In this document: positions 1 through 64,000 of the stretch, piece by piece
How positions within the stretch are numbered: the first letter of the stretch is position 1
Layout of the letters: each line of letters begins with the position of its first letter
Assembly (NCBI GenBank): GCA_016213405.1
Contig: JACRAM010000049.1
Span: forward strand, 1 to 64,000
Direction: 5' to 3'
Source of the DNA: Bacteroidota bacterium
GTDB taxonomy: Bacteria > Bacteroidota > Bacteroidia > Palsa-948
Length of the DNA stretch: 64,000 bases
Translations under genes and position numbers: made by a program
The notes under the pieces: model-generated
Database searches by the model: none
What the model saw: the letters and a program-made list of their open reading frames with translations, nothing else
Told to the model about the DNA's origin: nothing

Positions 1-1560
1 ACGTTGCTCCGTTGTTGATGGAATATTCTATCGTTACAAAACTTCCTACTACATACTGGTACGTCCAGTTGATGCTGTAATTGCCCGCTACATAAAACGT
101 GTTGCCACCGTTGGGTGTCGTTACCGTGATGACGGGCGTGGCAAGAGTTATGGTAAATAAATTATCACTCTTATCTGTTACACACGATGAATTATTATAA
201 TCATAAACTTGTATGAGGCATTGCGTGGAAGGAGTATTAGGAACAAGCCAGTTGTATTGCCCAGTAGTAATATTAACATTATTTATAATGTTTGTCCATG
301 TGGTTCCCGCATCAAGCGAATATCGTATCGTCCACCAATTGGAAGCAACCGTACCCTGTGTCCATGTAATCAGATGAGTTGTTCCGCCCTGCCAGGTTTC
401 TCCTCCATTGGGAGCCGTTACAATCACAGCGGAAGTAATCGTAAAGACAGCATTGCTGTTATCTGTAATAGCATTGTTATTGTAATCAGTTACTCTTACC
501 AATGCCTGAGTAGTGCTGATGTTTGGCACTGTCCATGAAAAGGAAGATCCGCTGTAATTGGTGGCAAGCGAAGACCATGATACTCCGTTGTTGGTGGAAT
601 ATTCTACATTGAAAAAACCGGATGTGCCTGTCTGCGACCAGGTAATTGAACGCACAGAACAACCCGTCCAGTTTTCTGCGCCATTGGGAGAAGTGACTGT
701 GATAGTTCCAATCGCAATAGTAAATACTGCATTGCTCACATCATAGGTAGCAGGAAACCCTGCATCAGAAATTTTCACTAAACATACGCTGCTTGGTGCA
801 TTCGGAATATTCGTCCATAAATAGGAGCCGCTGTTGTTTGTAGAATTGATAACTGTTGTCCAAGTGGATCCATTGTCAGAAGAGTATTCAATTTTTACAA
901 AACTTCCACTCAGATAAGCCGATGTCCATGTGATGTTGAAGTTTTGTGCGATGTAAAGCGTGTTTCCGCCATTAGGCGCTGTAACAGTGATGATGGGAGT
1001 TGGAGGCGCAATTGTAAAAAGATTATCGCTCGCATCTGTTTTACAAGATGGTGAACCGTTATCGGTAATCCGAACCAGACAAGAAACAGACGGATTATTT
1101 GGAATCGTCCATACATAAGTATAGGCATTGCCCACCGGTGTGAACGTGGCGCTTGTAATGGTTGTGTATGTACTTCCACCATTAATAGAATATTCAAGAA
1201 GAAAAGAATTACTTGTTCCGAATCCATCCCATGTGATGTTTTTAGTTCCTGCTCCTACCTGCCAACTTTCTCCCCCATTAGGCGCTGTTACAGTCAATGC
1301 TGGGGTAATAGTAAAAACTGCATTGCTTTGGTCAGTGATAAGGTTGTTATTGTAATCATACACTCTAACCAATGCCTGTGAAGTATTGAGGTTTGAAAGA
1401 GTCCATGAAAACGATAAGCCGCTGTAGTTTGTAGCAAGCGAAGACCATGACGTTCCGTTGTTGGTGGAATATTCTACATTGAAAAAACCCGATGTACCGG
1501 ATTGCGTCCATGTAATTGTACGAACAGAACAACTTGTCCAGTTTTCTGCGCCATTGGGAG
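1..1560 (-). repeat. 870-bp coding super-repeat (three Ig-like domains)
   Basis: The block reading gttttctgcgccattgggag at 671 recurs exactly 870 bp later at 1541, in the same frame. The neighbouring domains repeat in the same order, so three-domain blocks were duplicated rather than single domains. The C-type domain differs by a few codons between copies. Confidence 0.75.
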
Positions 1561-1636
1561 AAACGACAGTAATTGTTTGTGCGGAAAGAAAATTTGTGAA
1601 GAGTACTGCGAGAAGGAGTAAAAATTTATTCTTCAT
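1..1636 (-). CDS. Secreted multi-Ig-like-repeat protein, C-terminus cut by window edge
   Basis: The gene starts at the ATG at 1636 and stays open to base 1, so only the first 545 codons are present. The product starts with a signal peptide (MKNKFLLLLAVLFTNFLSAQ) followed by six tandem domains of about 95 residues, the last incomplete. Each has an opening like TVTAPNGGE-W, a central I-W strand pair, EYS-NNG-SW and a closing VRV-D...F-I. This pattern fits the Kre9/KNH-like Ig-like domains common in large Bacteroidota surface proteins. The domains come in three flavours in the order ABC-ABC: SPNGAENW, APNGGESW and APNGGNT. A T9SS sorting domain is expected beyond the edge but cannot be seen. The function is probably surface adhesion or a structural spacer (inference). 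Confidence 0.85.
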   Translation of the reverse strand, partial: MKNKFLLLLAVLFTNFLSAQTITVVSPNGAENWTSCSVRTITWTQSGTSGFFNVEYSTNNGTSWSSLATNYSGLSFSWTLSNLNTSQALVRVYDYNNNLITDQSNAVFTITPALTVTAPNGGESWQVGAGTKNITWDGFGTSNSFLLEYSINGGSTYTTITSATFTPVGNAYTYVWTIPNNPSVSCLVRITDNGSPSCKTDASDNLFTIAPPTPIITVTAPNGGNTLYIAQNFNITWTSAYLSGSFVKIEYSSDNGSTWTTVINSTNNSGSYLWTNIPNAPSSVCLVKISDAGFPATYDVSNAVFTIAIGTITVTSPNGAENWTGCSVRSITWSQTGTSGFFNVEYSTNNGVSWSSLATNYSGSSFSWTVPNISTTQALVRVTDYNNNAITDNSNAVFTITSAVIVTAPNGGETWQGGTTHLITWTQGTVASNWWTIRYSLDAGTTWTNIINNVNITTGQYNWLVPNTPSTQCLIQVYDYNNSSCVTDKSDNLFTITLATPVITVTTPNGGNTFYVAGNYSINWTYQYVVGSFVTIEYSINNGAT

Positions 1637-1851
1637 GGGAAAATAGTATTGTGTGATTTGTATTTCATTAAAAATGAGCGAATAAATATATATATTATTG
1701 TGATGCAAATTATTTTTTTTATTCACAAATCTGTCTGCAAAATCTAGTAACTGGACTGTAAACAGTACGAACACTTATCCCGAATTTTTTGAAAATGCAT
1801 TCGGATGAAATATGTTTTCGTGCTTGAAGGGTTTACTAGAATCAGAAACTT

Positions 1852-4800
1852 TTATCTAATCAAGCTCACATTTCCCTTCCTCACCGTTTCATTGCCTGTG
1901 ATGAAAGTTACTTTCATGTAATACACAAACACGGCTGTGTTCATCTGCTTGCCTTTGTATGTTCCATCCCAAAGAACAGTGATGTTGTCGGCTTCAAACA
2001 CTTTTTCTCCCCAGCGGTTGTAAATGATGAGCATGAATTCTTTTATGCATCCTGAATTCGGATAATAAACTTCCATCCTATCATTCTTGGTATCGCCATT
2101 GGGAGAAAATGCATCGGGTACAAACAACTGGTCATCGGCATAGCCGCAGTTAAGCGGTTCAACCATCACTGTAACCGTAACGCAAGCCGTATCTGAACAA
2201 TTGTTTGCATCGGTAACCGTAACGCAATATATAGTTGTTACAGCAGGATTAACAGTAATTGCTGAACTGTTTGCTCCGTTGCTCCAAGTGTAAGTTCCGC
2301 CTCCGGTTGCTGTAAGCGTTGTTGAACTTCCTGATGTGATAGTTACGTTTACACTTACATTAGCAGTGGGACCTCCTGTGGAAGTTACGGTTACAGTTGC
2401 TGTATTTGTACATCCGTTTGCATCGGTGATTGCAGCAGTATAATTTCCTGCGCCAAGCCCTGTTGCAGTTGAACTGTTTCCTCCAGACGGAGACCATGCA
2501 TACGTATAAGGCGATATTCCTCCACCCGCAAATACTGTTGCACTTCCATTATTGCCCGCACACGCAGTGGTTGTTGATGTTATATTGGAAGTTAAAGCCG
2601 TGGGCTGTGTAATAATAACTGTTTGAGTGTTTGTACATCCATTTGCATCAGTAACAGTGGCAGTATAATTTCCCGCGCTTAATCCTGTTGCAGCAGAAGT
2701 TGTTCCTCCGGATGGTGACCATGAAAAAATATAAGGTGATGTTCCTCCGCTGGCAGTGACAGATGCACTTCCGTTATTTCCGCCATTACATAAAATGTTT
2801 GTCTGATTAGAAAGTGAAATAATTGGTCCGCCAGATGAATTAATTGTTACTGTTGATGTTCCCGAACATCCGCTTGCATCAGTTACAGTCACAGTGTATG
2901 CACCTGCACTAAGTCCTGTTGCAATTGCATTTGTTCCACCGGATGGCGACCATGAATACGTATAAGGCGATGTTCCTCCTGTTGGAGTAACAGTAGCTGT
3001 TCCATTGCTGCTAAGACAAGCAGCAGGAGTTGATGTTACGCTCACAGTAAGCGCACCGGATGTTATAGTGACGGTTGCGGTTTGAACATTTCCACCAGAA
3101 ATGCAGACAGAAGAAGCATCACTGACAGTAACCGTGTAAGTACCCGAAGATAAACCTGTGGCTATTGCCGTAGTTTGTCCGCCCGGACTCCACGAATAAG
3201 TATAAGGTGCGCTTCCTCCAGTTACTGTAACAGTGGCAGAACTTGCAGCACAGGATCCGCTGGCGGAAACAGATACGTTCAATGAGTTGCAGCTTACACC
3301 GCTTGGAAAAGATGAAACGAAATTTTTTCCGCAGGCATAAAGCAAATTTCCGGGACCTAATTTTAAATCGTACACATCTCCGTTTGCAGGAATGAAAGTA
3401 ATTTTATTATAGTTAGTGTCGATCTGAAAAATAGTATCGTGAGAGCCGATGAAAATATTATCGCATTCATCCACTGCAATTCCTCCCCATGAAATTACAA
3501 GGCGGTCATACGAAGGAAAGCAGCAATAAACAGGTGGTGTTATCACCGCGCTGTCAATAGGCGCTCCTGTATTTTTGTTATACCTTTTTATTTTGGAACT
3601 GTTATAGGTGTATAAATAATTTCCGTTAACAGCAATGCCGTTCATTCCATTTGTTCCTGTAGTTCCGTTCACATAATTTATTCCGCTGATTTCATTCATC
3701 TGAAAATTACTCGGCACATTGTAAGTAACAGGAAATAATGCGCTTGCCGAAGTTTTAACCAACGTGTTATTTGCCATGGAACCGCTCTTCGAAAAACCCA
3801 TGAAACAATTTCCGGAATTATCGAGTGCAAGATTATCTACATCATCCAATCCCGCAGGAGACAGAACATTTACCGGGTTCATGCTGGTAAGAGTTGTATC
3901 TAAAATCGCGGCTTCATAAGAAGTATTCCATCCTGAACCGCCAATTACTCCCTGCTTTGTGCAACTGTTATAAGCAATCCGCCAAATCTCTTTCATATTT
4001 GGATTGCCCGGATATAAAATAATTTGCGAACCCACTGAATTTACTTTTATCATCTGGGCAGGCACATTGTTATTAAGATTAAAATTATATCCTTCTCCAA
4101 TGTAACTGCTTCCGCTGTTTGCATCCACTGCAAAATCACCATAGAGCCACATAGGTGTTGCGCTGTAAACCCATTGAATAGCACCCGCGCTGTTGAATTT
4201 TATTTCCTGTAAAGGATTGGAAGGGGAACCCTGCCCACCATACACATACACGTTACCTGCATAATCATAATCAATATCATAAGCGGAATTATATCCGGGA
4301 AAACTGGGGTTGGTAGTCCATGGGTCAATGATAATTGAAGCCCCATCACGACCTTCCCCATTCGGGAAGGAGAAGGAAACAACATTATTACTAATAGAAA
4401 ACGCAGCAGAGACAGTTTGATGATTGTTTTCATAAAAAGCTTCTGGTGCGTGGTCAATAAAATTTCCGAAAGAAGTTTCAATCCTGACATTTCCATCTAT
4501 ATCCGTTGCCAATCCTTTTACATCGGAATACTTCATCTTAATAAGAGAGGCATTTGCTCCGGAATGTAGTATGAGGGAATATTTTATTCCAGTTTTACCT
4601 TCAGGGAAAAAATATTCTACATCAATATTCGGATAAATATTTTTATAAATAATTTTCTTTACGGCAGATGCTTTGATAGTTGGATAAGTGAAATAACAGG
4701 ACGCGGCATCTTCAGAAATAATTTCCGCATCCGGATTGGCTCCCTCCCACTCCATCTGAACGAAGTGAGAAATCAATTTCGCAGCTTCTTCTTCTCCTTC

Positions 4801-5043
4801 ATTCTGTTTTTCATATTCATCATGGCGGTAAGTCAATCCTGTATTCGTAAAATATATCGCTACTCCTTCATTCACAACAGCATATTTAATGTGGCTGTTC
4901 TTCAGATTGTTCATTCCATCAAACTGACCTTTGTTTTCAATAAATACTTTTTGCTCAAAAGGTTTTGTCTGCCAGTTTTGAGAATGTACAATACATGAAA
5001 TGAAAAGAAGAAAAATAAATCCGGAAAGAGAAATAATTCTCAT
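1852..5043 (-). CDS. SprB-repeat protein with T9SS type B (gliding-motility-associated) C-terminus
   Basis: This is a 1063-residue secreted protein. The signal peptide ends at about residue 22 (IVHSQ). The N-terminal region begins QKVFIENKGQFDG, an opening typical of large Bacteroidota cell-surface proteins. A beta-propeller-like middle follows. Four SprB-type repeats (SPYTYSWSPSGG...GNYTVTVTDANGC) lie at about residues 595-880 with a spacing near 78 residues. The C-terminus (VPDAFSPNGD-KNDR, IYNRWGEKVFE, WDGTYKG) is the gliding-motility-associated sorting domain that directs type IX secretion and surface attachment. SprB-type repeats belong to the adhesin family of gliding bacteria. An element-like palindrome encodes part of residues 222-234 (FPNGEGRDGA). 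The next gene upstream ends 11 bp away, so the two are probably co-transcribed. Confidence 0.88.
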   Translation of the reverse strand: MRIISLSGFIFLLFISCIVHSQNWQTKPFEQKVFIENKGQFDGMNNLKNSHIKYAVVNEGVAIYFTNTGLTYRHDEYEKQNEGEEEAAKLISHFVQMEWEGANPDAEIISEDAASCYFTYPTIKASAVKKIIYKNIYPNIDVEYFFPEGKTGIKYSLILHSGANASLIKMKYSDVKGLATDIDGNVRIETSFGNFIDHAPEAFYENNHQTVSAAFSISNNVVSFSFPNGEGRDGASIIIDPWTTNPSFPGYNSAYDIDYDYAGNVYVYGGQGSPSNPLQEIKFNSAGAIQWVYSATPMWLYGDFAVDANSGSSYIGEGYNFNLNNNVPAQMIKVNSVGSQIILYPGNPNMKEIWRIAYNSCTKQGVIGGSGWNTSYEAAILDTTLTSMNPVNVLSPAGLDDVDNLALDNSGNCFMGFSKSGSMANNTLVKTSASALFPVTYNVPSNFQMNEISGINYVNGTTGTNGMNGIAVNGNYLYTYNSSKIKRYNKNTGAPIDSAVITPPVYCCFPSYDRLVISWGGIAVDECDNIFIGSHDTIFQIDTNYNKITFIPANGDVYDLKLGPGNLLYACGKNFVSSFPSGVSCNSLNVSVSASGSCAASSATVTVTGGSAPYTYSWSPGGQTTAIATGLSSGTYTVTVSDASSVCISGGNVQTATVTITSGALTVSVTSTPAACLSSNGTATVTPTGGTSPYTYSWSPSGGTNAIATGLSAGAYTVTVTDASGCSGTSTVTINSSGGPIISLSNQTNILCNGGNNGSASVTASGGTSPYIFSWSPSGGTTSAATGLSAGNYTATVTDANGCTNTQTVIITQPTALTSNITSTTTACAGNNGSATVFAGGGISPYTYAWSPSGGNSSTATGLGAGNYTAAITDANGCTNTATVTVTSTGGPTANVSVNVTITSGSSTTLTATGGGTYTWSNGANSSAITVNPAVTTIYCVTVTDANNCSDTACVTVTVMVEPLNCGYADDQLFVPDAFSPNGDTKNDRMEVYYPNSGCIKEFMLIIYNRWGEKVFEADNITVLWDGTYKGKQMNTAVFVYYMKVTFITGNETVRKGNVSLIR
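4340..4378 (-). repeat. GC-core palindromic element inside the SprB-repeat gene
   Basis: On the coding strand it reads CTTCCCGAATGGGGAAGG followed by a GGGGCTTC-type end. This is the same layout as the elements at 34.6, 45.9, 57.8 and 61.0 kb. It is in frame and encodes FPNGEGRDGA. Confidence 0.6.
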
Positions 5044-5054
5044 GATAATTTACT

Positions 5055-7085
5055 TTACCATGTCACAATTATTTTTCCGTCTGCGCCATTGGCACCGTTC
5101 CATGAACCGCCACCTGCACCGCCACCGCCAGCGCCTGTATTTGCAAGAGCGTTATAGACAGTAATAATTCCTCCTTGCCCTCCATCGCCACCGCCAATGC
5201 CTCCACCGCCACCACCACCTCCATAATATGAAGGTCCAGCAACTGTCATTCTCCCGCTGCCCCCTGCACCTCCGCCTCCACTTCCATTTCCTCCGTTATA
5301 ACTTGCAGCAGTAGCAGTAGCAAGCCCGGCTGTTCCTCCAGAACCGAGGGTGGTGTTCAAATAACCTCCGCTGCCCATTCCTCCTGTGAGGAGGTTTCCG
5401 CCTGTAGCTTGTATTAGTATCGTTCCAGTGCAGGCAGCTCCGGTAGAAAAACAAGAACCTGTGGCAGCAGTGCTTGTAGCATTAATACCTCCTGTGCCTA
5501 CTGTTATCTGGTAAACAGTTGCAGGAACCACCACATAAGTTCCTTCCGCATATCCTCCTCCTCCTCCTCCCGCGCCACCGGTATTAGCGCCAGAAGTTGT
5601 ACCATAAGCGCCACCTCCCCAAACAGCTATTTTAATTAAAGTAACACCTGCGGGTACGGTAAAAGTAGTTGGAGCTCCTGCTCCTAACATTCCGCTTGTT
5701 CCGGATGTAAGGTATAATTGCCAATTGGGAAAACAACTGCCACCAATGCTGCTGAGTGATTGCCAGCTTCCTTGTCCGGTGGCATCGGAAGTAAGCACTT
5801 TGTTTACCGCCTGATTGCCATCAACAATTTTTACGGTGGAGCCAGATGAACCATCCACTTCTAATGATGCTGCCGGTGTTATGGTGCCGATACCCACATT
5901 GCCTCCCTGGAATATTCCTGCATAATTATTTGTGGCGCCAGATTGTGTCTGAATAAATAATCCGTATGAATTTGTGATTCCGGCAGCTCCCAGATTTTGC
6001 ACGTTCAGTCCATAAATGTTGGAAGGTTTTATTCCAGACAATCCTGGAAGAGCAACCATCACTCCGCTGGCATTGGTAACAGTTCCAGCGCTTCCTGCCT
6101 GAGAATCAAATCTGAAATGTCCGCAATTTACATTGGCAATATTTATTCCTGCTCCCGGATTAGCGTTGGCTACTCCTGCAATTCCATACACAACTCCAAC
6201 ACTTGCGGAAGGAGAAAAAGTTGGCTGCGATTCCAGCCCTCCTGCTCCATCTCCGGAACCATTCAATGTACCGAAAAATCTTCCTAACCGCGCATTCCAG
6301 CTTGCCGATGTAACAGTCGCCAAAACATCAAGAGGATAAATTGGAATAGTGCGAATGCCTACATTACCTGAAGAGGTAATGCGCATTCTTTCTACATATG
6401 CCATATCCGCAGTCCCGGTTGAGAATGTAATGTCTGTAGGAATTGAACCTGCTGCAATGGTTCCGTTTGCTACTGCGTCTATCTGTGCTGTAATAATATA
6501 ATTCGAACCATCATAACCTGAAAACATGTATTTGCCAAGTTCGTCACCGTTAAGGATGGTAGTGAGAGCGCCAATAGTTCCTCTTGCCCTGCGGTTAATA
6601 ATAATTCCACCGAGGTCGGCTTGCAGATTTGTGACCCGCTCGTTTATTATATTTTTTTCGGTGGTGGCTAAAACATGCAATAAGGTAATAGCACTTGGGC
6701 TTGTTGTTCCGATGCCGACATTTCCACCCGATGGCTGCAAACAAAGAGAACGATAAGCGCCCGCAGTTGCATCCCAAACATCAATGAGTCCGTAACGGGA
6801 AGTTGCAGTAGCATTACCGTACAACCCCAATCGCAGTTTAAGCGCAGCAGCGCTTGCATCATAAGAAGTAACCTGAAAAATATTTTGCAACGCTGGAGCG
6901 GTAATGAGATTAGTTCCTTTTACATGAAGCATCACTCCTGTTTCAGCAGAAGAGCCATCGGTGTTGATGCCGATGTTCTGGGCAGAACAAGAAGCCCATC
7001 CAAAATCCTTCCCGAAGGGAAGGACTTTCAGGAGTGCAGGCGCAAAAAGAATTCCTGCTATGAGAATGATGATTTGTTTTTTCAT
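5055..7085 (-). CDS. Secreted tail-fibre-like protein with glycine-rich C-terminal domain
   Basis: A 676-residue protein. The N-terminus is a signal peptide whose C-region is interrupted by VLPFGKDFGWA, encoded by a palindromic element. The body holds several units of the type GNVGIGTTSP followed by LHV or LEV, found in phage tail fibres and in Bacteroidota surface proteins with tail-fibre-like stalks. No S74 endosialidase chaperone domain follows. Instead the last 230 or so residues form a glycine-rich domain (FTVPAGVTLIKIAVWGGGAYG, then long GGGG stretches, ending GADGKIIVTW). No T9SS sorting domain is visible. The gene sits 11 bp upstream of the SprB-repeat gene. A structural or adhesive surface role is likely; no enzymatic motif is seen. 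Confidence 0.75.
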   Translation of the reverse strand: MKKQIIILIAGILFAPALLKVLPFGKDFGWASCSAQNIGINTDGSSAETGVMLHVKGTNLITAPALQNIFQVTSYDASAAALKLRLGLYGNATATSRYGLIDVWDATAGAYRSLCLQPSGGNVGIGTTSPSAITLLHVLATTEKNIINERVTNLQADLGGIIINRRARGTIGALTTILNGDELGKYMFSGYDGSNYIITAQIDAVANGTIAAGSIPTDITFSTGTADMAYVERMRITSSGNVGIRTIPIYPLDVLATVTSASWNARLGRFFGTLNGSGDGAGGLESQPTFSPSASVGVVYGIAGVANANPGAGINIANVNCGHFRFDSQAGSAGTVTNASGVMVALPGLSGIKPSNIYGLNVQNLGAAGITNSYGLFIQTQSGATNNYAGIFQGGNVGIGTITPAASLEVDGSSGSTVKIVDGNQAVNKVLTSDATGQGSWQSLSSIGGSCFPNWQLYLTSGTSGMLGAGAPTTFTVPAGVTLIKIAVWGGGAYGTTSGANTGGAGGGGGGYAEGTYVVVPATVYQITVGTGGINATSTAATGSCFSTGAACTGTILIQATGGNLLTGGMGSGGYLNTTLGSGGTAGLATATAASYNGGNGSGGGGAGGSGRMTVAGPSYYGGGGGGGGIGGGDGGQGGIITVYNALANTGAGGGGAGGGSWNGANGADGKIIVTW
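6991..7030 (+). repeat. GC-core palindromic element in a signal-peptide coding region
   Basis: The plus strand reads GAAGCCCATC, then CCTTCCCGAAGGGAAGGACTT. It is almost identical to the intergenic copy at 60981-61019. On the minus coding strand it encodes residues 18-31 of the glycine-rich protein. Confidence 0.85.
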
Positions 7086-7229
7086 TTTGTTTTGAATTTT
7101 GTTTTGAGAAAATTAAACCGGAAGAAAAGATTGTACAATGTTAAAGATTTTCTGCATTAAAGCGAAATGGTGTTTATTACTTTTTATCCTCCGTTTCTGC
7201 TCAGTGCATCACAGTTCCTGATATGATTT

Positions 7230-9365
7230 TTATTTCACCGCACTCACATGCCCTACGTAATTGTGCTGCTTATTTGAAATATCTGTAAGATTGACTTTCC
7301 ATACGTACACATCTTCCTGTGCGAGTTCTCCGCTATGTCCGTTCAAATCAGCTTTGCCTTTTGCCACTTTTCCATCCCACTTGCAGGCGGAAGGCATTCC
7401 ATCAGCAGGACTTGAATCCCATTGCGTATTGTTCCCGGAATAATGACAATCCCAAATCATATTTCCCCATCGGTCAAATAACCAGATGTTGTAATCTTTA
7501 ATCCCTCTTCCTTTTCCAAAGAAGAATTCATTATTCCAATCACCGTTGGGAGTAAAACTATTGGGAATATAAAAAGTAAACTCCGGCAGAATTTCTATCC
7601 TGCGGCATGCGGTATCCCAACATCCATACTGGTTTTCAACATTTATACATACGTTGTATGAGTAATCTTCATTGCCTGTTACGGTTGAAGAATAAGAATG
7701 AACGGGAGTGAGTGATAAACTGTCGAGCGGAGAACCATCGCCAAAATTCCAAAACCATTGCGATACATCAGAAGACCATAAATTACAGAATGAGAAAACA
7801 GGATTGTCTATGCTTGCTGTAGCAGGCGAAACACAAAAATCTGCATTGGGTGTGGAATAGACATGAACATATTGGTTGACGGACAAGGTATCTTTGCAGC
7901 CAAGATTTGTTGTAATGATTAAATAAACATTGTAATCACCGGGAGTATTGTAACAGACATACGGATTCTGGGCTATTGAGGAGGAAGGCGTGCCGCCCTG
8001 AAAACCCCATTGCCATGAAACAATTGTTCCGCTCACAGCATTAGACAAATCATTGAACGAAGCGCAAACAGGAGCGCATCCTTTCAGCGAATCAGAAAAA
8101 TTTGCTATAGGATTATTGAAACCATTTACCGGAAGTTTTAAAGTATCCATACATCCACCTGATGTGGTTACTATTAGCGTTACCGTATAAGAACCCTGAG
8201 AATAGGTGTGCGGTGGTGGATTCTGAAGAGTGGAAGTATTTCCATCTCCAAAATTCCAATACCAGTTTGTTATATTATTGCCTGAAGAAGAAGTGGATGT
8301 GTTTGTAAATGTAACGGTAGAACTTGCGCAGCCACCACCGTTTATTGTGAAGGATGCCTGAGGAATTGAATCAACGGTTACATTAAAAATTTCCTGAGAA
8401 GTGCATCCGCCAGCTAAGGTCATAGTAACTGTGTTGCTTCCGGCAACTGAAGTGGAAATGCTTTGAGTGGTTTGTCCGGTTGGCATCCAGAAATAGGAAA
8501 CATACCCTGAAGCAGCTGTCAAAGTCGTTGATGTTCCCTGGCAGGTATTCACTGTTACAGGAGCAACCGGAGTTGCAGGAGCGCACATGCAATCAATATA
8601 CGCGTAACAAAAATGAGCGCCCTGTGCGCAATCAGCAACTGTAAAGCGAACAGTTACGCTTTGTCCAATGTAGGGAGAAAGATCCACCGAAACATTTGTC
8701 CAGTTCTTGTAGTATGGAGAGGTCAGAGATTGATTGCAAGGGAGGGCTGCCTGCGAAAACCCAACACTTGTCCCCTGCCCTGCCACTACATAATAATATG
8801 AACACGGAACGGTATCAGTAAGCCCACCCGGGCCAAAAATTGCCGCTTCAAAATAGGGCTGGTCAGCAATGGTATGCTGAGGGTCTTCAATAATCACAGC
8901 ATACATAAATGTAAACAATGCATTTGAAGAGGTAACCGAGAACGTATTTGATATTTGTTCTGCCTCACCGTTTGCGTTCTTCTCTCCGCTAAAGATGTTT
9001 CCGTTATCCAGATTCCCAAGACGAACAGAATAATTTCCGCCACCCGGTGCCACAACAGGAATGGCAGATATACAGGGATCGCTGCCTGCACCAGATACAA
9101 GTGCAAAGCGCACAGGATTAGTTTGAAAACCGGAAACTAAATTAGAATTGGGTGCAGTGTATGAATTCGGACAGCAACCTATGGCTTCATTGCAGATATA
9201 ATTCGTATTTGGCTGGTTAATCACGTTGGGAGCGCAGCCCTTCGTTCTGTTCCATCCGTTAAAGGTTCCGGATTCAAAATCAGAATTGTTGCATTGGCAA
9301 AAACAACTGTAAGAATAACAGTTGATGATACAAGCCATGATAAAACATGCTGCTGCTTTTTTCAT
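7230..9365 (-). CDS. PKD-domain surface protein with T9SS type B C-terminus
   Basis: A 711-residue secreted protein. After a signal peptide, the N-terminal third begins CNNSDFESGTFNGW, a jelly-roll-like opening in Bacteroidota exoproteins. It ends with a choice-of-anchor-like segment rich in Cys. Three PKD domains follow at about residues 340-410, 422-490 and 500-580, with WYWNFGDG and WFWNFGDGS signatures. The C-terminal domain (FYIPNSFTPNGD-NNEF, LFDRWGNMIWD) is the gliding-motility-associated (type B) sorting signal. The C-terminus has an insert (about GMPSACKWDGKVAKGKADLNG) relative to short versions. The gene is divergent from the helical-repeat gene at 9586. It is probably an adhesin or carbohydrate-binding surface protein (inference). 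Confidence 0.87.
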   Translation of the reverse strand: MKKAAACFIMACIINCYSYSCFCQCNNSDFESGTFNGWNRTKGCAPNVINQPNTNYICNEAIGCCPNSYTAPNSNLVSGFQTNPVRFALVSGAGSDPCISAIPVVAPGGGNYSVRLGNLDNGNIFSGEKNANGEAEQISNTFSVTSSNALFTFMYAVIIEDPQHTIADQPYFEAAIFGPGGLTDTVPCSYYYVVAGQGTSVGFSQAALPCNQSLTSPYYKNWTNVSVDLSPYIGQSVTVRFTVADCAQGAHFCYAYIDCMCAPATPVAPVTVNTCQGTSTTLTAASGYVSYFWMPTGQTTQSISTSVAGSNTVTMTLAGGCTSQEIFNVTVDSIPQASFTINGGGCASSTVTFTNTSTSSSGNNITNWYWNFGDGNTSTLQNPPPHTYSQGSYTVTLIVTTSGGCMDTLKLPVNGFNNPIANFSDSLKGCAPVCASFNDLSNAVSGTIVSWQWGFQGGTPSSSIAQNPYVCYNTPGDYNVYLIITTNLGCKDTLSVNQYVHVYSTPNADFCVSPATASIDNPVFSFCNLWSSDVSQWFWNFGDGSPLDSLSLTPVHSYSSTVTGNEDYSYNVCINVENQYGCWDTACRRIEILPEFTFYIPNSFTPNGDWNNEFFFGKGRGIKDYNIWLFDRWGNMIWDCHYSGNNTQWDSSPADGMPSACKWDGKVAKGKADLNGHSGELAQEDVYVWKVNLTDISNKQHNYVGHVSAVK

Positions 9366-9527
9366 GCGTATTGATTTTTTATATTTTATTTGACTGGCGG
9401 ATTGTTACGGAATTCATGAGCAAATTTATAGAATGAAAGTGGCGATGGCAAATTAAAATGATTCAAAAGTCGCCCTCGATAAGAACATATTTTATTGTCA
9501 ACTCCATCAGGATATCTGTTACTTCAT

Positions 9528-9535
9528 TACATTTG
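9528..9535 (+). promoter_or_regulatory. Bacteroidota-type -7 box (TACATTTG)
   Basis: It matches TAnnTTTG and lies about 50 bp upstream of the ATG at 9586. I see no convincing -33 TTTG at the usual distance, so support is partial. Confidence 0.4.
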
Positions 9536-9585
9536 TCAAAATTTAGTATTGTTTTTTAAAACTTTTTCAGAGATACTATTTTTAT

Positions 9586-11148
9586 ATGAAGACATCTTCA
9601 GATGACCTGTTCAGGTTAATTAAATCTCTTGATTCCAGAGAGAAAACTCATTTTAAAATCTTTTCAAAACATGGTAATGCAAACTACGGTTATCTGAATC
9701 TTTTTGATATCATCAATTCACAAGAAGGTTATTATGATGAAGAAAAAGTGAAATCAAAATTAAAAGATAAATCACGGATAAAAAATTTAAAACACATCAA
9801 AAGTCGCCTGAGTGAAGCTATTCTTAAATTTCTTGAACAGTATCATTCTGCAGATTCTGTGAACGCGGTTTTGAGAAGTTATATACACCGGATTGAATTG
9901 ATGTCAAGCAAACGATTGTTCAGAACGGCAAAAAAAATATTGGCAAAAGCGGAAAAACTTGCCGCTGAAAATTATTGTTATGACTCTATGGGGATAGTAT
10001 TAATGCTGAAACGCGATATAACGCTTGCGGAAGCCAATCTTTCGGAAATGCGCGATTATCCGACTACGTTATATGGTAAAGAATCTGTGAACACAGAACT
10101 ACTGAAAAACCTGATTGACTACGGCAAATTGAATATACAAGTAAGCAGCGCTGCATTAACTCAATTGCCTGTATCGGAAGAAAAACGTTTGGTGTTAAAA
10201 AAATTATTAAAAGACCCGCTGCTGAAAAATAAAAACAAAGCCCTTTCTTTTCCTGCCACACTGCTGTTTTATGATATTTCAGGCGGTGTGAATTTCATGT
10301 TGAACAACTGGAAAAAAAGTTATCAGCTTTATAAGAATGTTGTTCGCCTGATGGAGCAGAATCCTGCTTTGCTGAAAAGCAAAACAGAATTTTACATTAC
10401 AGTAGTCAGGCGCCTTTTGATGATAATGGAAAGATTAGGAAAAGGCAAAGAGCTCATTCATCGTTATACTACAACCAAAGATTTTTTCAAATCACATCCT
10501 GCTAAACTAAAATCCAACAGTTTGTCCAGATTGTTCATGCAGATAAACAACAACTATATTCATTATCATTTACAGTCTTTCAACATTAAAGAAGCATTAT
10601 CCGTAAGCGAAGAATTCTTATCAGACATAAAAAAACAATACGACACACAATTATTTTTAGTATTCCATAAAAATCTTTTTCTGATCTATTTCTACCTGAA
10701 TGATTATCACAAGGCGCTGCAAATGCTGAACGAAATTCTGAACATAAAGGAAACCGGAGTCCGTCTGGATATTATCAATGAATGTAAAATATTAAACATC
10801 ATCGTGCATTATGAACTCGGCAATGACGACATACTTCCGAGTTTATGCAAATCGGCAATCCGGTATTTTGATAAACACAAAGAGGATAATAAAGTAGAAA
10901 AAATATTACTATCATTTTTCAGCAACACAACTCATTCATTCAATAACAATAAAATCACAGCACAGAAAAATGCTTCTGCATACGGGCGTGAAAAAGTGAA
11001 AACATTTATGGAATTGAAAAGAAACCTTGAATCCTATAAAACCGAAATGCAAACCAACGATTTTGATTTTCTTTCATGGATTGACAGCAAAATAAAAAAC
11101 CGCCCGTTTGCGGAGGTGGTGAAGGGAAAAGCGAATGTTGAAATTTAA
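9586..11148 (+). CDS. Uncharacterised helical-repeat protein, paralogue of the gene at 14680
   Basis: A 520-residue soluble protein without signal peptide or membrane segment. I do not recognise a named family. It is lysine-rich and almost entirely helical, with TPR-like helix pairs through the middle (for example FRTAKKILAKAEKLAAEN and YHKALQMLNEILNI). The opening (SSDDLFRLIKSLDSREKTHF) and the closing (DFLSWIDSKIKN-PFAEVVKGKA) match the protein encoded at 14680-16218, so the two are full-length paralogues. A cytoplasmic scaffold or regulatory role is possible, but nothing in the sequence shows it. The gene is divergent from the PKD protein at 7230-9365 and convergent with asnB, 7 bp apart. 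Confidence 0.8.
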   Translation: MKTSSDDLFRLIKSLDSREKTHFKIFSKHGNANYGYLNLFDIINSQEGYYDEEKVKSKLKDKSRIKNLKHIKSRLSEAILKFLEQYHSADSVNAVLRSYIHRIELMSSKRLFRTAKKILAKAEKLAAENYCYDSMGIVLMLKRDITLAEANLSEMRDYPTTLYGKESVNTELLKNLIDYGKLNIQVSSAALTQLPVSEEKRLVLKKLLKDPLLKNKNKALSFPATLLFYDISGGVNFMLNNWKKSYQLYKNVVRLMEQNPALLKSKTEFYITVVRRLLMIMERLGKGKELIHRYTTTKDFFKSHPAKLKSNSLSRLFMQINNNYIHYHLQSFNIKEALSVSEEFLSDIKKQYDTQLFLVFHKNLFLIYFYLNDYHKALQMLNEILNIKETGVRLDIINECKILNIIVHYELGNDDILPSLCKSAIRYFDKHKEDNKVEKILLSFFSNTTHSFNNNKITAQKNASAYGREKVKTFMELKRNLESYKTEMQTNDFDFLSWIDSKIKNRPFAEVVKGKANVEI

Positions 11149-11155
11149 AAATACC

Positions 11156-12823
11156 TTATTTATATCCATCGTTGTGTACAGCGGAAACTGCTCTTCCTGA
11201 AGGATCATTTGCATTTTGAAATGATGCATCCCAAGCTAATGCTTCGGGAGTGCTGCAAGCAACAGATTTCACGGAAGGAACACACGATGCTGCTGAATCG
11301 GACGGAAACAGTTCGCTGAAAATGGAACGGTAACGGTATTCTTCTTTGGACATGGGCGGATGTATGGGAAAACGGAATTTTGAATTTGCCAACTGCTCAT
11401 CACTGACCTCTTCGTTTGCCACTATTTTAAGCGTATCAATCCAGCTGTAACCCACACCGTCCGAAAATTGTTCCTTCTGGCGCCACGCAATGCTTTGGGG
11501 CAAATAATCTTCAAATGTTTTTCGCAGAATCCATTTTTCTATTTTTCCATTGCCTGCCATTTTATCTTTGGGATTTAACCGCATGGCAACATCCATGAAT
11601 TCTTTATCTAAAAACGGAACACGCCCTTCAATGCCCCAGGCGGCAAGAGATTTATTAGCGCGCAAGCAGTCGTATAAATGCAGTTTGCTCAGTTTGCGAA
11701 TGGTTTCTTCGTGAAACGCCTGTGGATTTGGCGCTTTGTGAAAATACAAATAGCCGCCAAAAATTTCATCAGCCCCCTCTCCAGACAATACCATTTTTAT
11801 TCCCATTGATTTAATTACTCTGGCTAATAAATACATGGGAGTTGATGCCCGAATAGTGGTTACATCATACGTTTCTAAATGATAAATTACATCGCGAATG
11901 GCATCTAACCCTTCCTGCACGGTGAAATTAATTTCATGATGCACGGAACCAATATGTGCCGCCACTTTTTTTGCTGCTGCCAAATCAGGCGAACCAACTA
12001 AACCTACTGCGAATGAATGCAACTGTGGATACCATGCTTGTTGTTTATCGCCTGACTCAATGCGGTTTGCCGCGTATTTTTTTGTTATTGCGGATATGAT
12101 GGAGGAATCCAATCCTCCTGAAAGAAGCACTCCGTAAGGCACATCGGACATTAACTGCCTGTGAACAGCATCTTCCAAACTTTTTTTCAATGCGGCAGTA
12201 TCGGATGCATTGTCTTTTACATTTTCATATTCTGTCCAATCACGTTTGTACCAAGGTTTTAGTTCTTGTCCTTCCTGGCTGTATAGATAATGTCCGGGAA
12301 GAAACTCCTGAATTTTGTTACAAACACCTTCTAACGCTTTTAACTCAGATGCAACATAAAAATTTCCGAGCTTATCCCAGCCCATATATAATGGAATAAT
12401 TCCCATATGGTCTCGGGCAATAAGATATGTATCTTTTTCTTTGTCGTATAATGCAAAAGCGAAAATGCCATTCAGCTCTTCGATAAAATCAATTCCCTTT
12501 TTTTTATAAAGCGCTAATATCACTTCGCAATCGGAATGAGTTAAAAATTCGTAATCAATTAATTCTTTTCTTAGTTCCTGGTGATTGTATATTTCACCAT
12601 TAACCGCAAGAATCATTTTTTTGTCTTTGCTGTATAATGGCTGCCCTCCGGATTGCGGATCTACAATGGCAAGCCGTTCGTGTGCTAATATCGCTTTTTC
12701 TCCGCAAAATATTCCAGACCAATCCGGTCCCCGATGACGAATTTTTTTTGACATTTCAAGAACCTGGGCTCTCAACTCTTTATCGTCAATCTTTAAATCA
12801 AATACTCCAACAATTCCGCACAT
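11156..12823 (-). CDS. asnB: Asparagine synthetase B, glutamine-hydrolysing
   Basis: AsnB makes asparagine from aspartate, glutamine and ATP in the cytoplasm. The protein has 555 residues, the usual length. The N-terminus is MCGIVGVFD, with Cys2 as the glutaminase nucleophile after Met removal. Residues 1 to about 190 form the Ntn-type glutaminase domain. The ATP pyrophosphatase signature LLSGGLDSSI lies near residue 235, and GEGADEIFGGYLYF follows in the synthetase domain. The C-terminal tail (ending GRAVSAVHNDGYK) is typical of Bacteroidota AsnB. All key residues seem present. The gene stands alone between convergent and co-directional neighbours. Confidence 0.97.
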   Translation of the reverse strand: MCGIVGVFDLKIDDKELRAQVLEMSKKIRHRGPDWSGIFCGEKAILAHERLAIVDPQSGGQPLYSKDKKMILAVNGEIYNHQELRKELIDYEFLTHSDCEVILALYKKKGIDFIEELNGIFAFALYDKEKDTYLIARDHMGIIPLYMGWDKLGNFYVASELKALEGVCNKIQEFLPGHYLYSQEGQELKPWYKRDWTEYENVKDNASDTAALKKSLEDAVHRQLMSDVPYGVLLSGGLDSSIISAITKKYAANRIESGDKQQAWYPQLHSFAVGLVGSPDLAAAKKVAAHIGSVHHEINFTVQEGLDAIRDVIYHLETYDVTTIRASTPMYLLARVIKSMGIKMVLSGEGADEIFGGYLYFHKAPNPQAFHEETIRKLSKLHLYDCLRANKSLAAWGIEGRVPFLDKEFMDVAMRLNPKDKMAGNGKIEKWILRKTFEDYLPQSIAWRQKEQFSDGVGYSWIDTLKIVANEEVSDEQLANSKFRFPIHPPMSKEEYRYRSIFSELFPSDSAASCVPSVKSVACSTPEALAWDASFQNANDPSGRAVSAVHNDGYK

Positions 12824-12862
12824 ATTATTTTTTATTAAGTTTTAAAGATAACGAACTATTCG

Positions 12863-14476
12863 TTAAAGCTTCACAAACTTTATTGTGAGTCGCCTTTTAT
12901 TGTCAAACACTTTGACAAAATAAATGCCACTTTCAATGTTGTTTATATCAAGTTTCAACATAGTGCTTCCTTTGTTGACCGGAAACCCGTTATTGACAAT
13001 CAATCTTCCCAGCAAATCATAAATATTTACCTGAAGTTTTTCATCTTCGATAGAAAAAAAAGTTCCGAGCAATTCATCTTGCGCTGGTGTGTTTTGTAAA
13101 ATTAAATTCCATTCATCATTTAGTTCACACGTTACGGAAATGGGTCCGTAGTATTTGTATTCTCCGTTAAAGTCGGTTTGTTTTAATCTATAGTATTGGG
13201 TATTGAGTATTGAGTATTGAGATTCATCTACAAATTCATAATGGCGAATGGTGGAAGAGTTGCCTGCGCCTTGTACCACTCCGATTAAATTCCATTCTTC
13301 CCCGTTCAAGCTGCGTTCAATGCTGAAATAATTATTATTTATTTCACTTGCAGTTGACCAATTACATTTTGCAACTCCTGAACTGCAAGAAGAAGTAAAT
13401 GAAAAAAGTTCAACTGGAAGCCAAGAACAATTGGCTGCGCCTGATTCCATTTCAATGTAAAAGCTAGAGATGGCGCCACCCGTGCCATCTACTATAACAT
13501 AATAAATGTTTCCTGCAGTTAATGAAGACATATTCAATTGCATATTACAAGTACAGCCATTGGCATATTGGGGAGAAGTGTAGGTGTCGTTTGTTGCTGC
13601 ATCAGCAGGACATCCTCCTGTAACAAGCGCGTAAGTTGGAGCAGCACAGGTTCCTGAATTGGTAAATGCAAGAATCTGCAAACTGTTGTTTACTCCTGAA
13701 ATTGTGAACTGAGCAGTGGTTCCGGATGCTTTGAAATTGAACCATGCAGAATTATTCTTCGCCCCGTTCCATGCACAAGATGGCGACCAGAAAGCAGAAG
13801 TGGTTGAAGGGTCAGTGGCAGGACCAGGATCAGCGTATCCGTTATTGGTGCCGATAAGGATGGTTCCGGTTTCTAAACACTGTACACCCGAACAATTATC
13901 ATTTGCGGTAGAGGCGGAAATATCATTATAAGAAAATGCTGCTCCGAATATCAAATCAACTTTGTTGTAGGCAATTCCTGTGGAAGCGCTTGTTTCTGTA
14001 ATTGTAATCGTCCATGTTCCGTTTGGATTTTCTCCGTTGTAAGTTGAAAAATCGTTTGCGGTGTTTGTTCGGTAGTAGCCAACATCATACGGCTCTTTGG
14101 TAGAACCATAATCTTGTGGAAATCTCAAAACAGAATGGTCTCTGTATTTTATATTAAACCGCACAATAGAACTAATGGTGCCGGTATTTGATTTGATGGT
14201 GATGGTTGTTCCTGTAGGGGATTGTAAGGTTATGATGTAAGAAGTTAATGCGCGGGTATTTGTTCCATCGCCCAAATCAATATTCACCTGCCTCAAAACA
14301 TTACTTGGCGTGCTAAGCGGATTGGAAAGCGCTGCTACTGCAATTGTTTTGGTGAGAGTTCCATTCCATGAACCGACTCCTTGTGAAGCAGTATTGGAAA
14401 ATGTCTGACTTAAAACACATAGAGGAATAGTTTCTGTCAGAAAAAATAAATAAACTATCGTTACAGGACGAAGCAT
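12863..14476 (-). CDS. T9SS type A protein with proprotein-convertase-like P domain
   Basis: I place the start at 14476 because MLRPVTIVYLFFLTETIPLC gives a signal peptide; the frame is open to an ATG at 14614, which would add 46 non-hydrophobic residues. The predicted product has 537 residues. The N-terminal part (VNIDLGDGTNTRALTSYII..., ENPNGTWTITITE) resembles the P/Homo B jelly-roll of proprotein convertases, without any protease domain. A Cys-rich second domain follows (CSGVQCLETGT, ANGCTCNMQLNM). The C-terminus has LNGEEWNLIGVVQGAGNSST...YYRLKQTD and ends with a T9SS type A sorting domain (VNIYDLLGRL...SGIYFVKVFDNKRRLTIKFVKL). A 7-bp tandem array encodes SQYSILNTQYY just before YRLKQTD. 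The gene is divergent from the helical-repeat paralogue at 14680. Confidence 0.83.
   Translation of the reverse strand: MLRPVTIVYLFFLTETIPLCVLSQTFSNTASQGVGSWNGTLTKTIAVAALSNPLSTPSNVLRQVNIDLGDGTNTRALTSYIITLQSPTGTTITIKSNTGTISSIVRFNIKYRDHSVLRFPQDYGSTKEPYDVGYYRTNTANDFSTYNGENPNGTWTITITETSASTGIAYNKVDLIFGAAFSYNDISASTANDNCSGVQCLETGTILIGTNNGYADPGPATDPSTTSAFWSPSCAWNGAKNNSAWFNFKASGTTAQFTISGVNNSLQILAFTNSGTCAAPTYALVTGGCPADAATNDTYTSPQYANGCTCNMQLNMSSLTAGNIYYVIVDGTGGAISSFYIEMESGAANCSWLPVELFSFTSSCSSGVAKCNWSTASEINNNYFSIERSLNGEEWNLIGVVQGAGNSSTIRHYEFVDESQYSILNTQYYRLKQTDFNGEYKYYGPISVTCELNDEWNLILQNTPAQDELLGTFFSIEDEKLQVNIYDLLGRLIVNNGFPVNKGSTMLKLDINNIESGIYFVKVFDNKRRLTIKFVKL
13192..13224. repeat. In-frame 7-bp tandem array (TATTGAG units)
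   Basis: Four consecutive units, tattggg followed by three of tattgag, lie inside the T9SS protein. They encode SQYSILNTQYY. The unit length matches the arms of the hairpin elements elsewhere, but only one arm is present here. Confidence 0.65.
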
Positions 14477-14679
14477 GCTAAGAAAAATATTTTTTATCAA
14501 AGATAATCTCTTTTCATCCAAAACGGAATTGAAGATTGCATTATTCTTATTATTCGCAGAAGCGATAAACTGGAATATCTCTTTTTGTAAAGAACGGTCA
14601 AATGGTATTTCCAATATATGTTTCTCCGAAATGAAAAAGTATTCTACCTTCGTAATTCTAATTTATTCTTATAAATCGC

Positions 14680-16218
14680 ATGAAGACATCTGAAGACCTT
14701 TTTGACCTTATTCATTCCATGAACAGTCATGAAAAAGGATATTTCAGAAAATATTCCTCGCTGCATGTGCGCGGTGAAAAGAATATTTATATGCAATTGT
14801 TTGAAGCGATTTCAAAACAACAAAAATACGATGAAGAAAAATTAAAAAAACGTTTTCACAATGAACTTTTCATAAAGCAATTACCGGTCGCAAAAAATTA
14901 TCTCTACAACCAGGTGTTGAAAGCGCTGCGCTCTTATCATTACAGCATTCATTCCGAAATTATGGACATGCGGCACAATGCAGAAATTCTTATTGAAAAA
15001 AGTTTATATGATCAAGCGCATAAAGCGCTGAAAAAAGCCAAGCAAACTGCAAAAGAAAATGAACTGCTCTGGGCAGCACCCGAAATAGCGGCCATGTGGG
15101 AAATGAAGCTGGCTGTAGCCAATAATGATATGAACCAGGTAAAAAATATTATTTCAGAAAAGTCAAAAGATTTTTTATTGCTGCAAAACGCAGAGCAATA
15201 CAGGGATATAAATTTCAAAATGTATATGCTTTATGCCGCTATCGGTAAGGTGCGCGGGAAAGAACATCTTGGCGAAATGAAAAAAATAATGAATCTCAGT
15301 GAAATGAAAAACGAATCCTCTGCCTGTTCGTTTGAGGCACGGCTTCGTTTTCTGATTACCCACGCTTTGTGGGCAGATGTACAGGGTAATGCAGATAACT
15401 ACTATTCGTATTCAAAAAAGGTAATTGACCTTTTTAAATTGAATCCCAAAATAATTCCTGCTAATCTTTCGCAATACATTGCTTATTACGGCAATGTTAT
15501 TGGCGCTGCCATGAATTCAAGGCGATACCGCGAAGCCCGTGTTTATTTGAATGAACTGAAAGAATTATCGGCATTCACAAAAAATGACATGCTCAGGAAT
15601 AAGTTGTTTTACTTTAACAGCCATCTTACACTTTACTATTTTAATACGATTGGTCAATCCCCAGGCAAGACAGATGTTATTTCTGATATTACAAAAAAGA
15701 TAACCGATCACCATGGGTATTTGAATGACATACAAAAATCCATCTTGTATTCAAACTTAGCAACTACATTTTTTATCAGGCAGCAATACCATAAATGCAC
15801 TTTCTGGCTTAATTGCATCCGCAATGAAGTATCGTTAAACAACTACCCGAACATTCAAAGCTATCTCCGCATTTTTTATCTCCTTGTTAACTACGAAGCA
15901 GGCAAAACAGACCTTCTTCCTTATCTGATACAATCTGTTTACCGCTTCCTGAAGAAAAAAGAACAACTTTATAAATTTGAAACCCTCCTCCTTCATTTTC
16001 TCCGAAACGAACTTCCAAAAGTTAATCCTGAAACAAGTTCTGGGAAAAAAGAATTAATACTGGCATTTCAGAAGCTTAAAAACAAAATAACCCCACTCGC
16101 CAAAGAACCCTACGAGAAAAATGCATTTGAGTATTTTGATTATGTAACCTGGCTTGACAGCAAAATTCAAAACTGCCCGTTTGCGGAAATGTTGAAGGAG
16201 AAGGCGAAGTTACATTAA
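14680..16218 (+). CDS. Uncharacterised helical-repeat protein, paralogue of the gene at 9586
   Basis: A 512-residue protein without signal peptide. The opening (MKTSEDLFDLIHSMNSHEKG) and closing (YVTWLDSKIQNCPFAEMLKE) correspond to those of the protein at 9586-11148, and both genes start ATGAAGACATC. The middle is predicted helical with TPR-like helix pairs (DQAHKALKKAKQTAKENELL). I do not know the function. Like its paralogue, it is divergent from a T9SS cargo gene, with about 200 bp between the starts. The repeated arrangement suggests that the pairs arose by block duplication or that the helical protein is linked to cargo expression or export (inference). Confidence 0.8.
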   Translation: MKTSEDLFDLIHSMNSHEKGYFRKYSSLHVRGEKNIYMQLFEAISKQQKYDEEKLKKRFHNELFIKQLPVAKNYLYNQVLKALRSYHYSIHSEIMDMRHNAEILIEKSLYDQAHKALKKAKQTAKENELLWAAPEIAAMWEMKLAVANNDMNQVKNIISEKSKDFLLLQNAEQYRDINFKMYMLYAAIGKVRGKEHLGEMKKIMNLSEMKNESSACSFEARLRFLITHALWADVQGNADNYYSYSKKVIDLFKLNPKIIPANLSQYIAYYGNVIGAAMNSRRYREARVYLNELKELSAFTKNDMLRNKLFYFNSHLTLYYFNTIGQSPGKTDVISDITKKITDHHGYLNDIQKSILYSNLATTFFIRQQYHKCTFWLNCIRNEVSLNNYPNIQSYLRIFYLLVNYEAGKTDLLPYLIQSVYRFLKKKEQLYKFETLLLHFLRNELPKVNPETSSGKKELILAFQKLKNKITPLAKEPYEKNAFEYFDYVTWLDSKIQNCPFAEMLKEKAKLH

Positions 16219-16322
16219 GGATTTATCATCGGAAAATTTTATATATCCTCAACTTCTTTCTATTGGTTTCACTCAGTTGAAAAACAAAAAAGAAACATGC
16301 TCATAAAGTCATAATTTATTTT

Positions 16323-16330
16323 TACATTTG
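16323..16330 (+). promoter_or_regulatory. Bacteroidota-type -7 box (TACATTTG)
   Basis: It matches TAnnTTTG and lies 48 bp upstream of the ATG at 16379, in the only gap before the giant T9SS gene. No clear -33 element was found. Confidence 0.45.
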
Positions 16331-16378
16331 TATAATACCCCATGAAACGAAAGTGTAGTAATAATAAATACAGTTATT

Positions 16379-19300
16379 ATGTTTCGTTTCTATCCTTGTT
16401 CAAACGCGTGTTCTCCATGGTTCTCTTCTGAGAACAGGTTTGCTTTTTTTTCAAGTTTCATTACTAAAATCTTTCTCTCTCTCTTTTTCATTTTTACTGG
16501 CGAGGCGTTTTCTCAAACCACTTACACATGGACTGGCGTTTCGGGCGCAAGCTGGGCGGTTTCAACTAACTGGTCGCCTGCAAGAGCTGCACCTGCAGCA
16601 AATGATGTCATTTTATTTAACAGCGGTACCACCTTAAATGTAACTGCTGTTCCTACGGAAACCATCAGGTCATTAACCGTAACAAGCAGTAGTAATATTA
16701 CATTGACAGGAGCGGTAGGTGCTTTAACATTATCTATCAATGGACCCACCTTAATTAATAATCTTGTAATAGATGTAAGTTCTACTCTTCAACTTACGTC
16801 AGCCGGCACAACTTTGACTCTGAATTTTCTTACTACCGCAAGCCAGAGAGGACAAATAGACGGCACATTACAATTAAACACGAAAGGTTTATTTAATACA
16901 TCAAGCATCGGAACTACTCTGGTTACAGTTGGCAGTGGAGGAACTATAGTAAATAACTACCAAACGGGTGGTGGTATTCCTGTTGTTAGTTCAACAGCAA
17001 CACTTTCATTTGCCAGCGGTTCAAATTACAATCATATAACAACGATACAAGTATCGGTACCCACTGCCACCTATAATGTTAATTCAACAGCAAATTTTAA
17101 TGCAGGTACTTCTACCATTAACAACATGACGCAGACTTTTGGAAATGTTACTGTTAATTCTGCTGGCACTCTTACTCTTAATGTCGGAAGTCCAACCATT
17201 GCCGGAGTTTTTACATTGACAGCCGGAGTTTTTGCAGTCGGAGCTAACGCGCTTACTTTAAACGGAACCATGGCATCCACCGGAACAGGAAACATAACAG
17301 CAAGCGGAGCGATAACCATTGGCGGCAGCGGGGGAGATTACGGAACACTTCGGTTTACTGCCGCTCCAACGCTTACTTCATTTACAATGAACAGAGCAAG
17401 TGCCGGTACGGTAGGAATAACCCAAGCGCTGACCATTGGCGCAGCAGGAACACTGAATCTTACTAACGGTGTAATCAACAGCGGTGGAAATTTAATTTCA
17501 GTAACCAACGGAGCCGCTGCCTCTGTTACGAATACCGGTGGCACGGCATCTTATGTAAATGGCGCTTTGCAACGCACAATGGCTGCCAACCTGAGCGCAG
17601 CAACTATTCTCTTTCCTATAGGGAAAACCGCTTGCCAGAAAGTTACATTTAACGGACTTTCCACCACAAGTTCCGCGAGCACAGTGGTTATAAGGGCGGA
17701 GGCATTTGATGCAAACAGCGGTGGCACTTTTGACCCAAGCTTAACTGCCATCAATACGGATAATTACTGGAGCGCCACCATCATTTCAAATCCTACAAGT
17801 CTTGCAAACCCGGGAACCATAAGTTTGACAGATGCTTCGCCTGTGCCGGATGCAACTACTGCTGTTGCTACTTCAAGCACACTTGCCGGACAATATTTTT
17901 CTTTGGGAGGAAACACCGCTGCGCCCACAGTAACTTCAACACTTGCAGTTCCTGTCACACTTGGTTATTTTGTTTTAGGAACTAAGAATGCAACGGCTTT
18001 GTGCGGAACATACAGTGTGGGTCCGACCGGAAATTTTCTAACGATAACCGAAGCAGTGAATTCATTAAACATCAGACCCGTTAGCTGTAATGTGATATTT
18101 GAATTAGAGACAACTTACGCAGGTGCAGGAGAAAGATATCCAATCAATATTTTATATGCAGGAATATCCTCTGCAACAGCAACCTTCCGTCCTGTTACAG
18201 GAGCAGGAACACTTACTACTTCCGGTGACCCTGGCTCTGGTTTTCCATTAATTAACTTTAATGGTGCTGACTATGTGACATTTGACGGAAGAGCAGGAGG
18301 TGCCGGAACTACCGTTAGCTGGATTATCAGAAATACACGGACAGCTTCAGTAGTTGGACCGGCAATTCAGTTTTCAAACGGTGCAACCTATGATGTTTTG
18401 CAATATGTTCGCACAGAGAGTCAGAACTCCACCAGCACCAGCGGAACTATTTATATAAGCAGCTATCCCATCTGGTCTGCCGGAAATAATAACCTTACTA
18501 TTCAGAATTGTGATGTAACAAAATACACCAGCGGTGCAACTACTCATATAAATGCGATATATGCCTATGGGCAAACTGCTAATCCGAATAATTATATCAG
18601 CATCTTAAACAACAATATTCACAGTTTTACTCCCGGGCTGACTGCTGAAGCTTGTGGAGTTACGGTAACCGGAACCGGACTTAATACAGATTATGGTGAT
18701 AACTGGACTATAACAGGAAACAGTTTTTATCTGGATTGCGCAGAACAACAGTTGTATCGCTATACAGTAATAAATTTTATTCCCGGTTTAGGTTCAGGCG
18801 GAAATACTATTTCAAATAATTATATCGGAGGTGGCGCTCCTCTTTGTGCAGGTGCCACATGGACCAGTGCTGTTGGCGGTGCGGGAAATACGATTCAGAC
18901 ATTTGAAGGTATTTATGTTTGGGCAGGAGCTACCACTATTTCAGGCAACACTATTCAGAATATCAGTTTAACGGCTACAGGTGGAACTTCTTTTGGCGCA
19001 ATTCATCTTGCCGACTGCAGCGCTTCAGCCAGTTATTCCATTACAAACAATTTAATCGGAAGTGCAGCTACCTGCAACAGCATTCAAAACGCAGGGCAAT
19101 GGAAAACGGTTGGAATATGGGTTGATAATAGTTGCGGAACTATTTCTCTTACTAATAATACGCTGGCAAATATTACGGCAACGAATGCAGTAAATACTGC
19201 CGCTACTGTTACCGGAATGTATTCAGATTGCGGTTCTAATACTATCACAGGAAATACTATTTACAACCTGACAGCAACAACAGCCACCAGTGTCAGCCAG

Positions 19301-20830
19301 TTATATATTGCGCATGATGGAAATGTTGTGGGGATTGCAAACAATAGTATCTACAGCGGAACTACCCAGAATATTTCAAACAATACTATTTATAATCTTA
19401 AAAGTAATTATACAGGTGCAAGTGCAAATAAATTTTACGGTATATACACAGCAATAGGAGAACCCGGACAACTGCACACGTATAATGCAAACCTGATTTA
19501 TGGATTTGATGCAGCCAATGGAAGCAGCAATGCCAGGATTATTGGGATTGGCGCTGTAGGTTCTAGCTGGACATCGGCTGTCACCTCCATATTCAGCAAC
19601 AACATGATTGCTTTGGGTTATCGTGTTGATGGTTCATCCATCACCTCAGGAGCAGAAATCACCGGAATCCTTGATAATACTTCGGGCTATACCAGTGGAG
19701 TTAATACCACTTACATGAATTATTATTACAACAGCGTTTACATTGGAGGAACAGGCGTTACAGGTACAACCAATAATACCTACGCTTTCAGACGGAACAA
19801 TACTAATATAAGTCCAAAAAATACGGAAGATATTCGGGATAATATCTTTGTTAACTGCAGGTCGAACAGCACAGGCACAAAAATCCATTATTCATTTTTT
19901 CTTGATAACACAAGTACAGTTGCAAGCAATTACAACGATGGTTGGGGAAACGGTACGGGTTATAAATTCGGCAACGCAACTGCAGTTGATTATGTTGCAC
20001 TCGCAAACTGGCAACCCGGAGTTAGTCAGGATGCACAAAGTATAAGCGCTGATCCTCTCTTTTACAGTACCACTTCCGGTGTTCCTGATTTACATATTCA
20101 AAGCGGAAGCCCTGCAATAGATGCAGGAACCGCTGTGAGCACTACCACTGACTTTGATGGTGTTACCCGATCCGGTGCTGCGGATATTGGAGCCGATGAC
20201 TACTCAGGAAGCTATACGTATGTTACTATGGGAGTGACTGGCTGTGGACCAGCCGTATCTCTGCCTATTGAACTTTTGAGGTTTAACGGATACCTGAAAG
20301 ATGAAAAAGCGTATCTCTATTGGAGCACTGCCTCAGAAATCAACAACGATTACTTCACCATTGAAAGAAGTTTAGACGCTATTACTTTTGATGAAATCGG
20401 AACAGTAAAAGGCGCAGGAAATTTTTCAACTATCAGAAATTATACTTTTATTGATAGTCAACTTGAAACGTTAAACCTTCAATCTGAAACCACTTTTTAT
20501 TATCGCCTTAAGCAAACTGATTTTGATGGAAAATTTGAATATTCAAATAGCATTGCGTTGAACAATTCAGATTCAAATGAAAACAACATAGTTGTTTTTC
20601 CGAATCCAAATAATGGGGAGTTTACGGTCTACGGGTTACAGTTTCCAGTTCAAATACGTATTTATAATTCTTTAGGACAAATTATACATGAACAAAGCGT
20701 AAACAAGAACAGTTCCGCAGGAATATCTTCGGGAGAAACCGTAAACCTGAGCGAAGCAAACGGAATTTACCTTCTCAAAATAATTACAGAAGGGAAAAAT
20801 ATTTCTTACTTAAAAATCATTAAGCAATAA
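16379..20830 (+). CDS. Giant beta-helix protein with T9SS type A C-terminus
   Basis: A 1483-residue secreted protein. The long N-terminus has charged residues, then a hydrophobic core and the cleavage-like site GEAFSQ near residue 46. Residues 47 to about 420 are Thr/Ser/Asn-rich strands opening with the W-STNWSP motif. A segment including YVNGALQRTMAAN and FPIGKTACQKVTFNG is shared with the T9SS proteins at 28720 and 35601. Residues from about 560 to 1280 show NNTI-, GNTI- and SNNYI-type ladders of a right-handed parallel beta-helix. The C-terminus (YLYWSTASEINNDYFTIERS, FYYRLKQTDFDGKFEYSN, IYNSLGQIIHEQ, ANGIYLLKIITEGK) is a T9SS type A sorting domain. No catalytic motif was recognised; polysaccharide binding or processing is possible. 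Confidence 0.87.
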   Translation: MFRFYPCSNACSPWFSSENRFAFFSSFITKIFLSLFFIFTGEAFSQTTYTWTGVSGASWAVSTNWSPARAAPAANDVILFNSGTTLNVTAVPTETIRSLTVTSSSNITLTGAVGALTLSINGPTLINNLVIDVSSTLQLTSAGTTLTLNFLTTASQRGQIDGTLQLNTKGLFNTSSIGTTLVTVGSGGTIVNNYQTGGGIPVVSSTATLSFASGSNYNHITTIQVSVPTATYNVNSTANFNAGTSTINNMTQTFGNVTVNSAGTLTLNVGSPTIAGVFTLTAGVFAVGANALTLNGTMASTGTGNITASGAITIGGSGGDYGTLRFTAAPTLTSFTMNRASAGTVGITQALTIGAAGTLNLTNGVINSGGNLISVTNGAAASVTNTGGTASYVNGALQRTMAANLSAATILFPIGKTACQKVTFNGLSTTSSASTVVIRAEAFDANSGGTFDPSLTAINTDNYWSATIISNPTSLANPGTISLTDASPVPDATTAVATSSTLAGQYFSLGGNTAAPTVTSTLAVPVTLGYFVLGTKNATALCGTYSVGPTGNFLTITEAVNSLNIRPVSCNVIFELETTYAGAGERYPINILYAGISSATATFRPVTGAGTLTTSGDPGSGFPLINFNGADYVTFDGRAGGAGTTVSWIIRNTRTASVVGPAIQFSNGATYDVLQYVRTESQNSTSTSGTIYISSYPIWSAGNNNLTIQNCDVTKYTSGATTHINAIYAYGQTANPNNYISILNNNIHSFTPGLTAEACGVTVTGTGLNTDYGDNWTITGNSFYLDCAEQQLYRYTVINFIPGLGSGGNTISNNYIGGGAPLCAGATWTSAVGGAGNTIQTFEGIYVWAGATTISGNTIQNISLTATGGTSFGAIHLADCSASASYSITNNLIGSAATCNSIQNAGQWKTVGIWVDNSCGTISLTNNTLANITATNAVNTAATVTGMYSDCGSNTITGNTIYNLTATTATSVSQLYIAHDGNVVGIANNSIYSGTTQNISNNTIYNLKSNYTGASANKFYGIYTAIGEPGQLHTYNANLIYGFDAANGSSNARIIGIGAVGSSWTSAVTSIFSNNMIALGYRVDGSSITSGAEITGILDNTSGYTSGVNTTYMNYYYNSVYIGGTGVTGTTNNTYAFRRNNTNISPKNTEDIRDNIFVNCRSNSTGTKIHYSFFLDNTSTVASNYNDGWGNGTGYKFGNATAVDYVALANWQPGVSQDAQSISADPLFYSTTSGVPDLHIQSGSPAIDAGTAVSTTTDFDGVTRSGAADIGADDYSGSYTYVTMGVTGCGPAVSLPIELLRFNGYLKDEKAYLYWSTASEINNDYFTIERSLDAITFDEIGTVKGAGNFSTIRNYTFIDSQLETLNLQSETTFYYRLKQTDFDGKFEYSNSIALNNSDSNENNIVVFPNPNNGEFTVYGLQFPVQIRIYNSLGQIIHEQSVNKNSSAGISSGETVNLSEANGIYLLKIITEGKNISYLKIIKQ

Positions 20831-20961
20831 TTTTTTCTTCAGTTACTTTTTAAATTTATGAAGCAAGCATCTTGCGATGAATCAAAGTGTTTATATCTTT
20901 ACCTCCATTCTAAATCGGAAAGTAAAAAACAGCAAAGCATAACCAGCACATATATTCCGGC

Positions 20962-21732
20962 ATGAAAAGCAAAAAAGACATAGTAGAAAACTGGCTCCCT
21001 CGATACACGGGTATAAAGCTTAATGAATTCGGAGAATATATTCTGCTTGTGAACTTCAGCCATTATGTAGAACTCTTTGCCAAATGGAATAAAGTAAAAG
21101 TGATGGGAGTGAACAAACCCATGCCCAATGCTACAGCAAACGGAATCACCATTATTAATTTTGGCATGGGAAGCGCCAATGCGGCAACCGTAGTGGATCT
21201 GCTCGGAGCTATTGAACCGAAGGCATGCCTTTTTCTCGGTAAATGCGGTGGATTAAAAAAGAAAAACCAACTGGGCGATCTCATCCTTCCTATTGCCGCT
21301 ATTCGCGGGGAAGGAACTTCAAATGATTATTTCCCGCCTGAAGTTCCTGCACTTCCTGCTTTTAGTTTGCAGAAAGCAGTTTCTACTACGATAAGAAATC
21401 ACGAGCGCGACTACTGGACCGGAACCATTTATTCTACTAACCGAAGGGTGTGGGAGCATGATGCCGATTTCAAAACATATCTTAAAAAGATCCGCTGCAT
21501 GGGAATAGATATGGAAACAGCCACCATTTTCATCACCGGCTTCGCAAATAAAATTCCGGTTGGCGCCTTGCTGCTTGTTTCTGACCAGCCCATGATACCC
21601 GAAGGAGTGAAAACTGAAGAGAGCGATAAAACGGTCACTCAAAATTTTTCATCCTCTCATCTCCGTATCGGCATTGATGCGTTGAACGAACTCATCAATA
21701 AAGGACAAACAGTAAAGCATCTGAAATTTTAA
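20962..21732 (+). CDS. amn: AMP nucleosidase
   Basis: The enzyme hydrolyses AMP to adenine and ribose 5-phosphate in the cytoplasm and belongs to the nucleoside phosphorylase fold. The 256-residue length fits the short Bacteroidota form, which lacks the N-terminal extension of the E. coli enzyme. Visible features are the glycine-rich FGMGSANAAT, LGKCGGLKKKNQLGDLILP, and CMGIDMETATIFITGFANKI with the Met-Glu pair that contacts the ribose in this superfamily. ALLLVSDQPM is the usual late motif. It is not evidently part of an operon. Purine nucleoside phosphorylase is the alternative, but the whole pattern fits Amn better. Confidence 0.9.
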   Translation: MKSKKDIVENWLPRYTGIKLNEFGEYILLVNFSHYVELFAKWNKVKVMGVNKPMPNATANGITIINFGMGSANAATVVDLLGAIEPKACLFLGKCGGLKKKNQLGDLILPIAAIRGEGTSNDYFPPEVPALPAFSLQKAVSTTIRNHERDYWTGTIYSTNRRVWEHDADFKTYLKKIRCMGIDMETATIFITGFANKIPVGALLLVSDQPMIPEGVKTEESDKTVTQNFSSSHLRIGIDALNELINKGQTVKHLKF

Positions 21733-21837
21733 CTTTCATCAGAGAAAGGGGGTGCATATCCTATTACACTTCCTAAGTAAACCCATCATCCTGTTTTTGA
21801 AAAAATCGTACCTTAATATTCAAGTTTGATTTTATTC

Positions 21838-22029
21838 ATGAAAAAAGGAGCAGTAAAGTTTTTTAACAACGAGAAAAAATTCGGATTCATTTCCTGTCCT
21901 GAAGACGGAAAGGAATACTATGTGCACATTAAAGATATTCTTTCTCCCATCAAAACAGGAGACGAAGTAACATTTGAACTGAGCGCTTCAAAACGAGGAG
22001 ATCAGGCCGTGAATGTGAAAAAAATCTAA
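21838..22029 (+). CDS. Cold-shock-domain protein, divergent
   Basis: I choose the ATG at 21838 (MKKGAVKFFNNEKKFGFISC) over the upstream ATG at 21826 because it matches cold-shock protein starts. The product has 63 residues, close to the 65-70 of the family. KKFGFI corresponds to RNP1 and YYVHIKDI to RNP2 of the OB-fold that binds single-stranded nucleic acid. It is shorter between the motifs and lacks part of the usual aromatic patch (VFVHFS is replaced by YYVHIK). It may act as an RNA chaperone or just as a single-strand binder. It stands alone between amn and the phospholipase-like gene. Confidence 0.8.
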   Translation: MKKGAVKFFNNEKKFGFISCPEDGKEYYVHIKDILSPIKTGDEVTFELSASKRGDQAVNVKKI

Positions 22030-22072
22030 CACTCTTTTTCGCTTTCAATTACAAACAACTTTCCTTCATTCA

Positions 22073-22804
22073 TTATTTATTTATTAAAACCCGTGAAGTA
22101 AATATCTTTTCTTTAATTGAAACTTTGATCAGATACAAGCCGTCTGCTAAATTAAAATCAGAAACATTTATTAATCCGTTATTATTATTCAGGTTTGTAA
22201 AGGAAGCAACTTGTTTTCCCAACACGTTAATAATTGAAACCGTTGCTTTCGCATAGGTATTATCATCCACCATAACTGCAAATGCATTGTTCGCAGGGTT
22301 GGGAAAAATAAATGCATTGCCCTGTTGATTTATTATTTCATTAATGCCCGCACCGTTCACTTCATCCAGCCAGCGCTGATGAAATTCCTGATAAAAGAGA
22401 TTGGCTGTTGTTGCGTCATGAACGACAACAGTATTCTCATCATTTTTACTTTCTCCGCTGTTCGACCAGTTATGAGAACCCGTAAGAATCAATGGATCGG
22501 AACCCGTGTTTGACTGATCAATGATCAGATATTTATGATGAAACAACCAGCTATACTTGCTGATAACCAGATTAGAGTTCATTACACCTTTCATAATGAA
22601 ATAGGGAGTGCTTGCTGCCGAAGTGTCATTCAGTATTCCTTGAGCCGTTAATGAGTTGTTTGTTATCTGCGAAGCAATTTTATTTGCAATATCGGAACGG
22701 GTAATAAGCAATTCTCCAAAAATACATATCAGTATTGGCAGTGCTGATGGTGGAAAGAATATGCGTGGTTGTTCCGTCAGATGGGCTGAAATAAGATTCA
22801 ACAC
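22073..22804 (-). pseudogene. C-terminal half of frameshifted phospholipase D-like protein
   Basis: Homology with the upstream reading frame resumes at about 22722; the frame is open to an ATG at 22804, but the first 27 or so residues are out-of-frame sequence. This part carries the second HxKxxxxD catalytic motif (FHHKYLIIDQ, then LTGSHNWSNSG) of the phospholipase D superfamily. It ends with a T9SS type A sorting domain (FIFPNPANNAFAVMV, SIINVLGKQVASF, ADGLYLIKVSIKEKI). Joined to the part at 22680-24305 after removal of one base, the protein would have 743 residues. The break is a single-base difference in an A5 run, so it may be a sequencing error, a recent mutation or translational slippage. 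Confidence 0.75.
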
Positions 22805-24305
22805 GCTTCCCCCCTACTTCATATTCATGTGGAGTGTTATCCGTTTTAAATTGACCAAACTTTGCATTTGCAGAATTAGGATTTGAAGTAACACTGCTAT
22901 CTCCCCACATTTCATCAAACTCCAGTTTATATCCTCTGGCTAAACTCTGATCCTGAAAGATTATCACATTGTTTGCATCGGTTGTCATCTGCTGGGAAGT
23001 CCAGTTCATGGAGCCCGTCCACACAATTGCATCGTTCGGGCTGCTGTTGGCATCAATGATGACAAATTTATTATGCATGATGGTATAGCTTGCTCCCTGA
23101 GGGCTTGCCACATTTTTTATTGCTGCGTTAAGCGTTTGTAATCCTGATTGAGCTGTTGAGCCGTCAAACACAATCCTGATTTTCACACCGCGGACATAAG
23201 CTGCATTCACCGCATTGGTAATGAGAGTTCCTCCCGAAGAATTATCCCAGTTATAAATCGCAATATCCATAGTATTTTTCGCACGATTGATGTATTGTGC
23301 AAGTGTATCTGCCAGCGCTGTATTTTGAATGGCGTTTGTTCCGCTCGAAACAGTAGTATCCACTGTTCTTACAAAATAGGATTTAATAGTGCCGGTTGAA
23401 AGCGATTGTGTACAAAAAACTTTCACAGATGATTTTGCTGTATCGCTGCCATTCACAGAAAAAACCTGCGCGTAATAAATTGTGGCGGGTGTTGCGCCAG
23501 TAATATTTACTCCTGGAGTTGCAGAAGTTCCTGCACCATTCACAATGCCTAATTCAAGATTTGGAGTCTTTCCATATTTTATGTAATAAGTTCCTGCGAT
23601 GTTAGTTGCCCAGTTAACTGTCAAACCTGTTGTGATAATATTAGTAGGAATGGGCTGAGAAGTCATCCATATCGTGGATGTATTTACAATATCGTTCTGG
23701 TCTCTTAAAATTAATTGGTATCCTGTAGTGCATCCCGGGTTCGGTGAGGAACAGAACTGCGATGCCACTCCTACTAAATTCACATTTTGATTAGGAATAA
23801 TTGTTCCAACCAATGGGCTGGTTGAACTGATGCGAAGCACTCCTGTTTGCGTTGAACTGATGAAATTATAATTCGTGTTACTCGCAAAATTATTTCCTCC
23901 GCTTGGAAATGTGCAATTATTAAACTTAACCAATTCCGCTTCGTATGTTTCGATCATTTGGCTGGGGGTAATGACAAATGGAGTGGGCAATGGTCTTCCG
24001 GTTGCAAGAACAGAAAAAGAAGTCACGGGTGTTATCTCCAGAAGATTATTATAACTGGTAAGTGTGCCGGTAGCTACTACTGAATCGCCCCTGTTCACAG
24101 AGGATAGGTTAGAACCGTACATAGAAATTCCTGCCGTGGCATCCTGCACATAGCGCAGACTTCCTAACTCAGAGCCGTTTGTGACCACGCCTCTTATTGT
24201 TACGGTGGTGTTCAGGGCAGAACTTCTGACCTGAGAAATTGTTTGCGCGAAAATTTGCACTGCGATTGCTTGAATTGCACATGCAAGAAGAAATTGTTTT
24301 TTCAT
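22680..24305 (-). CDS. Secreted phospholipase D-like protein, N-terminal part (frameshifted)
   Basis: This frame encodes 541 residues with a signal peptide (MKKQFLLACAIQAIAVQIFAQ). An OB-fold-like domain follows (VTIRGVVTNGSELGSLRYVQDATAGISMYG), as found in secreted Bacteroidota nucleases. A fibronectin-III-like module (GLTVNWATNIAGTYYIKYG) and the first phospholipase D domain come next, with HNKFVIID followed by WTGSMNWTSQQ. The second HKD half lies in another frame (22073-22804). The intact protein would be an extracellular phosphodiesterase, either nuclease or phospholipase; with an OB-fold a nuclease is more likely (inference). It lies 23 bp downstream of the TonB-dependent receptor gene and is probably in its operon. 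Confidence 0.83.
   Translation of the reverse strand: MKKQFLLACAIQAIAVQIFAQTISQVRSSALNTTVTIRGVVTNGSELGSLRYVQDATAGISMYGSNLSSVNRGDSVVATGTLTSYNNLLEITPVTSFSVLATGRPLPTPFVITPSQMIETYEAELVKFNNCTFPSGGNNFASNTNYNFISSTQTGVLRISSTSPLVGTIIPNQNVNLVGVASQFCSSPNPGCTTGYQLILRDQNDIVNTSTIWMTSQPIPTNIITTGLTVNWATNIAGTYYIKYGKTPNLELGIVNGAGTSATPGVNITGATPATIYYAQVFSVNGSDTAKSSVKVFCTQSLSTGTIKSYFVRTVDTTVSSGTNAIQNTALADTLAQYINRAKNTMDIAIYNWDNSSGGTLITNAVNAAYVRGVKIRIVFDGSTAQSGLQTLNAAIKNVASPQGASYTIMHNKFVIIDANSSPNDAIVWTGSMNWTSQQMTTDANNVIIFQDQSLARGYKLEFDEMWGDSSVTSNPNSANAKFGQFKTDNTPHEYEVGGKRVESYFSPSDGTTTHILSTISTANTDMYFWRIAYYPFRYCK
22718..22722 (-). other. Frameshift site in the phospholipase D-like gene
   Basis: The coding strand reads GATATGTATTTTTGGAGAA. 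Removing one T gives DMYFGELLITRSDIANKI, which joins the two catalytic halves. As written, the upstream frame runs 12 more codons and stops. Confidence 0.8.
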
Positions 24306-24328
24306 TCTGAAATTTATTTGAATTATTA

Positions 24329-27244
24329 TTAAAAAATTATTTTTATTCCCATTGTCATTCTTCGCCCAAGTCCCATGTATCCCTGCATGTTCGTTGCGCT
24401 GTATTGGTTAGGTGTGGTGGCAGGAGCAAATGAGGCATCCGTGAGATAAACTGAGTTCATTACATTATTAATAGCACAGGTAATGCTAACTTCTGTACTG
24501 TTTGTTTTTTTAATTGAATAACCAAAAAACAAATCGAGCAAATAATATTCCGGCATCTTCCATGAATCATATTTCCTGTAATCCTTTGCTCCTGAAACTT
24601 TTAAATTGGATGGATCAAACTGTGCATACATATTACCGAAGAAAACAATTTGCGGCTTGATGTAAAATCCCTGCACCGGTTCAAACCGAATATTTCCGCC
24701 TATCTGCCTTTGCGGAGAATTTCCAATATGAACTTTTGTTGCATCAAATACTACAGAATCCAGCAGGGAACCATCGTCTGTAAATATATAGGCGGTGCTG
24801 CCTGATGCCCATCTCCAGTCAGACAACATTCCAAAACTGCTTACTTTTATGAAGCGATTTATATTTACGGTAAAATCTAATTCTATACCCATCAACGAAG
24901 CATCAATACCCGGTATGTTATAGTAATATAAGTTGCCTGTTTGCGGATCAGTATATGTCAGTGCAAAATCAAGTGGCTTGTTCAACCATGACGTTAAATA
25001 GCCATTGATGTTAGAAGCAAAATATTTATTTCTGAATCCATAACCGATCTCTGCTGATTCAATCAGTTGGTTTCTTATATTTTTCAGTTCAGTGCCGCTT
25101 CTGTCAAAAACATTATTGTATTTAGGCGCTAAATTCATGTACCCGATATTTGTAAAAATATTTTGCTGAGCATTCAACTTGTAATTTATACCGCTTTTCA
25201 ATGTGTATCCATAGTAGTATTTTATTTCTGTTGTATTTATTCTTGCTTCAGAAGAATTGATATTGTACGTTTTATAATCGGGATTCAACGTGACGTATTG
25301 CTTCGTGATATTGTCTTTAAATGTAATGGTGCCGTCCGTATTATGCGTGATCCCGTTTGCATTAGGAATTCCATAAGGGTTGGTTGTCGCGCCATAATTT
25401 TTTCCGTCATAATATAAAGTATCGCCATAACTGATAGCGTTGTGTGCAATATTGTTTTTACTAAGTACCACATCCTTTCTTCCGAAATAATTTATATTTT
25501 GCATAGAGGACTGGCTGCCGGTGAACGTAGCGAAGGCGGAAAATTTTTCTGCTTTATATTCCAATTGTGTAAATGCCCCGAGCCATGTTACTTTGCTTTG
25601 ATAGTTATAATTTATTTTATCTCCAACCTTTTTTACATAGGAATCAGGGTCTTTTGTGATCGGAGCTAAGTTTTTGTCTTTGCCCAATGGTTGTTGTGTG
25701 TAGTCTGCTCCAAGCAAATCATAGGGGGTTTGATAATGAATTCCATTGTAATATCTCGCATCCAATCCACCGGTAAAATCAAATGTGTTTTTAATTTTCC
25801 ATTTAATAGTTGACAGTGTTCCAGCCCAGTTATGATTGTTTACCGAAGAATAAATAAAAGAAGACGTAGGTCTCAATCCCGGAATTAATCCGTTAGGAAT
25901 GGCAGTTGAGTTTACATCATACGTGTTCTGCAATAGTAATTGTCCGTCATAGTCCTTATTATAAGATGGTGGATTAAACATTCCTGTTCCTCCTCCTCTT
26001 CCGATGGATACATACAGCACATTTGAAAAATTCAACTTATCATTTATTTGCAAAAAGCAGGATAAGTTAAAAAGCGGCTTATGAAAATAATTTACCTTGA
26101 TGTTCACCGCCTTTCCATTCACATAGCCCCAGTTTGGATTATAATGCAACCCTCTGTCTCCTATGCTGGAATCAGTATAGCTGTTTGTGGCAGATGAATA
26201 AATAGAATCGGCATTTACTCCTTGCTGAACAGCAAAGTTTCTATCATAATAGGCCATATTTATTTGAGTTGATCTTTGCCCGTGCGATTGCGGGGCTCCA
26301 TTCACTCCAAGAATTAATGAACTCTTTGTATTTATTCTCCATCTGAATTTTCCAAAATAAGACCACACCTTTTCAAATGTTTGGTCAGCCCATCCATTTC
26401 CGGTTGTATAACTTCCTGCGAGCGTGATTCCAAATTTATCTTTCAGTATTCCGGAATTATAGCCGAGAGAAAATCGCCCATAATTGTTTGTTCCTAAATC
26501 ATTCTTCACTACGAAAAATCTTTTTTCATCAATGCTGGATGTGATGATGTTCATTGTTCCTCCTACTGAAGGAAGCGCTAGGCGGGATGCTCCTAATCCT
26601 CTCTGCACCTGCATTTGTTTTGTAACTTCAGATAATCCCGACCAATTGCTCCAGTAAACCTGCCCGTTTTCCATGTCATTAACTGGGACACCATCAACAA
26701 GCACTGCCACATATCGTTGATCGAAGCCCCTGATATTCACACGGGCATCTCCCGCTCCGCCACCCTGCTGTGTAGCATACACTCCGGGCGTAGAATTTAA
26801 AATTAACGGCAGATCAGATGCACCAATCTCCTGTGAAATCTGCTGAGCGTAAATAGTAGAGACAGCCACTGGTGTTTCCCTGATCTTAGCAATGTCTGCC
26901 ACTATCTCTACTTCTGATAAAGACACATTGCCAGATAACCTGAAATCAATAATTTGTTTTTTTTCACTTACTTTTATTTTTTTTTCCTGCACTTCGTAGC
27001 CAATGTAAGATACATTCAATGTATAATCTCCCGATGGGATTTTGAAAGAATATTTTCCATCAATATCCGCAGTGGCCCCTTTGCCTTGCAGGTAAGTAAT
27101 AACGGCACCAATCAATGGTTCTCTGGTTATATCATCTTTGATTGTACCGGAAATTTCTACAAGTGTACTGTCTTGGGCATATAATACACTCTTAGATAAA
27201 AAAAATAAAACGAACAGATAAAAAAAAATCCTTACGCGCTTCAT
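24329..27244 (-). CDS. TonB-dependent receptor with carboxypeptidase-like N-terminal domain
   Basis: An outer-membrane active transporter of 971 residues. I use the ATG at 27244 (MKRVRIFFYLFVLFFLSKSV), which gives a clean signal peptide ending VLYAQ. Residues about 28-115 are the carboxypeptidase-regulatory-like beta-sandwich (ISGTIKDDITREPLIGAVI...GDYTLNVSYIGYE). The plug follows at about 120-235 (GVYATQQGGGAGDARVNIRG, VAVLVDGVPVND, GGTMNIIT), then a 22-strand barrel ending in the aromatic signature MTMGIKIIF. No SusD partner is adjacent, so this is not a classic Sus locus. Neighbours are a lamin-tail-like protein upstream and a phospholipase D-like exoenzyme downstream. This context suggests uptake of a product released from nucleic acid or phospholipid, possibly linked to phosphate supply (inference). 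Confidence 0.93.
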   Translation of the reverse strand: MKRVRIFFYLFVLFFLSKSVLYAQDSTLVEISGTIKDDITREPLIGAVITYLQGKGATADIDGKYSFKIPSGDYTLNVSYIGYEVQEKKIKVSEKKQIIDFRLSGNVSLSEVEIVADIAKIRETPVAVSTIYAQQISQEIGASDLPLILNSTPGVYATQQGGGAGDARVNIRGFDQRYVAVLVDGVPVNDMENGQVYWSNWSGLSEVTKQMQVQRGLGASRLALPSVGGTMNIITSSIDEKRFFVVKNDLGTNNYGRFSLGYNSGILKDKFGITLAGSYTTGNGWADQTFEKVWSYFGKFRWRINTKSSLILGVNGAPQSHGQRSTQINMAYYDRNFAVQQGVNADSIYSSATNSYTDSSIGDRGLHYNPNWGYVNGKAVNIKVNYFHKPLFNLSCFLQINDKLNFSNVLYVSIGRGGGTGMFNPPSYNKDYDGQLLLQNTYDVNSTAIPNGLIPGLRPTSSFIYSSVNNHNWAGTLSTIKWKIKNTFDFTGGLDARYYNGIHYQTPYDLLGADYTQQPLGKDKNLAPITKDPDSYVKKVGDKINYNYQSKVTWLGAFTQLEYKAEKFSAFATFTGSQSSMQNINYFGRKDVVLSKNNIAHNAISYGDTLYYDGKNYGATTNPYGIPNANGITHNTDGTITFKDNITKQYVTLNPDYKTYNINSSEARINTTEIKYYYGYTLKSGINYKLNAQQNIFTNIGYMNLAPKYNNVFDRSGTELKNIRNQLIESAEIGYGFRNKYFASNINGYLTSWLNKPLDFALTYTDPQTGNLYYYNIPGIDASLMGIELDFTVNINRFIKVSSFGMLSDWRWASGSTAYIFTDDGSLLDSVVFDATKVHIGNSPQRQIGGNIRFEPVQGFYIKPQIVFFGNMYAQFDPSNLKVSGAKDYRKYDSWKMPEYYLLDLFFGYSIKKTNSTEVSITCAINNVMNSVYLTDASFAPATTPNQYSATNMQGYMGLGRRMTMGIKIIF

Positions 27245-27268
27245 AAAAAACAATTCGGTTTATCTAAA

Positions 27269-28300
27269 TTAGTTTTTAATAAATCGCGTAACGCCTAATT
27301 TTCCATTGCGGTAATTTATTTTCACAACATAAATTCCGGCAGGCAAAATCCCTGTTGTGATTTCAGTTTTTTTAATGTTACTTAAAACGTTTTTCTCAGC
27401 TATTAATTTACCTTCTATATCGTAAACAGCAACATGGGTTATTATATCATTAGAGATGATCATAATATTTAAAAATTCAGCAACAGGATTCGGGTAAATT
27501 GAAATATTAGATGGATTTTCAATTTCATTCACTCCTGCACCAGGGCAATTACAAATATGATTTCCTAATTTATTCCATGCATCAATAGTATCCTGATATA
27601 CTTGGGGCTTTGTAATTGTATCATATTCAGCCAACGGATTAAAAGCAGACGGATTGGCAGTTACTCCCATTAAAACAGTTGGCTTGCGTTCCATCATATA
27701 TCCTTTTGTGATCCAAACTCCCATTCCGGTTCCTCCTGTATAAGGAGCAACTGTTGACCAAGCAGAAGGTGTTCCGGTGCTGGAGGCCATGTAATCGGTA
27801 AACCTTCCGAATAAGTCTACAATGGTAACTGTACTTCCAACTTTTTTCTCGAGGGTTATGGCATCGCTTCCTTTAAAATAAGTTGGATCACCTACTCCGC
27901 TTCCGTATGTTCCATAAATATTACCTACTTGATCGGCATGGGCCCGGAGCAAGGGATCACAGATAGCATTGTTGTTTGATGGACTTGGAACAGTTTCAGG
28001 ATTGCAAACAACCCATGTTCCGAAAGCAGGTACTCTACCTTTCAACCAAACCGTATCGCTGAAACTCGGGAAAGAAGGAACCGGTCCGGATGTATTTCCC
28101 GAAACAGTGGGTGTTTTATACCTTGCTAAATAATATTTTCCATTCATTACGATTGGATTGGGTGAAGGGTTGTAAAGCTCTAAACACTTATTGTTGGCAC
28201 CCATTGAAACATATTTGGAAATAAATAAATCCGAACAGGTTTGTGCTTTCACTCCGAAAGTAAAAAATAAAAAAGCAGAATTGAGTAATAGTTTTTTCAT
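27269..28300 (-). CDS. Lamin-tail-like domain protein with T9SS type A C-terminus
   Basis: A 343-residue secreted protein with signal peptide (LLNSAFLFFTFGVKAQ). The opening DLFISKYVSMGANNKCLELYNPSPNPI matches the lamin-tail (LTD) Ig-like domain, which in bacteria accompanies extracellular nucleases and phosphatases. A conserved Cys-Pro segment (CNCPGAGVNEIENP) links to a type A sorting domain (ISIYPNPVAEFLNIMI, VAVYDIEGKLIAEK, PAGIYVVKINYRNGK). It is the first gene of the likely operon with the TonB-dependent receptor (24 bp gap) and the phospholipase D-like gene. No enzymatic residues are apparent, so a binding role at the cell surface is likely. Confidence 0.8.
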   Translation of the reverse strand: MKKLLLNSAFLFFTFGVKAQTCSDLFISKYVSMGANNKCLELYNPSPNPIVMNGKYYLARYKTPTVSGNTSGPVPSFPSFSDTVWLKGRVPAFGTWVVCNPETVPSPSNNNAICDPLLRAHADQVGNIYGTYGSGVGDPTYFKGSDAITLEKKVGSTVTIVDLFGRFTDYMASSTGTPSAWSTVAPYTGGTGMGVWITKGYMMERKPTVLMGVTANPSAFNPLAEYDTITKPQVYQDTIDAWNKLGNHICNCPGAGVNEIENPSNISIYPNPVAEFLNIMIISNDIITHVAVYDIEGKLIAEKNVLSNIKKTEITTGILPAGIYVVKINYRNGKLGVTRFIKN

Positions 28301-28719
28301 AATTTTATTTTTAATTTATTGTTTTATTTGTTTATGTTTTTACAACAGAAAATGCACTATACTTTGAAATAAAATGCGGGTCAAAAGATAGTATGTATTT
28401 ATTTAAAACCATTTTTTCAAATATTTTATTTCATTGCATCATAACGATTACAAATAAAATAAGTTAATAAATACTTGAAGCGGTTTCAGATGGTAAAAGA
28501 ATCACGCCATGGGGCGAGATTAATTACTCTTGTAGGATGGTCACCTCAAAAAAATTATGTTTCAAATAACCCAATGAACAATGTTGCAAATAAATGAAAA
28601 AATATAATCATGGGCATGTTTAGCGCGACCAATGTTTTATCTTTTTATTAACAGGTTTTACAGTTTTTTGCTGAATTTTTAAACTGAATTGCAGTGAAAA
28701 TCTTATTCATGGTATTATT
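28301..28719. other. 419-bp AT-rich intergenic region, no gene found
   Basis: It separates two minus-strand T9SS genes and should hold the promoter for 27269-28300. I see no ORF with a credible start, no palindromic element and no convincing terminator. A near-match to the -7 box lies on the minus strand around 28385-28395 (TATCTTTTG, one base too long). Confidence 0.5.
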
Positions 28720-30744
28720 TTAATGAATGATGATTTTTTGTTCAGAAATTTTCTCTGCGCTTAAAGCAGTTACCATGTAAACCCCGCTGGAAAATTTTTC
28801 ATCGAGATTTATTCGGATGGTTTCATTATCTGATACAGGAATTACTTTTTGGGAATAACATACTCTTCCGAGAATATCTTTGATGGCAACAACAGATTCC
28901 TTTTCTTTGCTGTTTGAAAGAGTAATGATTAAATAGTCAGATGCGGGATTTGGATACACATTTATTGAATTTTCGTTTTCCATATTCACTGAAACTACGT
29001 GACTGTAAGTAGATCTTCCGTTTTTGTCTGTTTCCATTAACCTGTAATAAGAAATGCCTGCAACAGGACTTTCATCATTCACTCTATAATTTCTTTCTTC
29101 TGAAGAATTTCCGGCCGCAGGGATTTGTCCTATTGCTTCATATCGCTGTCCGTCCGTTGAGCGCTCAAGCGTAAAATAATCGCTGTTGCTTTCAGAAGCT
29201 GTTACCCATGATGTTTCAACAGTTTCTCCAGCCGCATTCGCGTTAAAATTCATCAGCGTCACTTCAAGAAAAACAGGCGGGCCAGTATTACCTAACGTGA
29301 ATTTTGTTCCGGTAAATGAAGTAAAGGTTCCAGAAAGGTCATTTCCCCAATACGTGCTTCCACAGGAATACCCATTAGGGGTATCGCTTAAATCAAGCCA
29401 TGTATTTGAGCCGTTATCTTTTGCAACGCTGATGGGAGGAAGCGATGAAACATTATCATTAATTCCGGCACAGCCGAAATAAATCCGTACCTGCGCCATG
29501 TCTATCGCTGTTGAAGGTGACTGAGCAATAGTATGGTAACGCACCTGTGAAACATTTGAAAGTGTTGACGGCAGACTGTACCCTAACGCATTGGCAGAGT
29601 TGTTTACCATTTCTGCTGTATAGGTTGTTGCAGTGGTTGTCTGCTGGTCAACGGTCAGATCAATTCTTCGGTAGCAGTTATCTTTTCCTACAGGGAAAAC
29701 TAATGTAACACCTGTTGACACATTAACTTTCCAGTTCATCGGACCTTTCACAAAACTACTATCCTGCGGAGTGCATAGCAGAGAAACAGATGCAGCAACT
29801 CCACACGATAATATATTGGAAGTGGTTGTGGTGATGTGTCCGTCTTTTAATCCGAGAATTCCATTAACAGTTACTGGAGAATAAAGATGCAGTGCTTCAG
29901 ATGGAGTTGAATTATTTATGGTGAGATTATTAAATGCTGTTGCGCTGCTTCCGCTTATGCTCTGCATAGAATTTCCTTTAAACGTAACGGTCTGCGTACC
30001 GGAAGAAAAAGTTCCATTATTTGCACAATCACCCTTAACTGTCAGTGATGCATTTGTTACTAGTGTTCCGCAGTTTGAAAGATTGATACAGGTCGTGCTT
30101 GCATCGAGTGTCACATTGGTTCCTGCTGAAATCACCACATTGCTTATTGAATCAGGAATTGCTGATGCCGTTGCGCTGCAGGAAATGGCAGACCATGTTG
30201 CAGGATTGCTCCATGAACCGTTGGCAACGCTTACATACGTAACTGTTCCGGGGAGAGAAAAGAAAACTCTGAATCTTGGAGGAGCAGTTTGAGCAATTAC
30301 AGGAAGCGAAACCGTATAAGTAGCTGACGTTCTCATATCATAAACCTGTCCTGTAGATAAATCTTTAATCAGAATGCAAACGCCTGAGGCAAACACACCG
30401 GTTTCTTCAGGAGTGATGGAATAAGTGCCGGCAGTTCCTATTTTTAAAAATACATCCATAGAAACAGAAGCAGCAAGTTTCGGCATCGCGTTGATGGTAA
30501 GCTCATCGTTTATAATATCCTTGGTGAAAATGTTAGGAACCGAGGCGTTTGAAGAAAAAAGTTTCCATGCATCATAGCTTCCGTCAAAGCCTACTGTTGC
30601 GCCATCTACAAAACGAATGATGGTTTCATCGGAATAACTTCCTCTTGCAATCCTGATTCTCAGTGCATCGGTGATTGCCATTGCATCGGTTGAAATTATT
30701 TCTGCAGTGAAGAGGAGCGCAAGGGCGGTGAAAATGTTTTTCAT
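28720..30744 (-). CDS. T9SS type A secreted protein, related to the 1708-residue protein at 35601
   Basis: A 674-residue protein with signal peptide (MKNIFTALALLFTAEIISTD). The N-terminal region (IRIARGSYSDETIIRF...DAWKLFSSNASVPNIFT) resembles a beta-sandwich found in Bacteroidota autotransporter-like and Por-secreted proteins. The middle has SVANGSWSNPATWSAISC and CINLSNCGTLVTNASLTVKG strand ladders. A block including PQDSSFVKGPMNWKVNV, FPVGKDNCYRRIDLTV and NNSANALGYSLP aligns with the C-terminal third of 35601-40727. The C-terminus (SINVYPNPASDYLIITL, IKDILGRVCYSQKV, SSGVYMVTALSAEK) is a type A sorting domain. No catalytic residues are recognised. Confidence 0.83.
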   Translation of the reverse strand: MKNIFTALALLFTAEIISTDAMAITDALRIRIARGSYSDETIIRFVDGATVGFDGSYDAWKLFSSNASVPNIFTKDIINDELTINAMPKLAASVSMDVFLKIGTAGTYSITPEETGVFASGVCILIKDLSTGQVYDMRTSATYTVSLPVIAQTAPPRFRVFFSLPGTVTYVSVANGSWSNPATWSAISCSATASAIPDSISNVVISAGTNVTLDASTTCINLSNCGTLVTNASLTVKGDCANNGTFSSGTQTVTFKGNSMQSISGSSATAFNNLTINNSTPSEALHLYSPVTVNGILGLKDGHITTTTSNILSCGVAASVSLLCTPQDSSFVKGPMNWKVNVSTGVTLVFPVGKDNCYRRIDLTVDQQTTTATTYTAEMVNNSANALGYSLPSTLSNVSQVRYHTIAQSPSTAIDMAQVRIYFGCAGINDNVSSLPPISVAKDNGSNTWLDLSDTPNGYSCGSTYWGNDLSGTFTSFTGTKFTLGNTGPPVFLEVTLMNFNANAAGETVETSWVTASESNSDYFTLERSTDGQRYEAIGQIPAAGNSSEERNYRVNDESPVAGISYYRLMETDKNGRSTYSHVVSVNMENENSINVYPNPASDYLIITLSNSKEKESVVAIKDILGRVCYSQKVIPVSDNETIRINLDEKFSSGVYMVTALSAEKISEQKIIIH

Positions 30745-31012
30745 ATTTCTGAGTCTTTATTTATAAGACAAAGAAACAGAGAGGCAGCGTGATGTGAAAT
30801 AGGAGCAACTATGATTAGTGCGTAATACTGTTCTGTTGCCTCTTGTAATTGCCGGGCAGTTTTAACTTGTAATAAATGAGAGATGCTTGTGTAGTGGTTT
30901 GTTCTACGCCAAGATTATGCAGACAACCTTCTTGCTATAGATAAAAAACATTTTTCTTCACACTCACATTTCATTTGTAAATTCGTATGCATTTATTCGT
31001 AATTAGTTAAAA

Positions 31013-31789
31013 ATGGATTTCCTCTCTTTTGACTTCATTGACCTCCTCGACATTTTCCTTGTCGCCATACTGCTTTACCAATTGTACAGATTAGTGCAAG
31101 GTACTGTGGCAATGAATATTTTCATCGGCATTCTTGCCATTTACTTTGTGTGGAAAATCGTGCAGGCGCTCAAGATGGATGTGCTCAGCGAACTGCTCAG
31201 TCAGTTTATTAATGTCGGAATCATTGCACTGCTCATTGTCTTTCAGCCCGAACTCAGAAGATTTTTACTTCTCATCGGCACTCCCGAGATTCTTGAAAAG
31301 TTTTCTTTCGGAAGAAAATTATTCGGGTGGAAAAGCAAAAAGAAAATCCTGTCTGCCGACTTGCAGGCAATCGTGAAAGCATGCAAAGAAATGAGTGAAA
31401 CCCGAACAGGTGCGCTCCTCATTCTTGCTACAGGTTCTGATTTGAACTTTTACATTAAGACGGGCGAACAAATGGATGCAAAAATTTCCGCTAACACGCT
31501 GGAAAGCATTTTTTACAAAAACTCTCCTCTTCATGATGGCGCTGTGATAATTTCGGGAGGAAAGATACGCGCAGCAAGATGCGTTCTGCCAATTACCGAA
31601 CGCGAAGATTTTCCATCCAACCTCGGCATGCGCCATCGCGCTGCCGCAGGCATCACCGAAAATTCTGATGCGCTCGCAATCATCGTCTCCGAACAAACCG
31701 GAGAAATTTCTTTTGCAAAAGGTGGTTTTCTTGAGAATGGAATAAGCCCAGAGAAATTGAAACAGAGAATTGAGTCCGAGATGGCATAA
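31013..31789 (+). CDS. cdaA: Membrane diadenylate cyclase (c-di-AMP synthase)
   Basis: CdaA condenses two ATP to cyclic di-AMP, a second messenger for turgor and cell-wall control. The 258-residue protein has three N-terminal membrane segments (residues about 10-75: FLVAILLYQLYRL, IFIGILAIYFVWKIV, NVGIIALLIVFQPELRRFLL). The DisA_N catalytic domain follows with the DGA motif (LHDGAVII, near residue 173) and the RHRAA motif (GMRHRAAAGI, near residue 206). The length and architecture fit the CdaA/DacA family. The flavoprotein gene starts 9 bp after the stop, so the two are probably co-transcribed. The common partner cdaR is not adjacent, as usual outside Firmicutes. Confidence 0.95.
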   Translation: MDFLSFDFIDLLDIFLVAILLYQLYRLVQGTVAMNIFIGILAIYFVWKIVQALKMDVLSELLSQFINVGIIALLIVFQPELRRFLLLIGTPEILEKFSFGRKLFGWKSKKKILSADLQAIVKACKEMSETRTGALLILATGSDLNFYIKTGEQMDAKISANTLESIFYKNSPLHDGAVIISGGKIRAARCVLPITEREDFPSNLGMRHRAAAGITENSDALAIIVSEQTGEISFAKGGFLENGISPEKLKQRIESEMA

Positions 31790-31798
31790 TAATTCAAT

Positions 31799-33031
31799 AT
31801 GCCAAAAACAAATGCCATAATTATTGGCGGAGGCGCTGCAGGGTTTTTTTCAGCAATCAATTGCGCACAGATTTATACTGATTGTTTAGTTACCTTACTT
31901 GAGAAAACCAATAAACTTCTTACTAAAGTTAAAGTTTCAGGTGGAGGAAGATGTAATGTCACTCATGCCTGTTTTGATAATAGTTTGCTTGTCAAAAACT
32001 ATCCGCGTGGAGGCAAAGAATTGCAAAATGTTTTCAGCCGGTTCACTACGAGCGATACTATCAAATGGTTTGAAGAACGAGGTGTGAAACTGAAAACAGA
32101 AAAAGACGGAAGAATGTTCCCCTCAACAGATAATTCTGAAACTATTATCAATTGTCTCGTTAACGAATCAGAAAAATCAGGAGTGAAAATAAAACTCGGA
32201 GTTGACATTACTGAAATTAATAAGAATGCTGACGGAACATTTACACTGAATGTAAATGGCGGAGGAAGTTTTATCTGTGACAAATTAATAATCGCTACTG
32301 GAGGGAATGCAAAAGAGTCTGCTTACGAATGGTTAAAGAAACTTGGGCATTCAATTGTTAAACCTGTTCCATCGCTGTTCACTTTCAATATGCCGGGCAA
32401 TTCCATAACAAAACTCATGGGAGTTTCTGTTCCTCATGCGGGAGTACGCGTTGCAGGAACAAAACTGGAAACACAAGGAGCATTGCTCATTACGCATTGG
32501 GGAATGAGCGGTCCTGCCATTCTGAAAGCATCGGCATGGGGTGCAAGGCAACTGAATGAACTGCATTATGATTTTACAGCACTCATTAACTGGCTACCGA
32601 ATTATTCAGAAAAAAAACTTCGTGAAGAATTTACTGATCACAAAAAAGGAAACTCTGCAAAAATTATTCTGAATGATTGCCCGTTTGAATTACCAAAACG
32701 GCTTTGGGAATATTTTACAAACAAAGCAGGAATAAAACCAACCACACGCTGGGCAGATCAGAGCAAGCAACAGAGCAATTCTCTTATAAAAATTCTTTTA
32801 AACGATGAATACAGCGTTCAGGGAAAAACAACTTTCAAGGAAGAGTTTGTCACCTGCGGAGGAATCAGCCTGAAGGAAATTGATTTCACCACCATGCAAA
32901 GCAAATTAGTTCCAGGTTTATTTTTTGCAGGCGAAGTAATTGATGTGGATGGAATAACAGGCGGCTTCAACTTTCAGAACGCATGGAGCACGGCATGGGT
33001 GGCAGCGAAGAATATTTTGCCACAACCCTAA
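31799..33031 (+). CDS. FAD-dependent oxidoreductase, HI0933/BaiN-like
   Basis: A 410-residue flavoprotein of the HI0933 family (BaiN/RdsA type). The N-terminal dinucleotide fold has IIGGGAAGFFSAINCA at residues about 7-22, followed by KVSGGGRCNVTHA, the family signature. The C-terminal FAD-binding return is VTCGGISLKEID...LFFAGEVIDVDGITGGFNFQNAWSTAW. Substrate is unknown for most members. The gene follows cdaA by 9 bp and converges with the TPR lipoprotein gene. A short palindrome (CCCTAAAGGG) overlaps the stop region. Confidence 0.9.
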   Translation: MPKTNAIIIGGGAAGFFSAINCAQIYTDCLVTLLEKTNKLLTKVKVSGGGRCNVTHACFDNSLLVKNYPRGGKELQNVFSRFTTSDTIKWFEERGVKLKTEKDGRMFPSTDNSETIINCLVNESEKSGVKIKLGVDITEINKNADGTFTLNVNGGGSFICDKLIIATGGNAKESAYEWLKKLGHSIVKPVPSLFTFNMPGNSITKLMGVSVPHAGVRVAGTKLETQGALLITHWGMSGPAILKASAWGARQLNELHYDFTALINWLPNYSEKKLREEFTDHKKGNSAKIILNDCPFELPKRLWEYFTNKAGIKPTTRWADQSKQQSNSLIKILLNDEYSVQGKTTFKEEFVTCGGISLKEIDFTTMQSKLVPGLFFAGEVIDVDGITGGFNFQNAWSTAWVAAKNILPQP

Positions 33032-33046
33032 AGGGTGAAATTAATG

Positions 33047-33589
33047 CTACTTCTTTGCTTGAGAATTTTCTTTTTGTTCAAAGCCTTTAATAATGTCCGC
33101 TTCCGATTTTCCGAACATGCCCATGAGCGCTTTCGCATCATCGGCAAAAGCATGGTTTGGATATTTTGAAATGAGTTCCTGATAAAATCCTTTCGCTGAA
33201 ACGGTATCATTAAAAAACTCCTGATAGTAATATCCCTGAAGAAACAAACATTCAGGAATCTTTTTGTAGTTGGGATATTTCTTACAAATCTGTTTCAAAC
33301 TCTCCATGGCTTTTGTGTTATCCCCTACTCCTCTTGCCAAATCTGAAACACGGAAAAGATATTCAGGGCTGAGCGTGTCATCAGGATATTTATTAGCAAA
33401 ATCCTCATAAGCTGCCATTCCCTGCTGAGCAAGGTTTTTATCCAGCTCCAAACTTTGAGGATTCACCATTTTCTTTTGAAGTGAATCTATTTGGGAAATG
33501 AGTCGTTGTTTTTTCTCTGTATCGCCCGATGAGCAGGAGGAAAAACAGTAAACCGCGAGCGGCAAAAAGCAGATAAGTGATTTTTTCAT
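33047..33589 (-). CDS. TPR-type lipoprotein
   Basis: A 180-residue protein with a lipoprotein signal (MKKSLICFLPLAVYCFSSCSS, Cys19 as the likely lipid site). Two to three tetratricopeptide-like units follow (AAYEDFANKYPDDTLSPEYLFRV, AMESLKQICKKYPNYKKI, AKGFYQELISKYPNHAFADDA), similar to BamD or CpoB. It is third in a run ruvX-def-this gene, 5 bp downstream of def. It probably sits at the periplasmic face of a membrane as an adaptor (inference). Confidence 0.82.
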   Translation of the reverse strand: MKKSLICFLPLAVYCFSSCSSGDTEKKQRLISQIDSLQKKMVNPQSLELDKNLAQQGMAAYEDFANKYPDDTLSPEYLFRVSDLARGVGDNTKAMESLKQICKKYPNYKKIPECLFLQGYYYQEFFNDTVSAKGFYQELISKYPNHAFADDAKALMGMFGKSEADIIKGFEQKENSQAKK

Positions 33590-33594
33590 AGTGT

Positions 33595-34161
33595 TTATTT
33601 CTTTAATGGAAACTTCATTTTATAATTTACTTCAACATTTCCTCTGGAAATGTCATTCAACCGGCTCTTCAGCAATGTTCTTCTCAACGGTTTTATTCTG
33701 TCAACAAATAATTTTCCTTCAATATGGTCGTGTTCGTGCTGGATGATCCGGGCAGGAATTCCTGTAAACCCATCTTCATGTTCAACAAAATTTTCATCAA
33801 AATATTTTATACGAATGGCAGGAAGGCGGTTTACATTCTCACGGATTTTCGGAATACTCAAACAGCCTTCATTGTAGCTCCATTCCTCTCCTTTCTCTTC
33901 AACAATTCTCGCGTTGATGAAAATCTTTCTGAAATATTTTAATTCAGGGTGCTCATCCTCTTCTGCAAACAGGCTTCCATCCACAATAAACAAGCGGATT
34001 GATTTTCCTACCTGCGGTGCGGCAAGCCCAACGCCTTTTGCATTCGCCATGGTTTCAAACATATCGGCAATTAATTTTTGCAGGTCGGGATAATTTTTAT
34101 CAATTTCCGCTCCTGCTTTGCGAAGAACAGGGTCACCGTATGCCAGAATGGAAAGAATCAT
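33595..34161 (-). CDS. def: Peptide deformylase
   Basis: Def removes the formyl group from N-terminal Met of new proteins. The 188-residue protein has all three motifs: GVGLAAPQVG (near residues 42-51), EGCLSIP (near residue 98, the Cys ligates the metal) and QHEHDHIEG (near residue 143, the two metal-binding His and catalytic Glu). The start codon overlaps the ruvX stop by 4 bp (ATGA), so translation is probably coupled. Confidence 0.97.
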   Translation of the reverse strand: MILSILAYGDPVLRKAGAEIDKNYPDLQKLIADMFETMANAKGVGLAAPQVGKSIRLFIVDGSLFAEEDEHPELKYFRKIFINARIVEEKGEEWSYNEGCLSIPKIRENVNRLPAIRIKYFDENFVEHEDGFTGIPARIIQHEHDHIEGKLFVDRIKPLRRTLLKSRLNDISRGNVEVNYKMKFPLKK

Positions 34162-34568
34162 TTTTGTTCCAGATAGCTTTGTAAAATTATTGTTGCGCTG
34201 ACTTTATCAACCAGCGATTTATTTCTGCGTTCCATTTTTTTTATTCCTGCTTCAATGATCGTGCGTTGTGCCATTTTAGAAGTAAAGCGTTCATCCATGC
34301 GGTCAATCTTCATTGCCGGAAAAATATTTTTCAAATCTACAATAAATGACTGAATGTCTTTTTCAATTTCGTTTTCCGTGTTGTCAAGATTATTGGATTT
34401 TCCTATTACAATGCATTCAACTTCTTCTTTTTTCAAATACTCTTTCAAAAAAATAATTACTTCTTTTGGGTGAAGGGTGGTTAAAGGGGTTGCTATGATT
34501 TTTAAATTATCCGTAACAGCCAGCCCTGTCCGCTTATTTCCAAAATCTATAGCAATAATTCTCGGCAT
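34158..34568 (-). CDS. ruvX: Putative Holliday junction resolvase / pre-16S rRNA nuclease
   Basis: A 136-residue RNase H-fold protein of the YqgF/RuvX family. I choose ATG 34568 (MPRIIAIDFGNKRTGLAVTD) over the ATG at 34595, which lies inside a palindromic repeat and adds nine non-family residues. IDFGNKRTG holds the first catalytic Asp, VIGKSN is the usual second strand, MDERFTSKMAQ the next motif and LVDKVSATIILQSYLE carries the last Asp. In E. coli YqgF matures 16S rRNA ends; recombination roles have also been proposed. It leads the ruvX-def-lipoprotein operon. Confidence 0.93.
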   Translation of the reverse strand: MPRIIAIDFGNKRTGLAVTDNLKIIATPLTTLHPKEVIIFLKEYLKKEEVECIVIGKSNNLDNTENEIEKDIQSFIVDLKNIFPAMKIDRMDERFTSKMAQRTIIEAGIKKMERRNKSLVDKVSATIILQSYLEQK

Positions 34569-34587
34569 ATGCAAAAGTAAAAATAAA

Positions 34588-34625
34588 GAGCCCATCCCCT
34601 TCCCTTCCCAAAGGGAAGGGAGAAA
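34588..34625 (+). repeat. GC-core palindromic element upstream of ruvX
   Basis: It reads GAGCCCATCCC then TTCCCAAAGGGAA. It is the left member of an inverted pair with 34664-34697, pointing into the divergent ruvX/dapD promoter region. Confidence 0.85.
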
Positions 34626-34635
34626 AACAATAAAC

Positions 34636-34643
34636 TATATTTG
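34636..34643 (+). promoter_or_regulatory. Putative dapD -7 box (TATATTTG)
   Basis: It matches TAnnTTTG and lies 69 bp upstream of the dapD ATG, in the 38-bp gap between two oppositely oriented palindromic elements. Any transcript would carry the right-hand hairpin in its leader. Confidence 0.5.
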
Positions 34644-34663
34644 CCGAGAAAAGCAAACTGATG

Positions 34664-34697
34664 TTCCCTCCCTTCGGGAGGGTTTTAGGGTGGGCTT
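34664..34697 (-). repeat. GC-core palindromic element in the dapD leader
   Basis: It reads CCCTCCCTTCGGGAGGG then TTTTAGGGTGGGCTT, the reverse orientation of the copy at 34588. It ends 15 bp before the dapD start codon. Confidence 0.85.
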
Positions 34698-34712
34698 GAA
34701 ATATTTTTTACC

Positions 34713-35519
34713 ATGAAAGAAATTATTGAATCGGCATGGACAAACCGCGAACTGCTGAAGGAAGTTAAAACGCAGGATGCAATCCGTGAAGTGATAGAAC
34801 AACTGGACAAAGGAAAAATCCGTGTGGCTGAGCCATCTTCAAATGGATGGATAGTAAACGAGTGGATAAAAAAAGCCGTGATACTTTATTTCCCGATTCA
34901 GAAAATGGAAACGATGAATGCCGGTCCGCTTGAGTTTCATGATAAGATGAAACTGAAAACAAATTATGAAAAATTGGGAGTGCGCGTGGTTCCGCATGCG
35001 GTGGCACGCTATGGCGCGTATCTGGCTTCGGGAGTTATCATGATGCCTTCCTACGTGAACATTGGCGCTTATGTTGACATCGGAACGATGGTGGACACAT
35101 GGGCAACTGTGGGTTCCTGCGCGCAGATAGGAAAAAATGTTCACCTCAGCGGTGGCGTTGGAATTGGCGGTGTGCTGGAACCCGTTCAGGCAGCGCCAGT
35201 GATTATTGAGGACGGATGTTTCATCGGCTCACGATGCATAGTGGTTGAAGGCGTTCGTATAGAAAAAGAAGCGGTGCTGGGCGCAAATGTAGTACTCACC
35301 ATGAGCACAAAAATTATTGATGTAAGCGGAAGTTCACCCAAAGAATACAAAGGAGTTGTTCCTCCGCGCTCGGTAGTTATTTCTGGAACATACACGAAAA
35401 AATTTCCTGCGGGAGATTACAACGTGCAGTGCGCGCTTATCATCGGAAAAAGAAAAGAAAGCACTGATTTGAAAACTTCTCTGAACAATGCGCTGAGGGA
35501 GTATGATGTGACGGTGTGA
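34713..35519 (+). CDS. dapD: 2,3,4,5-tetrahydropyridine-2,6-dicarboxylate N-succinyltransferase
   Basis: DapD transfers succinyl from succinyl-CoA in the succinylase branch of lysine and diaminopimelate synthesis. The 268 residues match the family. An N-terminal helical domain (residues 1 to about 100) precedes a left-handed beta-helix of hexapeptide repeats (SYVNIGAYVDIGTMVDTWAT, GGVGIGGVLEPVQAAPVIIE). FIGSRCIVVEGV and EAVLGANVVL continue the helix. Transcription probably starts between the two palindromic elements upstream, so the leader contains a stable hairpin close to the start codon. Confidence 0.96.
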   Translation: MKEIIESAWTNRELLKEVKTQDAIREVIEQLDKGKIRVAEPSSNGWIVNEWIKKAVILYFPIQKMETMNAGPLEFHDKMKLKTNYEKLGVRVVPHAVARYGAYLASGVIMMPSYVNIGAYVDIGTMVDTWATVGSCAQIGKNVHLSGGVGIGGVLEPVQAAPVIIEDGCFIGSRCIVVEGVRIEKEAVLGANVVLTMSTKIIDVSGSSPKEYKGVVPPRSVVISGTYTKKFPAGDYNVQCALIIGKRKESTDLKTSLNNALREYDVTV

Positions 35520-35562
35520 GAGCACTTTTGAAGAATCTGCCAATTGAATTTCATAATATAAT

Positions 35563-35606
35563 CAGGAGATTTCTCTCTTCGTTCGAAATGACGCAAAGCG
35601 TCACTT
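35563..35606. repeat. Short palindromic repeat (CGAAATGACGCAAAGCGTCA)
   Basis: The string gagatttctctcttcgttcgaaatgacg lies between convergent genes and ends with the palindrome GACGCAAAGCGTC. It resembles dispersed intergenic repeats of the type TTCGCTCGAAATGAC. A transcription-termination role for dapD is possible. Confidence 0.45.
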
Positions 35607-38600
35607 AATCACAATTTTCTTTTCGTAGATAGTATCATTGGAAGTTGCAACTACAATATAAACCCCTGCTGCTAGTTTTCCGGAAGGATCAATTGCAAAT
35701 ACTTCTTTATCATTATGCAATATCACAATCTTAGAATAAAATTCCCTGCCATTTAAATCTCTTACAACAATCAGCACCTCATCTCCTGCCTTTGCCTGCA
35801 CACTTACATTAAACGGACCGATAGTGGGATTGGGATAAACAGAGATTCCCATTTCGCTTTGAAATTTAACAGCTACCATATTGCTGAAAGTAGTTTTTCC
35901 GTCATTATCCACTTGTTTCAGACGGTAATAGGAAATACCGCTGTAGGGTTCATAATCTGAAGTGGAATAATTTTTTTCAGATGAACTGTTACCTGCGCCA
36001 TTCACTTTCTCAATATTTTCAAAAGTAGTTCCATCTTTTGAGCGCTGAACCATAAAGAAATCGCTATTTAATTCAGAAGCGGTTGTCCATGTTACATCCA
36101 CAATATTTCCATTTGGATTTGCATCAAATGAAAGCAGGTCAACGGGCAGAGGATTTGATCCACCGGAAGAATTTGCCAAAGCGAATTTATTGACACCTGC
36201 ATGAAATGGAGTGAAACTTGCAGATAAAATATCACCTGCATAATTTGCGCCATCGCAAAGAGCGCCAGCAGCAGCACCTCCTCTATCCTGCCATGTTCCC
36301 AACCCGTTATCCTGCGCGATTTTTAAATTTGGTAAATCCTGCACTACATCATTCTTTTCAGTACATTGATAATAAGTTCTGAACTGTGCATTTGTAAAAC
36401 CTGTATTAGATGATTGCGTTACATTAAAATAACGGATATCCGAAACCCATCCTAATATTCCGGCTGAATATCCTAATGCTTGGGCTGAACTATTTATCAT
36501 TTCAATGGTATAGGTGGCAGTAGATGATTGAGTCACATTTAAATCAACTCTGCGATAATCATTGTCTTTTCCTATCGGATATGTTCGTGTTACAGCAGTA
36601 TTGATACTATATGCCATTTGCCCTTTCACAAAACTGCTGTCTTGCGGAGAGGCACTAAGAGCAACAGATCCGCCCGTGCCCATTGCTAGCACGTTTGAGC
36701 CATTAACAATATGACCATCTGTAAGATCTAATTGTTTTGAAACAGTAGTTGGAGATGCCATAAGGATTGCTGACGCAGGAGTAGAATTATTTATTAGCAG
36801 ATTATTAAAAGTTCTTGTGTTGTCAAAAGCACCCCAATTAATAGTTTGCTGATTAGTTCCGTTAAAAATTACTGTTCCATTAGCCGCACGCTCGTTTAAA
36901 TGGTCTCCATTTGTTGTTGCTGTTACCGACCAATTACCTGCAAGAGTAATATTATAATTATTTCCAGCCACTAAATTCACATCAAGAACTGTAGTAGTGC
37001 CGGATATTGTCAAATCTTTTTGAACTGTAATATTTCCCTGAAGAGTTTTAGTGCCGGAACCTGAAAAATCAACATTATAATAAGCCACAGGAATAACATT
37101 TAATCCCCTGATACTTTGACCTCCACCACGGCTAAATACAATAGTTCCTCCTGTAATGTTGTAGGCGCCTACACCGGATAAAGAAGGAACAGGATTTGTA
37201 TTATTGAGAATTACATAGCTTGATGTTCCGCTCATCGTAAGACCTGCCACACCCGTTACAGCAAACCCGGCATCGTTAAAAATAGCTGCGTTCTGAATTG
37301 TCAGCATATTAGTTACGGTAATGCTTCCGACAGTAAGAGTTTTTGTACTTGCATTTGAAATAGTAAGATTATAATATGGGTTTCCCGCACCTGAAGGTCT
37401 TTTTACTGATTGCGCCCCACCACTATTGTAATTAACTGTATTAGGAGATGCTGATGCATTTAATACTCCTGTGGCTAAAACAGCACCTGCTGCATTTAGA
37501 ACAGAGTTGGCAGCATTCGTCCATATAGAAGTGAGGGCATTTGCGCCAGTTAAATTTGAAGTTGATAAGCTCAAAGTTATTGTGCCGTTGTTTGTAACGG
37601 TTGTGGCGGCAGCAAGAGCCAGCGCAGGAGCAATAGTAAGGTTAGTGCCGGCAAGAATTGTTTTGTTGTTTGTTACTGTTATGATTCCGCTTCCTGTTAT
37701 TGTTCCAAGACCACTGATAGTTTTTAGGCTGCCGTTAAAAGCCATGTTACTGGCTCCTCCTGCAAGAGTTCCGTCATTTGATAAATTGCCGCCCAAGGTT
37801 AATCCGGAAACTAAGGTCAATGAAGCGCTTGAAGGAATGGTCAAGTTACCCGTAATAGTCATTAGACTTGAAGAAGTTGACGATGCGCTTGTGCTGCCGA
37901 GCGTTGCATTGCGGCTTACCAGCCATGTTCCGGAAGTGGGAGAAAAATTTCCAGTATTATTGGTTGAAAGATCAATATTCACTGTAAAGTTTGCTGTTCC
38001 GTTCAATGTGGCGGCATCTTCAATGATTAAATAATCGCAACTTGCAGCAGCTGTTACCGTTACTGTTTGAGTAGAAGAAATAAAAACCAGCGCATCGGCT
38101 GTTGGAGTGCAGTCGCAACTTGGTCCTGCTCCACCAGGAGTGCGTGACCATGTGGCATTTCCGGGAGTTGCATCGTTCCAGTTTCCGTTTCTTCGTGAAT
38201 AATAAGGTGGACGCAATGGTGTTGCAGCTTTATTTTTACTCCCTATTACCCAATCGTTTTGTAACTGTGCAGCAGTTAAACCTGTTCGTTTTATTGTTGG
38301 AGAAGAAACTGTTCCTGTAGTTGCAGCGCTTACTCCCACCGAACCTGGCGCACCGCCAGTATAAGTGATCAGTTTCATGTCTGTGAGTACGCCAACGGTT
38401 GATAGGGAGGTAAATGAAACATCTATACCATAAGTTCCGCCTACAAGCCCTGAGATGTTCATTGCATCATACATATCGTGCTTGCGCTGAATAGCAGTGC
38501 CTTCATTGTCTACATAAGCAATATCTGTAACTGTGATTGCATCCACATGTTTGGCAGAAACATATCCTGCTGTGGTAGGATTTGCTGTTGAGTTAATTGC

Positions 38601-40727
38601 AACAGGTCTGTAATCAGTAGAACTTCCGACAGGAAATAATCCGTAATAATTTCCGCTGCCGCTTGTAACCGGTGTGCCGACAAGCCACCATCGTTTAAAA
38701 AATCCGCCATACATAATGCCTGCAGTTCGTGAAAGCGTGGATGCAGCAGCATTACCAAGTGTAAGTGTATTACCATTCAGATTGTAATTGCCGGCAGTCA
38801 TTGTAAGTATATTCGTTATAGTAACATTGTTCGCAAGTGTAATGGGTCCGGTTGCATTTGATGTGAGGCTATAAAATGTTTCTCCTCCTCCTTTGGTGAT
38901 GGTTTGAGCAGCGGTTCCGTTAAAGGTAACTGTGTTTGTTCCGGGCGTAAATGTTCCGCCAAGGTTTGTCCAGTTAGTGGTAACAGAAATATTTCCTGCA
39001 AGACTTGCAGTTACACCAGCATTTATCTGCACATTGCCGAATGTTATAGCAGCAGTAGGTGTAACAGTTCCATTTCCAGTAAATACGGCAGTGCTTCCAT
39101 CAGCAAGGATAACTGGAACACTGGCATTTCTAAAACCATTTTTGAAATTAATGGTGGAACCAAAGGCAGTATTAAATACAGCATCGGGGGCTCCGCCATT
39201 GGGTTGATTTAAATAAAAAGAAGGGGCAGCAACGCTATTAAAATTTACTGTGCCACTTCCAGTGACATTAAATGTACCGGATTGCTGAGGCATATTTAGA
39301 GAATTAGCAAAGGTGATGAATCCGGCTCCGCTAAGCGAAATTTCTTCGGTAGATTCTACTGCATTTGCCATCCATGTTATATTTCCGCTTAGCGAAAGAG
39401 TTCCGCTGCCTACATTTACTTTACAAACACGGTCAACGGTATTGTCAGTGCCAACATAAATTAAATTACCACTAATGGTTGAACTGCCACCTGCAATATC
39501 CCATAAATTGGTTTTTGCATTTGCAGTGGGCTGGTTCATGGTAACATTTCCGGTTACAGTCAAAGAAGGATTTGTTGCATCATACGTGAGAGTTCGTGAA
39601 CTGTTATCAGCATCAAAAATTAAATTATTGCAGGTAATGCTTTGGCTTAATGTGTAATTCACATCATTGAGTGTATTCCCTAGTTGCAAATCAGGAAAAA
39701 TGGTGGTGGATGTTCCGCCAATACTGTTTCCTATTCCTTCAAATCTTACAGTATAGGTTCCGCCATTCAGAGTTCCCCCGTTATTTATCCAGTTGCCTGT
39801 AAGCTGAATATAAGTTCCGGGTGCATTTAAATTAAAAATGGAGCCGGCATTGAGCGTTATATTATCTATGCTACGTACTGTGCTCACATTGCCGGGAATA
39901 TCTTTTACAGTTGTAAATGTGGCATTAGTGTTTAATGTCAAATTACTTACTATGTCCATTTGCCCTGCCCCAGCGGTGGTTACCACGGCATTATCATAAA
40001 TAATAACATGACCTAAATATAATCTTGATGAATTATTAATAGTAACAGCGCCAATAAACACAGCGGTGGACGTTGCATTCCATGTAATGTTATTGGTTGT
40101 TTGCGTGTAAGTGCCAAGAAAATTTACGGTGCATCCGGCAACGGTAATAAAATTTGCCTGGCTTCGTGTGCAGGAGAAACCGGCATTAAAATTTATTATT
40201 CCTGCACCGGTAAATGTAATGAACTTGTTTGCATTATTGAGATTTATCAACGGAGCAAATGTGATGGTGCCGGTAGAAAGCTGAATGTTATTGGTTCCGT
40301 TTGTTCCCCATGTGGAAAATGTTCCGTTCACGTTTATGGTTCCGGGTCCTGCATCGAGCGTATATGTATTTCCGTTGTTGCCGGCATTAATCAACAAATC
40401 GCCCGTGATGGTCAAACTGTTGGCGGCAGAGGTGATTTGCAGCGTGGAGTTTGTCGCGCCATTGCCTACCGTGAGATTGTTGCAGGTGTAGTTTCCGTCA
40501 ACGGTTACTGTAAATGCTCCGTTGATCACTGCATTATCGGTGGCGAGGGGCACGTAGCCCAGATTCCATGTGGCAGGATTGCTCCAGTTGCCGGTGGCTA
40601 TGGAAGTGAGTGTGGCGGCTTGTAATGAATTTTTAGGAAAAGAAAAAAGAAGAACACAACATAAAATAGTTACACTTCTGTTCACAAAAAAAAAATTATG
40701 AAAACTTCTTTCTTTTGGCATAAACAA
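35601..40727 (-). CDS. Giant T9SS type A surface protein (1708 residues)
   Basis: The signal peptide has a long n-region (residues 1 to about 38, ending NSLQAATL); ATG 40721 is an alternative start two codons in. The body is built of Asn/Thr/Gly-rich beta-strand ladders with the openings GNWSNPATWN and NGNWNDATPGNATW. It has many internal repeats of the form GTVTFNGT-AQTI (for example FNGTAAQTITKGGG, FNGTNQQTINWGA). The segment PQDSSFVKGQMAYSINT, YPIGKDNDYRRVDLNV is shared with the protein at 28720. The C-terminus (ELNSDFFMVQRSKDGTTFE, YYRLKQVDNDGKTTFSN, MGISVYPNPTIGPFNVSV, AAGVYIVVATSNDTIYEKK) is a type A sorting domain. It is likely a long fibrous surface protein. Confidence 0.86.
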   Translation of the reverse strand: MFMPKERSFHNFFFVNRSVTILCCVLLFSFPKNSLQAATLTSIATGNWSNPATWNLGYVPLATDNAVINGAFTVTVDGNYTCNNLTVGNGATNSTLQITSAANSLTITGDLLINAGNNGNTYTLDAGPGTINVNGTFSTWGTNGTNNIQLSTGTITFAPLINLNNANKFITFTGAGIINFNAGFSCTRSQANFITVAGCTVNFLGTYTQTTNNITWNATSTAVFIGAVTINNSSRLYLGHVIIYDNAVVTTAGAGQMDIVSNLTLNTNATFTTVKDIPGNVSTVRSIDNITLNAGSIFNLNAPGTYIQLTGNWINNGGTLNGGTYTVRFEGIGNSIGGTSTTIFPDLQLGNTLNDVNYTLSQSITCNNLIFDADNSSRTLTYDATNPSLTVTGNVTMNQPTANAKTNLWDIAGGSSTISGNLIYVGTDNTVDRVCKVNVGSGTLSLSGNITWMANAVESTEEISLSGAGFITFANSLNMPQQSGTFNVTGSGTVNFNSVAAPSFYLNQPNGGAPDAVFNTAFGSTINFKNGFRNASVPVILADGSTAVFTGNGTVTPTAAITFGNVQINAGVTASLAGNISVTTNWTNLGGTFTPGTNTVTFNGTAAQTITKGGGETFYSLTSNATGPITLANNVTITNILTMTAGNYNLNGNTLTLGNAAASTLSRTAGIMYGGFFKRWWLVGTPVTSGSGNYYGLFPVGSSTDYRPVAINSTANPTTAGYVSAKHVDAITVTDIAYVDNEGTAIQRKHDMYDAMNISGLVGGTYGIDVSFTSLSTVGVLTDMKLITYTGGAPGSVGVSAATTGTVSSPTIKRTGLTAAQLQNDWVIGSKNKAATPLRPPYYSRRNGNWNDATPGNATWSRTPGGAGPSCDCTPTADALVFISSTQTVTVTAAASCDYLIIEDAATLNGTANFTVNIDLSTNNTGNFSPTSGTWLVSRNATLGSTSASSTSSSLMTITGNLTIPSSASLTLVSGLTLGGNLSNDGTLAGGASNMAFNGSLKTISGLGTITGSGIITVTNNKTILAGTNLTIAPALALAAATTVTNNGTITLSLSTSNLTGANALTSIWTNAANSVLNAAGAVLATGVLNASASPNTVNYNSGGAQSVKRPSGAGNPYYNLTISNASTKTLTVGSITVTNMLTIQNAAIFNDAGFAVTGVAGLTMSGTSSYVILNNTNPVPSLSGVGAYNITGGTIVFSRGGGQSIRGLNVIPVAYYNVDFSGSGTKTLQGNITVQKDLTISGTTTVLDVNLVAGNNYNITLAGNWSVTATTNGDHLNERAANGTVIFNGTNQQTINWGAFDNTRTFNNLLINNSTPASAILMASPTTVSKQLDLTDGHIVNGSNVLAMGTGGSVALSASPQDSSFVKGQMAYSINTAVTRTYPIGKDNDYRRVDLNVTQSSTATYTIEMINSSAQALGYSAGILGWVSDIRYFNVTQSSNTGFTNAQFRTYYQCTEKNDVVQDLPNLKIAQDNGLGTWQDRGGAAAGALCDGANYAGDILSASFTPFHAGVNKFALANSSGGSNPLPVDLLSFDANPNGNIVDVTWTTASELNSDFFMVQRSKDGTTFENIEKVNGAGNSSSEKNYSTSDYEPYSGISYYRLKQVDNDGKTTFSNMVAVKFQSEMGISVYPNPTIGPFNVSVQAKAGDEVLIVVRDLNGREFYSKIVILHNDKEVFAIDPSGKLAAGVYIVVATSNDTIYEKKIVIK

Positions 40728-41069
40728 TCAATAGGGTTTTGCAGTTTTTTACGTTCATTCCAGAAAATTGTTTCTACATTATAAGGTAAAAATATCAGCA
40801 TAGTTTTAAACAACATCATAAAACTTCACTTTTTCGCCAAAATGAAGGTTTGAATAGATGAAGTGTATAGGAATCTCGATGAATTTATTGATAAAAATCA
40901 TCTATGTTCAGCAATTACCTGATTATGCAACAGGGTTCTATACCATCGGTAGTCAGGTTTCCGACAGTTTGTTTCATCTACGAATACGAATCAAAAACGA
41001 ATTCACGAATGAAAAAAAAATCCTTCATATTATTCGCACATCCGTAAAACTTCGTATTCGCAGATAACT
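40728..41069. other. 342-bp intergenic region with one large inverted repeat
   Basis: It should hold the promoter of the giant T9SS gene. The only structured feature I see is the hairpin element at 40977-41064. The plus-strand ORF at 40858-41067 has no recognisable protein features. Confidence 0.55.
40977..41064. repeat. Imperfect inverted repeat (CGAATACGAA arms)
   Basis: The left arm atctacgaatacgaa...cacgaatgaaa faces the right arm ttcatattattcgcac...ttcgtattcgcagat. The 7-bp-like spacing of CGAAT words resembles the heptad-arm hairpins. It ends right at the stop of the 59-residue gene. Confidence 0.7.
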
Positions 41070-41249
41070 TTAGATGTATTCAATCGCTTTCAATTTTTTG
41101 ATAATGCGCAGAAGGGCATCTGCCATGCCTTCGTTGCGGGCTTCGCTGGTGAATGCTTTGCGCTCGCGAGCGCCTTTTATTTCTGCAGAGGTTCTCTCCA
41201 GTTCTTCATAAAGCCATTTTAAAAGCTGCTCCGCTTTTTCTTTTTTCAT
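41070..41249 (-). CDS. Small uncharacterised protein (59 aa), member of a local three-protein family
   Basis: The product MKKEKAEQLLKWLYEELERT...SEARNEGMADALLRIIKKL is charged and helical. It aligns over its whole length with the N-terminal 58 residues encoded at 43165-43821 and with the protein at 63409-63579. Shared positions are a [WY]L pair near residue 12, an A or I patch in the middle, F near residue 33, then A--E-M-DAL----KL. It is the last gene of a minus-strand run and starts 3 bp after the stop of the 37-residue membrane protein. Function unknown. Confidence 0.72.
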   Translation of the reverse strand: MKKEKAEQLLKWLYEELERTSAEIKGARERKAFTSEARNEGMADALLRIIKKLKAIEYI

Positions 41250-41252
41250 TTT

Positions 41253-41366
41253 TCATCTGGCTAAATAAAGAACATAGACCAATGTGAAAGCCGCAATGGC
41301 AAGCGCCACATACGCTACGATGAGCGCGTGCGTGGAGCGGTTGCTGTGATTTCTTCCTATATACAT
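41253..41366 (-). CDS. Single-pass membrane miniprotein (37 aa)
   Basis: The product begins MYIGRNHSNRSTHALIVAYV, continues as one hydrophobic helix (ALAIAAFTLVYVLYL) and ends AR. It lies immediately before the 59-residue gene, with 3 bp between stop and ATG, and its codons resemble those of the neighbours. No family is recognised. A membrane anchor or partner for the larger membrane proteins of the run is plausible (inference). Confidence 0.6.
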   Translation of the reverse strand: MYIGRNHSNRSTHALIVAYVALAIAAFTLVYVLYLAR

Positions 41367-41469
41367 ATTAATTTATTTTTGTTTTCTACCCTTGGGAAGA
41401 GGCGGATTGGATTTCCCAAATTTTTAATCCTCCTCTCCGCCACAGTTCCCGCAGGCAATTTTGCATTTG

Positions 41470-41546
41470 TCAGTGGATAGTGGATAGTGGATAGTTGTTT
41501 TGAATACTACTGACTACTGACCACTGACCACTAACTACTGAGTGAT
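41470..41546. repeat. Heptad-arm hairpin element (GTGGATA / ACCACTG)
   Basis: The left arm is cagtggatagtggatagtgg (tandem gtggata). The right arm is a tandem of actgacc-like units (tactgaccactgaccactaa). A 16-bp AT-rich loop separates them. It lies 6 bp beyond the stop of the coiled-coil gene and may serve as its terminator. Confidence 0.85.
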
Positions 41547-41552
41547 TAGCCA

Positions 41553-42449
41553 TTATTTTTTAGTTTCTTTTACGATGGATTGTTTTATCAATTCGGCAAG
41601 CCGATGCTCCATATCGCGCATTTCTTTTTTCAGGATGGTTTCAGCGCCCAGCATATATTGTTTTGTTTTATCAATGCTGTCTTCTGTCTCCTGCTGAAAA
41701 TGTGCCAGCGAAGAGGCTCTTTCATCGGCTTCTTTATGAAGCGCCTTGGCAGTGGTTTCTATGTTTGCTATGCGGAGCTGTGTTTGCAGCATGGCTTGCT
41801 GATGCCGGTCATCTGAAATATCGAGCCCGTGCCTGAGTTCATTGAGATCCTCTTTCAGCAAGGCGGCATCTTTTTCCTGTGCCTGCTCTAAATGATTCAT
41901 TTCGGTTTTAAGGTGGGTGAGCGATAGGTTGTACAGATAAAATTCCTTTCTGTTCCTGCGGTGGAACAGCGTGAGCAAAAAAATGAAGCACATAAAGGCA
42001 ACAGCTCCGGCAGCCAGGGCAGCCCAAACAATTTTTCGGGTTCGGGAATAGCCCTCGTAGGTTTCTTCTTCCCTTGCCCTTATTTGCGCCAGCGTTCCTT
42101 CAATGATGCCTTGCATGAGTAGTTTGTTTGTCATGATGCGGATGTCATGCGTTTCGAGTAATTTGTTCAGGTCCTGAACGGATAGATTCATGCCATCTAT
42201 TTCGCGCTCCATGTATTCTATGTTTTCTTTGTTGTCTTTTTTCAAGCGATCCAACTGTCCCCGCAGGGTTTGGATTTGCTGCGCCTCTGTTGTTTGCTGA
42301 GAAGATTGGGCAAGAGAAAGCCCCCCCCCTGAAGGGAGAAGGCAGAATACAGAATACAGAATACAGAATAACAGCCGGGCGCTGTATTTTGTATTTTTTC
42401 TGAATGCTGAATTCTGTGTTCCGTGTTCTTTTAGATTTTTGTTTTTCAT
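41553..42449 (-). CDS. Membrane protein with two coiled coils; N-terminus encoded by repeats
   Basis: A 298-residue protein of unknown family. Residues about 6-44 are encoded by two palindromic elements and form the signal-peptide-like stretch LLFCILYSVFCLLPSGGGLS followed by LAQ. A periplasmic coiled coil follows (TLRGQLDRLKKDNKENIEYM, DLNKLLETHD). A membrane helix lies at about residues 136-160 (IVWAALAAGAVAFMCFIFLL). A cytoplasmic coiled coil of about 130 residues ends the protein (MNHLEQAQEKDAALLKEDLN, TKALHKEADERASSLAHFQQ). A C9 run in the signal region is a potential slippage site. It is part of the 41.0-43.8 kb run. Confidence 0.72.
   Translation of the reverse strand: MKNKNLKEHGTQNSAFRKNTKYSARLLFCILYSVFCLLPSGGGLSLAQSSQQTTEAQQIQTLRGQLDRLKKDNKENIEYMEREIDGMNLSVQDLNKLLETHDIRIMTNKLLMQGIIEGTLAQIRAREEETYEGYSRTRKIVWAALAAGAVAFMCFIFLLTLFHRRNRKEFYLYNLSLTHLKTEMNHLEQAQEKDAALLKEDLNELRHGLDISDDRHQQAMLQTQLRIANIETTAKALHKEADERASSLAHFQQETEDSIDKTKQYMLGAETILKKEMRDMEHRLAELIKQSIVKETKK
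42317..42343. repeat. GC-core element with C9 run in signal-peptide region
   Basis: The plus strand reads AAAGCCCCCCCCCTGAAGGGAGAAGG, a degenerate form of the AGCCCC...CCCTTC...GGGAAGG layout. On the coding strand it encodes LLPSGGGLSL. Confidence 0.65.
42342..42431. repeat. Heptad-arm hairpin element (GAATACA units) inside a gene
   Basis: The left arm is four tandem gaataca units after GCA. The right arm is ctgtattttgtattttttctgaatgctgaattctgtg, its imperfect complement. The loop includes cagccgggcgctg. It encodes residues 6-36 of the coiled-coil protein, including the hydrophobic core of the signal peptide. Confidence 0.85.
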
Positions 42450-42504
42450 TTTGGTTTGTTGTTTTGGTTTTAGTTTGCCCTCTGTAAGGTTGGCGTTTAT
42501 TTTT

Positions 42505-42669
42505 TTATTTTTTATTTTCTTTATTATCTTCCTTTGCCAGCGCTGCTTTCACAATGCTTGCGAGTTGGGCATCTTTAATTTTATACCAGCGTTTGATGAG
42601 AGTTTTTTTCACGCCTTGTGTATAGTATTTGATGATTTCCTGTTCTTGCTTTGCGCTGAGTTTTCTCAT
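42505..42669 (-). CDS. Small helix-turn-helix-like protein (54 aa)
   Basis: The product starts MRKLSAKQEQEIIKYYTQGV, continues KKTLIKRWYKIKDAQLASIV and ends in a Lys/Asn-rich tail. The spacing of LSAKQEQEII...YYTQGVKKTLIKRWYKI resembles the helix-turn-helix of resolvase and Hin-type proteins, so it may bind DNA; this is a weak resemblance. Its ATG overlaps the stop of the 82-residue gene (ATGA, 42666-42669), which argues for coupled translation. Confidence 0.62.
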   Translation of the reverse strand: MRKLSAKQEQEIIKYYTQGVKKTLIKRWYKIKDAQLASIVKAALAKEDNKENKK

Positions 42670-42914
42670 TTAATATCTTTTGATTCATTTTTCATTTTCT
42701 CAAACTGCTGAAACATGGTTTCTGTATTTTCAAACATGATTTCCATTCGGGTGAAGAGGTTTTTTAATGCCATGAACATTCCGTCTGAACTCTGAAAACC
42801 AGCCTGCGGCTCATGAATTTTCCGTTCCAGTTCATAAAATATGTTTTCCATTTTATGAAACTTGTTTTCCATTTCATAAAATTTGTTTTTCAGTTCTTCT
42901 TGTTTGTTTGCCAT
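42666..42914 (-). CDS. Small coiled-coil protein with heptad repeats (82 aa)
   Basis: I place the start at 42914 (MANKQEELKNKFYEMENKF); an ORF open to 43031 would overlap the upstream gene. Three tandem seven-residue units, KFYEMEN, KFHKMEN, IFYELER, form a regular coiled coil. A second amphipathic helix near the C-terminus includes NLFTRMEIMFENTETMFQQF. No family was recognised. It lies between the 73-residue gene (11 bp upstream) and the 54-residue gene (4-bp overlap). Confidence 0.65.
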   Translation of the reverse strand: MANKQEELKNKFYEMENKFHKMENIFYELERKIHEPQAGFQSSDGMFMALKNLFTRMEIMFENTETMFQQFEKMKNESKDIK

Positions 42915-42925
42915 ATATATTATTT

Positions 42926-43147
42926 TTAACGTATATGAATCTGAAAATATTTCTGAGAGCATTTGATGGTTAAGTTCTCTTCGTAATCCCGGTCCAATTC
43001 CAATATCGCTGCGCCTTTCATCCTCTCCCACAAATAATCTTTCATCGAAATAAAAGGAGTGAGCGAAGGGCTTGTGTTCAGCCGCTTTTGTATCCTTTTG
43101 ATATCCTCATCGTTCAATTCAACGCTGTATGTTACGGTTATTATCAT
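42926..43147 (-). CDS. Small uncharacterised protein (73 aa)
   Basis: The product begins MIITVTYSVELNDEDIKRIQ and ends SQKYFQIHIR. It is predicted to be alpha/beta and soluble. The opening looks like the first strand and helix of a small regulatory or antitoxin-like fold, but I cannot assign it. It is followed 11 bp later by the coiled-coil gene, in the same run. A single-arm heptad array begins right at its start codon. Confidence 0.62.
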   Translation of the reverse strand: MIITVTYSVELNDEDIKRIQKRLNTSPSLTPFISMKDYLWERMKGAAILELDRDYEENLTIKCSQKYFQIHIR

Positions 43148-43175
43148 CGATTGCTGATTACTGATTACCGATTAC
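43148..43175. repeat. Single-arm heptad array (GATTACC units)
   Basis: The string gattgctgattactgattaccgattacc has four units of about seven bases. The same words form both arms of the element at 55828-55892. It lies in the 17-bp gap between two genes and overlaps the 3' end of the upstream gene. Confidence 0.6.
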
Positions 43176-43821
43176 CTGCATTTCCTTTGCTTTTGCCCTT
43201 GTATTTTTTAATTCCTGTAAAATAAAATACCTTGTTTGCTTTCCCCCGCTTTGACCAATGCGCTGTTCCTTGTATCGTATCGCCCGTCACACTTCCCAGC
43301 CACAATATGGTTTCGCCATTCTTTTTTTTACTGAGTGCTGCAAACAGAATCGTCACTTCCGCTTCAGAAGAATCTACCATTCGTGTATAACTGCCTGAGG
43401 AAAATCCTGAAGGAAGAGAGTCATTTTTACCTGGCGTATTTATTAAATTGGAATGCAGTTGATCATCCATAAAACTGAGTTCATTCATCAAGGGCGCTGC
43501 GGTGGCTGGCTTCCACTTTTCGGTGGGTTCAATGACGAATGTTTTTCCGGAAAGTATTTTGTCGGGCTTTTGTTTGGGCGCTGTGATTTGCCCGCCAGCG
43601 GGTGGAAAAAGCAACAGCAGGAGCGCAACTATAATCAGAAGCGGGTTTTTATTTTCGGTGATAAGTTTATTGAGAGTGCTTGCAAGGGCATCGCGCATTT
43701 GCTCGTAATTCGCCACTCTTCCAAAGCGTCCGGTGCTCTGCGCTTTGCTGATGGCTCTGTCGAGGCGGTCAGTTTCTTTTTTCAGATAGCCGACCAATTC
43801 TTTTTTCTCTTTTGGCGACAT
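43165..43821 (-). CDS. Membrane protein: small helical domain, one TM, lipocalin-like tail
   Basis: A 218-residue protein of no recognised family. Residues 1-58 (SPKEKKELVGYLKKETDRLD, FGRVANYEQMRDALASTLNK) belong to the same small family as the proteins at 41070 and 63409. A membrane helix follows (PLLIIVALLLLLF, residues about 59-71), then PPAGGQ encoded by a palindrome. The rest is beta-rich (SYTRMVDSSEAEVTILFAAL, ETILWLGSVTGDTIQGTAHW, VFYFTGIKKYKGK), like a small open barrel outside the membrane. It is the first gene of the 41.0-43.8 kb run and places the small domain on the cytoplasmic side. Confidence 0.72.
   Translation of the reverse strand: MSPKEKKELVGYLKKETDRLDRAISKAQSTGRFGRVANYEQMRDALASTLNKLITENKNPLLIIVALLLLLFPPAGGQITAPKQKPDKILSGKTFVIEPTEKWKPATAAPLMNELSFMDDQLHSNLINTPGKNDSLPSGFSSGSYTRMVDSSEAEVTILFAALSKKKNGETILWLGSVTGDTIQGTAHWSKRGKANKVFYFTGIKKYKGKSKGNAGNR
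43589..43605. repeat. Short GC palindrome (CCCGCCAGCGGG) after a TM segment
   Basis: It lies exactly at the end of the hydrophobic stretch and encodes FPPAGGQ. The position is the same as for the elements found in signal peptides, but the palindrome is short and could be chance. Confidence 0.4.
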
Positions 43822-43889
43822 GGCATTGAAGAGATTTGGTGACGGGCATATTGCTTGTATGATTTTTTATGGAGAATTCCTTTTTTTGA

Positions 43890-43976
43890 ATTCAACGAGG
43901 GCAGGTTGCATATCTTATTAAGATTTAGACCAACAAAAGCTTTTTGTTGACGAATGCCCTTATTATTTCGTTGAAA
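43890..43976. repeat. Inverted repeat with nested palindrome upstream of the small-gene run
   Basis: The outer arms are ttcaacgagggca and tgcccttattatttcgttgaa. Inside lies the near-perfect palindrome caacaaaagctttttgttg at 43931-43949. It is immediately followed by the palindrome ccgatagcatcgg at 43981. Confidence 0.65.
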
Positions 43977-44031
43977 TCTTCCGATAGCATCGGGACCAAC
44001 GGGTTGAACGGATAATGGATAGTGGGATTAC

Positions 44032-44098
44032 GACCCCGAAGGTGTCGGATGTTTATAGACATCGTTTTTTGCTATAAATATATGACCCCTTCGGGGTC
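44032..44098. repeat. CGGGGTC-ended palindromic element
   Basis: The ends are gaccccgaagg and ccttcggggtc in inverted orientation, with an AT-rich core containing gatgtttatagacatc. This is a third element type, distinct from the AGCCC-ended and the heptad-arm types. Confidence 0.8.
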
Positions 44099-44158
44099 AA
44101 CCCATTTTCCTGCGAAAGACCTATAGAGCAATAGAACAATGAGACAACGGACAATTCC

Positions 44159-44166
44159 TATCTTTG
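44159..44166 (+). promoter_or_regulatory. guaA -7 box (TATCTTTG)
   Basis: It is a perfect TAnnTTTG match ending 8 bp before the guaA ATG at 44175. The transcript would be nearly leaderless, which supports this ATG over the upstream one at 44139. Confidence 0.6.
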
Positions 44167-44174
44167 TACGCAAC

Positions 44175-45875
44175 ATGCAGGAAACCATTCTTATTCTTGA
44201 TTTCGGTTCGCAATACACGCAGTTGATTGCCCGTAAAGTGCGCGAGTTGAATGTTTACTGCGAGATTCATCCGTACACAATAGTTCGGAGTTTGGAGAAT
44301 GGAGTTGGGGGAAAATCCCTCTCCGAACTCCTGACTCCCAACTCCCAACTAAAAGGAGTGATTCTTTCAGGAAGTCCGTTTTCGGTTCGGCAGAAAAATT
44401 CTCCGCAACCCGATTTGAGCAGTATAAGAGGAAAGATTCCTCTGCTTGGTGTGTGTTATGGTGCACAACTGCTCGCACATCAATGTGGCGGAGAAGTTCA
44501 GCCATCGAAACATAGAGAATACGGAAGAGCAAATCTTTCTTTTGTGAATAATGATTCGCTTCTTTTCAAAAACATTTCTCTTAACTCGCAGGTGTGGATG
44601 AGCCACAGTGATACAATTGCATCGGCTCCTGATAATTTTGAGATTATCGCGAATACTTCTGATGTTAAGTATGCCGGCTTTCACATTAAGCCCGTAGGAA
44701 ACTTGCCCCGTAGGTCAGACGACCTACGGGGTGAATCCAACGGGCTGAAGGGAGAAAAAACATTTGGCATTCAATTTCATCCTGAAGTGTATCACACCAC
44801 CGAAGGACTAACTCTTCTGAAAAACTTTGTAGTGGATATTTGCAAATGCTCTCAATCGTGGACTCCTTCTTCTTTCATCGAAACAACTATTGCTGAACTC
44901 CAGCACAAATTAGGGAACGACAAAGTAGTGATGGCGCTTTCCGGAGGAGTAGATTCAACCGTTGCGGCAACATTGCTGCACAAAGCCATAGGGAAAAACC
45001 TCTTTTGCATTTTCGTGGATAATGGTTTGCTTCGCAAAGATGAATTCAAAAACGTGCTGCATTCGTATAAAGACATGGGCTTGAACGTGAAAGGAGTTGA
45101 TGCGAAAAAGTTTTTCTACAAAGCCTTGAAAGGAAAGAAAGAGCCCGAAGCAAAACGAAAAGCCATTGGCAAAACCTTCATCGAAGTGTTTGATAAAGAA
45201 GCGAAGAAGTTAGGAGCTATGAGTTCGGAGTTAGGAGTGAAAAGGAAAAAATCTTCGAACTCCCGACTCCGAACTCAGAACCAGATTAAATGGCTGGGGC
45301 AAGGGACTATTTACCCGGATGTGATAGAAAGCATTTCAGTGAAAGGTCCTTCTGCCACCATCAAATCACATCATAATGTGGGCGGGCTTCCAGCGAAAAT
45401 GAAAATGAAAGTGGTGGAACCGCTTAACTCGCTCTTTAAAGATGAAGTGAGAAGAGTGGGCAGAAAATTAGGTGTTACTGAAAACATTTTAGGAAGGCAT
45501 CCGTTCCCCGGACCGGGTTTAGGGATAAGAATTCTTGGAGACATAACAGAAGAAAAGGTACGAATCTTGCAAGAGGTTGACCATATTTACATCGAAGAAT
45601 TGAAAAGCGCAGGACTTTATAATCAGGTTTGGCAGGCTGGAGCAATTTTCTTGCCGATACAATCGGTGGGCGTAATGGGCGATGAACGTACGTATGAAAA
45701 TGTTATCGCTCTTCGCGCAGTAACTTCTACCGATGGAATGACTGCCGACTGGTGCCATCTGCCGTATGAATTTCTCTCAAAAGTCTCCAATGAAATAATT
45801 AATAAAGTGAAAGGAGTGAATCGTGTGGTATATGACATCAGTTCAAAACCGCCCGCAACAATTGAATGGGAATGA
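44175..45875 (+). CDS. guaA: GMP synthase, glutamine-hydrolysing, with three repeat-encoded insertions
   Basis: GuaA converts XMP to GMP with glutamine and ATP. I choose ATG 44175 ([20 protein letters not shown]). The glutamine amidotransferase domain has [11 protein letters not shown] (nucleophile Cys) and [11 protein letters not shown] (catalytic His and Glu). The ATP pyrophosphatase has [15 protein letters not shown], and the dimer domain [17 protein letters not shown]. At 566 residues it is about 40 longer than the 525-residue E. coli enzyme. Three stretches that homologues lack coincide with palindromic elements: residues about 36-58 ([20 protein letters not shown]), 171-190 ([18 protein letters not shown]) and 345-369 ([20 protein letters not shown]). 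All catalytic motifs remain intact and in frame, so the enzyme is probably functional. Confidence 0.97.
44282..44350. repeat. Heptad-arm hairpin element, insertion 1 in guaA
   Basis: The left arm agttcggagtttggagaatg is followed by gagttggggg. The right arm ctccgaactcctgactccca continues actcccaact. The arms are tandem 7-bp units (AGTTCGG-like) in inverted orientation. The element is in frame between the early strands of the amidotransferase domain. Confidence 0.92.
44689..44746. repeat. Nested palindromic element, insertion 2 in guaA
   Basis: The outer ends are agcccgt and acgggct; the inner hairpin is ccccgtaggtc-agac-gacctacgggg. It lies in frame, about nine codons before the catalytic FHPE motif. 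Confidence 0.92.
45209..45282. repeat. Heptad-arm hairpin element, insertion 3 in guaA
   Basis: The left arm agttaggagctatgagttcg is complemented by the right arm cgaactcccgactccgaact. It uses the same AGTTCGG family of units as insertion 1. It lies in frame just before [15 protein letters not shown]. Confidence 0.92.
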
Positions 45876-45880
45876 AAGAA

Positions 45881-45940
45881 GAAGCCCATCCTACCTGCCC
45901 GTCCGGCAGACGGGAATCCTTCCCCAAGGGAAGGACTTTT
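45881..45940 (+). repeat. GC-core palindromic element with nested CCGGCAG hairpin
   Basis: It starts GAAGCCCATCCTACC. A nested palindrome tgcccgtccggcagacggga splits the usual spacer, then CCTTCCCCAAGGGAAGGACTT completes the element. It begins 5 bp after the guaA stop. The same nested form occurs at 57813. Confidence 0.9.
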
Positions 45941-45973
45941 AATTTCGCTTCTGTGAAGTTAGGAGTTAGAGTA

Positions 45974-47509
45974 ATGCTTCTTATTTTCTCCCTCCCTTTG
46001 GGAGGGCTGGGGTGGGCTCAGTCCCCTACAATAAAAAAATCAGATAAGATTGAAACGATAGAAGGGAAAAAATTCTATATACATTCTGTAGAAAAAGGAC
46101 AAACCCTTTACTCCATTGCAAAAACTTACGGAACAACCGTGGATATTGTTCTCTCCAATAATCAGGATGCAATTGACGGACTCAAGGCAGGAGACAAACT
46201 AAAAATCCCTTTCATAGGAAACACTGAAGCAATTAAAAAAGAGATTGAAAAAAAGGAAATCACTTCTGCTCAAACAAAAACTCCACTGGATACAACACAG
46301 AAAAGAACCGCCATACTTGACCCGAAAAGTTTCAAAGAAATTTCTGTTCCCGTTCAAAAGAAAGATACTTCCAGGTTTCTGTCCCTTCGGGACTCACTTA
46401 CTTCAGATAGTTTAATTGTTGATGAGAACATACAGGTTGCTCTTTTTCTCCCGCTCTCGCTGGCAATGATTAATAATATAGATGTTTGGAAAATTGCGCA
46501 GGGCGATGAAAAAATTCCGGAGGAAACAAAAATTGGCATTGAGTTTTATGAGGGAATGAAAATGGCGTTTGATTCCCTGAAAAAAACAGGATTCAAAGGG
46601 CACCTTCATGTGTATGATTCCAATCTTGATTCAACAGGATTCGTTAAACTGATGAAGAAGCCCGAATTGAAGGAAATGGATTTGCTCATTGGTCCGCTCT
46701 ATGGAAAACGGTTTGAAACAGTGCTGAAGTTTGCTAAAGAATACAACATTAATATTGTTTCTCCAACATTACAAGGCAATAATATGCTGATGGGAAATCC
46801 GAACGTGAGCAAGGTTACTCCTTCCTACGCCACGCAGGCAGATGAGCTGGCAAAATATGTGGCGGGCAACTATGCGGGGCAAAATATCATTGTGTTTAAC
46901 AGCGCAAATCCAAAGGACAAACCTTATCTGAACACGTTCAAGAAAACTGCAAACGCCATCCTTCAGAAATCAAATTCCGACACGGTGAAAGAAGTAACAT
47001 TTTCCACGCTGAAAAATTTCATAAGTAAAACCAAACCGAACATCATTGTGATTCCGAGCACCAGCCAGCCTTTTGTTATTGAAGCGGTGAATAAACTATT
47101 TCTTGATGAGCAGGAAAACAAGGACAGTATCATTGTCTTCGGACTGAGTAATTTTCAGGATATGGAAAGTTTGGATTATGGTTATCTCAACGCGCTTCAT
47201 ACCATGGTTTCTTCTTACAATTTTGTTGACTACACTCATCCGCAGACAAAAAATTTCATTCTCAAATACAGAGATGAATTCAAGACAGAACCCACTCAAT
47301 ATGTTTTTTCAGGATTTGATGTGGGATGTTTTTACTTGAGCGGATTGAAAAAATACGGAAGCGCCATGCAGCGCAAACTTCCTGAACTAAAACACAAAGG
47401 AATTCAAACCGAGTTCAGTTTCTTTCAGTCCGATTTCAACAGCGGCTATGAAAACAAAGGCGTGGGCATTATGAAGTTTGAAAATTACACTTACACGAGG
47501 GTGAAATAA
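45974..47509 (+). CDS. Secreted LysM plus periplasmic-binding-fold protein
   Basis: I choose ATG 45974, preceded by AGGAG at 8 bp, over the upstream ATG at 45866 inside a palindromic element. The 511-residue product has a signal peptide whose C-region LPLGGLGWAQ is encoded by another element. A LysM domain (YIHSVEKGQTLYSIAKTYGT, then LKAGDKLKIP) binds peptidoglycan. After a low-complexity linker, residues about 150-480 form a type 1 periplasmic-binding fold (VALFLPLSLAMINNID, GIEFYEGMKMAFDSLKKTGF, DLLIGPLYGKRFETVLKFA). It resembles LysM-linked, ABC-type-binding-like proteins of Bacteroidota found next to guaA. A role in cell-wall-linked sensing or assembly is likely, not classic transport; no permease is nearby. 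Confidence 0.85.
   Translation: MLLIFSLPLGGLGWAQSPTIKKSDKIETIEGKKFYIHSVEKGQTLYSIAKTYGTTVDIVLSNNQDAIDGLKAGDKLKIPFIGNTEAIKKEIEKKEITSAQTKTPLDTTQKRTAILDPKSFKEISVPVQKKDTSRFLSLRDSLTSDSLIVDENIQVALFLPLSLAMINNIDVWKIAQGDEKIPEETKIGIEFYEGMKMAFDSLKKTGFKGHLHVYDSNLDSTGFVKLMKKPELKEMDLLIGPLYGKRFETVLKFAKEYNINIVSPTLQGNNMLMGNPNVSKVTPSYATQADELAKYVAGNYAGQNIIVFNSANPKDKPYLNTFKKTANAILQKSNSDTVKEVTFSTLKNFISKTKPNIIVIPSTSQPFVIEAVNKLFLDEQENKDSIIVFGLSNFQDMESLDYGYLNALHTMVSSYNFVDYTHPQTKNFILKYRDEFKTEPTQYVFSGFDVGCFYLSGLKKYGSAMQRKLPELKHKGIQTEFSFFQSDFNSGYENKGVGIMKFENYTYTRVK
45988..46019 (-). repeat. GC-core palindromic element in a signal-peptide coding region
   Basis: It reads CTCCCTCCCTTTGGGAGGG then CTGGGGTGGGCTC, in opposite orientation to the copy at 45881. 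It encodes SLPLGGLGWA, ending right at the predicted signal-peptidase site. Confidence 0.9.
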
Positions 47510-47630
47510 AAGTCCAAAGTCCAAAGCATCAAGCCCCAAGTCCCAAGGAACAGCCCAAGAAAACAACCATTGCATTTTTTTCGGCTGTTCCTTGAAACTT
47601 GGAATTTGGGACTTGGGGCTTGGAATTTTA
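47508..47630. repeat. Long heptad-arm hairpin between convergent genes
   Basis: The left arm (agtccaaagtccaaag... ccccaagtcccaaggaacag) and the right arm (ctgttccttgaaacttgg... gacttggggcttgg) pair over about 45 bp around a loop with caaccattgcattttttt. Its right arm is nearly the same as part of the element at 50317-50498. It may terminate transcription from both sides. Confidence 0.9.
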
Positions 47631-47631
47631 C

Positions 47632-49107
47632 TTACGGCTCATACTCATACGCGCCAATATCTCCAGGTGGATTCGGCAAACGGGAATGCATGAGCAGGTC
47701 ATCAGGATAGATTGCGCTGATGGCAGGGTCGCCTTTATCAATCACTGCAGGAAAGGCAAGCGGGTTTTTTATCCGGTAATCATTATTCCCTACATTATTG
47801 AAATAAGGATTTAAATTCACTATCACATTTTCATATTGGCTGGCTGAAGTGCTGAGAGTTGTTTTCAGCAGGCAGTTATGAAACTTGTAATTGAAAGCTG
47901 CGCTGGCGCTTTCATCCAATTTCAGTTCATCGCCCGAACTTAAATCTCCATACACAATGCAATTATAAAAGAAAGCGCTGTCGAGCGCGCGCGGGTGTAT
48001 GATTTCATTTACATCCTTATAGTAGTTACTGAGCAGGAGAGTTGGAAGTTGCCGTGTGCCTCCGCTCCAGTAATTGGCAAAAGTGCAGTGATAAAAATTA
48101 TACTTCCCTCCTATCGTTAGCGCGGCAACATACTGTCCGCAATTGGCAAACACGCAGTTCGAACCGTGTATAAAAGTGCCTCTTCCATAAAGCGCAGCAA
48201 CGCTCATATTTTTTATAATCGTATTCGAAATTTTTAGAGTTGGATTAGACCAAGTATTAACGGAATCGGAAATAACTCCAAAATATCCGTTCTTTATAAT
48301 TGCCCAGTCAATCGAATTATTTTTACTTCCTTTAGCAAGTTGAATAAAGTTCCACTGCCCAGCGGCTTCGGCATATTGTGGTTCCAATCTATCGCCCTGA
48401 AAGGTTACCGGCTGAGAAATGCTTCCGTTTATTATCAGCGTAGCACCGCTATCAACATAGAACACTGCATTAGGATGCATGTAAACCCGCGCTCCATCCT
48501 TAATGGTAAGCGTGCAACCCGGAGCAATCAATGCATAGGCATAAATAACATGGGGTTTATCATTCGTCCAAACGGCATTGCAATTAATAACCGAATAACC
48601 AGGGAAACCATCAGCAGGAAAAATAGTGGGCGTGTAGAAATAAGCATCCTGCCCCCATGCTTCCAAATCAACATCCTGCATGTTGCCGTTGGTTTCAAAC
48701 ACCACCGAATCGCGGATGATGAGCGGACTGCTGGCATTGTTCGGGTCAACGGTTACTTCGGCAAAAACAAACATACTGTCCTTTCCTTCAATCTCCACAT
48801 CGCTGAAAGAAACGCCTTTTGTGCCATCCACATTTATTCTGAAGTTGGACGCAGTTCCTCTTCCTAAGCGGATGGAAGAAATCTTTATCGGCTGAGAGTT
48901 CCTGTTGTAAACAATGAATGTCTTGGTTACTGAACCAACCGTTGTAAAAACAGTGTCATATAATATGGAAGAGGAGGAGAACTCCAGTTTGGCAGTTGGG
49001 TCTGTAATCAATTTATCCTTCTTGCAAGAATATAATGCGAATATACTAATGAATACTAATGAAACAAATAATACGAATGATTGCAATGGCGGTTTGATTC
49101 GTTTCAT
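47632..49107 (-). CDS. Beta-helix lipoprotein
   Basis: I use ATG 49107 (MKRIKPPLQSFVLFVSLVFI) because Cys28 then sits in a lipobox-like ALYSC. The 491-residue product has an N-terminal Ig-like domain (ILYDTVFTTVGSVTKTFIVY, FSDVEIEGKDSMFVFAEVTV). A right-handed parallel beta-helix follows (GARVYMHPNAVFYVDSGATL, GSISQPVTFQG, KISNTIIKNMSVAALYGRGT). It ends with NPPGDIGAYEYEP, a closure common in Bacteroidota beta-helix proteins. The signal peptide is largely encoded by one arm of a hairpin element. It is probably a surface or outer-membrane lipoprotein; polysaccharide contact is possible. Confidence 0.85.
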   Translation of the reverse strand: MKRIKPPLQSFVLFVSLVFISIFALYSCKKDKLITDPTAKLEFSSSSILYDTVFTTVGSVTKTFIVYNRNSQPIKISSIRLGRGTASNFRINVDGTKGVSFSDVEIEGKDSMFVFAEVTVDPNNASSPLIIRDSVVFETNGNMQDVDLEAWGQDAYFYTPTIFPADGFPGYSVINCNAVWTNDKPHVIYAYALIAPGCTLTIKDGARVYMHPNAVFYVDSGATLIINGSISQPVTFQGDRLEPQYAEAAGQWNFIQLAKGSKNNSIDWAIIKNGYFGVISDSVNTWSNPTLKISNTIIKNMSVAALYGRGTFIHGSNCVFANCGQYVAALTIGGKYNFYHCTFANYWSGGTRQLPTLLLSNYYKDVNEIIHPRALDSAFFYNCIVYGDLSSGDELKLDESASAAFNYKFHNCLLKTTLSTSASQYENVIVNLNPYFNNVGNNDYRIKNPLAFPAVIDKGDPAISAIYPDDLLMHSRLPNPPGDIGAYEYEP

Positions 49108-49128
49108 TAGTATGGGCTGTATATTAGC
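49037..49128. repeat. Hairpin element covering the lipoprotein start and signal peptide
   Basis: The left arm gcgaatatactaatgaatac continues taatgaaac; the right arm gtttcattagtatgggctgt continues atattagc. The right arm contains the start codon (cat, 49105-49107), and the loop plus left arm encode signal-peptide residues 3-23. Confidence 0.85.
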
Positions 49129-49207
49129 ATGGCGCGACAAAGATATACAGGCAGATGGAACGGAGTAATTGCATAAAAATTTTATTCCTGAATATAGAAG
49201 TTTCTAT

Positions 49208-49215
49208 TATCTTTG
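49208..49215 (+). promoter_or_regulatory. rpmE2 -7 box (TATCTTTG)
   Basis: It is a perfect TAnnTTTG match 50 bp upstream of the rpmE2 ATG. The leader contains a repeated atcggtgtaatc word at 49224-49259. Confidence 0.5.
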
Positions 49216-49223
49216 CGCTCCAA

Positions 49224-49259
49224 AATCGGTGTAATCAAAAACACATCGGTGTAATCTGA
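49224..49259. repeat. Short direct repeat (ATCGGTGTAATC) in the rpmE2 leader
   Basis: Two copies of atcggtgtaatc are separated by aaaaacac. This could be a remnant of one arm of a hairpin element or part of a leader control region; the sequence alone does not decide. Confidence 0.45.
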
Positions 49260-49265
49260 ATCAAA

Positions 49266-49523
49266 ATGAAAAAAGGCATTCACCCCGACAGTTACCGTTT
49301 CGTAGTATTTAAAGATGTTTCTAATGACTACGCATTCCTTACCCGCTCCACCGCTGAAACAAAAGATACCATTAAATGGGAAGACGGAAATACCTATCCC
49401 TTAGTGAAACTTGAGATATCAAATACTTCTCACCCCTACTTCACCGGCAAAATGAAATTGATTGACACTGCAGGGCGTGTGGATAAGTTCCGCACTCGCT
49501 ACGAGAAGAAAGGGAAGAAATAA
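49266..49523 (+). CDS. rpmE2: Ribosomal protein bL31, type B
   Basis: A structural protein of the large ribosomal subunit. The 85 residues begin [20 protein letters not shown] and include [20 protein letters not shown] and [20 protein letters not shown], the family pattern. It lacks the Cys pairs of the zinc-binding type A form, which marks type B. A strong terminator follows 22 bp after the stop. It forms a single-gene unit. Confidence 0.97.
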
Positions 49524-49544
49524 TATTTATTTTTTAAACTCACT

Positions 49545-49577
49545 AAAAGCTTCCCGATTTATCGGGTGGCTTTTTTT
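49545..49577 (+). terminator. Rho-independent terminator after rpmE2
   Basis: The stem aagcttcccgat pairs with atcgggtggctt around a TT loop, followed by a T run (ggcttttttt). Confidence 0.85.
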
Positions 49578-49621
49578 ATTTACATCATAACTCATAACAA
49601 AACAAGCATGGCTTTACACTA

Positions 49622-49816
49622 AGGTAAGGTTGTTTGCTAAGCAGGTAAGGTTGTTTGCTGAGCAGGTGAGGTTGTTTGCTGAGCAGGTGAGGTTGTTTGC
49701 TGAGCAGGTGAGGTTGTTTGCTGAGCAGGTGAGGTTTATTCGTAATCAGGTAGGGTTTATTCAGACCAGTTCTTGGGTTATTCGTAAGCAGGTATGGGTT
49801 ATTGCTGAGCAGATTT
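49622..49816. repeat. Minisatellite of nine degenerate 21-bp units
   Basis: The core unit is aggttgtttgctgagcaggtg; units 2-5 are nearly identical and units 6-9 diverge (toward tgggttattcgtaagcaggta). The length is a multiple of three, so both strands are open (LSKQPHL heptads on minus, LFAEQVR on plus). Neither frame has a convincing start or promoter. I treat it as non-coding, with coding possible. Confidence 0.8.
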
Positions 49817-49849
49817 GTCATTATTTAAGCCATTCCATAGTTTTTTGCA

Positions 49850-49882
49850 ATAAAAAAGGGACGCATTTGCATCCCTTTTCTT
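49850..49882 (-). terminator. Bidirectional terminator downstream of the Ala-rich lipoprotein
   Basis: The stem aaaagggacgc pairs with gcatccctttt (one mismatch) around an ATTT loop, with T runs on both strands. It lies 20 bp after the stop of the minus-strand gene. Confidence 0.8.
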
Positions 49883-49900
49883 TTTTCATTTGCTGATGAA

Positions 49901-50227
49901 TTAGCCTCTACCTCCTGTAGCTTTTTTAGCTTCTTCTTTCTTTTTCTGCTCGATGGTCTTTGGCTTTCCACCTTTCTTAGCGGCAGCAGCTGTAGAATCA
50001 GCTACGCGAGTTGAATCAGCAGCAGCTTTTGCTTTTGCTTCAGCTTCAGCAGCAGCAGCAGCTTCAGCAGCGGCTTTGGCAGCAGCTTCAGCAGCAGCAA
50101 CAGAATCAGCCATGTGAATTGAATCCTGCTTGGCTTTTTCTTTTGCTTCAAGTTCAGCTTTGCTAGGTCCGCAAGCGTAGAATGTAAACATTCCAGCAGC
50201 AATAACGAGTGTGAGTAGTTTTTTCAT
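49901..50227 (-). CDS. Ala/Lys-rich small lipoprotein
   Basis: I place the start at 50227 (MKKLLTLVIAAGMFTFYACG), giving 108 residues and a lipobox with Cys19; the longer frame starts inside a hairpin element. The mature part is a charged, alanine-rich helix (KAELEAKEKAKQDSIHMADS, then many AEAAAKAAAEAA units) ending TIEQKKKEEAKKATGGRG. Such Lpp-like or coiled lipoproteins are common in Bacteroidota, and the function is unknown. It has its own terminator. Confidence 0.8.
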   Translation of the reverse strand: MKKLLTLVIAAGMFTFYACGPSKAELEAKEKAKQDSIHMADSVAAAEAAAKAAAEAAAAAEAEAKAKAAADSTRVADSTAAAAKKGGKPKTIEQKKKEEAKKATGGRG

Positions 50228-50316
50228 AGTACTATTAATTGTTTTGTTTTTGGTTAACCGATGCAAAAGTATATTTATTTTGATATGCGCAAGGGTTTTT
50301 GAAAAAATATTTAGGT

Positions 50317-50498
50317 GTTGGGTATAAGGTAAGGGGTATAAGGAAAAGCAAATCCTCAAGTCTCAAGTCCCTCCGAAGGAGTCCTTCGGACAAGTACCAA
50401 GTATTAAGTCACAACAAGCAGCCAGCATCAGCTGTTCCTTGTAACTTGGAATTTGAAATTTTGGACTTGGGACTTTTCGCCTTATACCCTATACCTCT
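50317..50498. repeat. Composite hairpin element between the lipoprotein genes
   Basis: Three layers are nested. The outer arms are ggtataaggtaaggggtataagg and ccttataccctatacc. Inside are heptad arms caagtctcaagtcc and ggacttgggactt with a ctgttccttg core. Within the left side sits a small GC palindrome ctccgaaggagtccttcgga. The inner part resembles the element at 47508-47630. Confidence 0.88.
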
Positions 50499-50540
50499 CC
50501 ACATGTTAATATTTATTATTTCTCTATTCAGGAAATATTC

Positions 50541-50548
50541 TACTTTTG
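50541..50548 (+). promoter_or_regulatory. Putative -7 box (TACTTTTG)
   Basis: It matches TAnnTTTG and lies 61 bp upstream of the ATG at 50610, just past the composite hairpin. No clear -33 box is seen. Confidence 0.45.
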
Positions 50549-50609
50549 TCGGCTGAACGCAGATGCAAACGAATTTTTTAAAAATAACCTAAACCAAAAA
50601 ACAATTACA

Positions 50610-51299
50610 ATGAAAAAACAATTATTTCTCGCTGCCGCTGTTCTTTTCACAGCAGGCATTATCTGGATGACAGGATGTAAAAAAGAAGACACCACTCCTC
50701 CGGTTGTTACATTAACCGGCAGTGCTTCAATGAGTGTTTCTTTGCAATCAGCAACTACTGACCCTGGCGCTACTGCAGAAGACGATGAAGATGGAACAAT
50801 CACTGCATCTTCTGACTGGAGCAGCACTAATCCTAATCTCAATTATGTCGGTGTATATACCATTACTTATACTGCCACAGACGCAGCTGGAAATTCCAAT
50901 ACTGCAACCAGAACTGTTACTGTGTACAATCAAGCTAGTATGACTTTAGCTGGAACTTATCTTTCAAGCGGAGTAAGCTACACTGTTAAAGACTCTATTG
51001 TTGCTCTCCCGCCAAATACAACTTTTCCGCAAACAGTTACATTTGATAATTCAACTAATAACAAAATTCATTTTAACAAGTTTGCTAACTATTCTAACAA
51101 CGCTGGGATTTTTGCTACCATTGATGCAAGCGGCTCTATTACATTACCTTCTCAATCACCAACTGGTATTGGCTCTGCTAGCGAAACACATACATTCCAA
51201 GGAACTGGCACTGTTACTGGGACAAAATTTACTCTTCATTTTACAGATGTGAATGTTACAGGAGGAGGTACTGCTGATGATTACGAATGGTTTAATTAA
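50610..51299 (+). CDS. Lipoprotein with DUF5011-like Ig domain
   Basis: A 229-residue protein with a lipoprotein signal (LAAAVLFTAGIIWMTGC, Cys23). Residues about 30-110 form an Ig-like domain with PPVVTLTGSASMSVSLQSAT, DPGATAEDDEDG and VGVYTITYTATDAAGNSNTA, the DUF5011 pattern. The C-terminal half (LAGTYLSSGVSYTVKDSIVA...) is beta-rich, as in lipocalin-like lipoproteins of Bacteroidota. It stands alone, with a promoter box upstream and a terminator 17 bp after the stop. Confidence 0.85.
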   Translation: MKKQLFLAAAVLFTAGIIWMTGCKKEDTTPPVVTLTGSASMSVSLQSATTDPGATAEDDEDGTITASSDWSSTNPNLNYVGVYTITYTATDAAGNSNTATRTVTVYNQASMTLAGTYLSSGVSYTVKDSIVALPPNTTFPQTVTFDNSTNNKIHFNKFANYSNNAGIFATIDASGSITLPSQSPTGIGSASETHTFQGTGTVTGTKFTLHFTDVNVTGGGTADDYEWFN

Positions 51300-51315
51300 T
51301 TATTTATAATGCTTT

Positions 51316-51353
51316 TTCAAAAACCCTCTGCTAACCACAGGGGGTTTTTTATT
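51316..51353 (+). terminator. Rho-independent terminator after the DUF5011 lipoprotein
   Basis: The stem aaaaaccctctg pairs with cagggggtttttt around ctaacca, followed by a T-rich tail. Confidence 0.85.
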
Positions 51354-51394
51354 TTCATCCAGCGCACAGCAAGTTCGTATCTTTATTTCCTGAT

Positions 51395-53344
51395 ATGAAG
51401 GTTACTCTAAAGGAAATACAACTCCTGCTCATTCGTCTTTCCATTGCGCTGCTCACCTACCCTATCTGCAAAACACTTTTCTATCTTTTCAATTACCATT
51501 ATTTCTCTGATGTATCGGTGGGAGATTTTCTATCCATTTTGTTTTTCGGATTGAGGTTTGATGTTTCTGCTTTAGTATTGATGAATGTTCCGTTCACGCT
51601 TCTGCACATTATTCCATTTGGTTTTACAAAAAAGAAGTGGTATCAACTGGTTTTAAAAACTGTTTTCCTGACCGTAAACGGAATCGCCATTCTTGCCGAT
51701 TGCGTTGACCTTGAATATTACAAATTCACACTCAAGCGGACTACCTCAGATTTTTTTGATTTGTTTGGGCTTGGCTCTGATATTTCTTCCCTGCTTCCAC
51801 AATACATAAAAGATTTCTGGTATGTGGTATTGATTGCAGCAACGCTGATTATATTTATTTCATGGCTGTATAATAAAACAACAAAGTTCGGAGTTCGGAG
51901 TTCGGGAGAAAGTAATACTGGATTCAACTCCCAACTCCGAACTCCCAACTCCCAACTAATTGCGAGATTGATTTCCTGGATTATTCTGAATTCTGCGTTA
52001 ATCGGGATAATGATTATCGGCTTCAGAGGAGGATTACAGATGCGCCCCATCATGACCATCAACGCATCGGAATATGTTTCGGCAAAAAATATTCCGCTCA
52101 TTATCAATACTCCTTTCTCTATCATTAAAAGCTACGGACTGGAAGAACTTGAAGATAAGAAATATTTTCCGGAAGAAGAACTTCTTAAACATTTTAATCC
52201 TATCCATCAACCATTAACCATTAGCCATCAACCATCATCAAATGTATTTATCCTCATCATGGAAAGTTTTTCCAAAGAATATACTTCTCTCGGAGGAAAA
52301 AAAAGTTACACTCCTTTTCTCGATTCTTTGATGAATGAAAGCATGGTGTTTGACAATGCATTTGCTAATGGGAAAAAATCGATTGAAGGAATTCCGGCTG
52401 TGCTTGCCAGCCTGCCCGCACTTATGAACGAATCCTTTATTACTTCAACTTACTGTGGCAATCGCTTCAACTCTCTTTCAAACACATTAAGAAGCAAAGG
52501 ATATTCGTCCGCATTTTTTCACGGAGGAACCAACGGCACTATGGGCTTTGATGCTTTTTGCGGTTCAGCAGGATTTGATAAATACTATGGCAGATATGAA
52601 TACAACAATGATAAAGATTATGATGGCGATTGGGGAATCTGGGATGAGCCGTTCCTGCAATATGCTGAAAAGAATGTGAGCCGGATGAAGCAACCCTTTC
52701 TTGCGGCATTGTTTTCTCTTACTTCGCATCATCCGTTTACAATTCCTGAAAAATATCAAACGCAATTCACAGGAGGTGAACTTCCGATTTTAAAGAGCGT
52801 GCAGTACGCTGATTACTCGCTGAAAAAGTTTTTTGAATCCGCTTCAAAAGAAAAATGGTTTGACAGCACGCTGTTTGTCATCACGGCTGACCATGCAGGT
52901 CCATCGGAAGATAATGTTTACAGCAACAGCGCTGGAGGTTTTGAAATTCCAATTGTCTTTTACCAACACAACAGTTCTTTCAAAGGAATAAATCACAAAG
53001 TCACCCAGCAGATTGACATCATGCCAACTATTTTGAATTACCTGAATTACAATTCATCCTTTTTTTCATTTGGAAACAATGCGCTTGATACAATTCAAAC
53101 GGGCTATGCTGTAAATTTCATTAATGATGTTTACCAGATTTTTCAGAATGATTATCTTTTGCAGTTTGACGGAAGAAAAACAATCGCTTTGTACAATTAC
53201 AAAACCGATTCACTTCTGAAAAATAACCTTCATGAGCAAACTTCAAAAGTTTTTAAAACTTTTGAAGTTTCAATGGAAGCAAAACTGAAAGCAATTATAC
53301 AGACCTATCATCACGCAATGATTGCCAACAAACTTACTGAATGA
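51395..53344 (+). CDS. LTA-synthase-like membrane sulfatase / phosphoethanolamine-type transferase
   Basis: A 649-residue protein. About five N-terminal membrane segments precede an extracytoplasmic alkaline-phosphatase-fold domain from residue 280 on. Visible motifs are NVFILIMESFSKEYTSLGG (metal-binding Glu), ANGKKSIEGIPAVLASLP (likely nucleophilic Ser), SAFFHGGTNGTMGFDAF and FVITADHAGPS (metal-binding Asp and His). Members add glycerol phosphate or phosphoethanolamine to envelope polymers; the substrate here is unknown. A hairpin element adds residues 163-188 between membrane segments (GVRSSGESNTGFNSQLRTPN). A one-arm array encodes HQPLTISHQP near residue 275. A box TATCTTTA lies 10 bp upstream of the start. 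Confidence 0.92.
   Translation: MKVTLKEIQLLLIRLSIALLTYPICKTLFYLFNYHYFSDVSVGDFLSILFFGLRFDVSALVLMNVPFTLLHIIPFGFTKKKWYQLVLKTVFLTVNGIAILADCVDLEYYKFTLKRTTSDFFDLFGLGSDISSLLPQYIKDFWYVVLIAATLIIFISWLYNKTTKFGVRSSGESNTGFNSQLRTPNSQLIARLISWIILNSALIGIMIIGFRGGLQMRPIMTINASEYVSAKNIPLIINTPFSIIKSYGLEELEDKKYFPEEELLKHFNPIHQPLTISHQPSSNVFILIMESFSKEYTSLGGKKSYTPFLDSLMNESMVFDNAFANGKKSIEGIPAVLASLPALMNESFITSTYCGNRFNSLSNTLRSKGYSSAFFHGGTNGTMGFDAFCGSAGFDKYYGRYEYNNDKDYDGDWGIWDEPFLQYAEKNVSRMKQPFLAALFSLTSHHPFTIPEKYQTQFTGGELPILKSVQYADYSLKKFFESASKEKWFDSTLFVITADHAGPSEDNVYSNSAGGFEIPIVFYQHNSSFKGINHKVTQQIDIMPTILNYLNYNSSFFSFGNNALDTIQTGYAVNFINDVYQIFQNDYLLQFDGRKTIALYNYKTDSLLKNNLHEQTSKVFKTFEVSMEAKLKAIIQTYHHAMIANKLTE
51885..51958. repeat. 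Heptad-arm hairpin element inside the sulfatase gene
   Basis: The left arm is three tandem agttcgg units; the right arm is aactcccaactccgaactcc continuing caactcccaact. It is the same unit family as guaA insertions 1 and 3. It is in frame in the loop before the last membrane segment. Confidence 0.92.
52202..52240. repeat. Single-arm heptad array (CCATTAA units) in the sulfatase gene
   Basis: The units ccatcaa, ccattaa, ccattag, ccatcaa, ccatc follow each other at 7-bp steps. They encode HQPLTISHQPS at the junction between membrane and catalytic domains. Confidence 0.7.
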
Positions 53345-53431
53345 AGATGCAGACGGATTAAAAAAGATTCAGACGGATGTATAAGTTTGCATCCGTTTGC
53401 ATCTGTGTTTTTATTCGTCTGAATCTGTATT
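53345..53431. repeat. Hairpin element between sulfatase and lipid kinase genes
   Basis: Words gatgcagacggat and gattcagacggatg on the left pair with gcatccgtttgcatctg and attcgtctgaatctg on the right. It fills almost the whole 93-bp gap. Confidence 0.85.
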
Positions 53432-53437
53432 AATAAA

Positions 53438-54382
53438 ATGAAGAAAAAAATTCTTTTCATAATTAATCCCATCTCTGGTGTTGGCAGGCACAGAACTGTT
53501 GAAAGATTGATTGACGAAAGACTAAACAGGACTATTTTCGATTATGAACTTGCTTACACGAAAGCATCAAAACATGCTATTGAACTGAGCAAACAGGGCG
53601 CAGAAGAAAATTTTGAAATCATTGTGGCGGTAGGCGGTGATGGCTCTGTGAATGAAGTGGGAAGAAGTTTAGTGGATGTCGGTCGGGATTTAAAATCCCG
53701 ACCAGCGCTTGCTATTCTTCCCTGCGGTTCAGGAAACGGAACGGCAAGACATTTAGATATTCCTATGAACCTGGAGAAAGCCATGCAGGTCATCAATCAA
53801 CATAAAGTTACAACCATTGACACCTTCAAAGTAAATGATGAAACAGTAATTAATGCTGCAGGAATTGGTTTTGCCGCGCACATCGCTCACGAATTTTCCA
53901 AATTCAAAAAGCGCGGCTTCAGAAATTACCTCAAGATAGCCGTGCGCGATTCCTTGAAATATAAATCACAGATGTGTGAGATTGATGCCCTCCCCCAACC
54001 CCTCCCATTAGGAGGGGAGATAAGTTCTGCAAATCCTCCCCAATGGGGAGGACATAGGAGGGGCTTCTTTTTCATCATTGACATCTGCAACGGAACACAG
54101 TGGGGAAACAACGCGGTGATTGCTCCTCATGCAGAAAACGATGACGGACTGCTGGATTTATGTGTGGTAAAAGATTTCCCTTTTAGAAATTTCCCGCTGA
54201 TGGCTGCCCGCCTGTTCACGCATTCCATTCACCGTTCAAAGTTTGTAGAGATAATTAAAGTGAAAGAAGTTACTATCCGCCAGGAAAAAACAATTGCCCA
54301 TATTGACGGAGAGCCATACAATATGGGCAATGAACTCAGGATAAAGATTAATCCTCTATCGCTGAAAGTTATCGTTCCTTGA
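53438..54382 (+). CDS. Diacylglycerol kinase-family lipid kinase with two repeat-encoded insertions
   Basis: A 314-residue cytoplasmic kinase of the DagK/YegS/sphingosine-kinase fold. The opening KKKILFIINPISGVGRHRTV and the nucleotide motif VAVGGDGSVNEV are the family signatures; ILPCGSGNGTARHL and APHAENDDGLLDLCVV follow. The likely reaction is ATP-dependent phosphorylation of diacylglycerol or a similar lipid. Residues about 81-90 (DVGRDLKSRP) are encoded by a simple palindrome. Residues about 183-210 (LPQPLPLGGEISSANPPQWG) are encoded by an inverted pair of GC-core elements. Both stretches are absent from typical members, but the frame is kept. It converges with the Met/Cys-rich gene, 3 bp apart. 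Confidence 0.93.
   Translation: MKKKILFIINPISGVGRHRTVERLIDERLNRTIFDYELAYTKASKHAIELSKQGAEENFEIIVAVGGDGSVNEVGRSLVDVGRDLKSRPALAILPCGSGNGTARHLDIPMNLEKAMQVINQHKVTTIDTFKVNDETVINAAGIGFAAHIAHEFSKFKKRGFRNYLKIAVRDSLKYKSQMCEIDALPQPLPLGGEISSANPPQWGGHRRGFFFIIDICNGTQWGNNAVIAPHAENDDGLLDLCVVKDFPFRNFPLMAARLFTHSIHRSKFVEIIKVKEVTIRQEKTIAHIDGEPYNMGNELRIKINPLSLKVIVP
53681..53703. repeat. Simple palindrome in the lipid kinase gene
   Basis: It reads ggtcgggattt-aaaatcccgacc with 11-bp arms and no loop. It is in frame and encodes GRDLKSRP. Confidence 0.75.
53986..54067. repeat. Inverted pair of GC-core elements in the lipid kinase gene
   Basis: The first reads gccctcccccaacccctccc then attaggagggga; the second reads atcctccccaatggggagga then cataggaggggc. 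They are convergent and share the GCCCCTCC ends. The composite is in frame. Confidence 0.9.
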
Positions 54383-54385
54383 AAA

Positions 54386-54859
54386 TTATTTCTTCACAAC
54401 AACAGAATCCTTCATCATCTTCATATCACATTTCTCTTTTCCTTTCTTGCAACCGTCCATTTTTCCTTCTTTTCCTTCCATGCATTCTCCTTCGCCTTCT
54501 TCACATTCTTCTTTTCCTTCTTTGCACATGCCGCAGCATTTGCCTCCTCCCATTTCACATTCGCCTCCTCTCATCATCATCATGTGTTTCTCCATTCCTC
54601 CCATCATGCACATTCCTTTTCCCATTCCCATTTCACATTCTCCCATTCCCATTTCCTTGCATTCCTGCTTCATGGCACAATGCATGACGCAGCGCATAGT
54701 ACAGCAGACCATAGAACAAAATGATACAACAATAACAAACCAGGCAACCACTTTAAAAAAAGTGTTGAGGTTTTCTTTTTGTGTTTTGTAAAGAAGCCAC
54801 ATTCCTGCCGAAAGTGACAGCAGCAGAAGGGCAATACAGATAGTTGGTGAACAATTCAT
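54386..54859 (-). CDS. Met/Cys-rich membrane protein
   Basis: I place the start at 54859 (MNCSPTICIALLLLSLSAGM), giving 157 residues. Two membrane helices (residues about 8-28 and 42-62, WFVIVVSFCSMVCC) precede a tail of about 95 residues made of Met, Cys, Gly, Glu and Lys (CEMGMGKGMCMMGG, HMMMMRGGECEMGGGKCCGM, CKEGKEECEEGEGE). Such a density of Cys, Met and His suggests soft-metal binding (copper or silver), but I recognise no family. The plus strand here is pyrimidine-rich with open frames that lack any start signal; I reject these. It is 3 bp from the lipid kinase stop, convergent. Confidence 0.72.
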   Translation of the reverse strand: MNCSPTICIALLLLSLSAGMWLLYKTQKENLNTFFKVVAWFVIVVSFCSMVCCTMRCVMHCAMKQECKEMGMGECEMGMGKGMCMMGGMEKHMMMMRGGECEMGGGKCCGMCKEGKEECEEGEGECMEGKEGKMDGCKKGKEKCDMKMMKDSVVVKK

Positions 54860-54892
54860 AGTATTTGGTTTTAAAGATTTAGTCAAAGGTAG

Positions 54893-55010
54893 GAAATCCT
54901 CGAAACGCGAAACATTACGAAAAATACGAAAAGGTGGAATGTTGGATTTCCATTCTTCTATGATTCCATTCTTTCTACTTTCGTACTTTCGTATAAATTC
55001 GTTTTTCGAA
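54893..55010. repeat. Large AT-rich inverted repeat (TTCGTA words)
   Basis: The left side tcgaaacgcgaaacattacg continues aaaaatacgaaaagg; the right side is ctttcgtactttcgtataaa continuing ttcgtttttcgaaga. It fills the divergent gap between two genes and ends 8 bp before the ATG at 55018. Confidence 0.75.
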
Positions 55011-55017
55011 GATTTTT

Positions 55018-55461
55018 ATGAACGAAGGTCTGACAAAATCATTCGCTATTATTTCTCCTGCAATTCCTTCGGCAGGAGTTTATTTTTTCACCACCGACAG
55101 CGGAGTAAAATATGAAGTCCGTTTCGGAAGAAGAAAAGACAACATCCTTCATGCTACGATTGTCTTTGGAGTAATCAACGATGAATATGAAGGTGAAGAA
55201 TATGTGGAAACCAATAAAGGAGAAGTTTACCGAGTGATGGCAACGCTTGTGCAGGTAATCCGAATATTTATGACTGAACATTCAAAAGTGATGATATATG
55301 AATTTACGGGCATAGCACGTGAAGGAGAACCCGATGAAGGTGCAACCGCTCGAACAAATCTTTACAAAAGATATCTTCCGATTATTTTTCCTGAAAGTGA
55401 AGGATGGGGCTTTAAATTTCAGGGAAGCAATGCGGTAGTGACCAGAAAGGATAAGTATTAG
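55018..55461 (+). CDS. Uncharacterised protein (147 aa)
   Basis: No family recognised. The product starts MNEGLTKSFAIISPAIPSAG and has a beta-rich body with VYFFTTDSGVKYEVRFGRRK and VIRIFMTEHSKVMIYEFTGI, then ARTNLYKRYLPIIF and WGFKFQGSNAVVTRKDKY. It looks like a small soluble domain with a Lys/Arg-rich end. It is not a membrane or secreted protein. It faces the broken cyclase gene convergently and has no operon partner. Confidence 0.7.
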   Translation: MNEGLTKSFAIISPAIPSAGVYFFTTDSGVKYEVRFGRRKDNILHATIVFGVINDEYEGEEYVETNKGEVYRVMATLVQVIRIFMTEHSKVMIYEFTGIAREGEPDEGATARTNLYKRYLPIIFPESEGWGFKFQGSNAVVTRKDKY

Positions 55462-55477
55462 CCGCTCACATTTTTTC

Positions 55478-55606
55478 TACAAAATACATTTCTATTTCTC
55501 CTTTGTTCTTGGCGGGGAAAGCCCCTCTCTAACTCTCCCCAAAGGGGAGAGAACCATTTTTATTTTCAACAAAATACATTTTTATTTTTCCTTTATTCTT
55601 TGCCTC
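55478..55606. repeat. Duplicated 3' end of the cyclase gene around a GC-core element
   Basis: The 36 or so bases ttctacaaaatacatttcta... and ttcaacaaaatacattttta... (continuing to ccttt-ttctt-gc) occur on both sides of the element at 55519-55554. They encode AKNKGEIEMYFVE and AKNKGKIKMYFVE on the minus strand. Several mismatches show that the duplication is not new. Confidence 0.8.
55519..55554. repeat. GC-core palindromic element flanked by the duplication
   Basis: It reads aaagcccctctctaactctc then cccaaaggggagagaacc. It has the AGCCCC end and the CCCC-AAA-GGGG core of the family. Confidence 0.88.
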
Positions 55607-55831
55607 AACTTCTCCTCTATAAATAAAATCTAATGATGTTCCTCCTCCTTTGGAGGAGGTTAGGAGGAGGTTATGGGTTGCTTCAGAAATATTAATCTTT
55701 CCTGCTTCGCCTGATGATTCCATGCGTGAAGCGGTGTTCACCGTATCCCCCCAAATGTCATAAGCGAATTTTTTGTCACCTACTACACCCGCAGTAACGG
55801 GACCGGTGTGAATGCCGATTCTTAACTGCCA
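55529..55831 (-). pseudogene. C-terminal remnant of the adenylate/guanylate cyclase domain
   Basis: This frame encodes WQLRIGIHTGPVTAGVVG, FAYDIWGDTVNTASRMES and YRGEVEAKNKGKIKMYFVE, the second half of a class III cyclase catalytic domain. The first half ends in another frame at 55822. The break falls at the edge of a hairpin element (55828-55892). Inside the remnant, a GC-core element encodes LLLTSSKGGGTS, and after a stop the last 13 or so codons occur again at 55478-55515 (AKNKGEIEMYFVE). Confidence 0.82.
55638..55683. repeat. GC-core palindromic element inside the cyclase remnant
   Basis: It reads gttcctcctcctttggagga then ggttaggaggaggttatggg. It is in frame with the remnant and encodes LLLTSSKGGGTS, residues that other cyclases lack. 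Confidence 0.82.
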
Positions 55832-57438
55832 GTAATCGGTAATCGGTTACTGGTATTTGACTGATTACCGTTCACCGATAACCGATAACCATTCATCATC
55901 CACTCCTGAATTTCCATCGCTGCTTTCACAACATCCATTGCATTGGCTGAATTAGCAGTGGGCAATCCTCCAGCGCACATGTAAGCATCTCCGATAGTTT
56001 TTATTTTCTCGATGGGGTACCTGGAAATTATTTCATCAAACTTCTTGAAAAGAAAATCCAGCTCACTGACTAACTCTTCTGCAGAAAGTTTTTCAGCAAT
56101 GTTTGTGAATCCTTTGAAGTCAGTGAACATTACGGTGACGCTTTCGTAATGCATTGCTGTGGCTTTTCCGTTTGCTTTAAGTTCTCTCGCGGTTTCGGCA
56201 GGAAGAATATTCAGAAGAAGTTTTTCGCTCTTTCTTCTCTCTTTTATAATGAACAGAGAAAGTAATACAACTATCAACAGACCACTGACCACTGACCATA
56301 TTATTATCTTCTGTCTTTTAACTTCTGATTTCTGTAATTCACCTTCTTTATTCAACAATGTTATCTGCTGTTCTTTTTTCTCTGTTTCATACTTGGTTTG
56401 CATTTCAGTGATCTGCTTGCTGGATTCTTCATTGAGCAAACTGTCTTTTGTATCGGAATATAATTTATGATATTCATACGCTTTCTGATATTCTCCTTTC
56501 TTTTCATGCAGACGGGAAAGAAGTTCATAAGCTGCCTTAACATTATCGTTAAATGAAATTTCTTTTGCAGCAGCTAAACTACTGTCCGCATATTCAATTG
56601 CTTTTTCATACTCGCCTGCCGACATATATATAGTTGAAAGGTTCAGATATACATTGGAGAGTCCTTGCTTATCGCTCTCTACACTATAAATATTCAATGC
56701 CTTTAAGTTAAAATCAATCGCTTGTTTGGTATCATTCATACGATAATAGATATCGCCCATTTCCCAAAGACAAGCAGCAATACTCGGCTGGTGTTCCAGT
56801 TTTTCAAAAGAAGTCAATGCTTCCTGAAAACATTTGATGGCTTCATTATATTTTTTCTTAGGTTTATAAATATCTCCTATGCTAAGTAAACATTGTGCAA
56901 TATCAAACCTGTCATCGTCATTCGGCTTTTTGGAAAATAATTCTCTGAACTTTGCAAGAGATTTGAGATTGTATTCAAGGGCTTTATCAATTTGGTTCAT
57001 CATCGCATAAACAGCACCGATATTCCCATAAGCGCCCGCCACTCCGTGCTCATCTCCAATCTCTTCTCTGATTTTCAATCCGCGAAGATTCATTTCAAGA
57101 CTTTTTTCATAATTGCCCATGTTAAAATATATGTTTGACATTAATATCACACTTCTCGAAAGTCCTTTTTTGTAATTGAGTTTTTCGGCAAGTTGAATTG
57201 ATTCTTCACAATAGTTTTTTGATTTGCCGATATCCACAGGCAGGTAATTCCAGCAAATCTGGTTGAGAAGGTTTACCTTATTAGTATCTTCCTGAGGCAT
57301 GGCAGCAAGCACTTTCCGGAGAGAATCAATATTCCGGTTTTGTGAAAAGGAAAACGAATGAATAATGAATAATGCTCCGAACAACAGGAGGAGTTCCTTC
57401 GGGAAATAATAGATAAGTATGTAAATTATTTTCTTCAT
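55822..57438 (-). CDS. TPR-adenylate/guanylate cyclase, truncated within the catalytic domain
   Basis: The frame encodes 538 residues. A signal-like N-terminus (LLLLFGALFIIHSFSFSQN) is followed by about seven TPR units (residues about 60-330, such as YEKSLEMNLRGLKIREEIGD and EYEKAIEYADSSLAAAKEI). A coiled coil (YETEKKEQQITLLNKEGELQ) and a membrane helix (IIIWSVVSGLLIVVLLSLFI) come next. The class III cyclase domain starts TVMFTDFKGFTNIAEKL (metal-binding Asp) and KTIGDAYMCAGG (second Asp). It stops after SNRLPITGS, encoded by a hairpin element; the rest of the domain continues in another frame (55529-55831). Intact proteins of this type make a cyclic nucleotide in response to TPR-mediated signals. 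As written, it is probably inactive unless the frame is corrected. Confidence 0.85.
   Translation of the reverse strand: MKKIIYILIYYFPKELLLLFGALFIIHSFSFSQNRNIDSLRKVLAAMPQEDTNKVNLLNQICWNYLPVDIGKSKNYCEESIQLAEKLNYKKGLSRSVILMSNIYFNMGNYEKSLEMNLRGLKIREEIGDEHGVAGAYGNIGAVYAMMNQIDKALEYNLKSLAKFRELFSKKPNDDDRFDIAQCLLSIGDIYKPKKKYNEAIKCFQEALTSFEKLEHQPSIAACLWEMGDIYYRMNDTKQAIDFNLKALNIYSVESDKQGLSNVYLNLSTIYMSAGEYEKAIEYADSSLAAAKEISFNDNVKAAYELLSRLHEKKGEYQKAYEYHKLYSDTKDSLLNEESSKQITEMQTKYETEKKEQQITLLNKEGELQKSEVKRQKIIIWSVVSGLLIVVLLSLFIIKERRKSEKLLLNILPAETARELKANGKATAMHYESVTVMFTDFKGFTNIAEKLSAEELVSELDFLFKKFDEIISRYPIEKIKTIGDAYMCAGGLPTANSANAMDVVKAAMEIQEWMMNGYRLSVNGNQSNTSNRLPITGS
55828..55892. repeat. Heptad-arm hairpin element at the cyclase frameshift
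   Basis: The left arm ccagtaatcggtaatcggtt continues actgg; the right arm is gattaccgttcaccgataac continuing cgataacc. Units are 7 bp (ggtaatc, cgataac). About 61 bp separate the two coding frames, a length that is not a multiple of three. Confidence 0.88.
56276..56300. repeat. Single-arm heptad array in the cyclase membrane segment
   Basis: The string caacagaccactgaccactg continues acca, at 7-bp steps; the same words form one arm at 41470-41546. It encodes WSVVSGLL in the membrane helix. Confidence 0.5.
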
Positions 57439-57548
57439 TAGTCAATAATCTTTAGTCATTTCGGCATTCTTGCTTTGAGGCAGTTAAGCGACTTCTTAAT
57501 ATATTCTCCAGTATGTCTTAGCCTTTAAATGCCCATAATATGGGGTTA

Positions 57549-58760
57549 CTAATGGAATTTCTTCTTCCCTTCTTTCACCATTTTCTTCAGCATCACGCTG
57601 GGGCGATAGCGGTCTTCGGCATATTCGGAATATAAATTTTCAAGTCCTGTGAGAACTTTGTCAATTCCCAATTCATCTGCCCAGTGTAAAAGCCCTTTGG
57701 GATAATTCACGCCCTTTGTCATGGCAAGATCAATGTCTTCTTTGGTGGCAACTCCGTAATACAAGGCATCTGCCGCCTCATTAATGAGCATTACAAGTAT
57801 GCGAAAAAATATAGCCCCACCTACCTGCCCGTCCGGCAGGCGGGAATCCTCCCCATTGGGGAGGACTTGTATTACTTTCTCCCTCGCTAACGGAGAGGGT
57901 TGGGGTGGGGCTTCATAATTGTAATAACCCCTGCCCGATTTTTTTCCGAAATGTTTTGCTTCAAAGAGGAGCCGCTGCGTGAGTGATGGTTTATATTTGG
58001 GGTCAAAGAAAAATTGTTTCCAGATTGTTTCGGTCACCGTGTAATTGATATCGTTGCCAATCATGTCCATCAACTCGAAGGGTCCCATTTTAAATCCACC
58101 CAGTTCTTTCATCGCTCCATCAATAGTAGAAAAGTCAGCTAATCCTTCTTCATAGATCCGTATTGCTTCCCCGTAAAACGGACGTGCCACACGGTTCACA
58201 ATAAACCCCGGAGTATCTTTCGCTATCACAGGAGTTTTTTCCCACGATTCCATCAACAGCTTTATCTTCGGTGCAATGTTTTTATCGGAAGAAATGCCGG
58301 GGATGATCTCTACCAATGGCATGACGGGAGCAGGATTGAAAAAATGAATGCCTATCACTCTTTCGGGTTTGGCGCAGGCGGAGGCGATGGAAGTAATGGA
58401 GAGCGAAGAAGTGTTGGATGCCAGCACGCAGTTGCCGTACACGATTTTCTCCATGTCGGAAAAAACCTTCTGCTTCACTTCAAGATTCTCAACTATGGCT
58501 TCGATGACAAGCCCGCAATGCCTGAAATCAGAAAGCGACAGGGCAAAATGAATTCCGGAGAAAATATTTTTTGCTTCATCGGCAGATATTTTTCCTTTCT
58601 CTGTTAATTTTTTCAGCGTGGCATCAAGATTTGCTTTTGCCCGCTCAAGCGCGAATGAATCGCTGTCAAACAAAATCACTTTGTGTCCTGCCGCTGCCGC
58701 CACCTGGGCAATGCCGCTTCCCATCGCTCCTGAACCTACTATTCCAATTGTTTCCTTCAT
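57549..58760 (-). CDS. 3-hydroxyacyl-CoA dehydrogenase (3-hydroxybutyryl-CoA dehydrogenase type) with repeat-encoded insertion
   Basis: An NAD-dependent dehydrogenase that oxidises 3-hydroxyacyl-CoA in fatty-acid or related catabolism, cytoplasmic. The Rossmann motif is GIVGSGAMGSGIAQVAAAAG; SNTSSLSITSIA and GIHFFNPAPVMPLVEII carry the catalytic region, and FIVNRVARPFYGEAIRI and GPFELMDMIG form the C-terminal domain. The 403 residues exceed most relatives. The excess matches about 34 residues (APPQPSPLAREKVIQVLPNG, then EDSRLPDGQVGG) at 282-316, encoded by an inverted pair of GC-core elements in frame. The gene starts 1 bp after the polymerase stop, so the two are co-transcribed. Confidence 0.92.
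   Translation of the reverse strand: MKETIGIVGSGAMGSGIAQVAAAAGHKVILFDSDSFALERAKANLDATLKKLTEKGKISADEAKNIFSGIHFALSLSDFRHCGLVIEAIVENLEVKQKVFSDMEKIVYGNCVLASNTSSLSITSIASACAKPERVIGIHFFNPAPVMPLVEIIPGISSDKNIAPKIKLLMESWEKTPVIAKDTPGFIVNRVARPFYGEAIRIYEEGLADFSTIDGAMKELGGFKMGPFELMDMIGNDINYTVTETIWKQFFFDPKYKPSLTQRLLFEAKHFGKKSGRGYYNYEAPPQPSPLAREKVIQVLPNGEDSRLPDGQVGGAIFFRILVMLINEAADALYYGVATKEDIDLAMTKGVNYPKGLLHWADELGIDKVLTGLENLYSEYAEDRYRPSVMLKKMVKEGKKKFH
57813..57914. repeat. Inverted pair of GC-core elements inside the dehydrogenase gene
   Basis: The left member reads agccccacctacc, a nested tgcccgtccggcaggcggga, then cctccccattggggaggact. The right member reads tctccctcgctaacggagag then ggttggggtggggctt. 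The ends AGCCCCACC and GGTGGGGCTT are inverted. The composite keeps the frame. Confidence 0.93.
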
Positions 58761-58761
58761 A

Positions 58762-60057
58762 TTAATACAGATGTTTTACTGAACCGAATCCGATGGCATC
58801 TTTGTAAACTTCCACTTCATGCAGTTCAGCGGCTTTCTGGATGCTGTCGTTTCCGAATTTGTTTTTTATATCGTACATAGTTTTTCTCAAATGGTGCTGC
58901 TGAACATTGTTTTCAAACATATCGTATTGCAGCGCGCAGTCAGGGATAAAGTTAAAAACATTCACGCCCATCATGCTCATCTGCGTGTTGATGACGGGTT
59001 CGCAGTGATTGGCTTTCTGAAAATGTTCCATGCGGTTTTTTATAAGCAGAACCATTTTCATGGCATCCTGAACAGGATTTTTGTCGCAGTTAAAACTCTC
59101 TTTGTAATAAACACCATTCTCATACCGGGCAGTGAACATCACATCTTTCGCATACACTTCCTGCTTCACCATTCTTTTTTCAAGCGTGGTGCAGAGCGAT
59201 ACGAGCAAGTCATCCAGCATTTTCACATTTTTTCGCTGCGAGGCGGATATCTGCCTCATCGCCTGCATGCTTTTGTAATCGTGGGTTGAAAAATCAACTT
59301 CAGAAAAATTAAGGCGGTAGTGCCAGTAAATCCCGACAATGCTGTTGCAGGCGGTTTTTAATTTTTCAACAGGCATGTGGCGCAGCTGAAGCGGTGTATG
59401 TATTCCGGCAAGTTTCAGTTTCATTGCCATGGCTTTGGCGATGCCGGGCAAATCGGTCAAGGTAAGTTTGCTCAGCACTTCGTCAATGTTATCAGGAGAA
59501 ATCACTGTCAGTCCATCAGGTTTCTGAATATCAGAACCCAGTTTTGCAAGGAAAGCGTTTGGAGCAATTCCGATGGAGCATTTCATATAATCCCCTACTT
59601 CATTTCTAATGTCTTCCTTAATTTGCTTTGCCACTTGAACCAAATCTTTATGGACTAATTTGTAAGAACTAAAATTTATCACCGCCTCGTCAATGCTTTT
59701 CGGAATCACTTCTTCAGAATATTTTTTCAAAACCTTCATTATCTGCTTATGAAATTCACGGTAGCGGTTGGGGTGTGTTTCAAGAGGAATTAATTCAGGG
59801 CAAATCTTCATCGCTTCGTTCAGGCGTACTCCGAGTTTGATCCCTTTTTTCTTTGCTTCAATGGAAGGCGCAATCACGCAACCGTATTTTCCGGTATAAA
59901 CACACACCGCAACGGGGCGGTTCCGCAGATAAAAATTCACCTGTTGTTCGCAGGTTGCAAAAAAAGAATTCATATCCACAAACATGATGTTCGGGGTTAA
60001 ATCTTTTTTAATATGATTTTGCTGAACCTGCATTATTCGGCTAAGATAGTTATCCAT
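58762..60057 (-). CDS. Y-family DNA polymerase (DinB/UmuC type)
   Basis: A 431-residue translesion DNA polymerase. The palm motif FVDMNSFFATCEQQ carries the first catalytic Asp. SIDEAVINFSSYKL carries the second Asp and Glu, and the helix-hairpin-helix region is DLPGIAKAMAMKLKLAG. GVRLNEAMKICPELI is typical of the family. The C-terminal little-finger region ends VYKDAIGFGSVKHLY. The protein resembles the Bacteroidota branch related to DinB and ImuB-like polymerases; I see no SOS box, and no imuA or dnaE2 nearby. It leads the two-gene unit with the dehydrogenase. Confidence 0.92.
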   Translation of the reverse strand: MDNYLSRIMQVQQNHIKKDLTPNIMFVDMNSFFATCEQQVNFYLRNRPVAVCVYTGKYGCVIAPSIEAKKKGIKLGVRLNEAMKICPELIPLETHPNRYREFHKQIMKVLKKYSEEVIPKSIDEAVINFSSYKLVHKDLVQVAKQIKEDIRNEVGDYMKCSIGIAPNAFLAKLGSDIQKPDGLTVISPDNIDEVLSKLTLTDLPGIAKAMAMKLKLAGIHTPLQLRHMPVEKLKTACNSIVGIYWHYRLNFSEVDFSTHDYKSMQAMRQISASQRKNVKMLDDLLVSLCTTLEKRMVKQEVYAKDVMFTARYENGVYYKESFNCDKNPVQDAMKMVLLIKNRMEHFQKANHCEPVINTQMSMMGVNVFNFIPDCALQYDMFENNVQQHHLRKTMYDIKNKFGNDSIQKAAELHEVEVYKDAIGFGSVKHLY

Positions 60058-60139
60058 CTAAAACCACGTTGTTTTTGAGTTCTTCCCCTATGATAATCAG
60101 ATAAGGGGGTTTCTCCGTTAATAATTTCTTGGGCTAAAC

Positions 60140-60171
60140 TTGCTTATGTCAAGATAAATTCTATATTTTTG
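60140..60171 (+). promoter_or_regulatory. Bacteroidota-type promoter (TTG-N21-TATTTTTG)
   Basis: TTG at 60140-60142 and TATTTTTG at 60164-60171 have a suitable spacing. The -7 box lies 23 bp before the ATG at 60195. Confidence 0.55.
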
Positions 60172-60194
60172 TCGCAAATAAGAAACATATAATA

Positions 60195-60980
60195 ATGAAG
60201 CGTTCATTTTTGTTGGCATCCTTATCAATTTGTTTCCTGTTTTCTCAGGCGGGAACTATTGTTGTTGAAGGAAAATATCAAAACAAAAACATCTATATCC
60301 AAAATGCTTACTCTCAGGCAGGAGTAGGTTTTTGCGCATATGCTGTTTATGTGAATGGAAAATTAACCAACGATGAAGTGAATTCAACTGCATTTGAAAT
60401 CGACCTGTCACAACTGCAGTTAAAATACGGGCAAGATATTACCATAAAAATTTTTCACAGAGATGGATGCACTCCCCCGCGTGTTTTAAATCCGGATGCG
60501 CTGAAACCCATTCCTACGTTTGAAGTAACAGCCATGAAAATGACAAACGATGGACTTATTACCTGGACGGCAAAAAACGAAGGCGGCTCGCTCCCCTATA
60601 TTGTTGAACAGTTCCGCTGGAACAAATGGGTGAATGTGGGAGAAATTCAGGGCGTAGGAACTCCTGGCGAACACGATTATAAATTTTTGGTTACAGCGCT
60701 TCACTCGGGAGAAAATAAATTCCGGCTGAAGCAAGTTGGCTACCAGGCAAAATATTCTGCTGAAGTAAAAATAGTTTCCAGCACTCCCCGGTGCATTTTT
60801 TCCACCTCCAAAAGCAGCAAGCAGATTGATTTCACCTGCGGAACATTGTATGAGGTGTATGATTATTACGGAAGCGTGGTGAAAAAAGGATATGGAACAA
60901 GAGTGGATATTGCCAACCTGCAAAAAGGCGGCTACTATGTTTGCTTTGACAACAGCATTGGCGAGTTGAAAAAGAAATAA
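60195..60980 (+). CDS. Secreted protein of unknown function
   Basis: A 261-residue protein with signal peptide (SFLLASLSICFLFSQAGT). The mature N-terminus (VVEGKYQNKNIYIQNAYSQA, VGFCAYAVYVNGKLTNDEVN) and the middle (TFEVTAMKMTNDGLITWTAK, LPYIVEQFRWNKWVNVGEIQ) form two beta-sandwich-like domains. The C-terminus has CGTLYEVYDYYGSVVKKGYG, like the strand pattern of a sorting domain but not a typical one. I know the pattern as a conserved Bacteroidota secreted family but no function. A promoter is visible upstream and a palindromic element follows the stop directly. Confidence 0.8.
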   Translation: MKRSFLLASLSICFLFSQAGTIVVEGKYQNKNIYIQNAYSQAGVGFCAYAVYVNGKLTNDEVNSTAFEIDLSQLQLKYGQDITIKIFHRDGCTPPRVLNPDALKPIPTFEVTAMKMTNDGLITWTAKNEGGSLPYIVEQFRWNKWVNVGEIQGVGTPGEHDYKFLVTALHSGENKFRLKQVGYQAKYSAEVKIVSSTPRCIFSTSKSSKQIDFTCGTLYEVYDYYGSVVKKGYGTRVDIANLQKGGYYVCFDNSIGELKKK

Positions 60981-61019
60981 GAAGCCCATCCTAAATCCTT
61001 CCCGAAGGGAAGGACTTGT
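60981..61019 (+). repeat. GC-core palindromic element between convergent genes
   Basis: It reads GAAGCCCATCCTAAA then CCTTCCCGAAGGGAAGGACTT, the clearest full-length copy. It starts right after the stop of the secreted protein and lies 5 bp from the NUDIX gene's stop. It could act as a bidirectional terminator. Confidence 0.92.
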
Positions 61020-61024
61020 AGTAC

Positions 61025-61687
61025 TTATCTTTCCGTTACAATTCTTTTTATAATTTCTTCAAGCTCGGCAATTATCATTGCGGTTGCTCCCCAGATTATT
61101 TTTCCGTTGATATGGTAACAGGGAACTTTCATTTTCTTATTTTTCACTTTGATATGTTTGAGGATGGCGCTTTTATTTTTTGGAGAAAGAAATTCTTCTG
61201 CATCGCACTCCAGCAAATCTTCTACTTCAAGGGGCTGAATTTTGAATACAGGTTTTATATGGCAGATGCCAACAAAGGGATGCACCAGATAATTGCTCAC
61301 CGGAATATAAAGCGGTGTTAATGCTCCCAGCAGCGAAACAGATCTTCTGTTTACACCTATTTCTTCTTCCGTTTCTCTGAGAGCTGTTTCAGATAAATCT
61401 ATATCAGAGTCATCATACCCGCCTCCGGGAAAAGAAACCTGCCCGGCATGATTGCCCCCCTCATTTTCCGGGCGAAGAATCAGCACTGTTTTAGGAGAAA
61501 ATTTTCTTACATCGGGATAGAGCAAAATAAGAACTGCGCTTTTTTTAGGAACAACGTTTTCTTTCAAATATTCACCAGGCGGAGTTCTGCCAAGTGGAGC
61601 CATTAATTTCTGAGCAGAAAACCCCGGCAAATCCTTTTTTATTTCAGCAGATAATTTTTTTACGAATTCTTCAAACATATCATTCAT
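61025..61687 (-). CDS. NUDIX hydrolase, CoA-pyrophosphatase-like
   Basis: A 220-residue cytoplasmic hydrolase. The NUDIX box is GGGYDDSDIDLSETALRETE followed by EEIGV, preceded by NHAGQVSFPGGG. The upstream block (APLGRTPPGEYLKENVVPKK, AVLILLYPDV) fits the NudL/CoA diphosphatase group, which splits CoA or related nucleotides into 4'-phosphopantetheine and 3',5'-ADP. The alternative is a broad-range nucleotide pyrophosphatase. It is a single gene converging with the secreted protein. Confidence 0.9.
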   Translation of the reverse strand: MNDMFEEFVKKLSAEIKKDLPGFSAQKLMAPLGRTPPGEYLKENVVPKKSAVLILLYPDVRKFSPKTVLILRPENEGGNHAGQVSFPGGGYDDSDIDLSETALRETEEEIGVNRRSVSLLGALTPLYIPVSNYLVHPFVGICHIKPVFKIQPLEVEDLLECDAEEFLSPKNKSAILKHIKVKNKKMKVPCYHINGKIIWGATAMIIAELEEIIKRIVTER

Positions 61688-61785
61688 CTAAAATATTGCT
61701 TTAACCGTCCAACATTATGACCAGTTCGTCAAAAGTTTTGTAACCTATCGGATTTAATCCGTAAAATAATTTAAATGCAGACTCT

Positions 61786-63264
61786 ATGCATCATCATTAC
61801 GCTCTAAAAATAGTTGGATTTTGTCTTCTCTCGCTCGGAATTATTAACTCTCCCATTTGCAGCCATGTTAATGATTCCTCTGCTGATTCAGATTCTCTCA
61901 AAAACGCCATTGATATTCCTCAGATTCTCACCAGAAAAAAATTGGTTGCGCTTACCGACAATAGTTCCACCAGCTATTTTATATATAAAGGAGAGCCGAT
62001 GGGTTATGAATACGAACTGCTTCAATTGTTCGCCAAGAGTCTGAATGTGGAGCTAAAAATCATTATGGCTAAGAATATGAATGAAATTCTTGAGCAGCTA
62101 AGAAAAGGTGAAGCGGATATTGTTTGCGCAAACCTGACAGTGACAGAAGAACGGATGAAAAAAGTTAATTTCTCTGAGCCACTGATTTATACAAGGCAGG
62201 TTCTTGTTCAAAAAAAACCAAAAGGATGGCAGAACATGAATGCAGAAAAGCTCAGCGGGAATCTTGTCCGCACAGCCATTGATTTGTCAGGAAAGAATGT
62301 TTATGTAAGAAAAAGTTCATCCTTCTATTCCCGCCTGGTGAACCTTCAGGAAGAAATAGCTTCAAAAATAAATATCACTGAAGTTCCAGGTGAAATCACA
62401 ACGGAAGAATTAATTGCAATGGTGGCAAGCGGAAAAATACCCTACACCATTGCCGATGAAAATGTGGCCATGGTAAATCAAACCTATTATCCGCAGATAG
62501 ATATAAAAACAGCCATCAGTTTTCCCCAGAAGATTGCCTGGGCTGTAAATAAAAAATCTCCTCTTCTGCTTTCTGAATTAAACAGCTGGATACAAAATCA
62601 GAAAACCACTTCTGACTACGCGGTTCTGTACAACAAATATTTCAGAAATCCTAAAGGCGCTGGGCAAAGAAATGAAAGCCAGTTCTCTTCTTTCGGAGGA
62701 AATAAAATTTCTCCCTACGATGATATGATAATTGCTTACAGCAAAGAAATCGGATGGGACTGGCGCTTGCTTGCTTCGATGATTTATCAGGAATCAAAAT
62801 TCAACCCCAATGCTGAATCGTGGGCTGGCGCCTGCGGGCTCATGCAGATGATTCCTTCCACGGCTGAGATTTACGGAATTGATACCTGCGGGGCAACGCC
62901 TATTCAAAGCATTGATGCAGGAACAAGGCATATCATCAAACTGGATAATTACTGGTCGAAATTAATTTCAAATAAAGAGGAACGGATTAAGTTTATTCTT
63001 GCATCCTACAACGTAGGATTAGGGCATATTATTGACGCAAGAAATCTTGCAAAAAAATTCGGGAAGAACCCTGACTTGTGGTATAATAACGTGGAGAAAT
63101 TCATCCTCCTTAAATCAAAACCGCTGTATTATAACGATCCGGTTGTGCGATGCGGCTATTGCCGTGGCGAAGAGCCCTATAATTATGTCCGCGAAATCCT
63201 TTCAAGGTATGAGCATTATAAAAATGTGATAAATGAAAAAGAACCATTGGTAGCCACTATTTGA
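61786..63264 (+). CDS. MltF-like membrane-bound lytic transglycosylase
   Basis: A 492-residue periplasmic enzyme that cuts peptidoglycan with anhydro-muropeptide release. After the signal sequence, residues about 45-290 form a type 3 solute-binding-like domain (GEPMGYEYELLQLFAKSLNV, GEADIVCANLTVTEERMKKV). The SLT domain follows, with DWRLLASMIYQESKFNPNAE (catalytic Glu in YQES), AGACGLMQMIPSTAEIYGI and FILASYNVGLGHIIDA. The architecture matches MltF. No lipobox Cys follows the signal (SPICSHVND has a Cys that could serve). Confidence 0.93.
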   Translation: MHHHYALKIVGFCLLSLGIINSPICSHVNDSSADSDSLKNAIDIPQILTRKKLVALTDNSSTSYFIYKGEPMGYEYELLQLFAKSLNVELKIIMAKNMNEILEQLRKGEADIVCANLTVTEERMKKVNFSEPLIYTRQVLVQKKPKGWQNMNAEKLSGNLVRTAIDLSGKNVYVRKSSSFYSRLVNLQEEIASKINITEVPGEITTEELIAMVASGKIPYTIADENVAMVNQTYYPQIDIKTAISFPQKIAWAVNKKSPLLLSELNSWIQNQKTTSDYAVLYNKYFRNPKGAGQRNESQFSSFGGNKISPYDDMIIAYSKEIGWDWRLLASMIYQESKFNPNAESWAGACGLMQMIPSTAEIYGIDTCGATPIQSIDAGTRHIIKLDNYWSKLISNKEERIKFILASYNVGLGHIIDARNLAKKFGKNPDLWYNNVEKFILLKSKPLYYNDPVVRCGYCRGEEPYNYVREILSRYEHYKNVINEKEPLVATI

Positions 63265-63408
63265 TGTTTGGAATGTAAGTTGTGAGGGTTTGTCTAACAA
63301 ATTGAGTGAGTCGTCTAAATAATTGATAAATAGAAACCTTTTTAGGCACAATAACGTACAAAAACGAGAAGGCAAATGAAGTCTCAAACGCCAAATAAAC
63401 AACAAACA

Positions 63409-63579
63409 ATGAATCCAGAAAAACTACACGATTTTGTTACTTGGTTAAATGGTCAAGTAGAACATCTCTCCTCGGCAATTAACGAGGCTCATGATGACAG
63501 TAACTTCGGCAGAGAAGCTCAATTTGAAGGTATGCGCGATGCATTCATGCGGTGCCTTAATAAACTGACAAGAGAATAA
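63409..63579 (+). CDS. Small protein (56 aa), third member of the local small family
   Basis: I start at 63409 (MNPEKLHDFVTWLNGQVEHL) because its two local relatives begin at the same position; an ATG at 63376 is also in frame. The rest is SAINEAHDDSNFGREAQFEG followed by MRDAFMRCLNKL. The protein aligns with the one at 41070-41249 and the cytoplasmic head of the membrane protein at 43165-43821. It is soluble and helical. Function unknown; it is likely a partner or adaptor, because in one relative the domain is fused to a membrane anchor. Confidence 0.72.
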   Translation: MNPEKLHDFVTWLNGQVEHLSSAINEAHDDSNFGREAQFEGMRDAFMRCLNKLTRE

Positions 63580-63617
63580 CAGCAGAAGCTAACTGACCAA
63601 AAAATTAAGAAACCCCG

Positions 63618-64000
63618 CTACTTTACGCAAGGCAGTTGGTTAATAAATACATTGGGATTCGCAACAACATATTCTTCATCTTTTTTTGACCAGAAAATTC
63701 TCACCCGTTGCAATTCTTCAGACTGAAGCAATTCCGAGGCATTTTTAGGCAGGTAAGCAAAAGAAGAATACTCTGTAAATTCTTTAGAAAGATCTGTATT
63801 CCCGCTAAATGTTGCACCAAAAGGAAGTTCTACCGCTTTGCCAGACTTCAAAATAAAAACAATCTTATTGCCTTTCTTTATCATTCCGTAGTATTGAAAC
63901 GCATCGTCTGAATGAATGTTAAACCGAAAATAGATGCCTAATATTGAATCCACATTCATACAGCTTAAATACCCTTTGAAAAAATCCTCATTCTTGTACG
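63618..64000 (-). CDS. Uncharacterised protein, N-terminus cut by window edge
   Basis: The stop is at 63618; the frame stays open past the first ATG at 63959 to the end of the window (YKNEDFFKGYLSC upstream of MNVDSI), so the real start is probably outside. The visible 126 or so residues are soluble and alpha/beta (LGIYFRFNIHSDDAFQYYGM, IVFILKSGKAVELPFG, ELQRVRIFWSKKDEEYVVAN). No family recognised. Confidence 0.65.
   Translation of the reverse strand, partial: YKNEDFFKGYLSCMNVDSILGIYFRFNIHSDDAFQYYGMIKKGNKIVFILKSGKAVELPFGATFSGNTDLSKEFTEYSSFAYLPKNASELLQSEELQRVRIFWSKKDEEYVVANPNVFINQLPCVK

Follow-up and report, generated by a model that had tools for sequence, protein, structure and literature searches.

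GC-core palindromic elements in a Bacteroidota genome and their association with DUF559 endonuclease genes

Introduction

The GC-core palindromic elements reported here, a family of hairpin units with AGCCC heads, are associated with the DUF559 (PF04480) endonuclease, and probably derive, as non-autonomous forms, from mobile elements that encode this EDxHD/Vsr-type enzyme and enter genes in frame, with no splicing. Many bacterial genomes contain orphan GC-rich palindromes, of which the AGCCC group, an abundant one, is now tied to a specific enzyme family, which has so far been a "domain of unknown function". The window, that is, the whole stretch of DNA analysed, comprises 64,000 nucleotides of a Bacteroidota genome (GCA_016213405.1, contig JACRAM010000049.1), here called the own genome. 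An initial annotation of the window had suggested that the driving enzyme of its palindromes lies elsewhere in the genome, and the DUF559 endonuclease proves to be the associated enzyme.

The AGCCC family and its units

The GC-core elements of AGCCC type form a real family, seen in the window at 6993, 34589/34665, 45883, 53986, 55520, 57813, and 60983. Their shared consensus goes beyond chance: a degenerate one-unit pattern finds 118 copies (57 + 61) in the own genome and its reversed control finds 0. The units are hairpins, often arranged as inverted pairs (doublets), and both single and nested units occur. Across 98 distinct units the head is AGCCC.., the foot is mostly TAAA or CCAA-like, and the tail is CTT or AGA/AGT. 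A perfect 8-bp stem is present in 58 of these 98, against 10.7 (maximum 18) when the 3' arms are shuffled; paired changes keep the stems intact. Two unit types, A and B, combine in the 38 doublets classified as A/B (25) and B/B (13), and never as A/A; these doublets come from 844 kb of stretches of the own genome, half of them picked for holding hits, for which no genome-wide density is claimed. By a coding-score census, about 40% of the copies lie in frame within genes.

Perfect hairpins in the window number 37 at a weak cut-off and 15 at a strong one, compared with about 14 and about 3, respectively, in a first-order Markov simulation. Rfam gives 0 matches above gathering score in the window. 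The initial annotation counted about thirty elements, of which about 15 are solid, the rest of the count including chance hairpins. It also recognized three kinds within one population; the GC-core kind is real, but the kinds are unrelated families. Its figure of at least ten copies within coding sequence holds approximately when hairpins of every kind are included, except that the copy at 4340 is a weak match to the AGCCC family, may be ordinary coding sequence, and was left out.

Elements of the AGCCC family in the window

A single A unit (AGCCCATCCAAAATCCTTCCCGAAGGGAAGGACTT) at 6992..7028 (+) lies in the N-terminal part of ORF 5055-7085(-), where its in-frame minus-strand reading is KVLPFGKDFGWAS. 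At 34588..34697 (+), 44 bp separate two AGCCC units in inverted orientation (34589+ and 34665-), and this doublet lies between ORFs 34158-34595(-) and 34713-35519(+). At 45882..46019 (+), an A unit containing a nested 21-bp hairpin (CCTGCCCGTCCGGCAGACGGG) is followed by a spacer and a B unit, the latter readable as a hydrophobic stretch (MLLIFSLPLGGLGWAQ) that opens the next gene in the manner of a signal peptide; in congeners, this place holds a similar element (G001), degenerate remnants (G002 and G005), or other sequence (G003, G004, and G006). A B/A doublet at 53985..54066 (+) stands in frame in the DAGK_cat/YegS_C ORF 53438-54382, at a site that is likewise occupied in G005; G003 carries another hairpin there, and G001, G002, G004, and G006 have an empty site. 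A degenerate doublet, AGCCCCTCTCTAACTCTCCCC.. and ..CCTCCTCCTTTGGAGGAGG, occupies 55516..55672 (+). The doublet at 57812..57913 (+) has the same nested hairpin as the element at 45883 and lies in frame in ORF 57549-58760(-), by inspection a 3-hydroxyacyl-CoA dehydrogenase-like protein; two congeners have other palindromes at this site. Finally, a single A unit at 60982..61018 (+), immediately past the stop codon of ORF 60195-60980, is missing at the corresponding place in five congeners.

Unrelated hairpin families in the window

The other hairpin kinds of the window are separate from the AGCCC family, and one of them is linked to a Y1 gene. A low-copy palindrome, unrelated to AGCCC, at 44688..44750 (+) adds 60 bp (20 codons) in frame to the GMP synthase (guaA) ORF 44139-45875, where the protein turns ahead of GIQFHPE; each of the six congeners has a cleanly empty site. 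The AAACTTCAAAAGTTTTTAAAACTTTTGAAGTTT hairpin at 53236..53272 (+), in ORF 51395-53344, is of a kind that matches the flank of the Y1 gene in L016, and its site is also filled in G006, with compensatory changes. The GGTCGGGATTTAAAATCCCGACC palindrome at 53679..53705 (+), in the DAGK-like ORF, is common to G006, and five congeners are 18 nt shorter there. The intergenic inverted pair GACCCCGAAGG..CCTTCGGGGTC at 44028..44102 (+), with a GGATGTTTATAGA core, resembles by eye the flanks of the Y1 gene in L011.

The coding insertions at 6993, 44688-44750, 53238, 53681, 53986, and 57813-57911 are real, and comparison of orthologous loci, which had been proposed, reveals empty sites in congeners. No target duplication is visible at guaA, 61.0k, or RecG, where the flanks are 70-80% identical, so that the ends are blurred.

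Association with DUF559 endonuclease genes

The association between DUF559 and hairpins is shown by counts of hairpins with all-pyrimidine arms of at least 6 bp, located no farther than 170 bp from the gene or domain. In the genus, 21 of 30 DUF559 domains have such hairpins on both sides (28 of 30 on at least one side), compared with 0/30 Y1 genes of the genus and 6/2000 random places. In a draw from the phylum, the corresponding DUF559 numbers are 16/29 and 27/29. These counts are partly non-independent, orthologs being included among the loci (three of RecJ, two of MutS), and at a few DUF559 genes no hairpins could be detected. AGCCC units themselves stand on both sides of DUF559 in G004, G029, G052, G134, G192, G268, G315, and G350. 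Short pairs and DUF559 elements have the same end types. Over seven genomes, those with an AGCCC-ended DUF559 contain 118, 16, 21, and 58 AGCCC copies, versus 4, 3, and 4 in those without. Cultured carriers include strains of Polaribacter, Winogradskyella, and Flavobacterium. In the own genome, the ends of the AGCCC-ended DUF559 copies (RecG, RluA-like) have decayed in part, and no short doublet was traced by its interior to a particular DUF559 parent.

Many DUF559 domains lie in frame in host genes, including RecG, RecJ, MutS, LeuS, IleS, and MetH. RecG with DUF559 is 858 aa long in the own genome, whereas it is contiguous and 700-727 aa long in G001, G005, and G006. The site is also empty in G003, and since DUF559 and the units are both missing in these four congeners, both arrived there together. 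The likeness to the palindromic elements of Rickettsia suggested at the outset is borne out by guaA, the DAGK-like ORF, and RecG, each in-frame insertion having empty orthologs. In RecJ, DUF559 occupies the same site in G001, G003, and G005, which is compatible with homing or descent. In two further records, L157 (Flavobacterium) and L128, an IleS-like ORF contains DUF559 in frame together with the unit types of the window. RecG-DUF559 is one open frame in which Pfam identifies the RecG domains and DUF559, and detects no intein. An intein or intron within the host genes was considered and left no sign; an intron would not fit in inserts of 37-110 bp.

The active-site residues of DUF559 are conserved (invariant E, D, and E.DG..H columns), and its profile matches 3r3p ("Mobile intron protein", E 7e-5) and 3hrl (E 3e-30). 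Phage records yielded two weak DUF559 matches.

Proposed mechanism and rival explanations

A full element would consist of an upstream type B hairpin unit, a reading frame of about 110-150 codons for an EDxHD/Vsr-type DUF559 endonuclease, and an inverted downstream unit (A or B). Because the whole element is stop-free in one frame, a host gene can accommodate it and be translated through it without any intron or intein. The nuclease may cut or nick DNA at the target or at the element ends, and repair would then copy the element in, in a homing-like manner, with jumps to new sites presumably rarer than such copying. Internal loss of the nuclease would leave doublets of 75-170 bp, and further loss single units; these short forms could be moved in trans by the enzyme, and in-gene copies would persist where a loop tolerates the peptide.

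Doublets are far more numerous than DUF559 genes, and an arrangement of unit, DUF559, and inverted unit would also arise if the palindromes were independent mobile or target sequences into whose existing doublets DUF559 elements insert as guests. This is unlikely, given that RecG in the four congeners lacks both, that the unit types at the two ends are not randomly arranged with respect to the gene (11 B..A, 8 B..B, 1 A..A, and 0 A..B), that the only pattern copy in each of G192 and G415 adjoins DUF559 at 20 bp, and that DUF559 genes of quite different end families are hairpin-ended as well. We consider it distinctly less probable still that GC hairpins multiply with no enzyme, through replication slippage, template switching, or gene conversion, and persist because they serve as terminators or structure. 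Single and nested units, copies directly past stop codons (60983), and the compensatory changes between the 53238 hairpin and G006, such as template switching would give, agree with this; a defined family whose heads, tails, and paired layout are constant over >100 scattered sites, its empty sites, and the tight link to a nuclease gene do not.

Very improbable, to about the same degree, is a REPIN/RAYT system in which a Y1 HUH transposase encoded elsewhere moves the doublets, although inverted doublets of hairpin units look like REPINs and the own genome has 8 Y1_Tnp matches, most with hairpin pairs of their own. The hairpins of Y1 genes differ in sequence from the AGCCC units, which lack a GTAG foot, and the congener G001 holds AGCCC copies and no Y1 gene. 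At two Y1 loci, AGCCC units lie about 670-880 bp away; the Y1-flank families are too few in the own-genome sample for good BLAST counts. The REP-associated Y1 transposase put forward in the initial annotation is thus not supported as driver of the main AGCCC kind, with 0/30 Y1 loci flanked, but fits the minor 53238 kind through its match to the L016 flank.

Taken more broadly, and with about an even chance in our judgement, DUF559 elements form a class of bacterial mobile element that has gone unrecognised. On this reading, a Vsr/EDxHD-type nuclease encoded between inverted hairpin ends would enter housekeeping genes in frame, propagate itself and, in trans, its palindromic derivatives, and account for many of the GC-rich REP-like repeats of different phyla. 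Peptides derived from the elements, and entire nuclease domains, lie within essential proteins (ArgS, LeuS, IleS, GMP synthase, and RecG), which offers a testable way for selfish DNA to contribute segments to proteins and accounts for odd insertions that hamper annotation, alignments, and structure work.

Comparison with known systems

A literature search, in which only 14 papers mentioned DUF559, gave no description of the AGCCC family, its DUF559 link, or the full DUF559 form in frame in housekeeping genes. The earlier statement that no description was known for Bacteroidota is too strong for REP-like repeats generally: Y1 subclasses 1.2 and 2.6 are reported from Bacteroidota (PMC6006769), CGTC REPs are reported in Bacteroidetes (PMC3733652), and REP counts have been given for Bacteroidota (PMC12306157).

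Like REP/REPIN sequences with RAYT (TnpA_REP), the AGCCC elements are short hairpin units with inverted doublets and high copy number, and in-gene REP copies have been reported (PMC3733652, PMC6006769). Unlike them, the AGCCC units have no GTAG/CGTC foot (GT[AG]G), bound no Y1 gene, lie in genes in about 40% of cases, and have DUF559 as their partner. The CGTC-tagged REPs, which "apparently lack a dedicated transposase" (PMC3733652), are likewise palindromic and some are intragenic; their tag differs, and a DUF559 link is not reported there. The Rickettsia palindromic elements share the in-frame position in protein genes, but belong to another phylum and apparently have other sequences, and the elements here have an endonuclease-bearing full form.

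A DUF559 gene has been placed in the EDxHD family (PMC9403480). EDxHD homing endonucleases (I-Bth0305I, PDB 3r3p) resemble the DUF559 elements in the profile match and in the use of conserved sites in conserved genes. The DUF559 elements differ from these in having no intron or intein, the nuclease being translated within the host polypeptide, and in having inverted hairpin-unit ends and a population of short derivatives. As with MITEs, the short forms have inverted ends and share them with a full element in the same genomes, of which they would be internally deleted kin. No target duplication is seen, where flank identity of 70-80% blurs the ends. Unlike MITEs, their partner is a PD-(D/E)XK-type nuclease rather than a DDE transposase, and each of their ends is itself a hairpin.

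The AGCCC unit and other repeat families

Strong hairpins number 15 in the window against about 3 expected, and the GC-core units listed in the initial annotation are present there. The single hairpin population it described resolves into several families, the abundant one being that of the GC-core AGCCC elements. In the AGCCC unit, the head AGCC[CT]-[AC][AT]-CC is followed by 4 bases and then by a hairpin whose arms, 8 pyrimidines and their purine complement, enclose a 3-base loop. In type A the head reads ..CCTAAA, the arm begins with T and the tail is CTT; in type B these are ..CCCCAA, C, and AGA or AGT. One degenerate unit pattern matches 118 times in the source genome (G000; assembly size 3.65 Mb), and the reversed control pattern gives 0 matches. 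Among 98 distinct units, selected without a pairing requirement, 58 have a perfect stem, compared to 10.7 after shuffling; stem classes vary between copies, with pairing retained. Many units form inverted doublets of 71-244 bp. The named records that carry exact units come largely from Bacteroidota, Flavobacteriaceae and Chitinophagaceae among them. Two type A units share a nested 21-bp hairpin, CCTGCCCGTCCGGCAG[AG]CGGG, at an identical internal position (45895-45914 and 57825-57844), which suggests that the modified unit itself was copied.

The 44.7 kb palindrome represents a separate low-copy family. The hairpin at 53238 matches the flank of a Y1 (REP-associated tyrosine transposase) gene at locus L016, and the inverted pair at 44.03 kb, judged by eye, resembles the Y1 flank at L011. 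The congener G006 shares the 53238-53270 hairpin, with compensatory differences between the two copies in both arms, of the kind that template switching or element replacement would produce. The window also contains 21-bp tandem-repeat arrays (seven codons) at 49601-49768 and 42813-42917. The stretch 55677-56484, with more than 10 matching places in G000 and many in G006 (70-82% identity), is apparently a member of an expanded cyclase-type paralog family.

Insertion inside genes

Orthologous loci of six congeners were aligned against the window sites; flank identity of 70-80% blurs the exact element ends. Comparing loci with and without the element, as the initial annotation had proposed, revealed empty sites at 44.7, 54.0 and 61.0 kb. 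The 44.7 kb element, exactly 60 bp and in frame in GMP synthase (Pfam GATase and GMP_synt_C), is missing from all six congeners and lies in the turn immediately before GIQFHPE, by alignment to 1gpm. The single unit at 61.0 kb is missing in five congeners; the 54.0 kb doublet, in a DAG kinase-like gene, also occurs in one congener, while four are empty and one carries another hairpin instead. At 57.8 kb the same loop was hit repeatedly, since two congeners hold other palindromes there.

A coding-score census of 844 kb of the genome, half of it chosen for its hits, places 31 of 77 AGCCC elements in frame inside genes, against 67% of random 80-bp places; a looser first count gave 53/112. Visual reading of the frames gives hosts such as ArgS, a biotin carboxylase, TpiA, AspS, RNase HII, ArgC and MutS, names without a Pfam call being assigned by sequence inspection. 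In-gene type A units usually translate as [KQE]VLPxG[KE]DLG[GW]A, a peptide also found at the ends of DUF559 (PF04480, an endonuclease domain) in other families. The next gene may have exapted the right-hand unit of the element at 45.9 kb (45960-46020), which is readable as the gene's signal-peptide-like start (MLLIFSLPLGGLGWAQ).

A nuclease between hairpin ends

The Y1 enzyme suggested in the initial annotation as the mover of the AGCCC family is not borne out. There are 8 Y1 genes in G000 and 33 across the seven congeneric genomes; none of 30 tested has a pyrimidine-arm hairpin within 170 bp, and G001 has zero Y1 genes, yet carries AGCCC copies. Most Y1 genes of the genus (L009-L016, L087-L103) are single, with their own inverted hairpin pairs (e.g., CCACGACCTTTAGGTCGTGG, CCCCGACATTTATGTCGGGG) unrelated to AGCCC.

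DUF559 is associated with the hairpins. In RecG of G000 (L022) the domain lies in frame between AGCCC-like units, and four congeners have an empty, unit-free site; in RecJ it occupies one site in three congeners. A PF04480 search of seven congeners gave 43 matches, many of them within ORFs 700-1300 aa long. Among 30 genus loci, partly orthologous, hairpins stand on both flanks in 21 and on at least one in 28; the corresponding counts at 2000 random places are 6 and 122. Across a phylum-wide draw DUF559 is present in 109/198 genomes, with hairpins on both flanks at 16 of 29 loci and on at least one at 27. Some DUF559 genes in plasmid records of Cyanobacteriota, Deinococcota and Pseudomonadota (L259, L260, L261) are likewise hairpin-flanked; others lack the arrangement. 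The RecJ and MutS genes with DUF559 at L182, L194 and L200 bear additional short palindrome insertions in other loops.

In-frame DUF559 with AGCCC units on both sides was found in eight genomes of several families, and inside an IleS-like ORF in L157 (Flavobacterium sp.) and L128. The latter contig (CALPKO020000129.1) is filed under Bdellovibrio, and its Bacteroidota-type insertion possibly reflects mis-binning or transfer. In G192 and G415, the sole pattern copy of each genome lies 20 bp from DUF559. Pattern copies number 118, 16, 21 and 58 in G000, G003, G004 and G005, which have AGCCC-ended DUF559, and 4, 3 and 4 in G001, G002 and G006, which do not, a full separation of four genomes from three (chance 1 in 35). 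The upstream DUF559 end is type B and the downstream end A or B (11 B..A, 8 B..B, 1 A..A, 0 A..B); short doublets are A/B in 25 cases, B/B in 13 and A/A in 0.

Proposed mechanism and relation to known nucleases

Most likely, the element is a nuclease between hairpin inverted ends, open in one frame and spread by cut-and-repair copying. Its ends, DUF559 association, in-frame state, empty sites and shared end types are observed; cutting, copying and action in trans we infer. Copying would insert the element by homing at allelic sites, with occasional jumps elsewhere. Internal deletion of the full element would yield doublets and then single units, both presumably relying on the nuclease in trans. 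In-gene copies would be those tolerated by a protein loop; no splicing domain, or space for one, was seen in them.

The DUF559 profile, with invariant active-site columns, matches the endonuclease-like protein 3hrl (E 3e-30) and the 'Mobile intron protein' 3r3p (E 7e-5), which we take to be I-Bth0305I. The literature searched yielded no tie between DUF559 and palindromic repeats. A DUF559 gene has been assigned to the EDxHD homing endonuclease family (PMC9403480), and a Caulobacter DUF559 protein has been studied as Vsr-like (PMC12907096).

Follow-up and report, generated by a model that had tools for sequence, protein, structure and literature searches.

The window analysed here is a stretch of 64,000 nucleotides from a Bacteroidota bacterium (contig JACRAM010000049.1), and between positions 41070 and 43821 it carries seven minus-strand genes, here called g1 to g7. 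All seven open reading frames described in the first-pass annotation are present at their coordinates and start with ATG. The region contains 4 minus-strand frames of at least 70 aa, as compared to 0.42 in shuffled sequences, and 2 of at least 200 aa, as compared to none. The genes had been described as lying no more than a few bases apart or overlapping to a similar extent; the spacings in order from g1 to g7 are 17, 11, −4, 55, 186 and 3 nt, and the description therefore fails for g4/g5 (55 nt) and g5/g6 (186 nt). The signal for translational coupling noticed at 42666–42669 is real, since g3 and g4 overlap there in an ATGA. The genes that flank the run are housekeeping genes, e.g. guaA, a deformylase gene and a ruvX-like gene. 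Candidate sigma-70 sites were no more numerous than in shuffled sequences, and an Rfam scan found no RNA. Terminator-like matches at 42320–42343 overlap a G9 tract and were not accepted as terminators.

Scans of all seven proteins against Pfam, NCBIfam, PHROGs and PADLOC yielded nothing beyond chance-level or coiled-coil matches, and sequence searches of the PDB with profiles found nothing. The earlier suggestion of a defence-like island is not supported. Small, clustered and patchily distributed genes without family assignment are compatible with an anti-phage defence or phage-derived island, but PADLOC matched 0 of the 7 proteins, no recognisable nuclease, toxin or sensor is present, the neighbours are housekeeping genes, and the PHROGs matches are weak and of coiled-coil or membrane type (best E 1e-4). 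Neither g1 nor the solo two-helix domain introduced below occurs in phage records, and comparison of g3 and the solo domain with viral contigs gave no convincing match (none for g3, one covering 22 residues for the solo domain). Such an origin is very improbable.

The first gene, g1 (43165..43821, minus strand), encodes a protein of 218 aa that is a fusion of a 57-residue two-helix domain (residues 3–55), a membrane segment (about 59–79) and an 8-strand lipocalin-like barrel (94–205); its AlphaFold2 model has a mean pLDDT of 74. The helical domain matches g7 and the solo proteins. The barrel matches secreted paralogues within the same genome, with identities of 34–36% to two of these and to one homologue in the sister genome G006. 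G006 has a syntenic orthologue of g1 (L087:5106-5744, E ~2e-39), whose hydrophobic stretch is followed by a lipobox-like LLSC. The first-pass annotation of g1 as a membrane protein with an outer beta-barrel-like tail was correct as to membrane and barrel, but the barrel is predicted to be of the soluble, lipocalin-like 8-strand type, with secreted proteins as its relatives, and not an outer-membrane barrel. Among solved structures the best lipocalin-type match was a nitrophorin (E 0.011, TM 0.28–0.33), and none was obtained at E ≤0.001. The barrel family, which has no Pfam entry, is present in 61 of 295 genomes of the class (~20%). These secreted lipocalin-like proteins of Bacteroidia have the barrel in common with the g1 C-terminus and are stand-alone among the matches listed, those read in detail having an N-terminal signal peptide, whereas fusion to a cytoplasmic helical domain was seen only in g1 and its G006 orthologue.

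Gene g2 (42926..43147, minus strand, 73 aa) is an orphan, for which no homologue was found in the fetched loci, plasmids or Pfam/NCBIfam. It is followed by g3 (42666..42914, minus strand), which encodes a coiled coil of 82 aa; the first half of the gene consists of about 3.4 copies of a 21-nt unit, in an array at 42825-42896. The G006 orthologue of g3 (L087:4841-5092) is 76% identical, with a pS of 0.72, which is near saturation, a pN of 0.13 and a dN/dS of ~0.06; g3 is under strong purifying selection. Beyond G006, 345 class genomes gave only weak matches to g3, which were set aside as they mostly run across stop codons or 21-nt repeats, and scans of named genomes with alignments of g5 and g3 revealed no relatives.

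Gene g4 (42505..42669, minus strand, 54 aa) starts within the stop codon of g3. AlphaFold2 predicts a three-helix, HTH-like fold (helices 6-17, 22-29 and 33-52, core pLDDT ~92), which agrees with the earlier idea of a possible DNA-binder, but no significant PDB match was obtained by fold or by sequence. The list of PDB neighbours consists largely of DNA-binding domains, none of them significant. At the equivalent position in G006 two g4-like genes lie in tandem, one of which is matched weakly (E 8e-4). Together with the modelled topology of g1, which has a domain on either face of the membrane, the HTH-like prediction and its neighbour list would fit a membrane signalling system, in which the g1 barrel senses a periplasmic ligand, the helical domain relays this to g7, and g4 alters how the operon or storage genes are transcribed. 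This is unlikely: g4 is absent from both phasin-linked loci described below, no enzyme or receiver domain is present, and the match of g4 between species is weak.

The longest gene, g5 (41553..42449, minus strand), encodes a protein of 298 aa with a signal peptide, two coiled coils and a membrane segment at 144-162 called from hydropathy; we infer that the first coiled coil is periplasmic and the second cytoplasmic. A homologue lies in a polyhydroxybutyrate (PHB) operon of G006 (L024:6320-7252, E 7e-13, 29% identity over the length), and full-length matches among 295 class genomes were confined to the window's own genome (G000) and G006. Partial matches in G015, to a PorP/SprF-type protein, and in G059 were treated as coiled-coil noise. 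The two g5 homologues occur at unrelated loci, each less than 2 kb from a helical-domain gene and a barrel gene. Within the signal-peptide codons of g5 there is a repeat site (42321..42370) composed of (CAGAATA)x4 at 42343-42370 and a C9/G9 tract at 42321-42329, and at the equivalent position (L024:6413-6433) the G006 homologue has a 7-nt array of another sequence, (GTACAAT)x3. The array and tract in g5 are a candidate frame-slip switch. The g5/g6 gap also contains 7-nt repeat DNA (41472-41541). Gene g6 (41253..41366, minus strand) encodes a miniprotein of 37 aa with a single membrane segment; its orthologue at the guaA locus of G006 is 59% identical, and its dN/dS is ~0.23. A third homologue, which has no clean start codon, is found in a phasin locus of the related genome G001 (E 3.5e-5). 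All 3 g6 homologues found in the genus adjoin or lie near a helical-domain gene.

In G006, parts of the module occur at two linked loci. The first is beside guaA, with the order g1-g3-g4a-g4b-...-g6, and the second is inside the PHB operon, where ph1-ph2-ph3-MSN-g5-ACP-helical domain-barrel-phaC-phaB-SDR share a strand and are spaced by -3 to 141 nt (PhaC_N E 6e-66; ACP PF00550 E 6e-16); ph1 to ph3 are phasin-like genes and ACP is an acyl carrier protein. The small MSN protein is common to both loci (E 2e-9). A 4.1-kb contig of G001 (C60) has the order phasin-phasin-g5-like-DUF5652-helical domain-ACP-g6, without phaC, and its g5-like protein is alike in architecture to g5 with no detectable sequence similarity. 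The label phasin-like is based on where the genes lie, their best Phasin_2 score being E 0.01; such genes are present in L024 and L086, and the window cluster contains none. Genes g1, g3 and g6 have syntenic orthologues in G006 and g5 and g7 have homologues elsewhere in the genus, and since homologues are co-located in two sister genomes, the objection that they might never be found together falls away. Equally, the membrane segments of g1, g5 and g6, the coiled coil of g5 and the co-location elsewhere bear out the earlier description of an envelope-linked set without a family name in the libraries.

With high confidence, we regard the run as a real lineage-specific module, present in a few related Bacteroidota species; it is formed by g1 and g3–g7, and g2 probably belongs to it as well. 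What was observed comprises the gene content, the homologies, the gene order in common between genomes, the purifying selection acting on g3 and g6, and a clade of helical domains (see below). The same loci could also be viewed as a loose cassette of weakly constrained, small lineage-specific genes without joint function, which gather and reshuffle at sites that tolerate insertions and abound in 7-nt and 21-nt repeats. The module is beside guaA in just 2 of 7 genus genomes, being absent there in G001–G005, gene subsets and order differ from locus to locus, repeats occur within and between genes, and g2 has no known relative. We consider this explanation doubtful, since g3 is strongly constrained, g5 recurs together with the helical domain and the barrel, and g6 with the helical domain, at unrelated sites, and two parts are fused in g1 in both species.

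The last gene of the run, g7 (41070..41249, minus strand, 59 aa), is a free copy of the two-helix domain, and a copy 68% identical to it is present at G000:C114:14313-14474. Outside the module, a solo two-helix protein of 56 aa (63409..63579, plus strand) directly follows a gene for an MltF-like lytic transglycosylase (61786-63264; architecture SBP_bac_3 + SLT). Thus, the window holds three copies of the domain, in g1, in g7 and at 63409-63579, a fact that the first-pass annotation had overlooked. Profile A2, which includes the sequences of g7 and the g1 N-terminus themselves, recovered these at E 1e-22 and E 4e-23; the single-sequence matches to the solo protein, which are independent of this profile, were E 7e-7 for g7 and E 2e-8 for the g1 N-terminus.

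The solo form, without Pfam entry, is found in ~10% of the class genomes sampled, and in most fetched loci it comes immediately after an MltF-like gene in the same orientation. In the window, g1 and g7 adjoin guaA and only the copy at 63409-63579 follows MltF. The link of the solo form to MltF, and the membrane or envelope nature of g5, g6 and the barrel, may suggest that the two-helix domain belongs in essence with MltF-type lytic transglycosylases, that the operon next to guaA is a second set for envelope maintenance, made up of a membrane coiled-coil scaffold and a periplasmic barrel, and that the PHB placement in relatives is incidental. However, some solo copies are kept without MltF, and the module loci contain no cell-wall gene. 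Furthermore, module-type helical domains group apart from the solo form, even that of the same genus: g1 of both species and the domain of the G001 phasin locus form one clade with support 98/94 in a tree without the divergent G006 PHA copy, and in the tree with that copy the PHB-operon domain of G006 joins them at 90/81. A cell-wall role for the module is thus possible but questionable. The solo proteins, which have the domain in common with g7 and the g1 N-terminus, are widespread and usually MltF-linked, whereas among the sampled genomes the module forms are confined to the genus; they have diverged and are either fused to membrane proteins or clustered with them.

The link to the PHB operon had likewise escaped the first-pass annotation. 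We tentatively propose that g1–g7 constitute an accessory module of the inner membrane, which can become part of a PHB-storage operon and serves carbon storage at the membrane. Such a role is the most likely one because sister species carry the same parts in a PHB operon, with phasins, ACP and PhaC. Placement in a phaC operon was found only in G006 among the genus genomes with phaC, and in G001 the module accompanies phasins on a contig of 4.1 kb that has no phaC, so that only two genomes speak for the link. The widespread solo domain, which is tied to MltF and not to PHB, counts against it. In G006 the operon itself includes homologues of g5, of the helical domain and of the barrel among its genes, and in G001 similar parts lie beside phasin-like genes, whereas the window module is beside guaA, has no phasin of its own and is far from phaC, of which the window has no copy and the genome a single one (G000:C54:23172). 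To our knowledge, none of the PHA operons described so far combines a coiled-coil membrane protein with an ACP and a lipocalin-like protein.

For topology, complex formation and all function, we infer the following scheme. The module may have arisen by duplication of the common two-helix domain and its fusion with a secreted lipocalin-like barrel. In the storage role, g5 would be an inner-membrane scaffold with a coiled coil each in periplasm and cytoplasm, g1 would have its helical domain on the cytoplasmic side and, in the periplasm, a barrel that binds a ligand or lipid, the helical proteins g7 and g3 would act as partners in the cytoplasm, with g6 a small membrane subunit, and g4 might autoregulate the operon. 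At the membrane, the module could position or coat granules, or handle lipid or hydroxyacyl groups. In the window's species it would have become separated from phaC and now lie beside guaA.

PHB storage in Bacteroidota has been little studied, and the granule-associated proteins known so far are mostly soluble. Coiled coils are present in many phasins (PMC5658603), and the envelope lipoprotein OprL/Pal has been reported to occur at PHA granules, its loss lowering PHA (PMC11103573). Granule organisers of the PhaM and PhaF type are accessory proteins with coiled coils that have been linked to the placement of granules (PMC5658603), and the module may be likened to them by role only. These organisers are soluble and nucleoid-binding, whereas g5 and g1 are membrane proteins. 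It is conceivable, but rather improbable, that this Bacteroidota lineage has a membrane apparatus tying PHB storage to the envelope, consisting of a two-helix adaptor partly fused to a periplasmic lipocalin-like barrel, a coiled-coil scaffold, miniproteins and, in relatives, a dedicated ACP, with the scaffold gene maybe switched by slippage at the heptanucleotide repeat and G9 tract. If true, such an apparatus would be previously undescribed, and a membrane module in a storage operon would be a concrete candidate for a granule–envelope connection. The PHB reading, if true, would also offer an initial clue to the function of two families without a name that occur commonly in the class, the two-helix domain (~10%) and the lipocalin-like secreted protein (~20%).

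All seven minus-strand reading frames of the module (g1 to g7, 43821 to 41070) were found where the first-pass annotation had placed them, in a region where long minus-strand reading frames are commoner than in shuffled DNA. The close packing it described holds for most gaps (17, 11, −4, 55, 186 and 3 nt); the spacings of 55 and 186 nt mean that two junctions are not tight. Composition is unremarkable except for AT skew, and a search of the region for tRNA and Rfam RNA found none. No part of the module is named by any library scanned, Pfam, NCBIfam, PHROGs and PADLOC among them, and a role in defence seems very improbable.

The first gene consists of two halves of different origins. In its AlphaFold2 model a helical hairpin is followed by a hydrophobic helix and then by eight strands, and the nearest solved folds, none of them significant, include lipocalin-type barrels. 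In searches of the own genome, the C-terminal half (the barrel) gave two secreted paralogues and the N-terminal half matched a small ORF at 63409 of the window, which forms one two-helix family with g7 and the g1 N-terminus. Stand-alone barrel proteins occur in 61 of 295 class genomes, and this helical domain in 40 of 395. Most fetched solo helical-domain genes follow a gene for an MltF-like transglycosylase on the same strand, and for that reason a cell-wall module for envelope maintenance has to be considered, as a possible but doubtful reading. Other solo loci have an adjoining NUDIX gene or tandem copies; at G103:C49:5080-5492 and G373:C82:34842-35227 the two-helix protein occurs twice in tandem beside a NUDIX gene, without MltF. 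At G000:C114:14313-14474 a copy 68% identical to g7 stands by itself amid unrelated genes.

Among the other products, g3 is a coiled coil, half of it made up by 21-nt repeats, and g6 is a single-pass miniprotein. A three-helix HTH-like protein is predicted for g4, the predicted structure of which gave no significant structural match, and g5 has a signal peptide and a single membrane segment, which would separate a periplasmic stretch from a coiled coil in the cytoplasm. That the set acts as a signalling unit appears unlikely.

The module lies beside guaA in two of the seven genus genomes, G003 being judged from 0.9 kb upstream of guaA, where none of its genes was present; G001, G002, G004 and G005 carry different genes there. 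The sister species (G006) has orthologues of g1 (E 2e-39, spanning both domains) and g3 (E 3e-35) on its guaA side, together with two g4-like genes, a protein that we label MSN from its first residues, an ORF with 21-nt repeats, a larger protein of no known family and g6. Synonymous sites of g3 are near saturation between the two species, yet the protein is 76% identical, which indicates a gene under selection. The weak members of this conservation are g4 (E 8e-4) and g2, for which no relative was found in fetched loci, plasmids or Pfam/NCBIfam. A loose cassette of genes is a possible but doubtful reading.

In G006, g5 and the free forms of the helical domain and barrel have their homologues away from guaA, in the PHB operon, which reads on a single strand three phasin-like genes, MSN, g5, ACP, helical domain, barrel, phaC, phaB and SDR; MSN is common to both G006 loci. 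A separate 4.1-kb contig of G001 carries two phasins, a g5-like protein, DUF5652, the helical domain, ACP and a g6 homologue. The link to PHB is based on these two genomes, and on phasins assigned from the genes around them (best Phasin_2 E 0.01). In the tree, one clade (98/94) unites the helical domains of the two species' g1 with that of the G001 phasin locus, and the copy from the G006 PHB operon joins it (90/81); solo proteins are separate, and g7 pairs with its C114 copy apart from this clade. The aligned rows span only some 57 residues and two of the branches are long, which makes this grouping supportive rather than conclusive.

Repeats are a further feature of the module. Two tracts fall within the signal-peptide codons of g5: (CAGAATA)x4 at 42343-42370, longer than any other perfect 7-nt array of the window, and a G9 tract, the window's only C/G homopolymer of at least eight; the G006 homologue has another 7-nt array in the same place. 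Either tract could shift the reading frame. Such arrays, of which shuffled sequence contained none, are common in the genome, also within other genes, and the g5 tracts may therefore be background. Further perfect arrays lie at 13200-13220, 41472-41492 and 51885-51905; some of these, counting that of g5, are within coding genes, as is one in phaC of the G006 PHB locus (L024:9297-9331). Relative to a sister species, GuaA (44139-45875) has in-frame insertions near residues 57-68, 184-203 and 359-380, of which the first, at least, lies over repeat DNA rich in heptamers, and a 21-nt array (about 5.5 copies, 97% match) lies between large genes at 49622-49803. In G006, a tandem-repeat ORF recurrently adjoins a gene for a protein of about 230-270 residues (L024:2827-3834, L087:3091-4265, L146:5623-6937), the L024 and L146 members being homologous.

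Our tentative preference, itself somewhat short of probable, is for an accessory module at the inner membrane, with one group of domains cytoplasmic and the barrel periplasmic, that would work together with PHB storage in relatives; its function is inferred from neighbourhood alone. That an envelope protein can have a part in PHA biology has a precedent in OprL/Pal, which was reported at PHA granules (PMC11103573). The gene set is new to the libraries scanned, while its likely setting, accessory genes of a storage or envelope operon, is of an already known kind. For a module of narrow distribution, with a function read from its neighbours, the PHB link allows a specific test.
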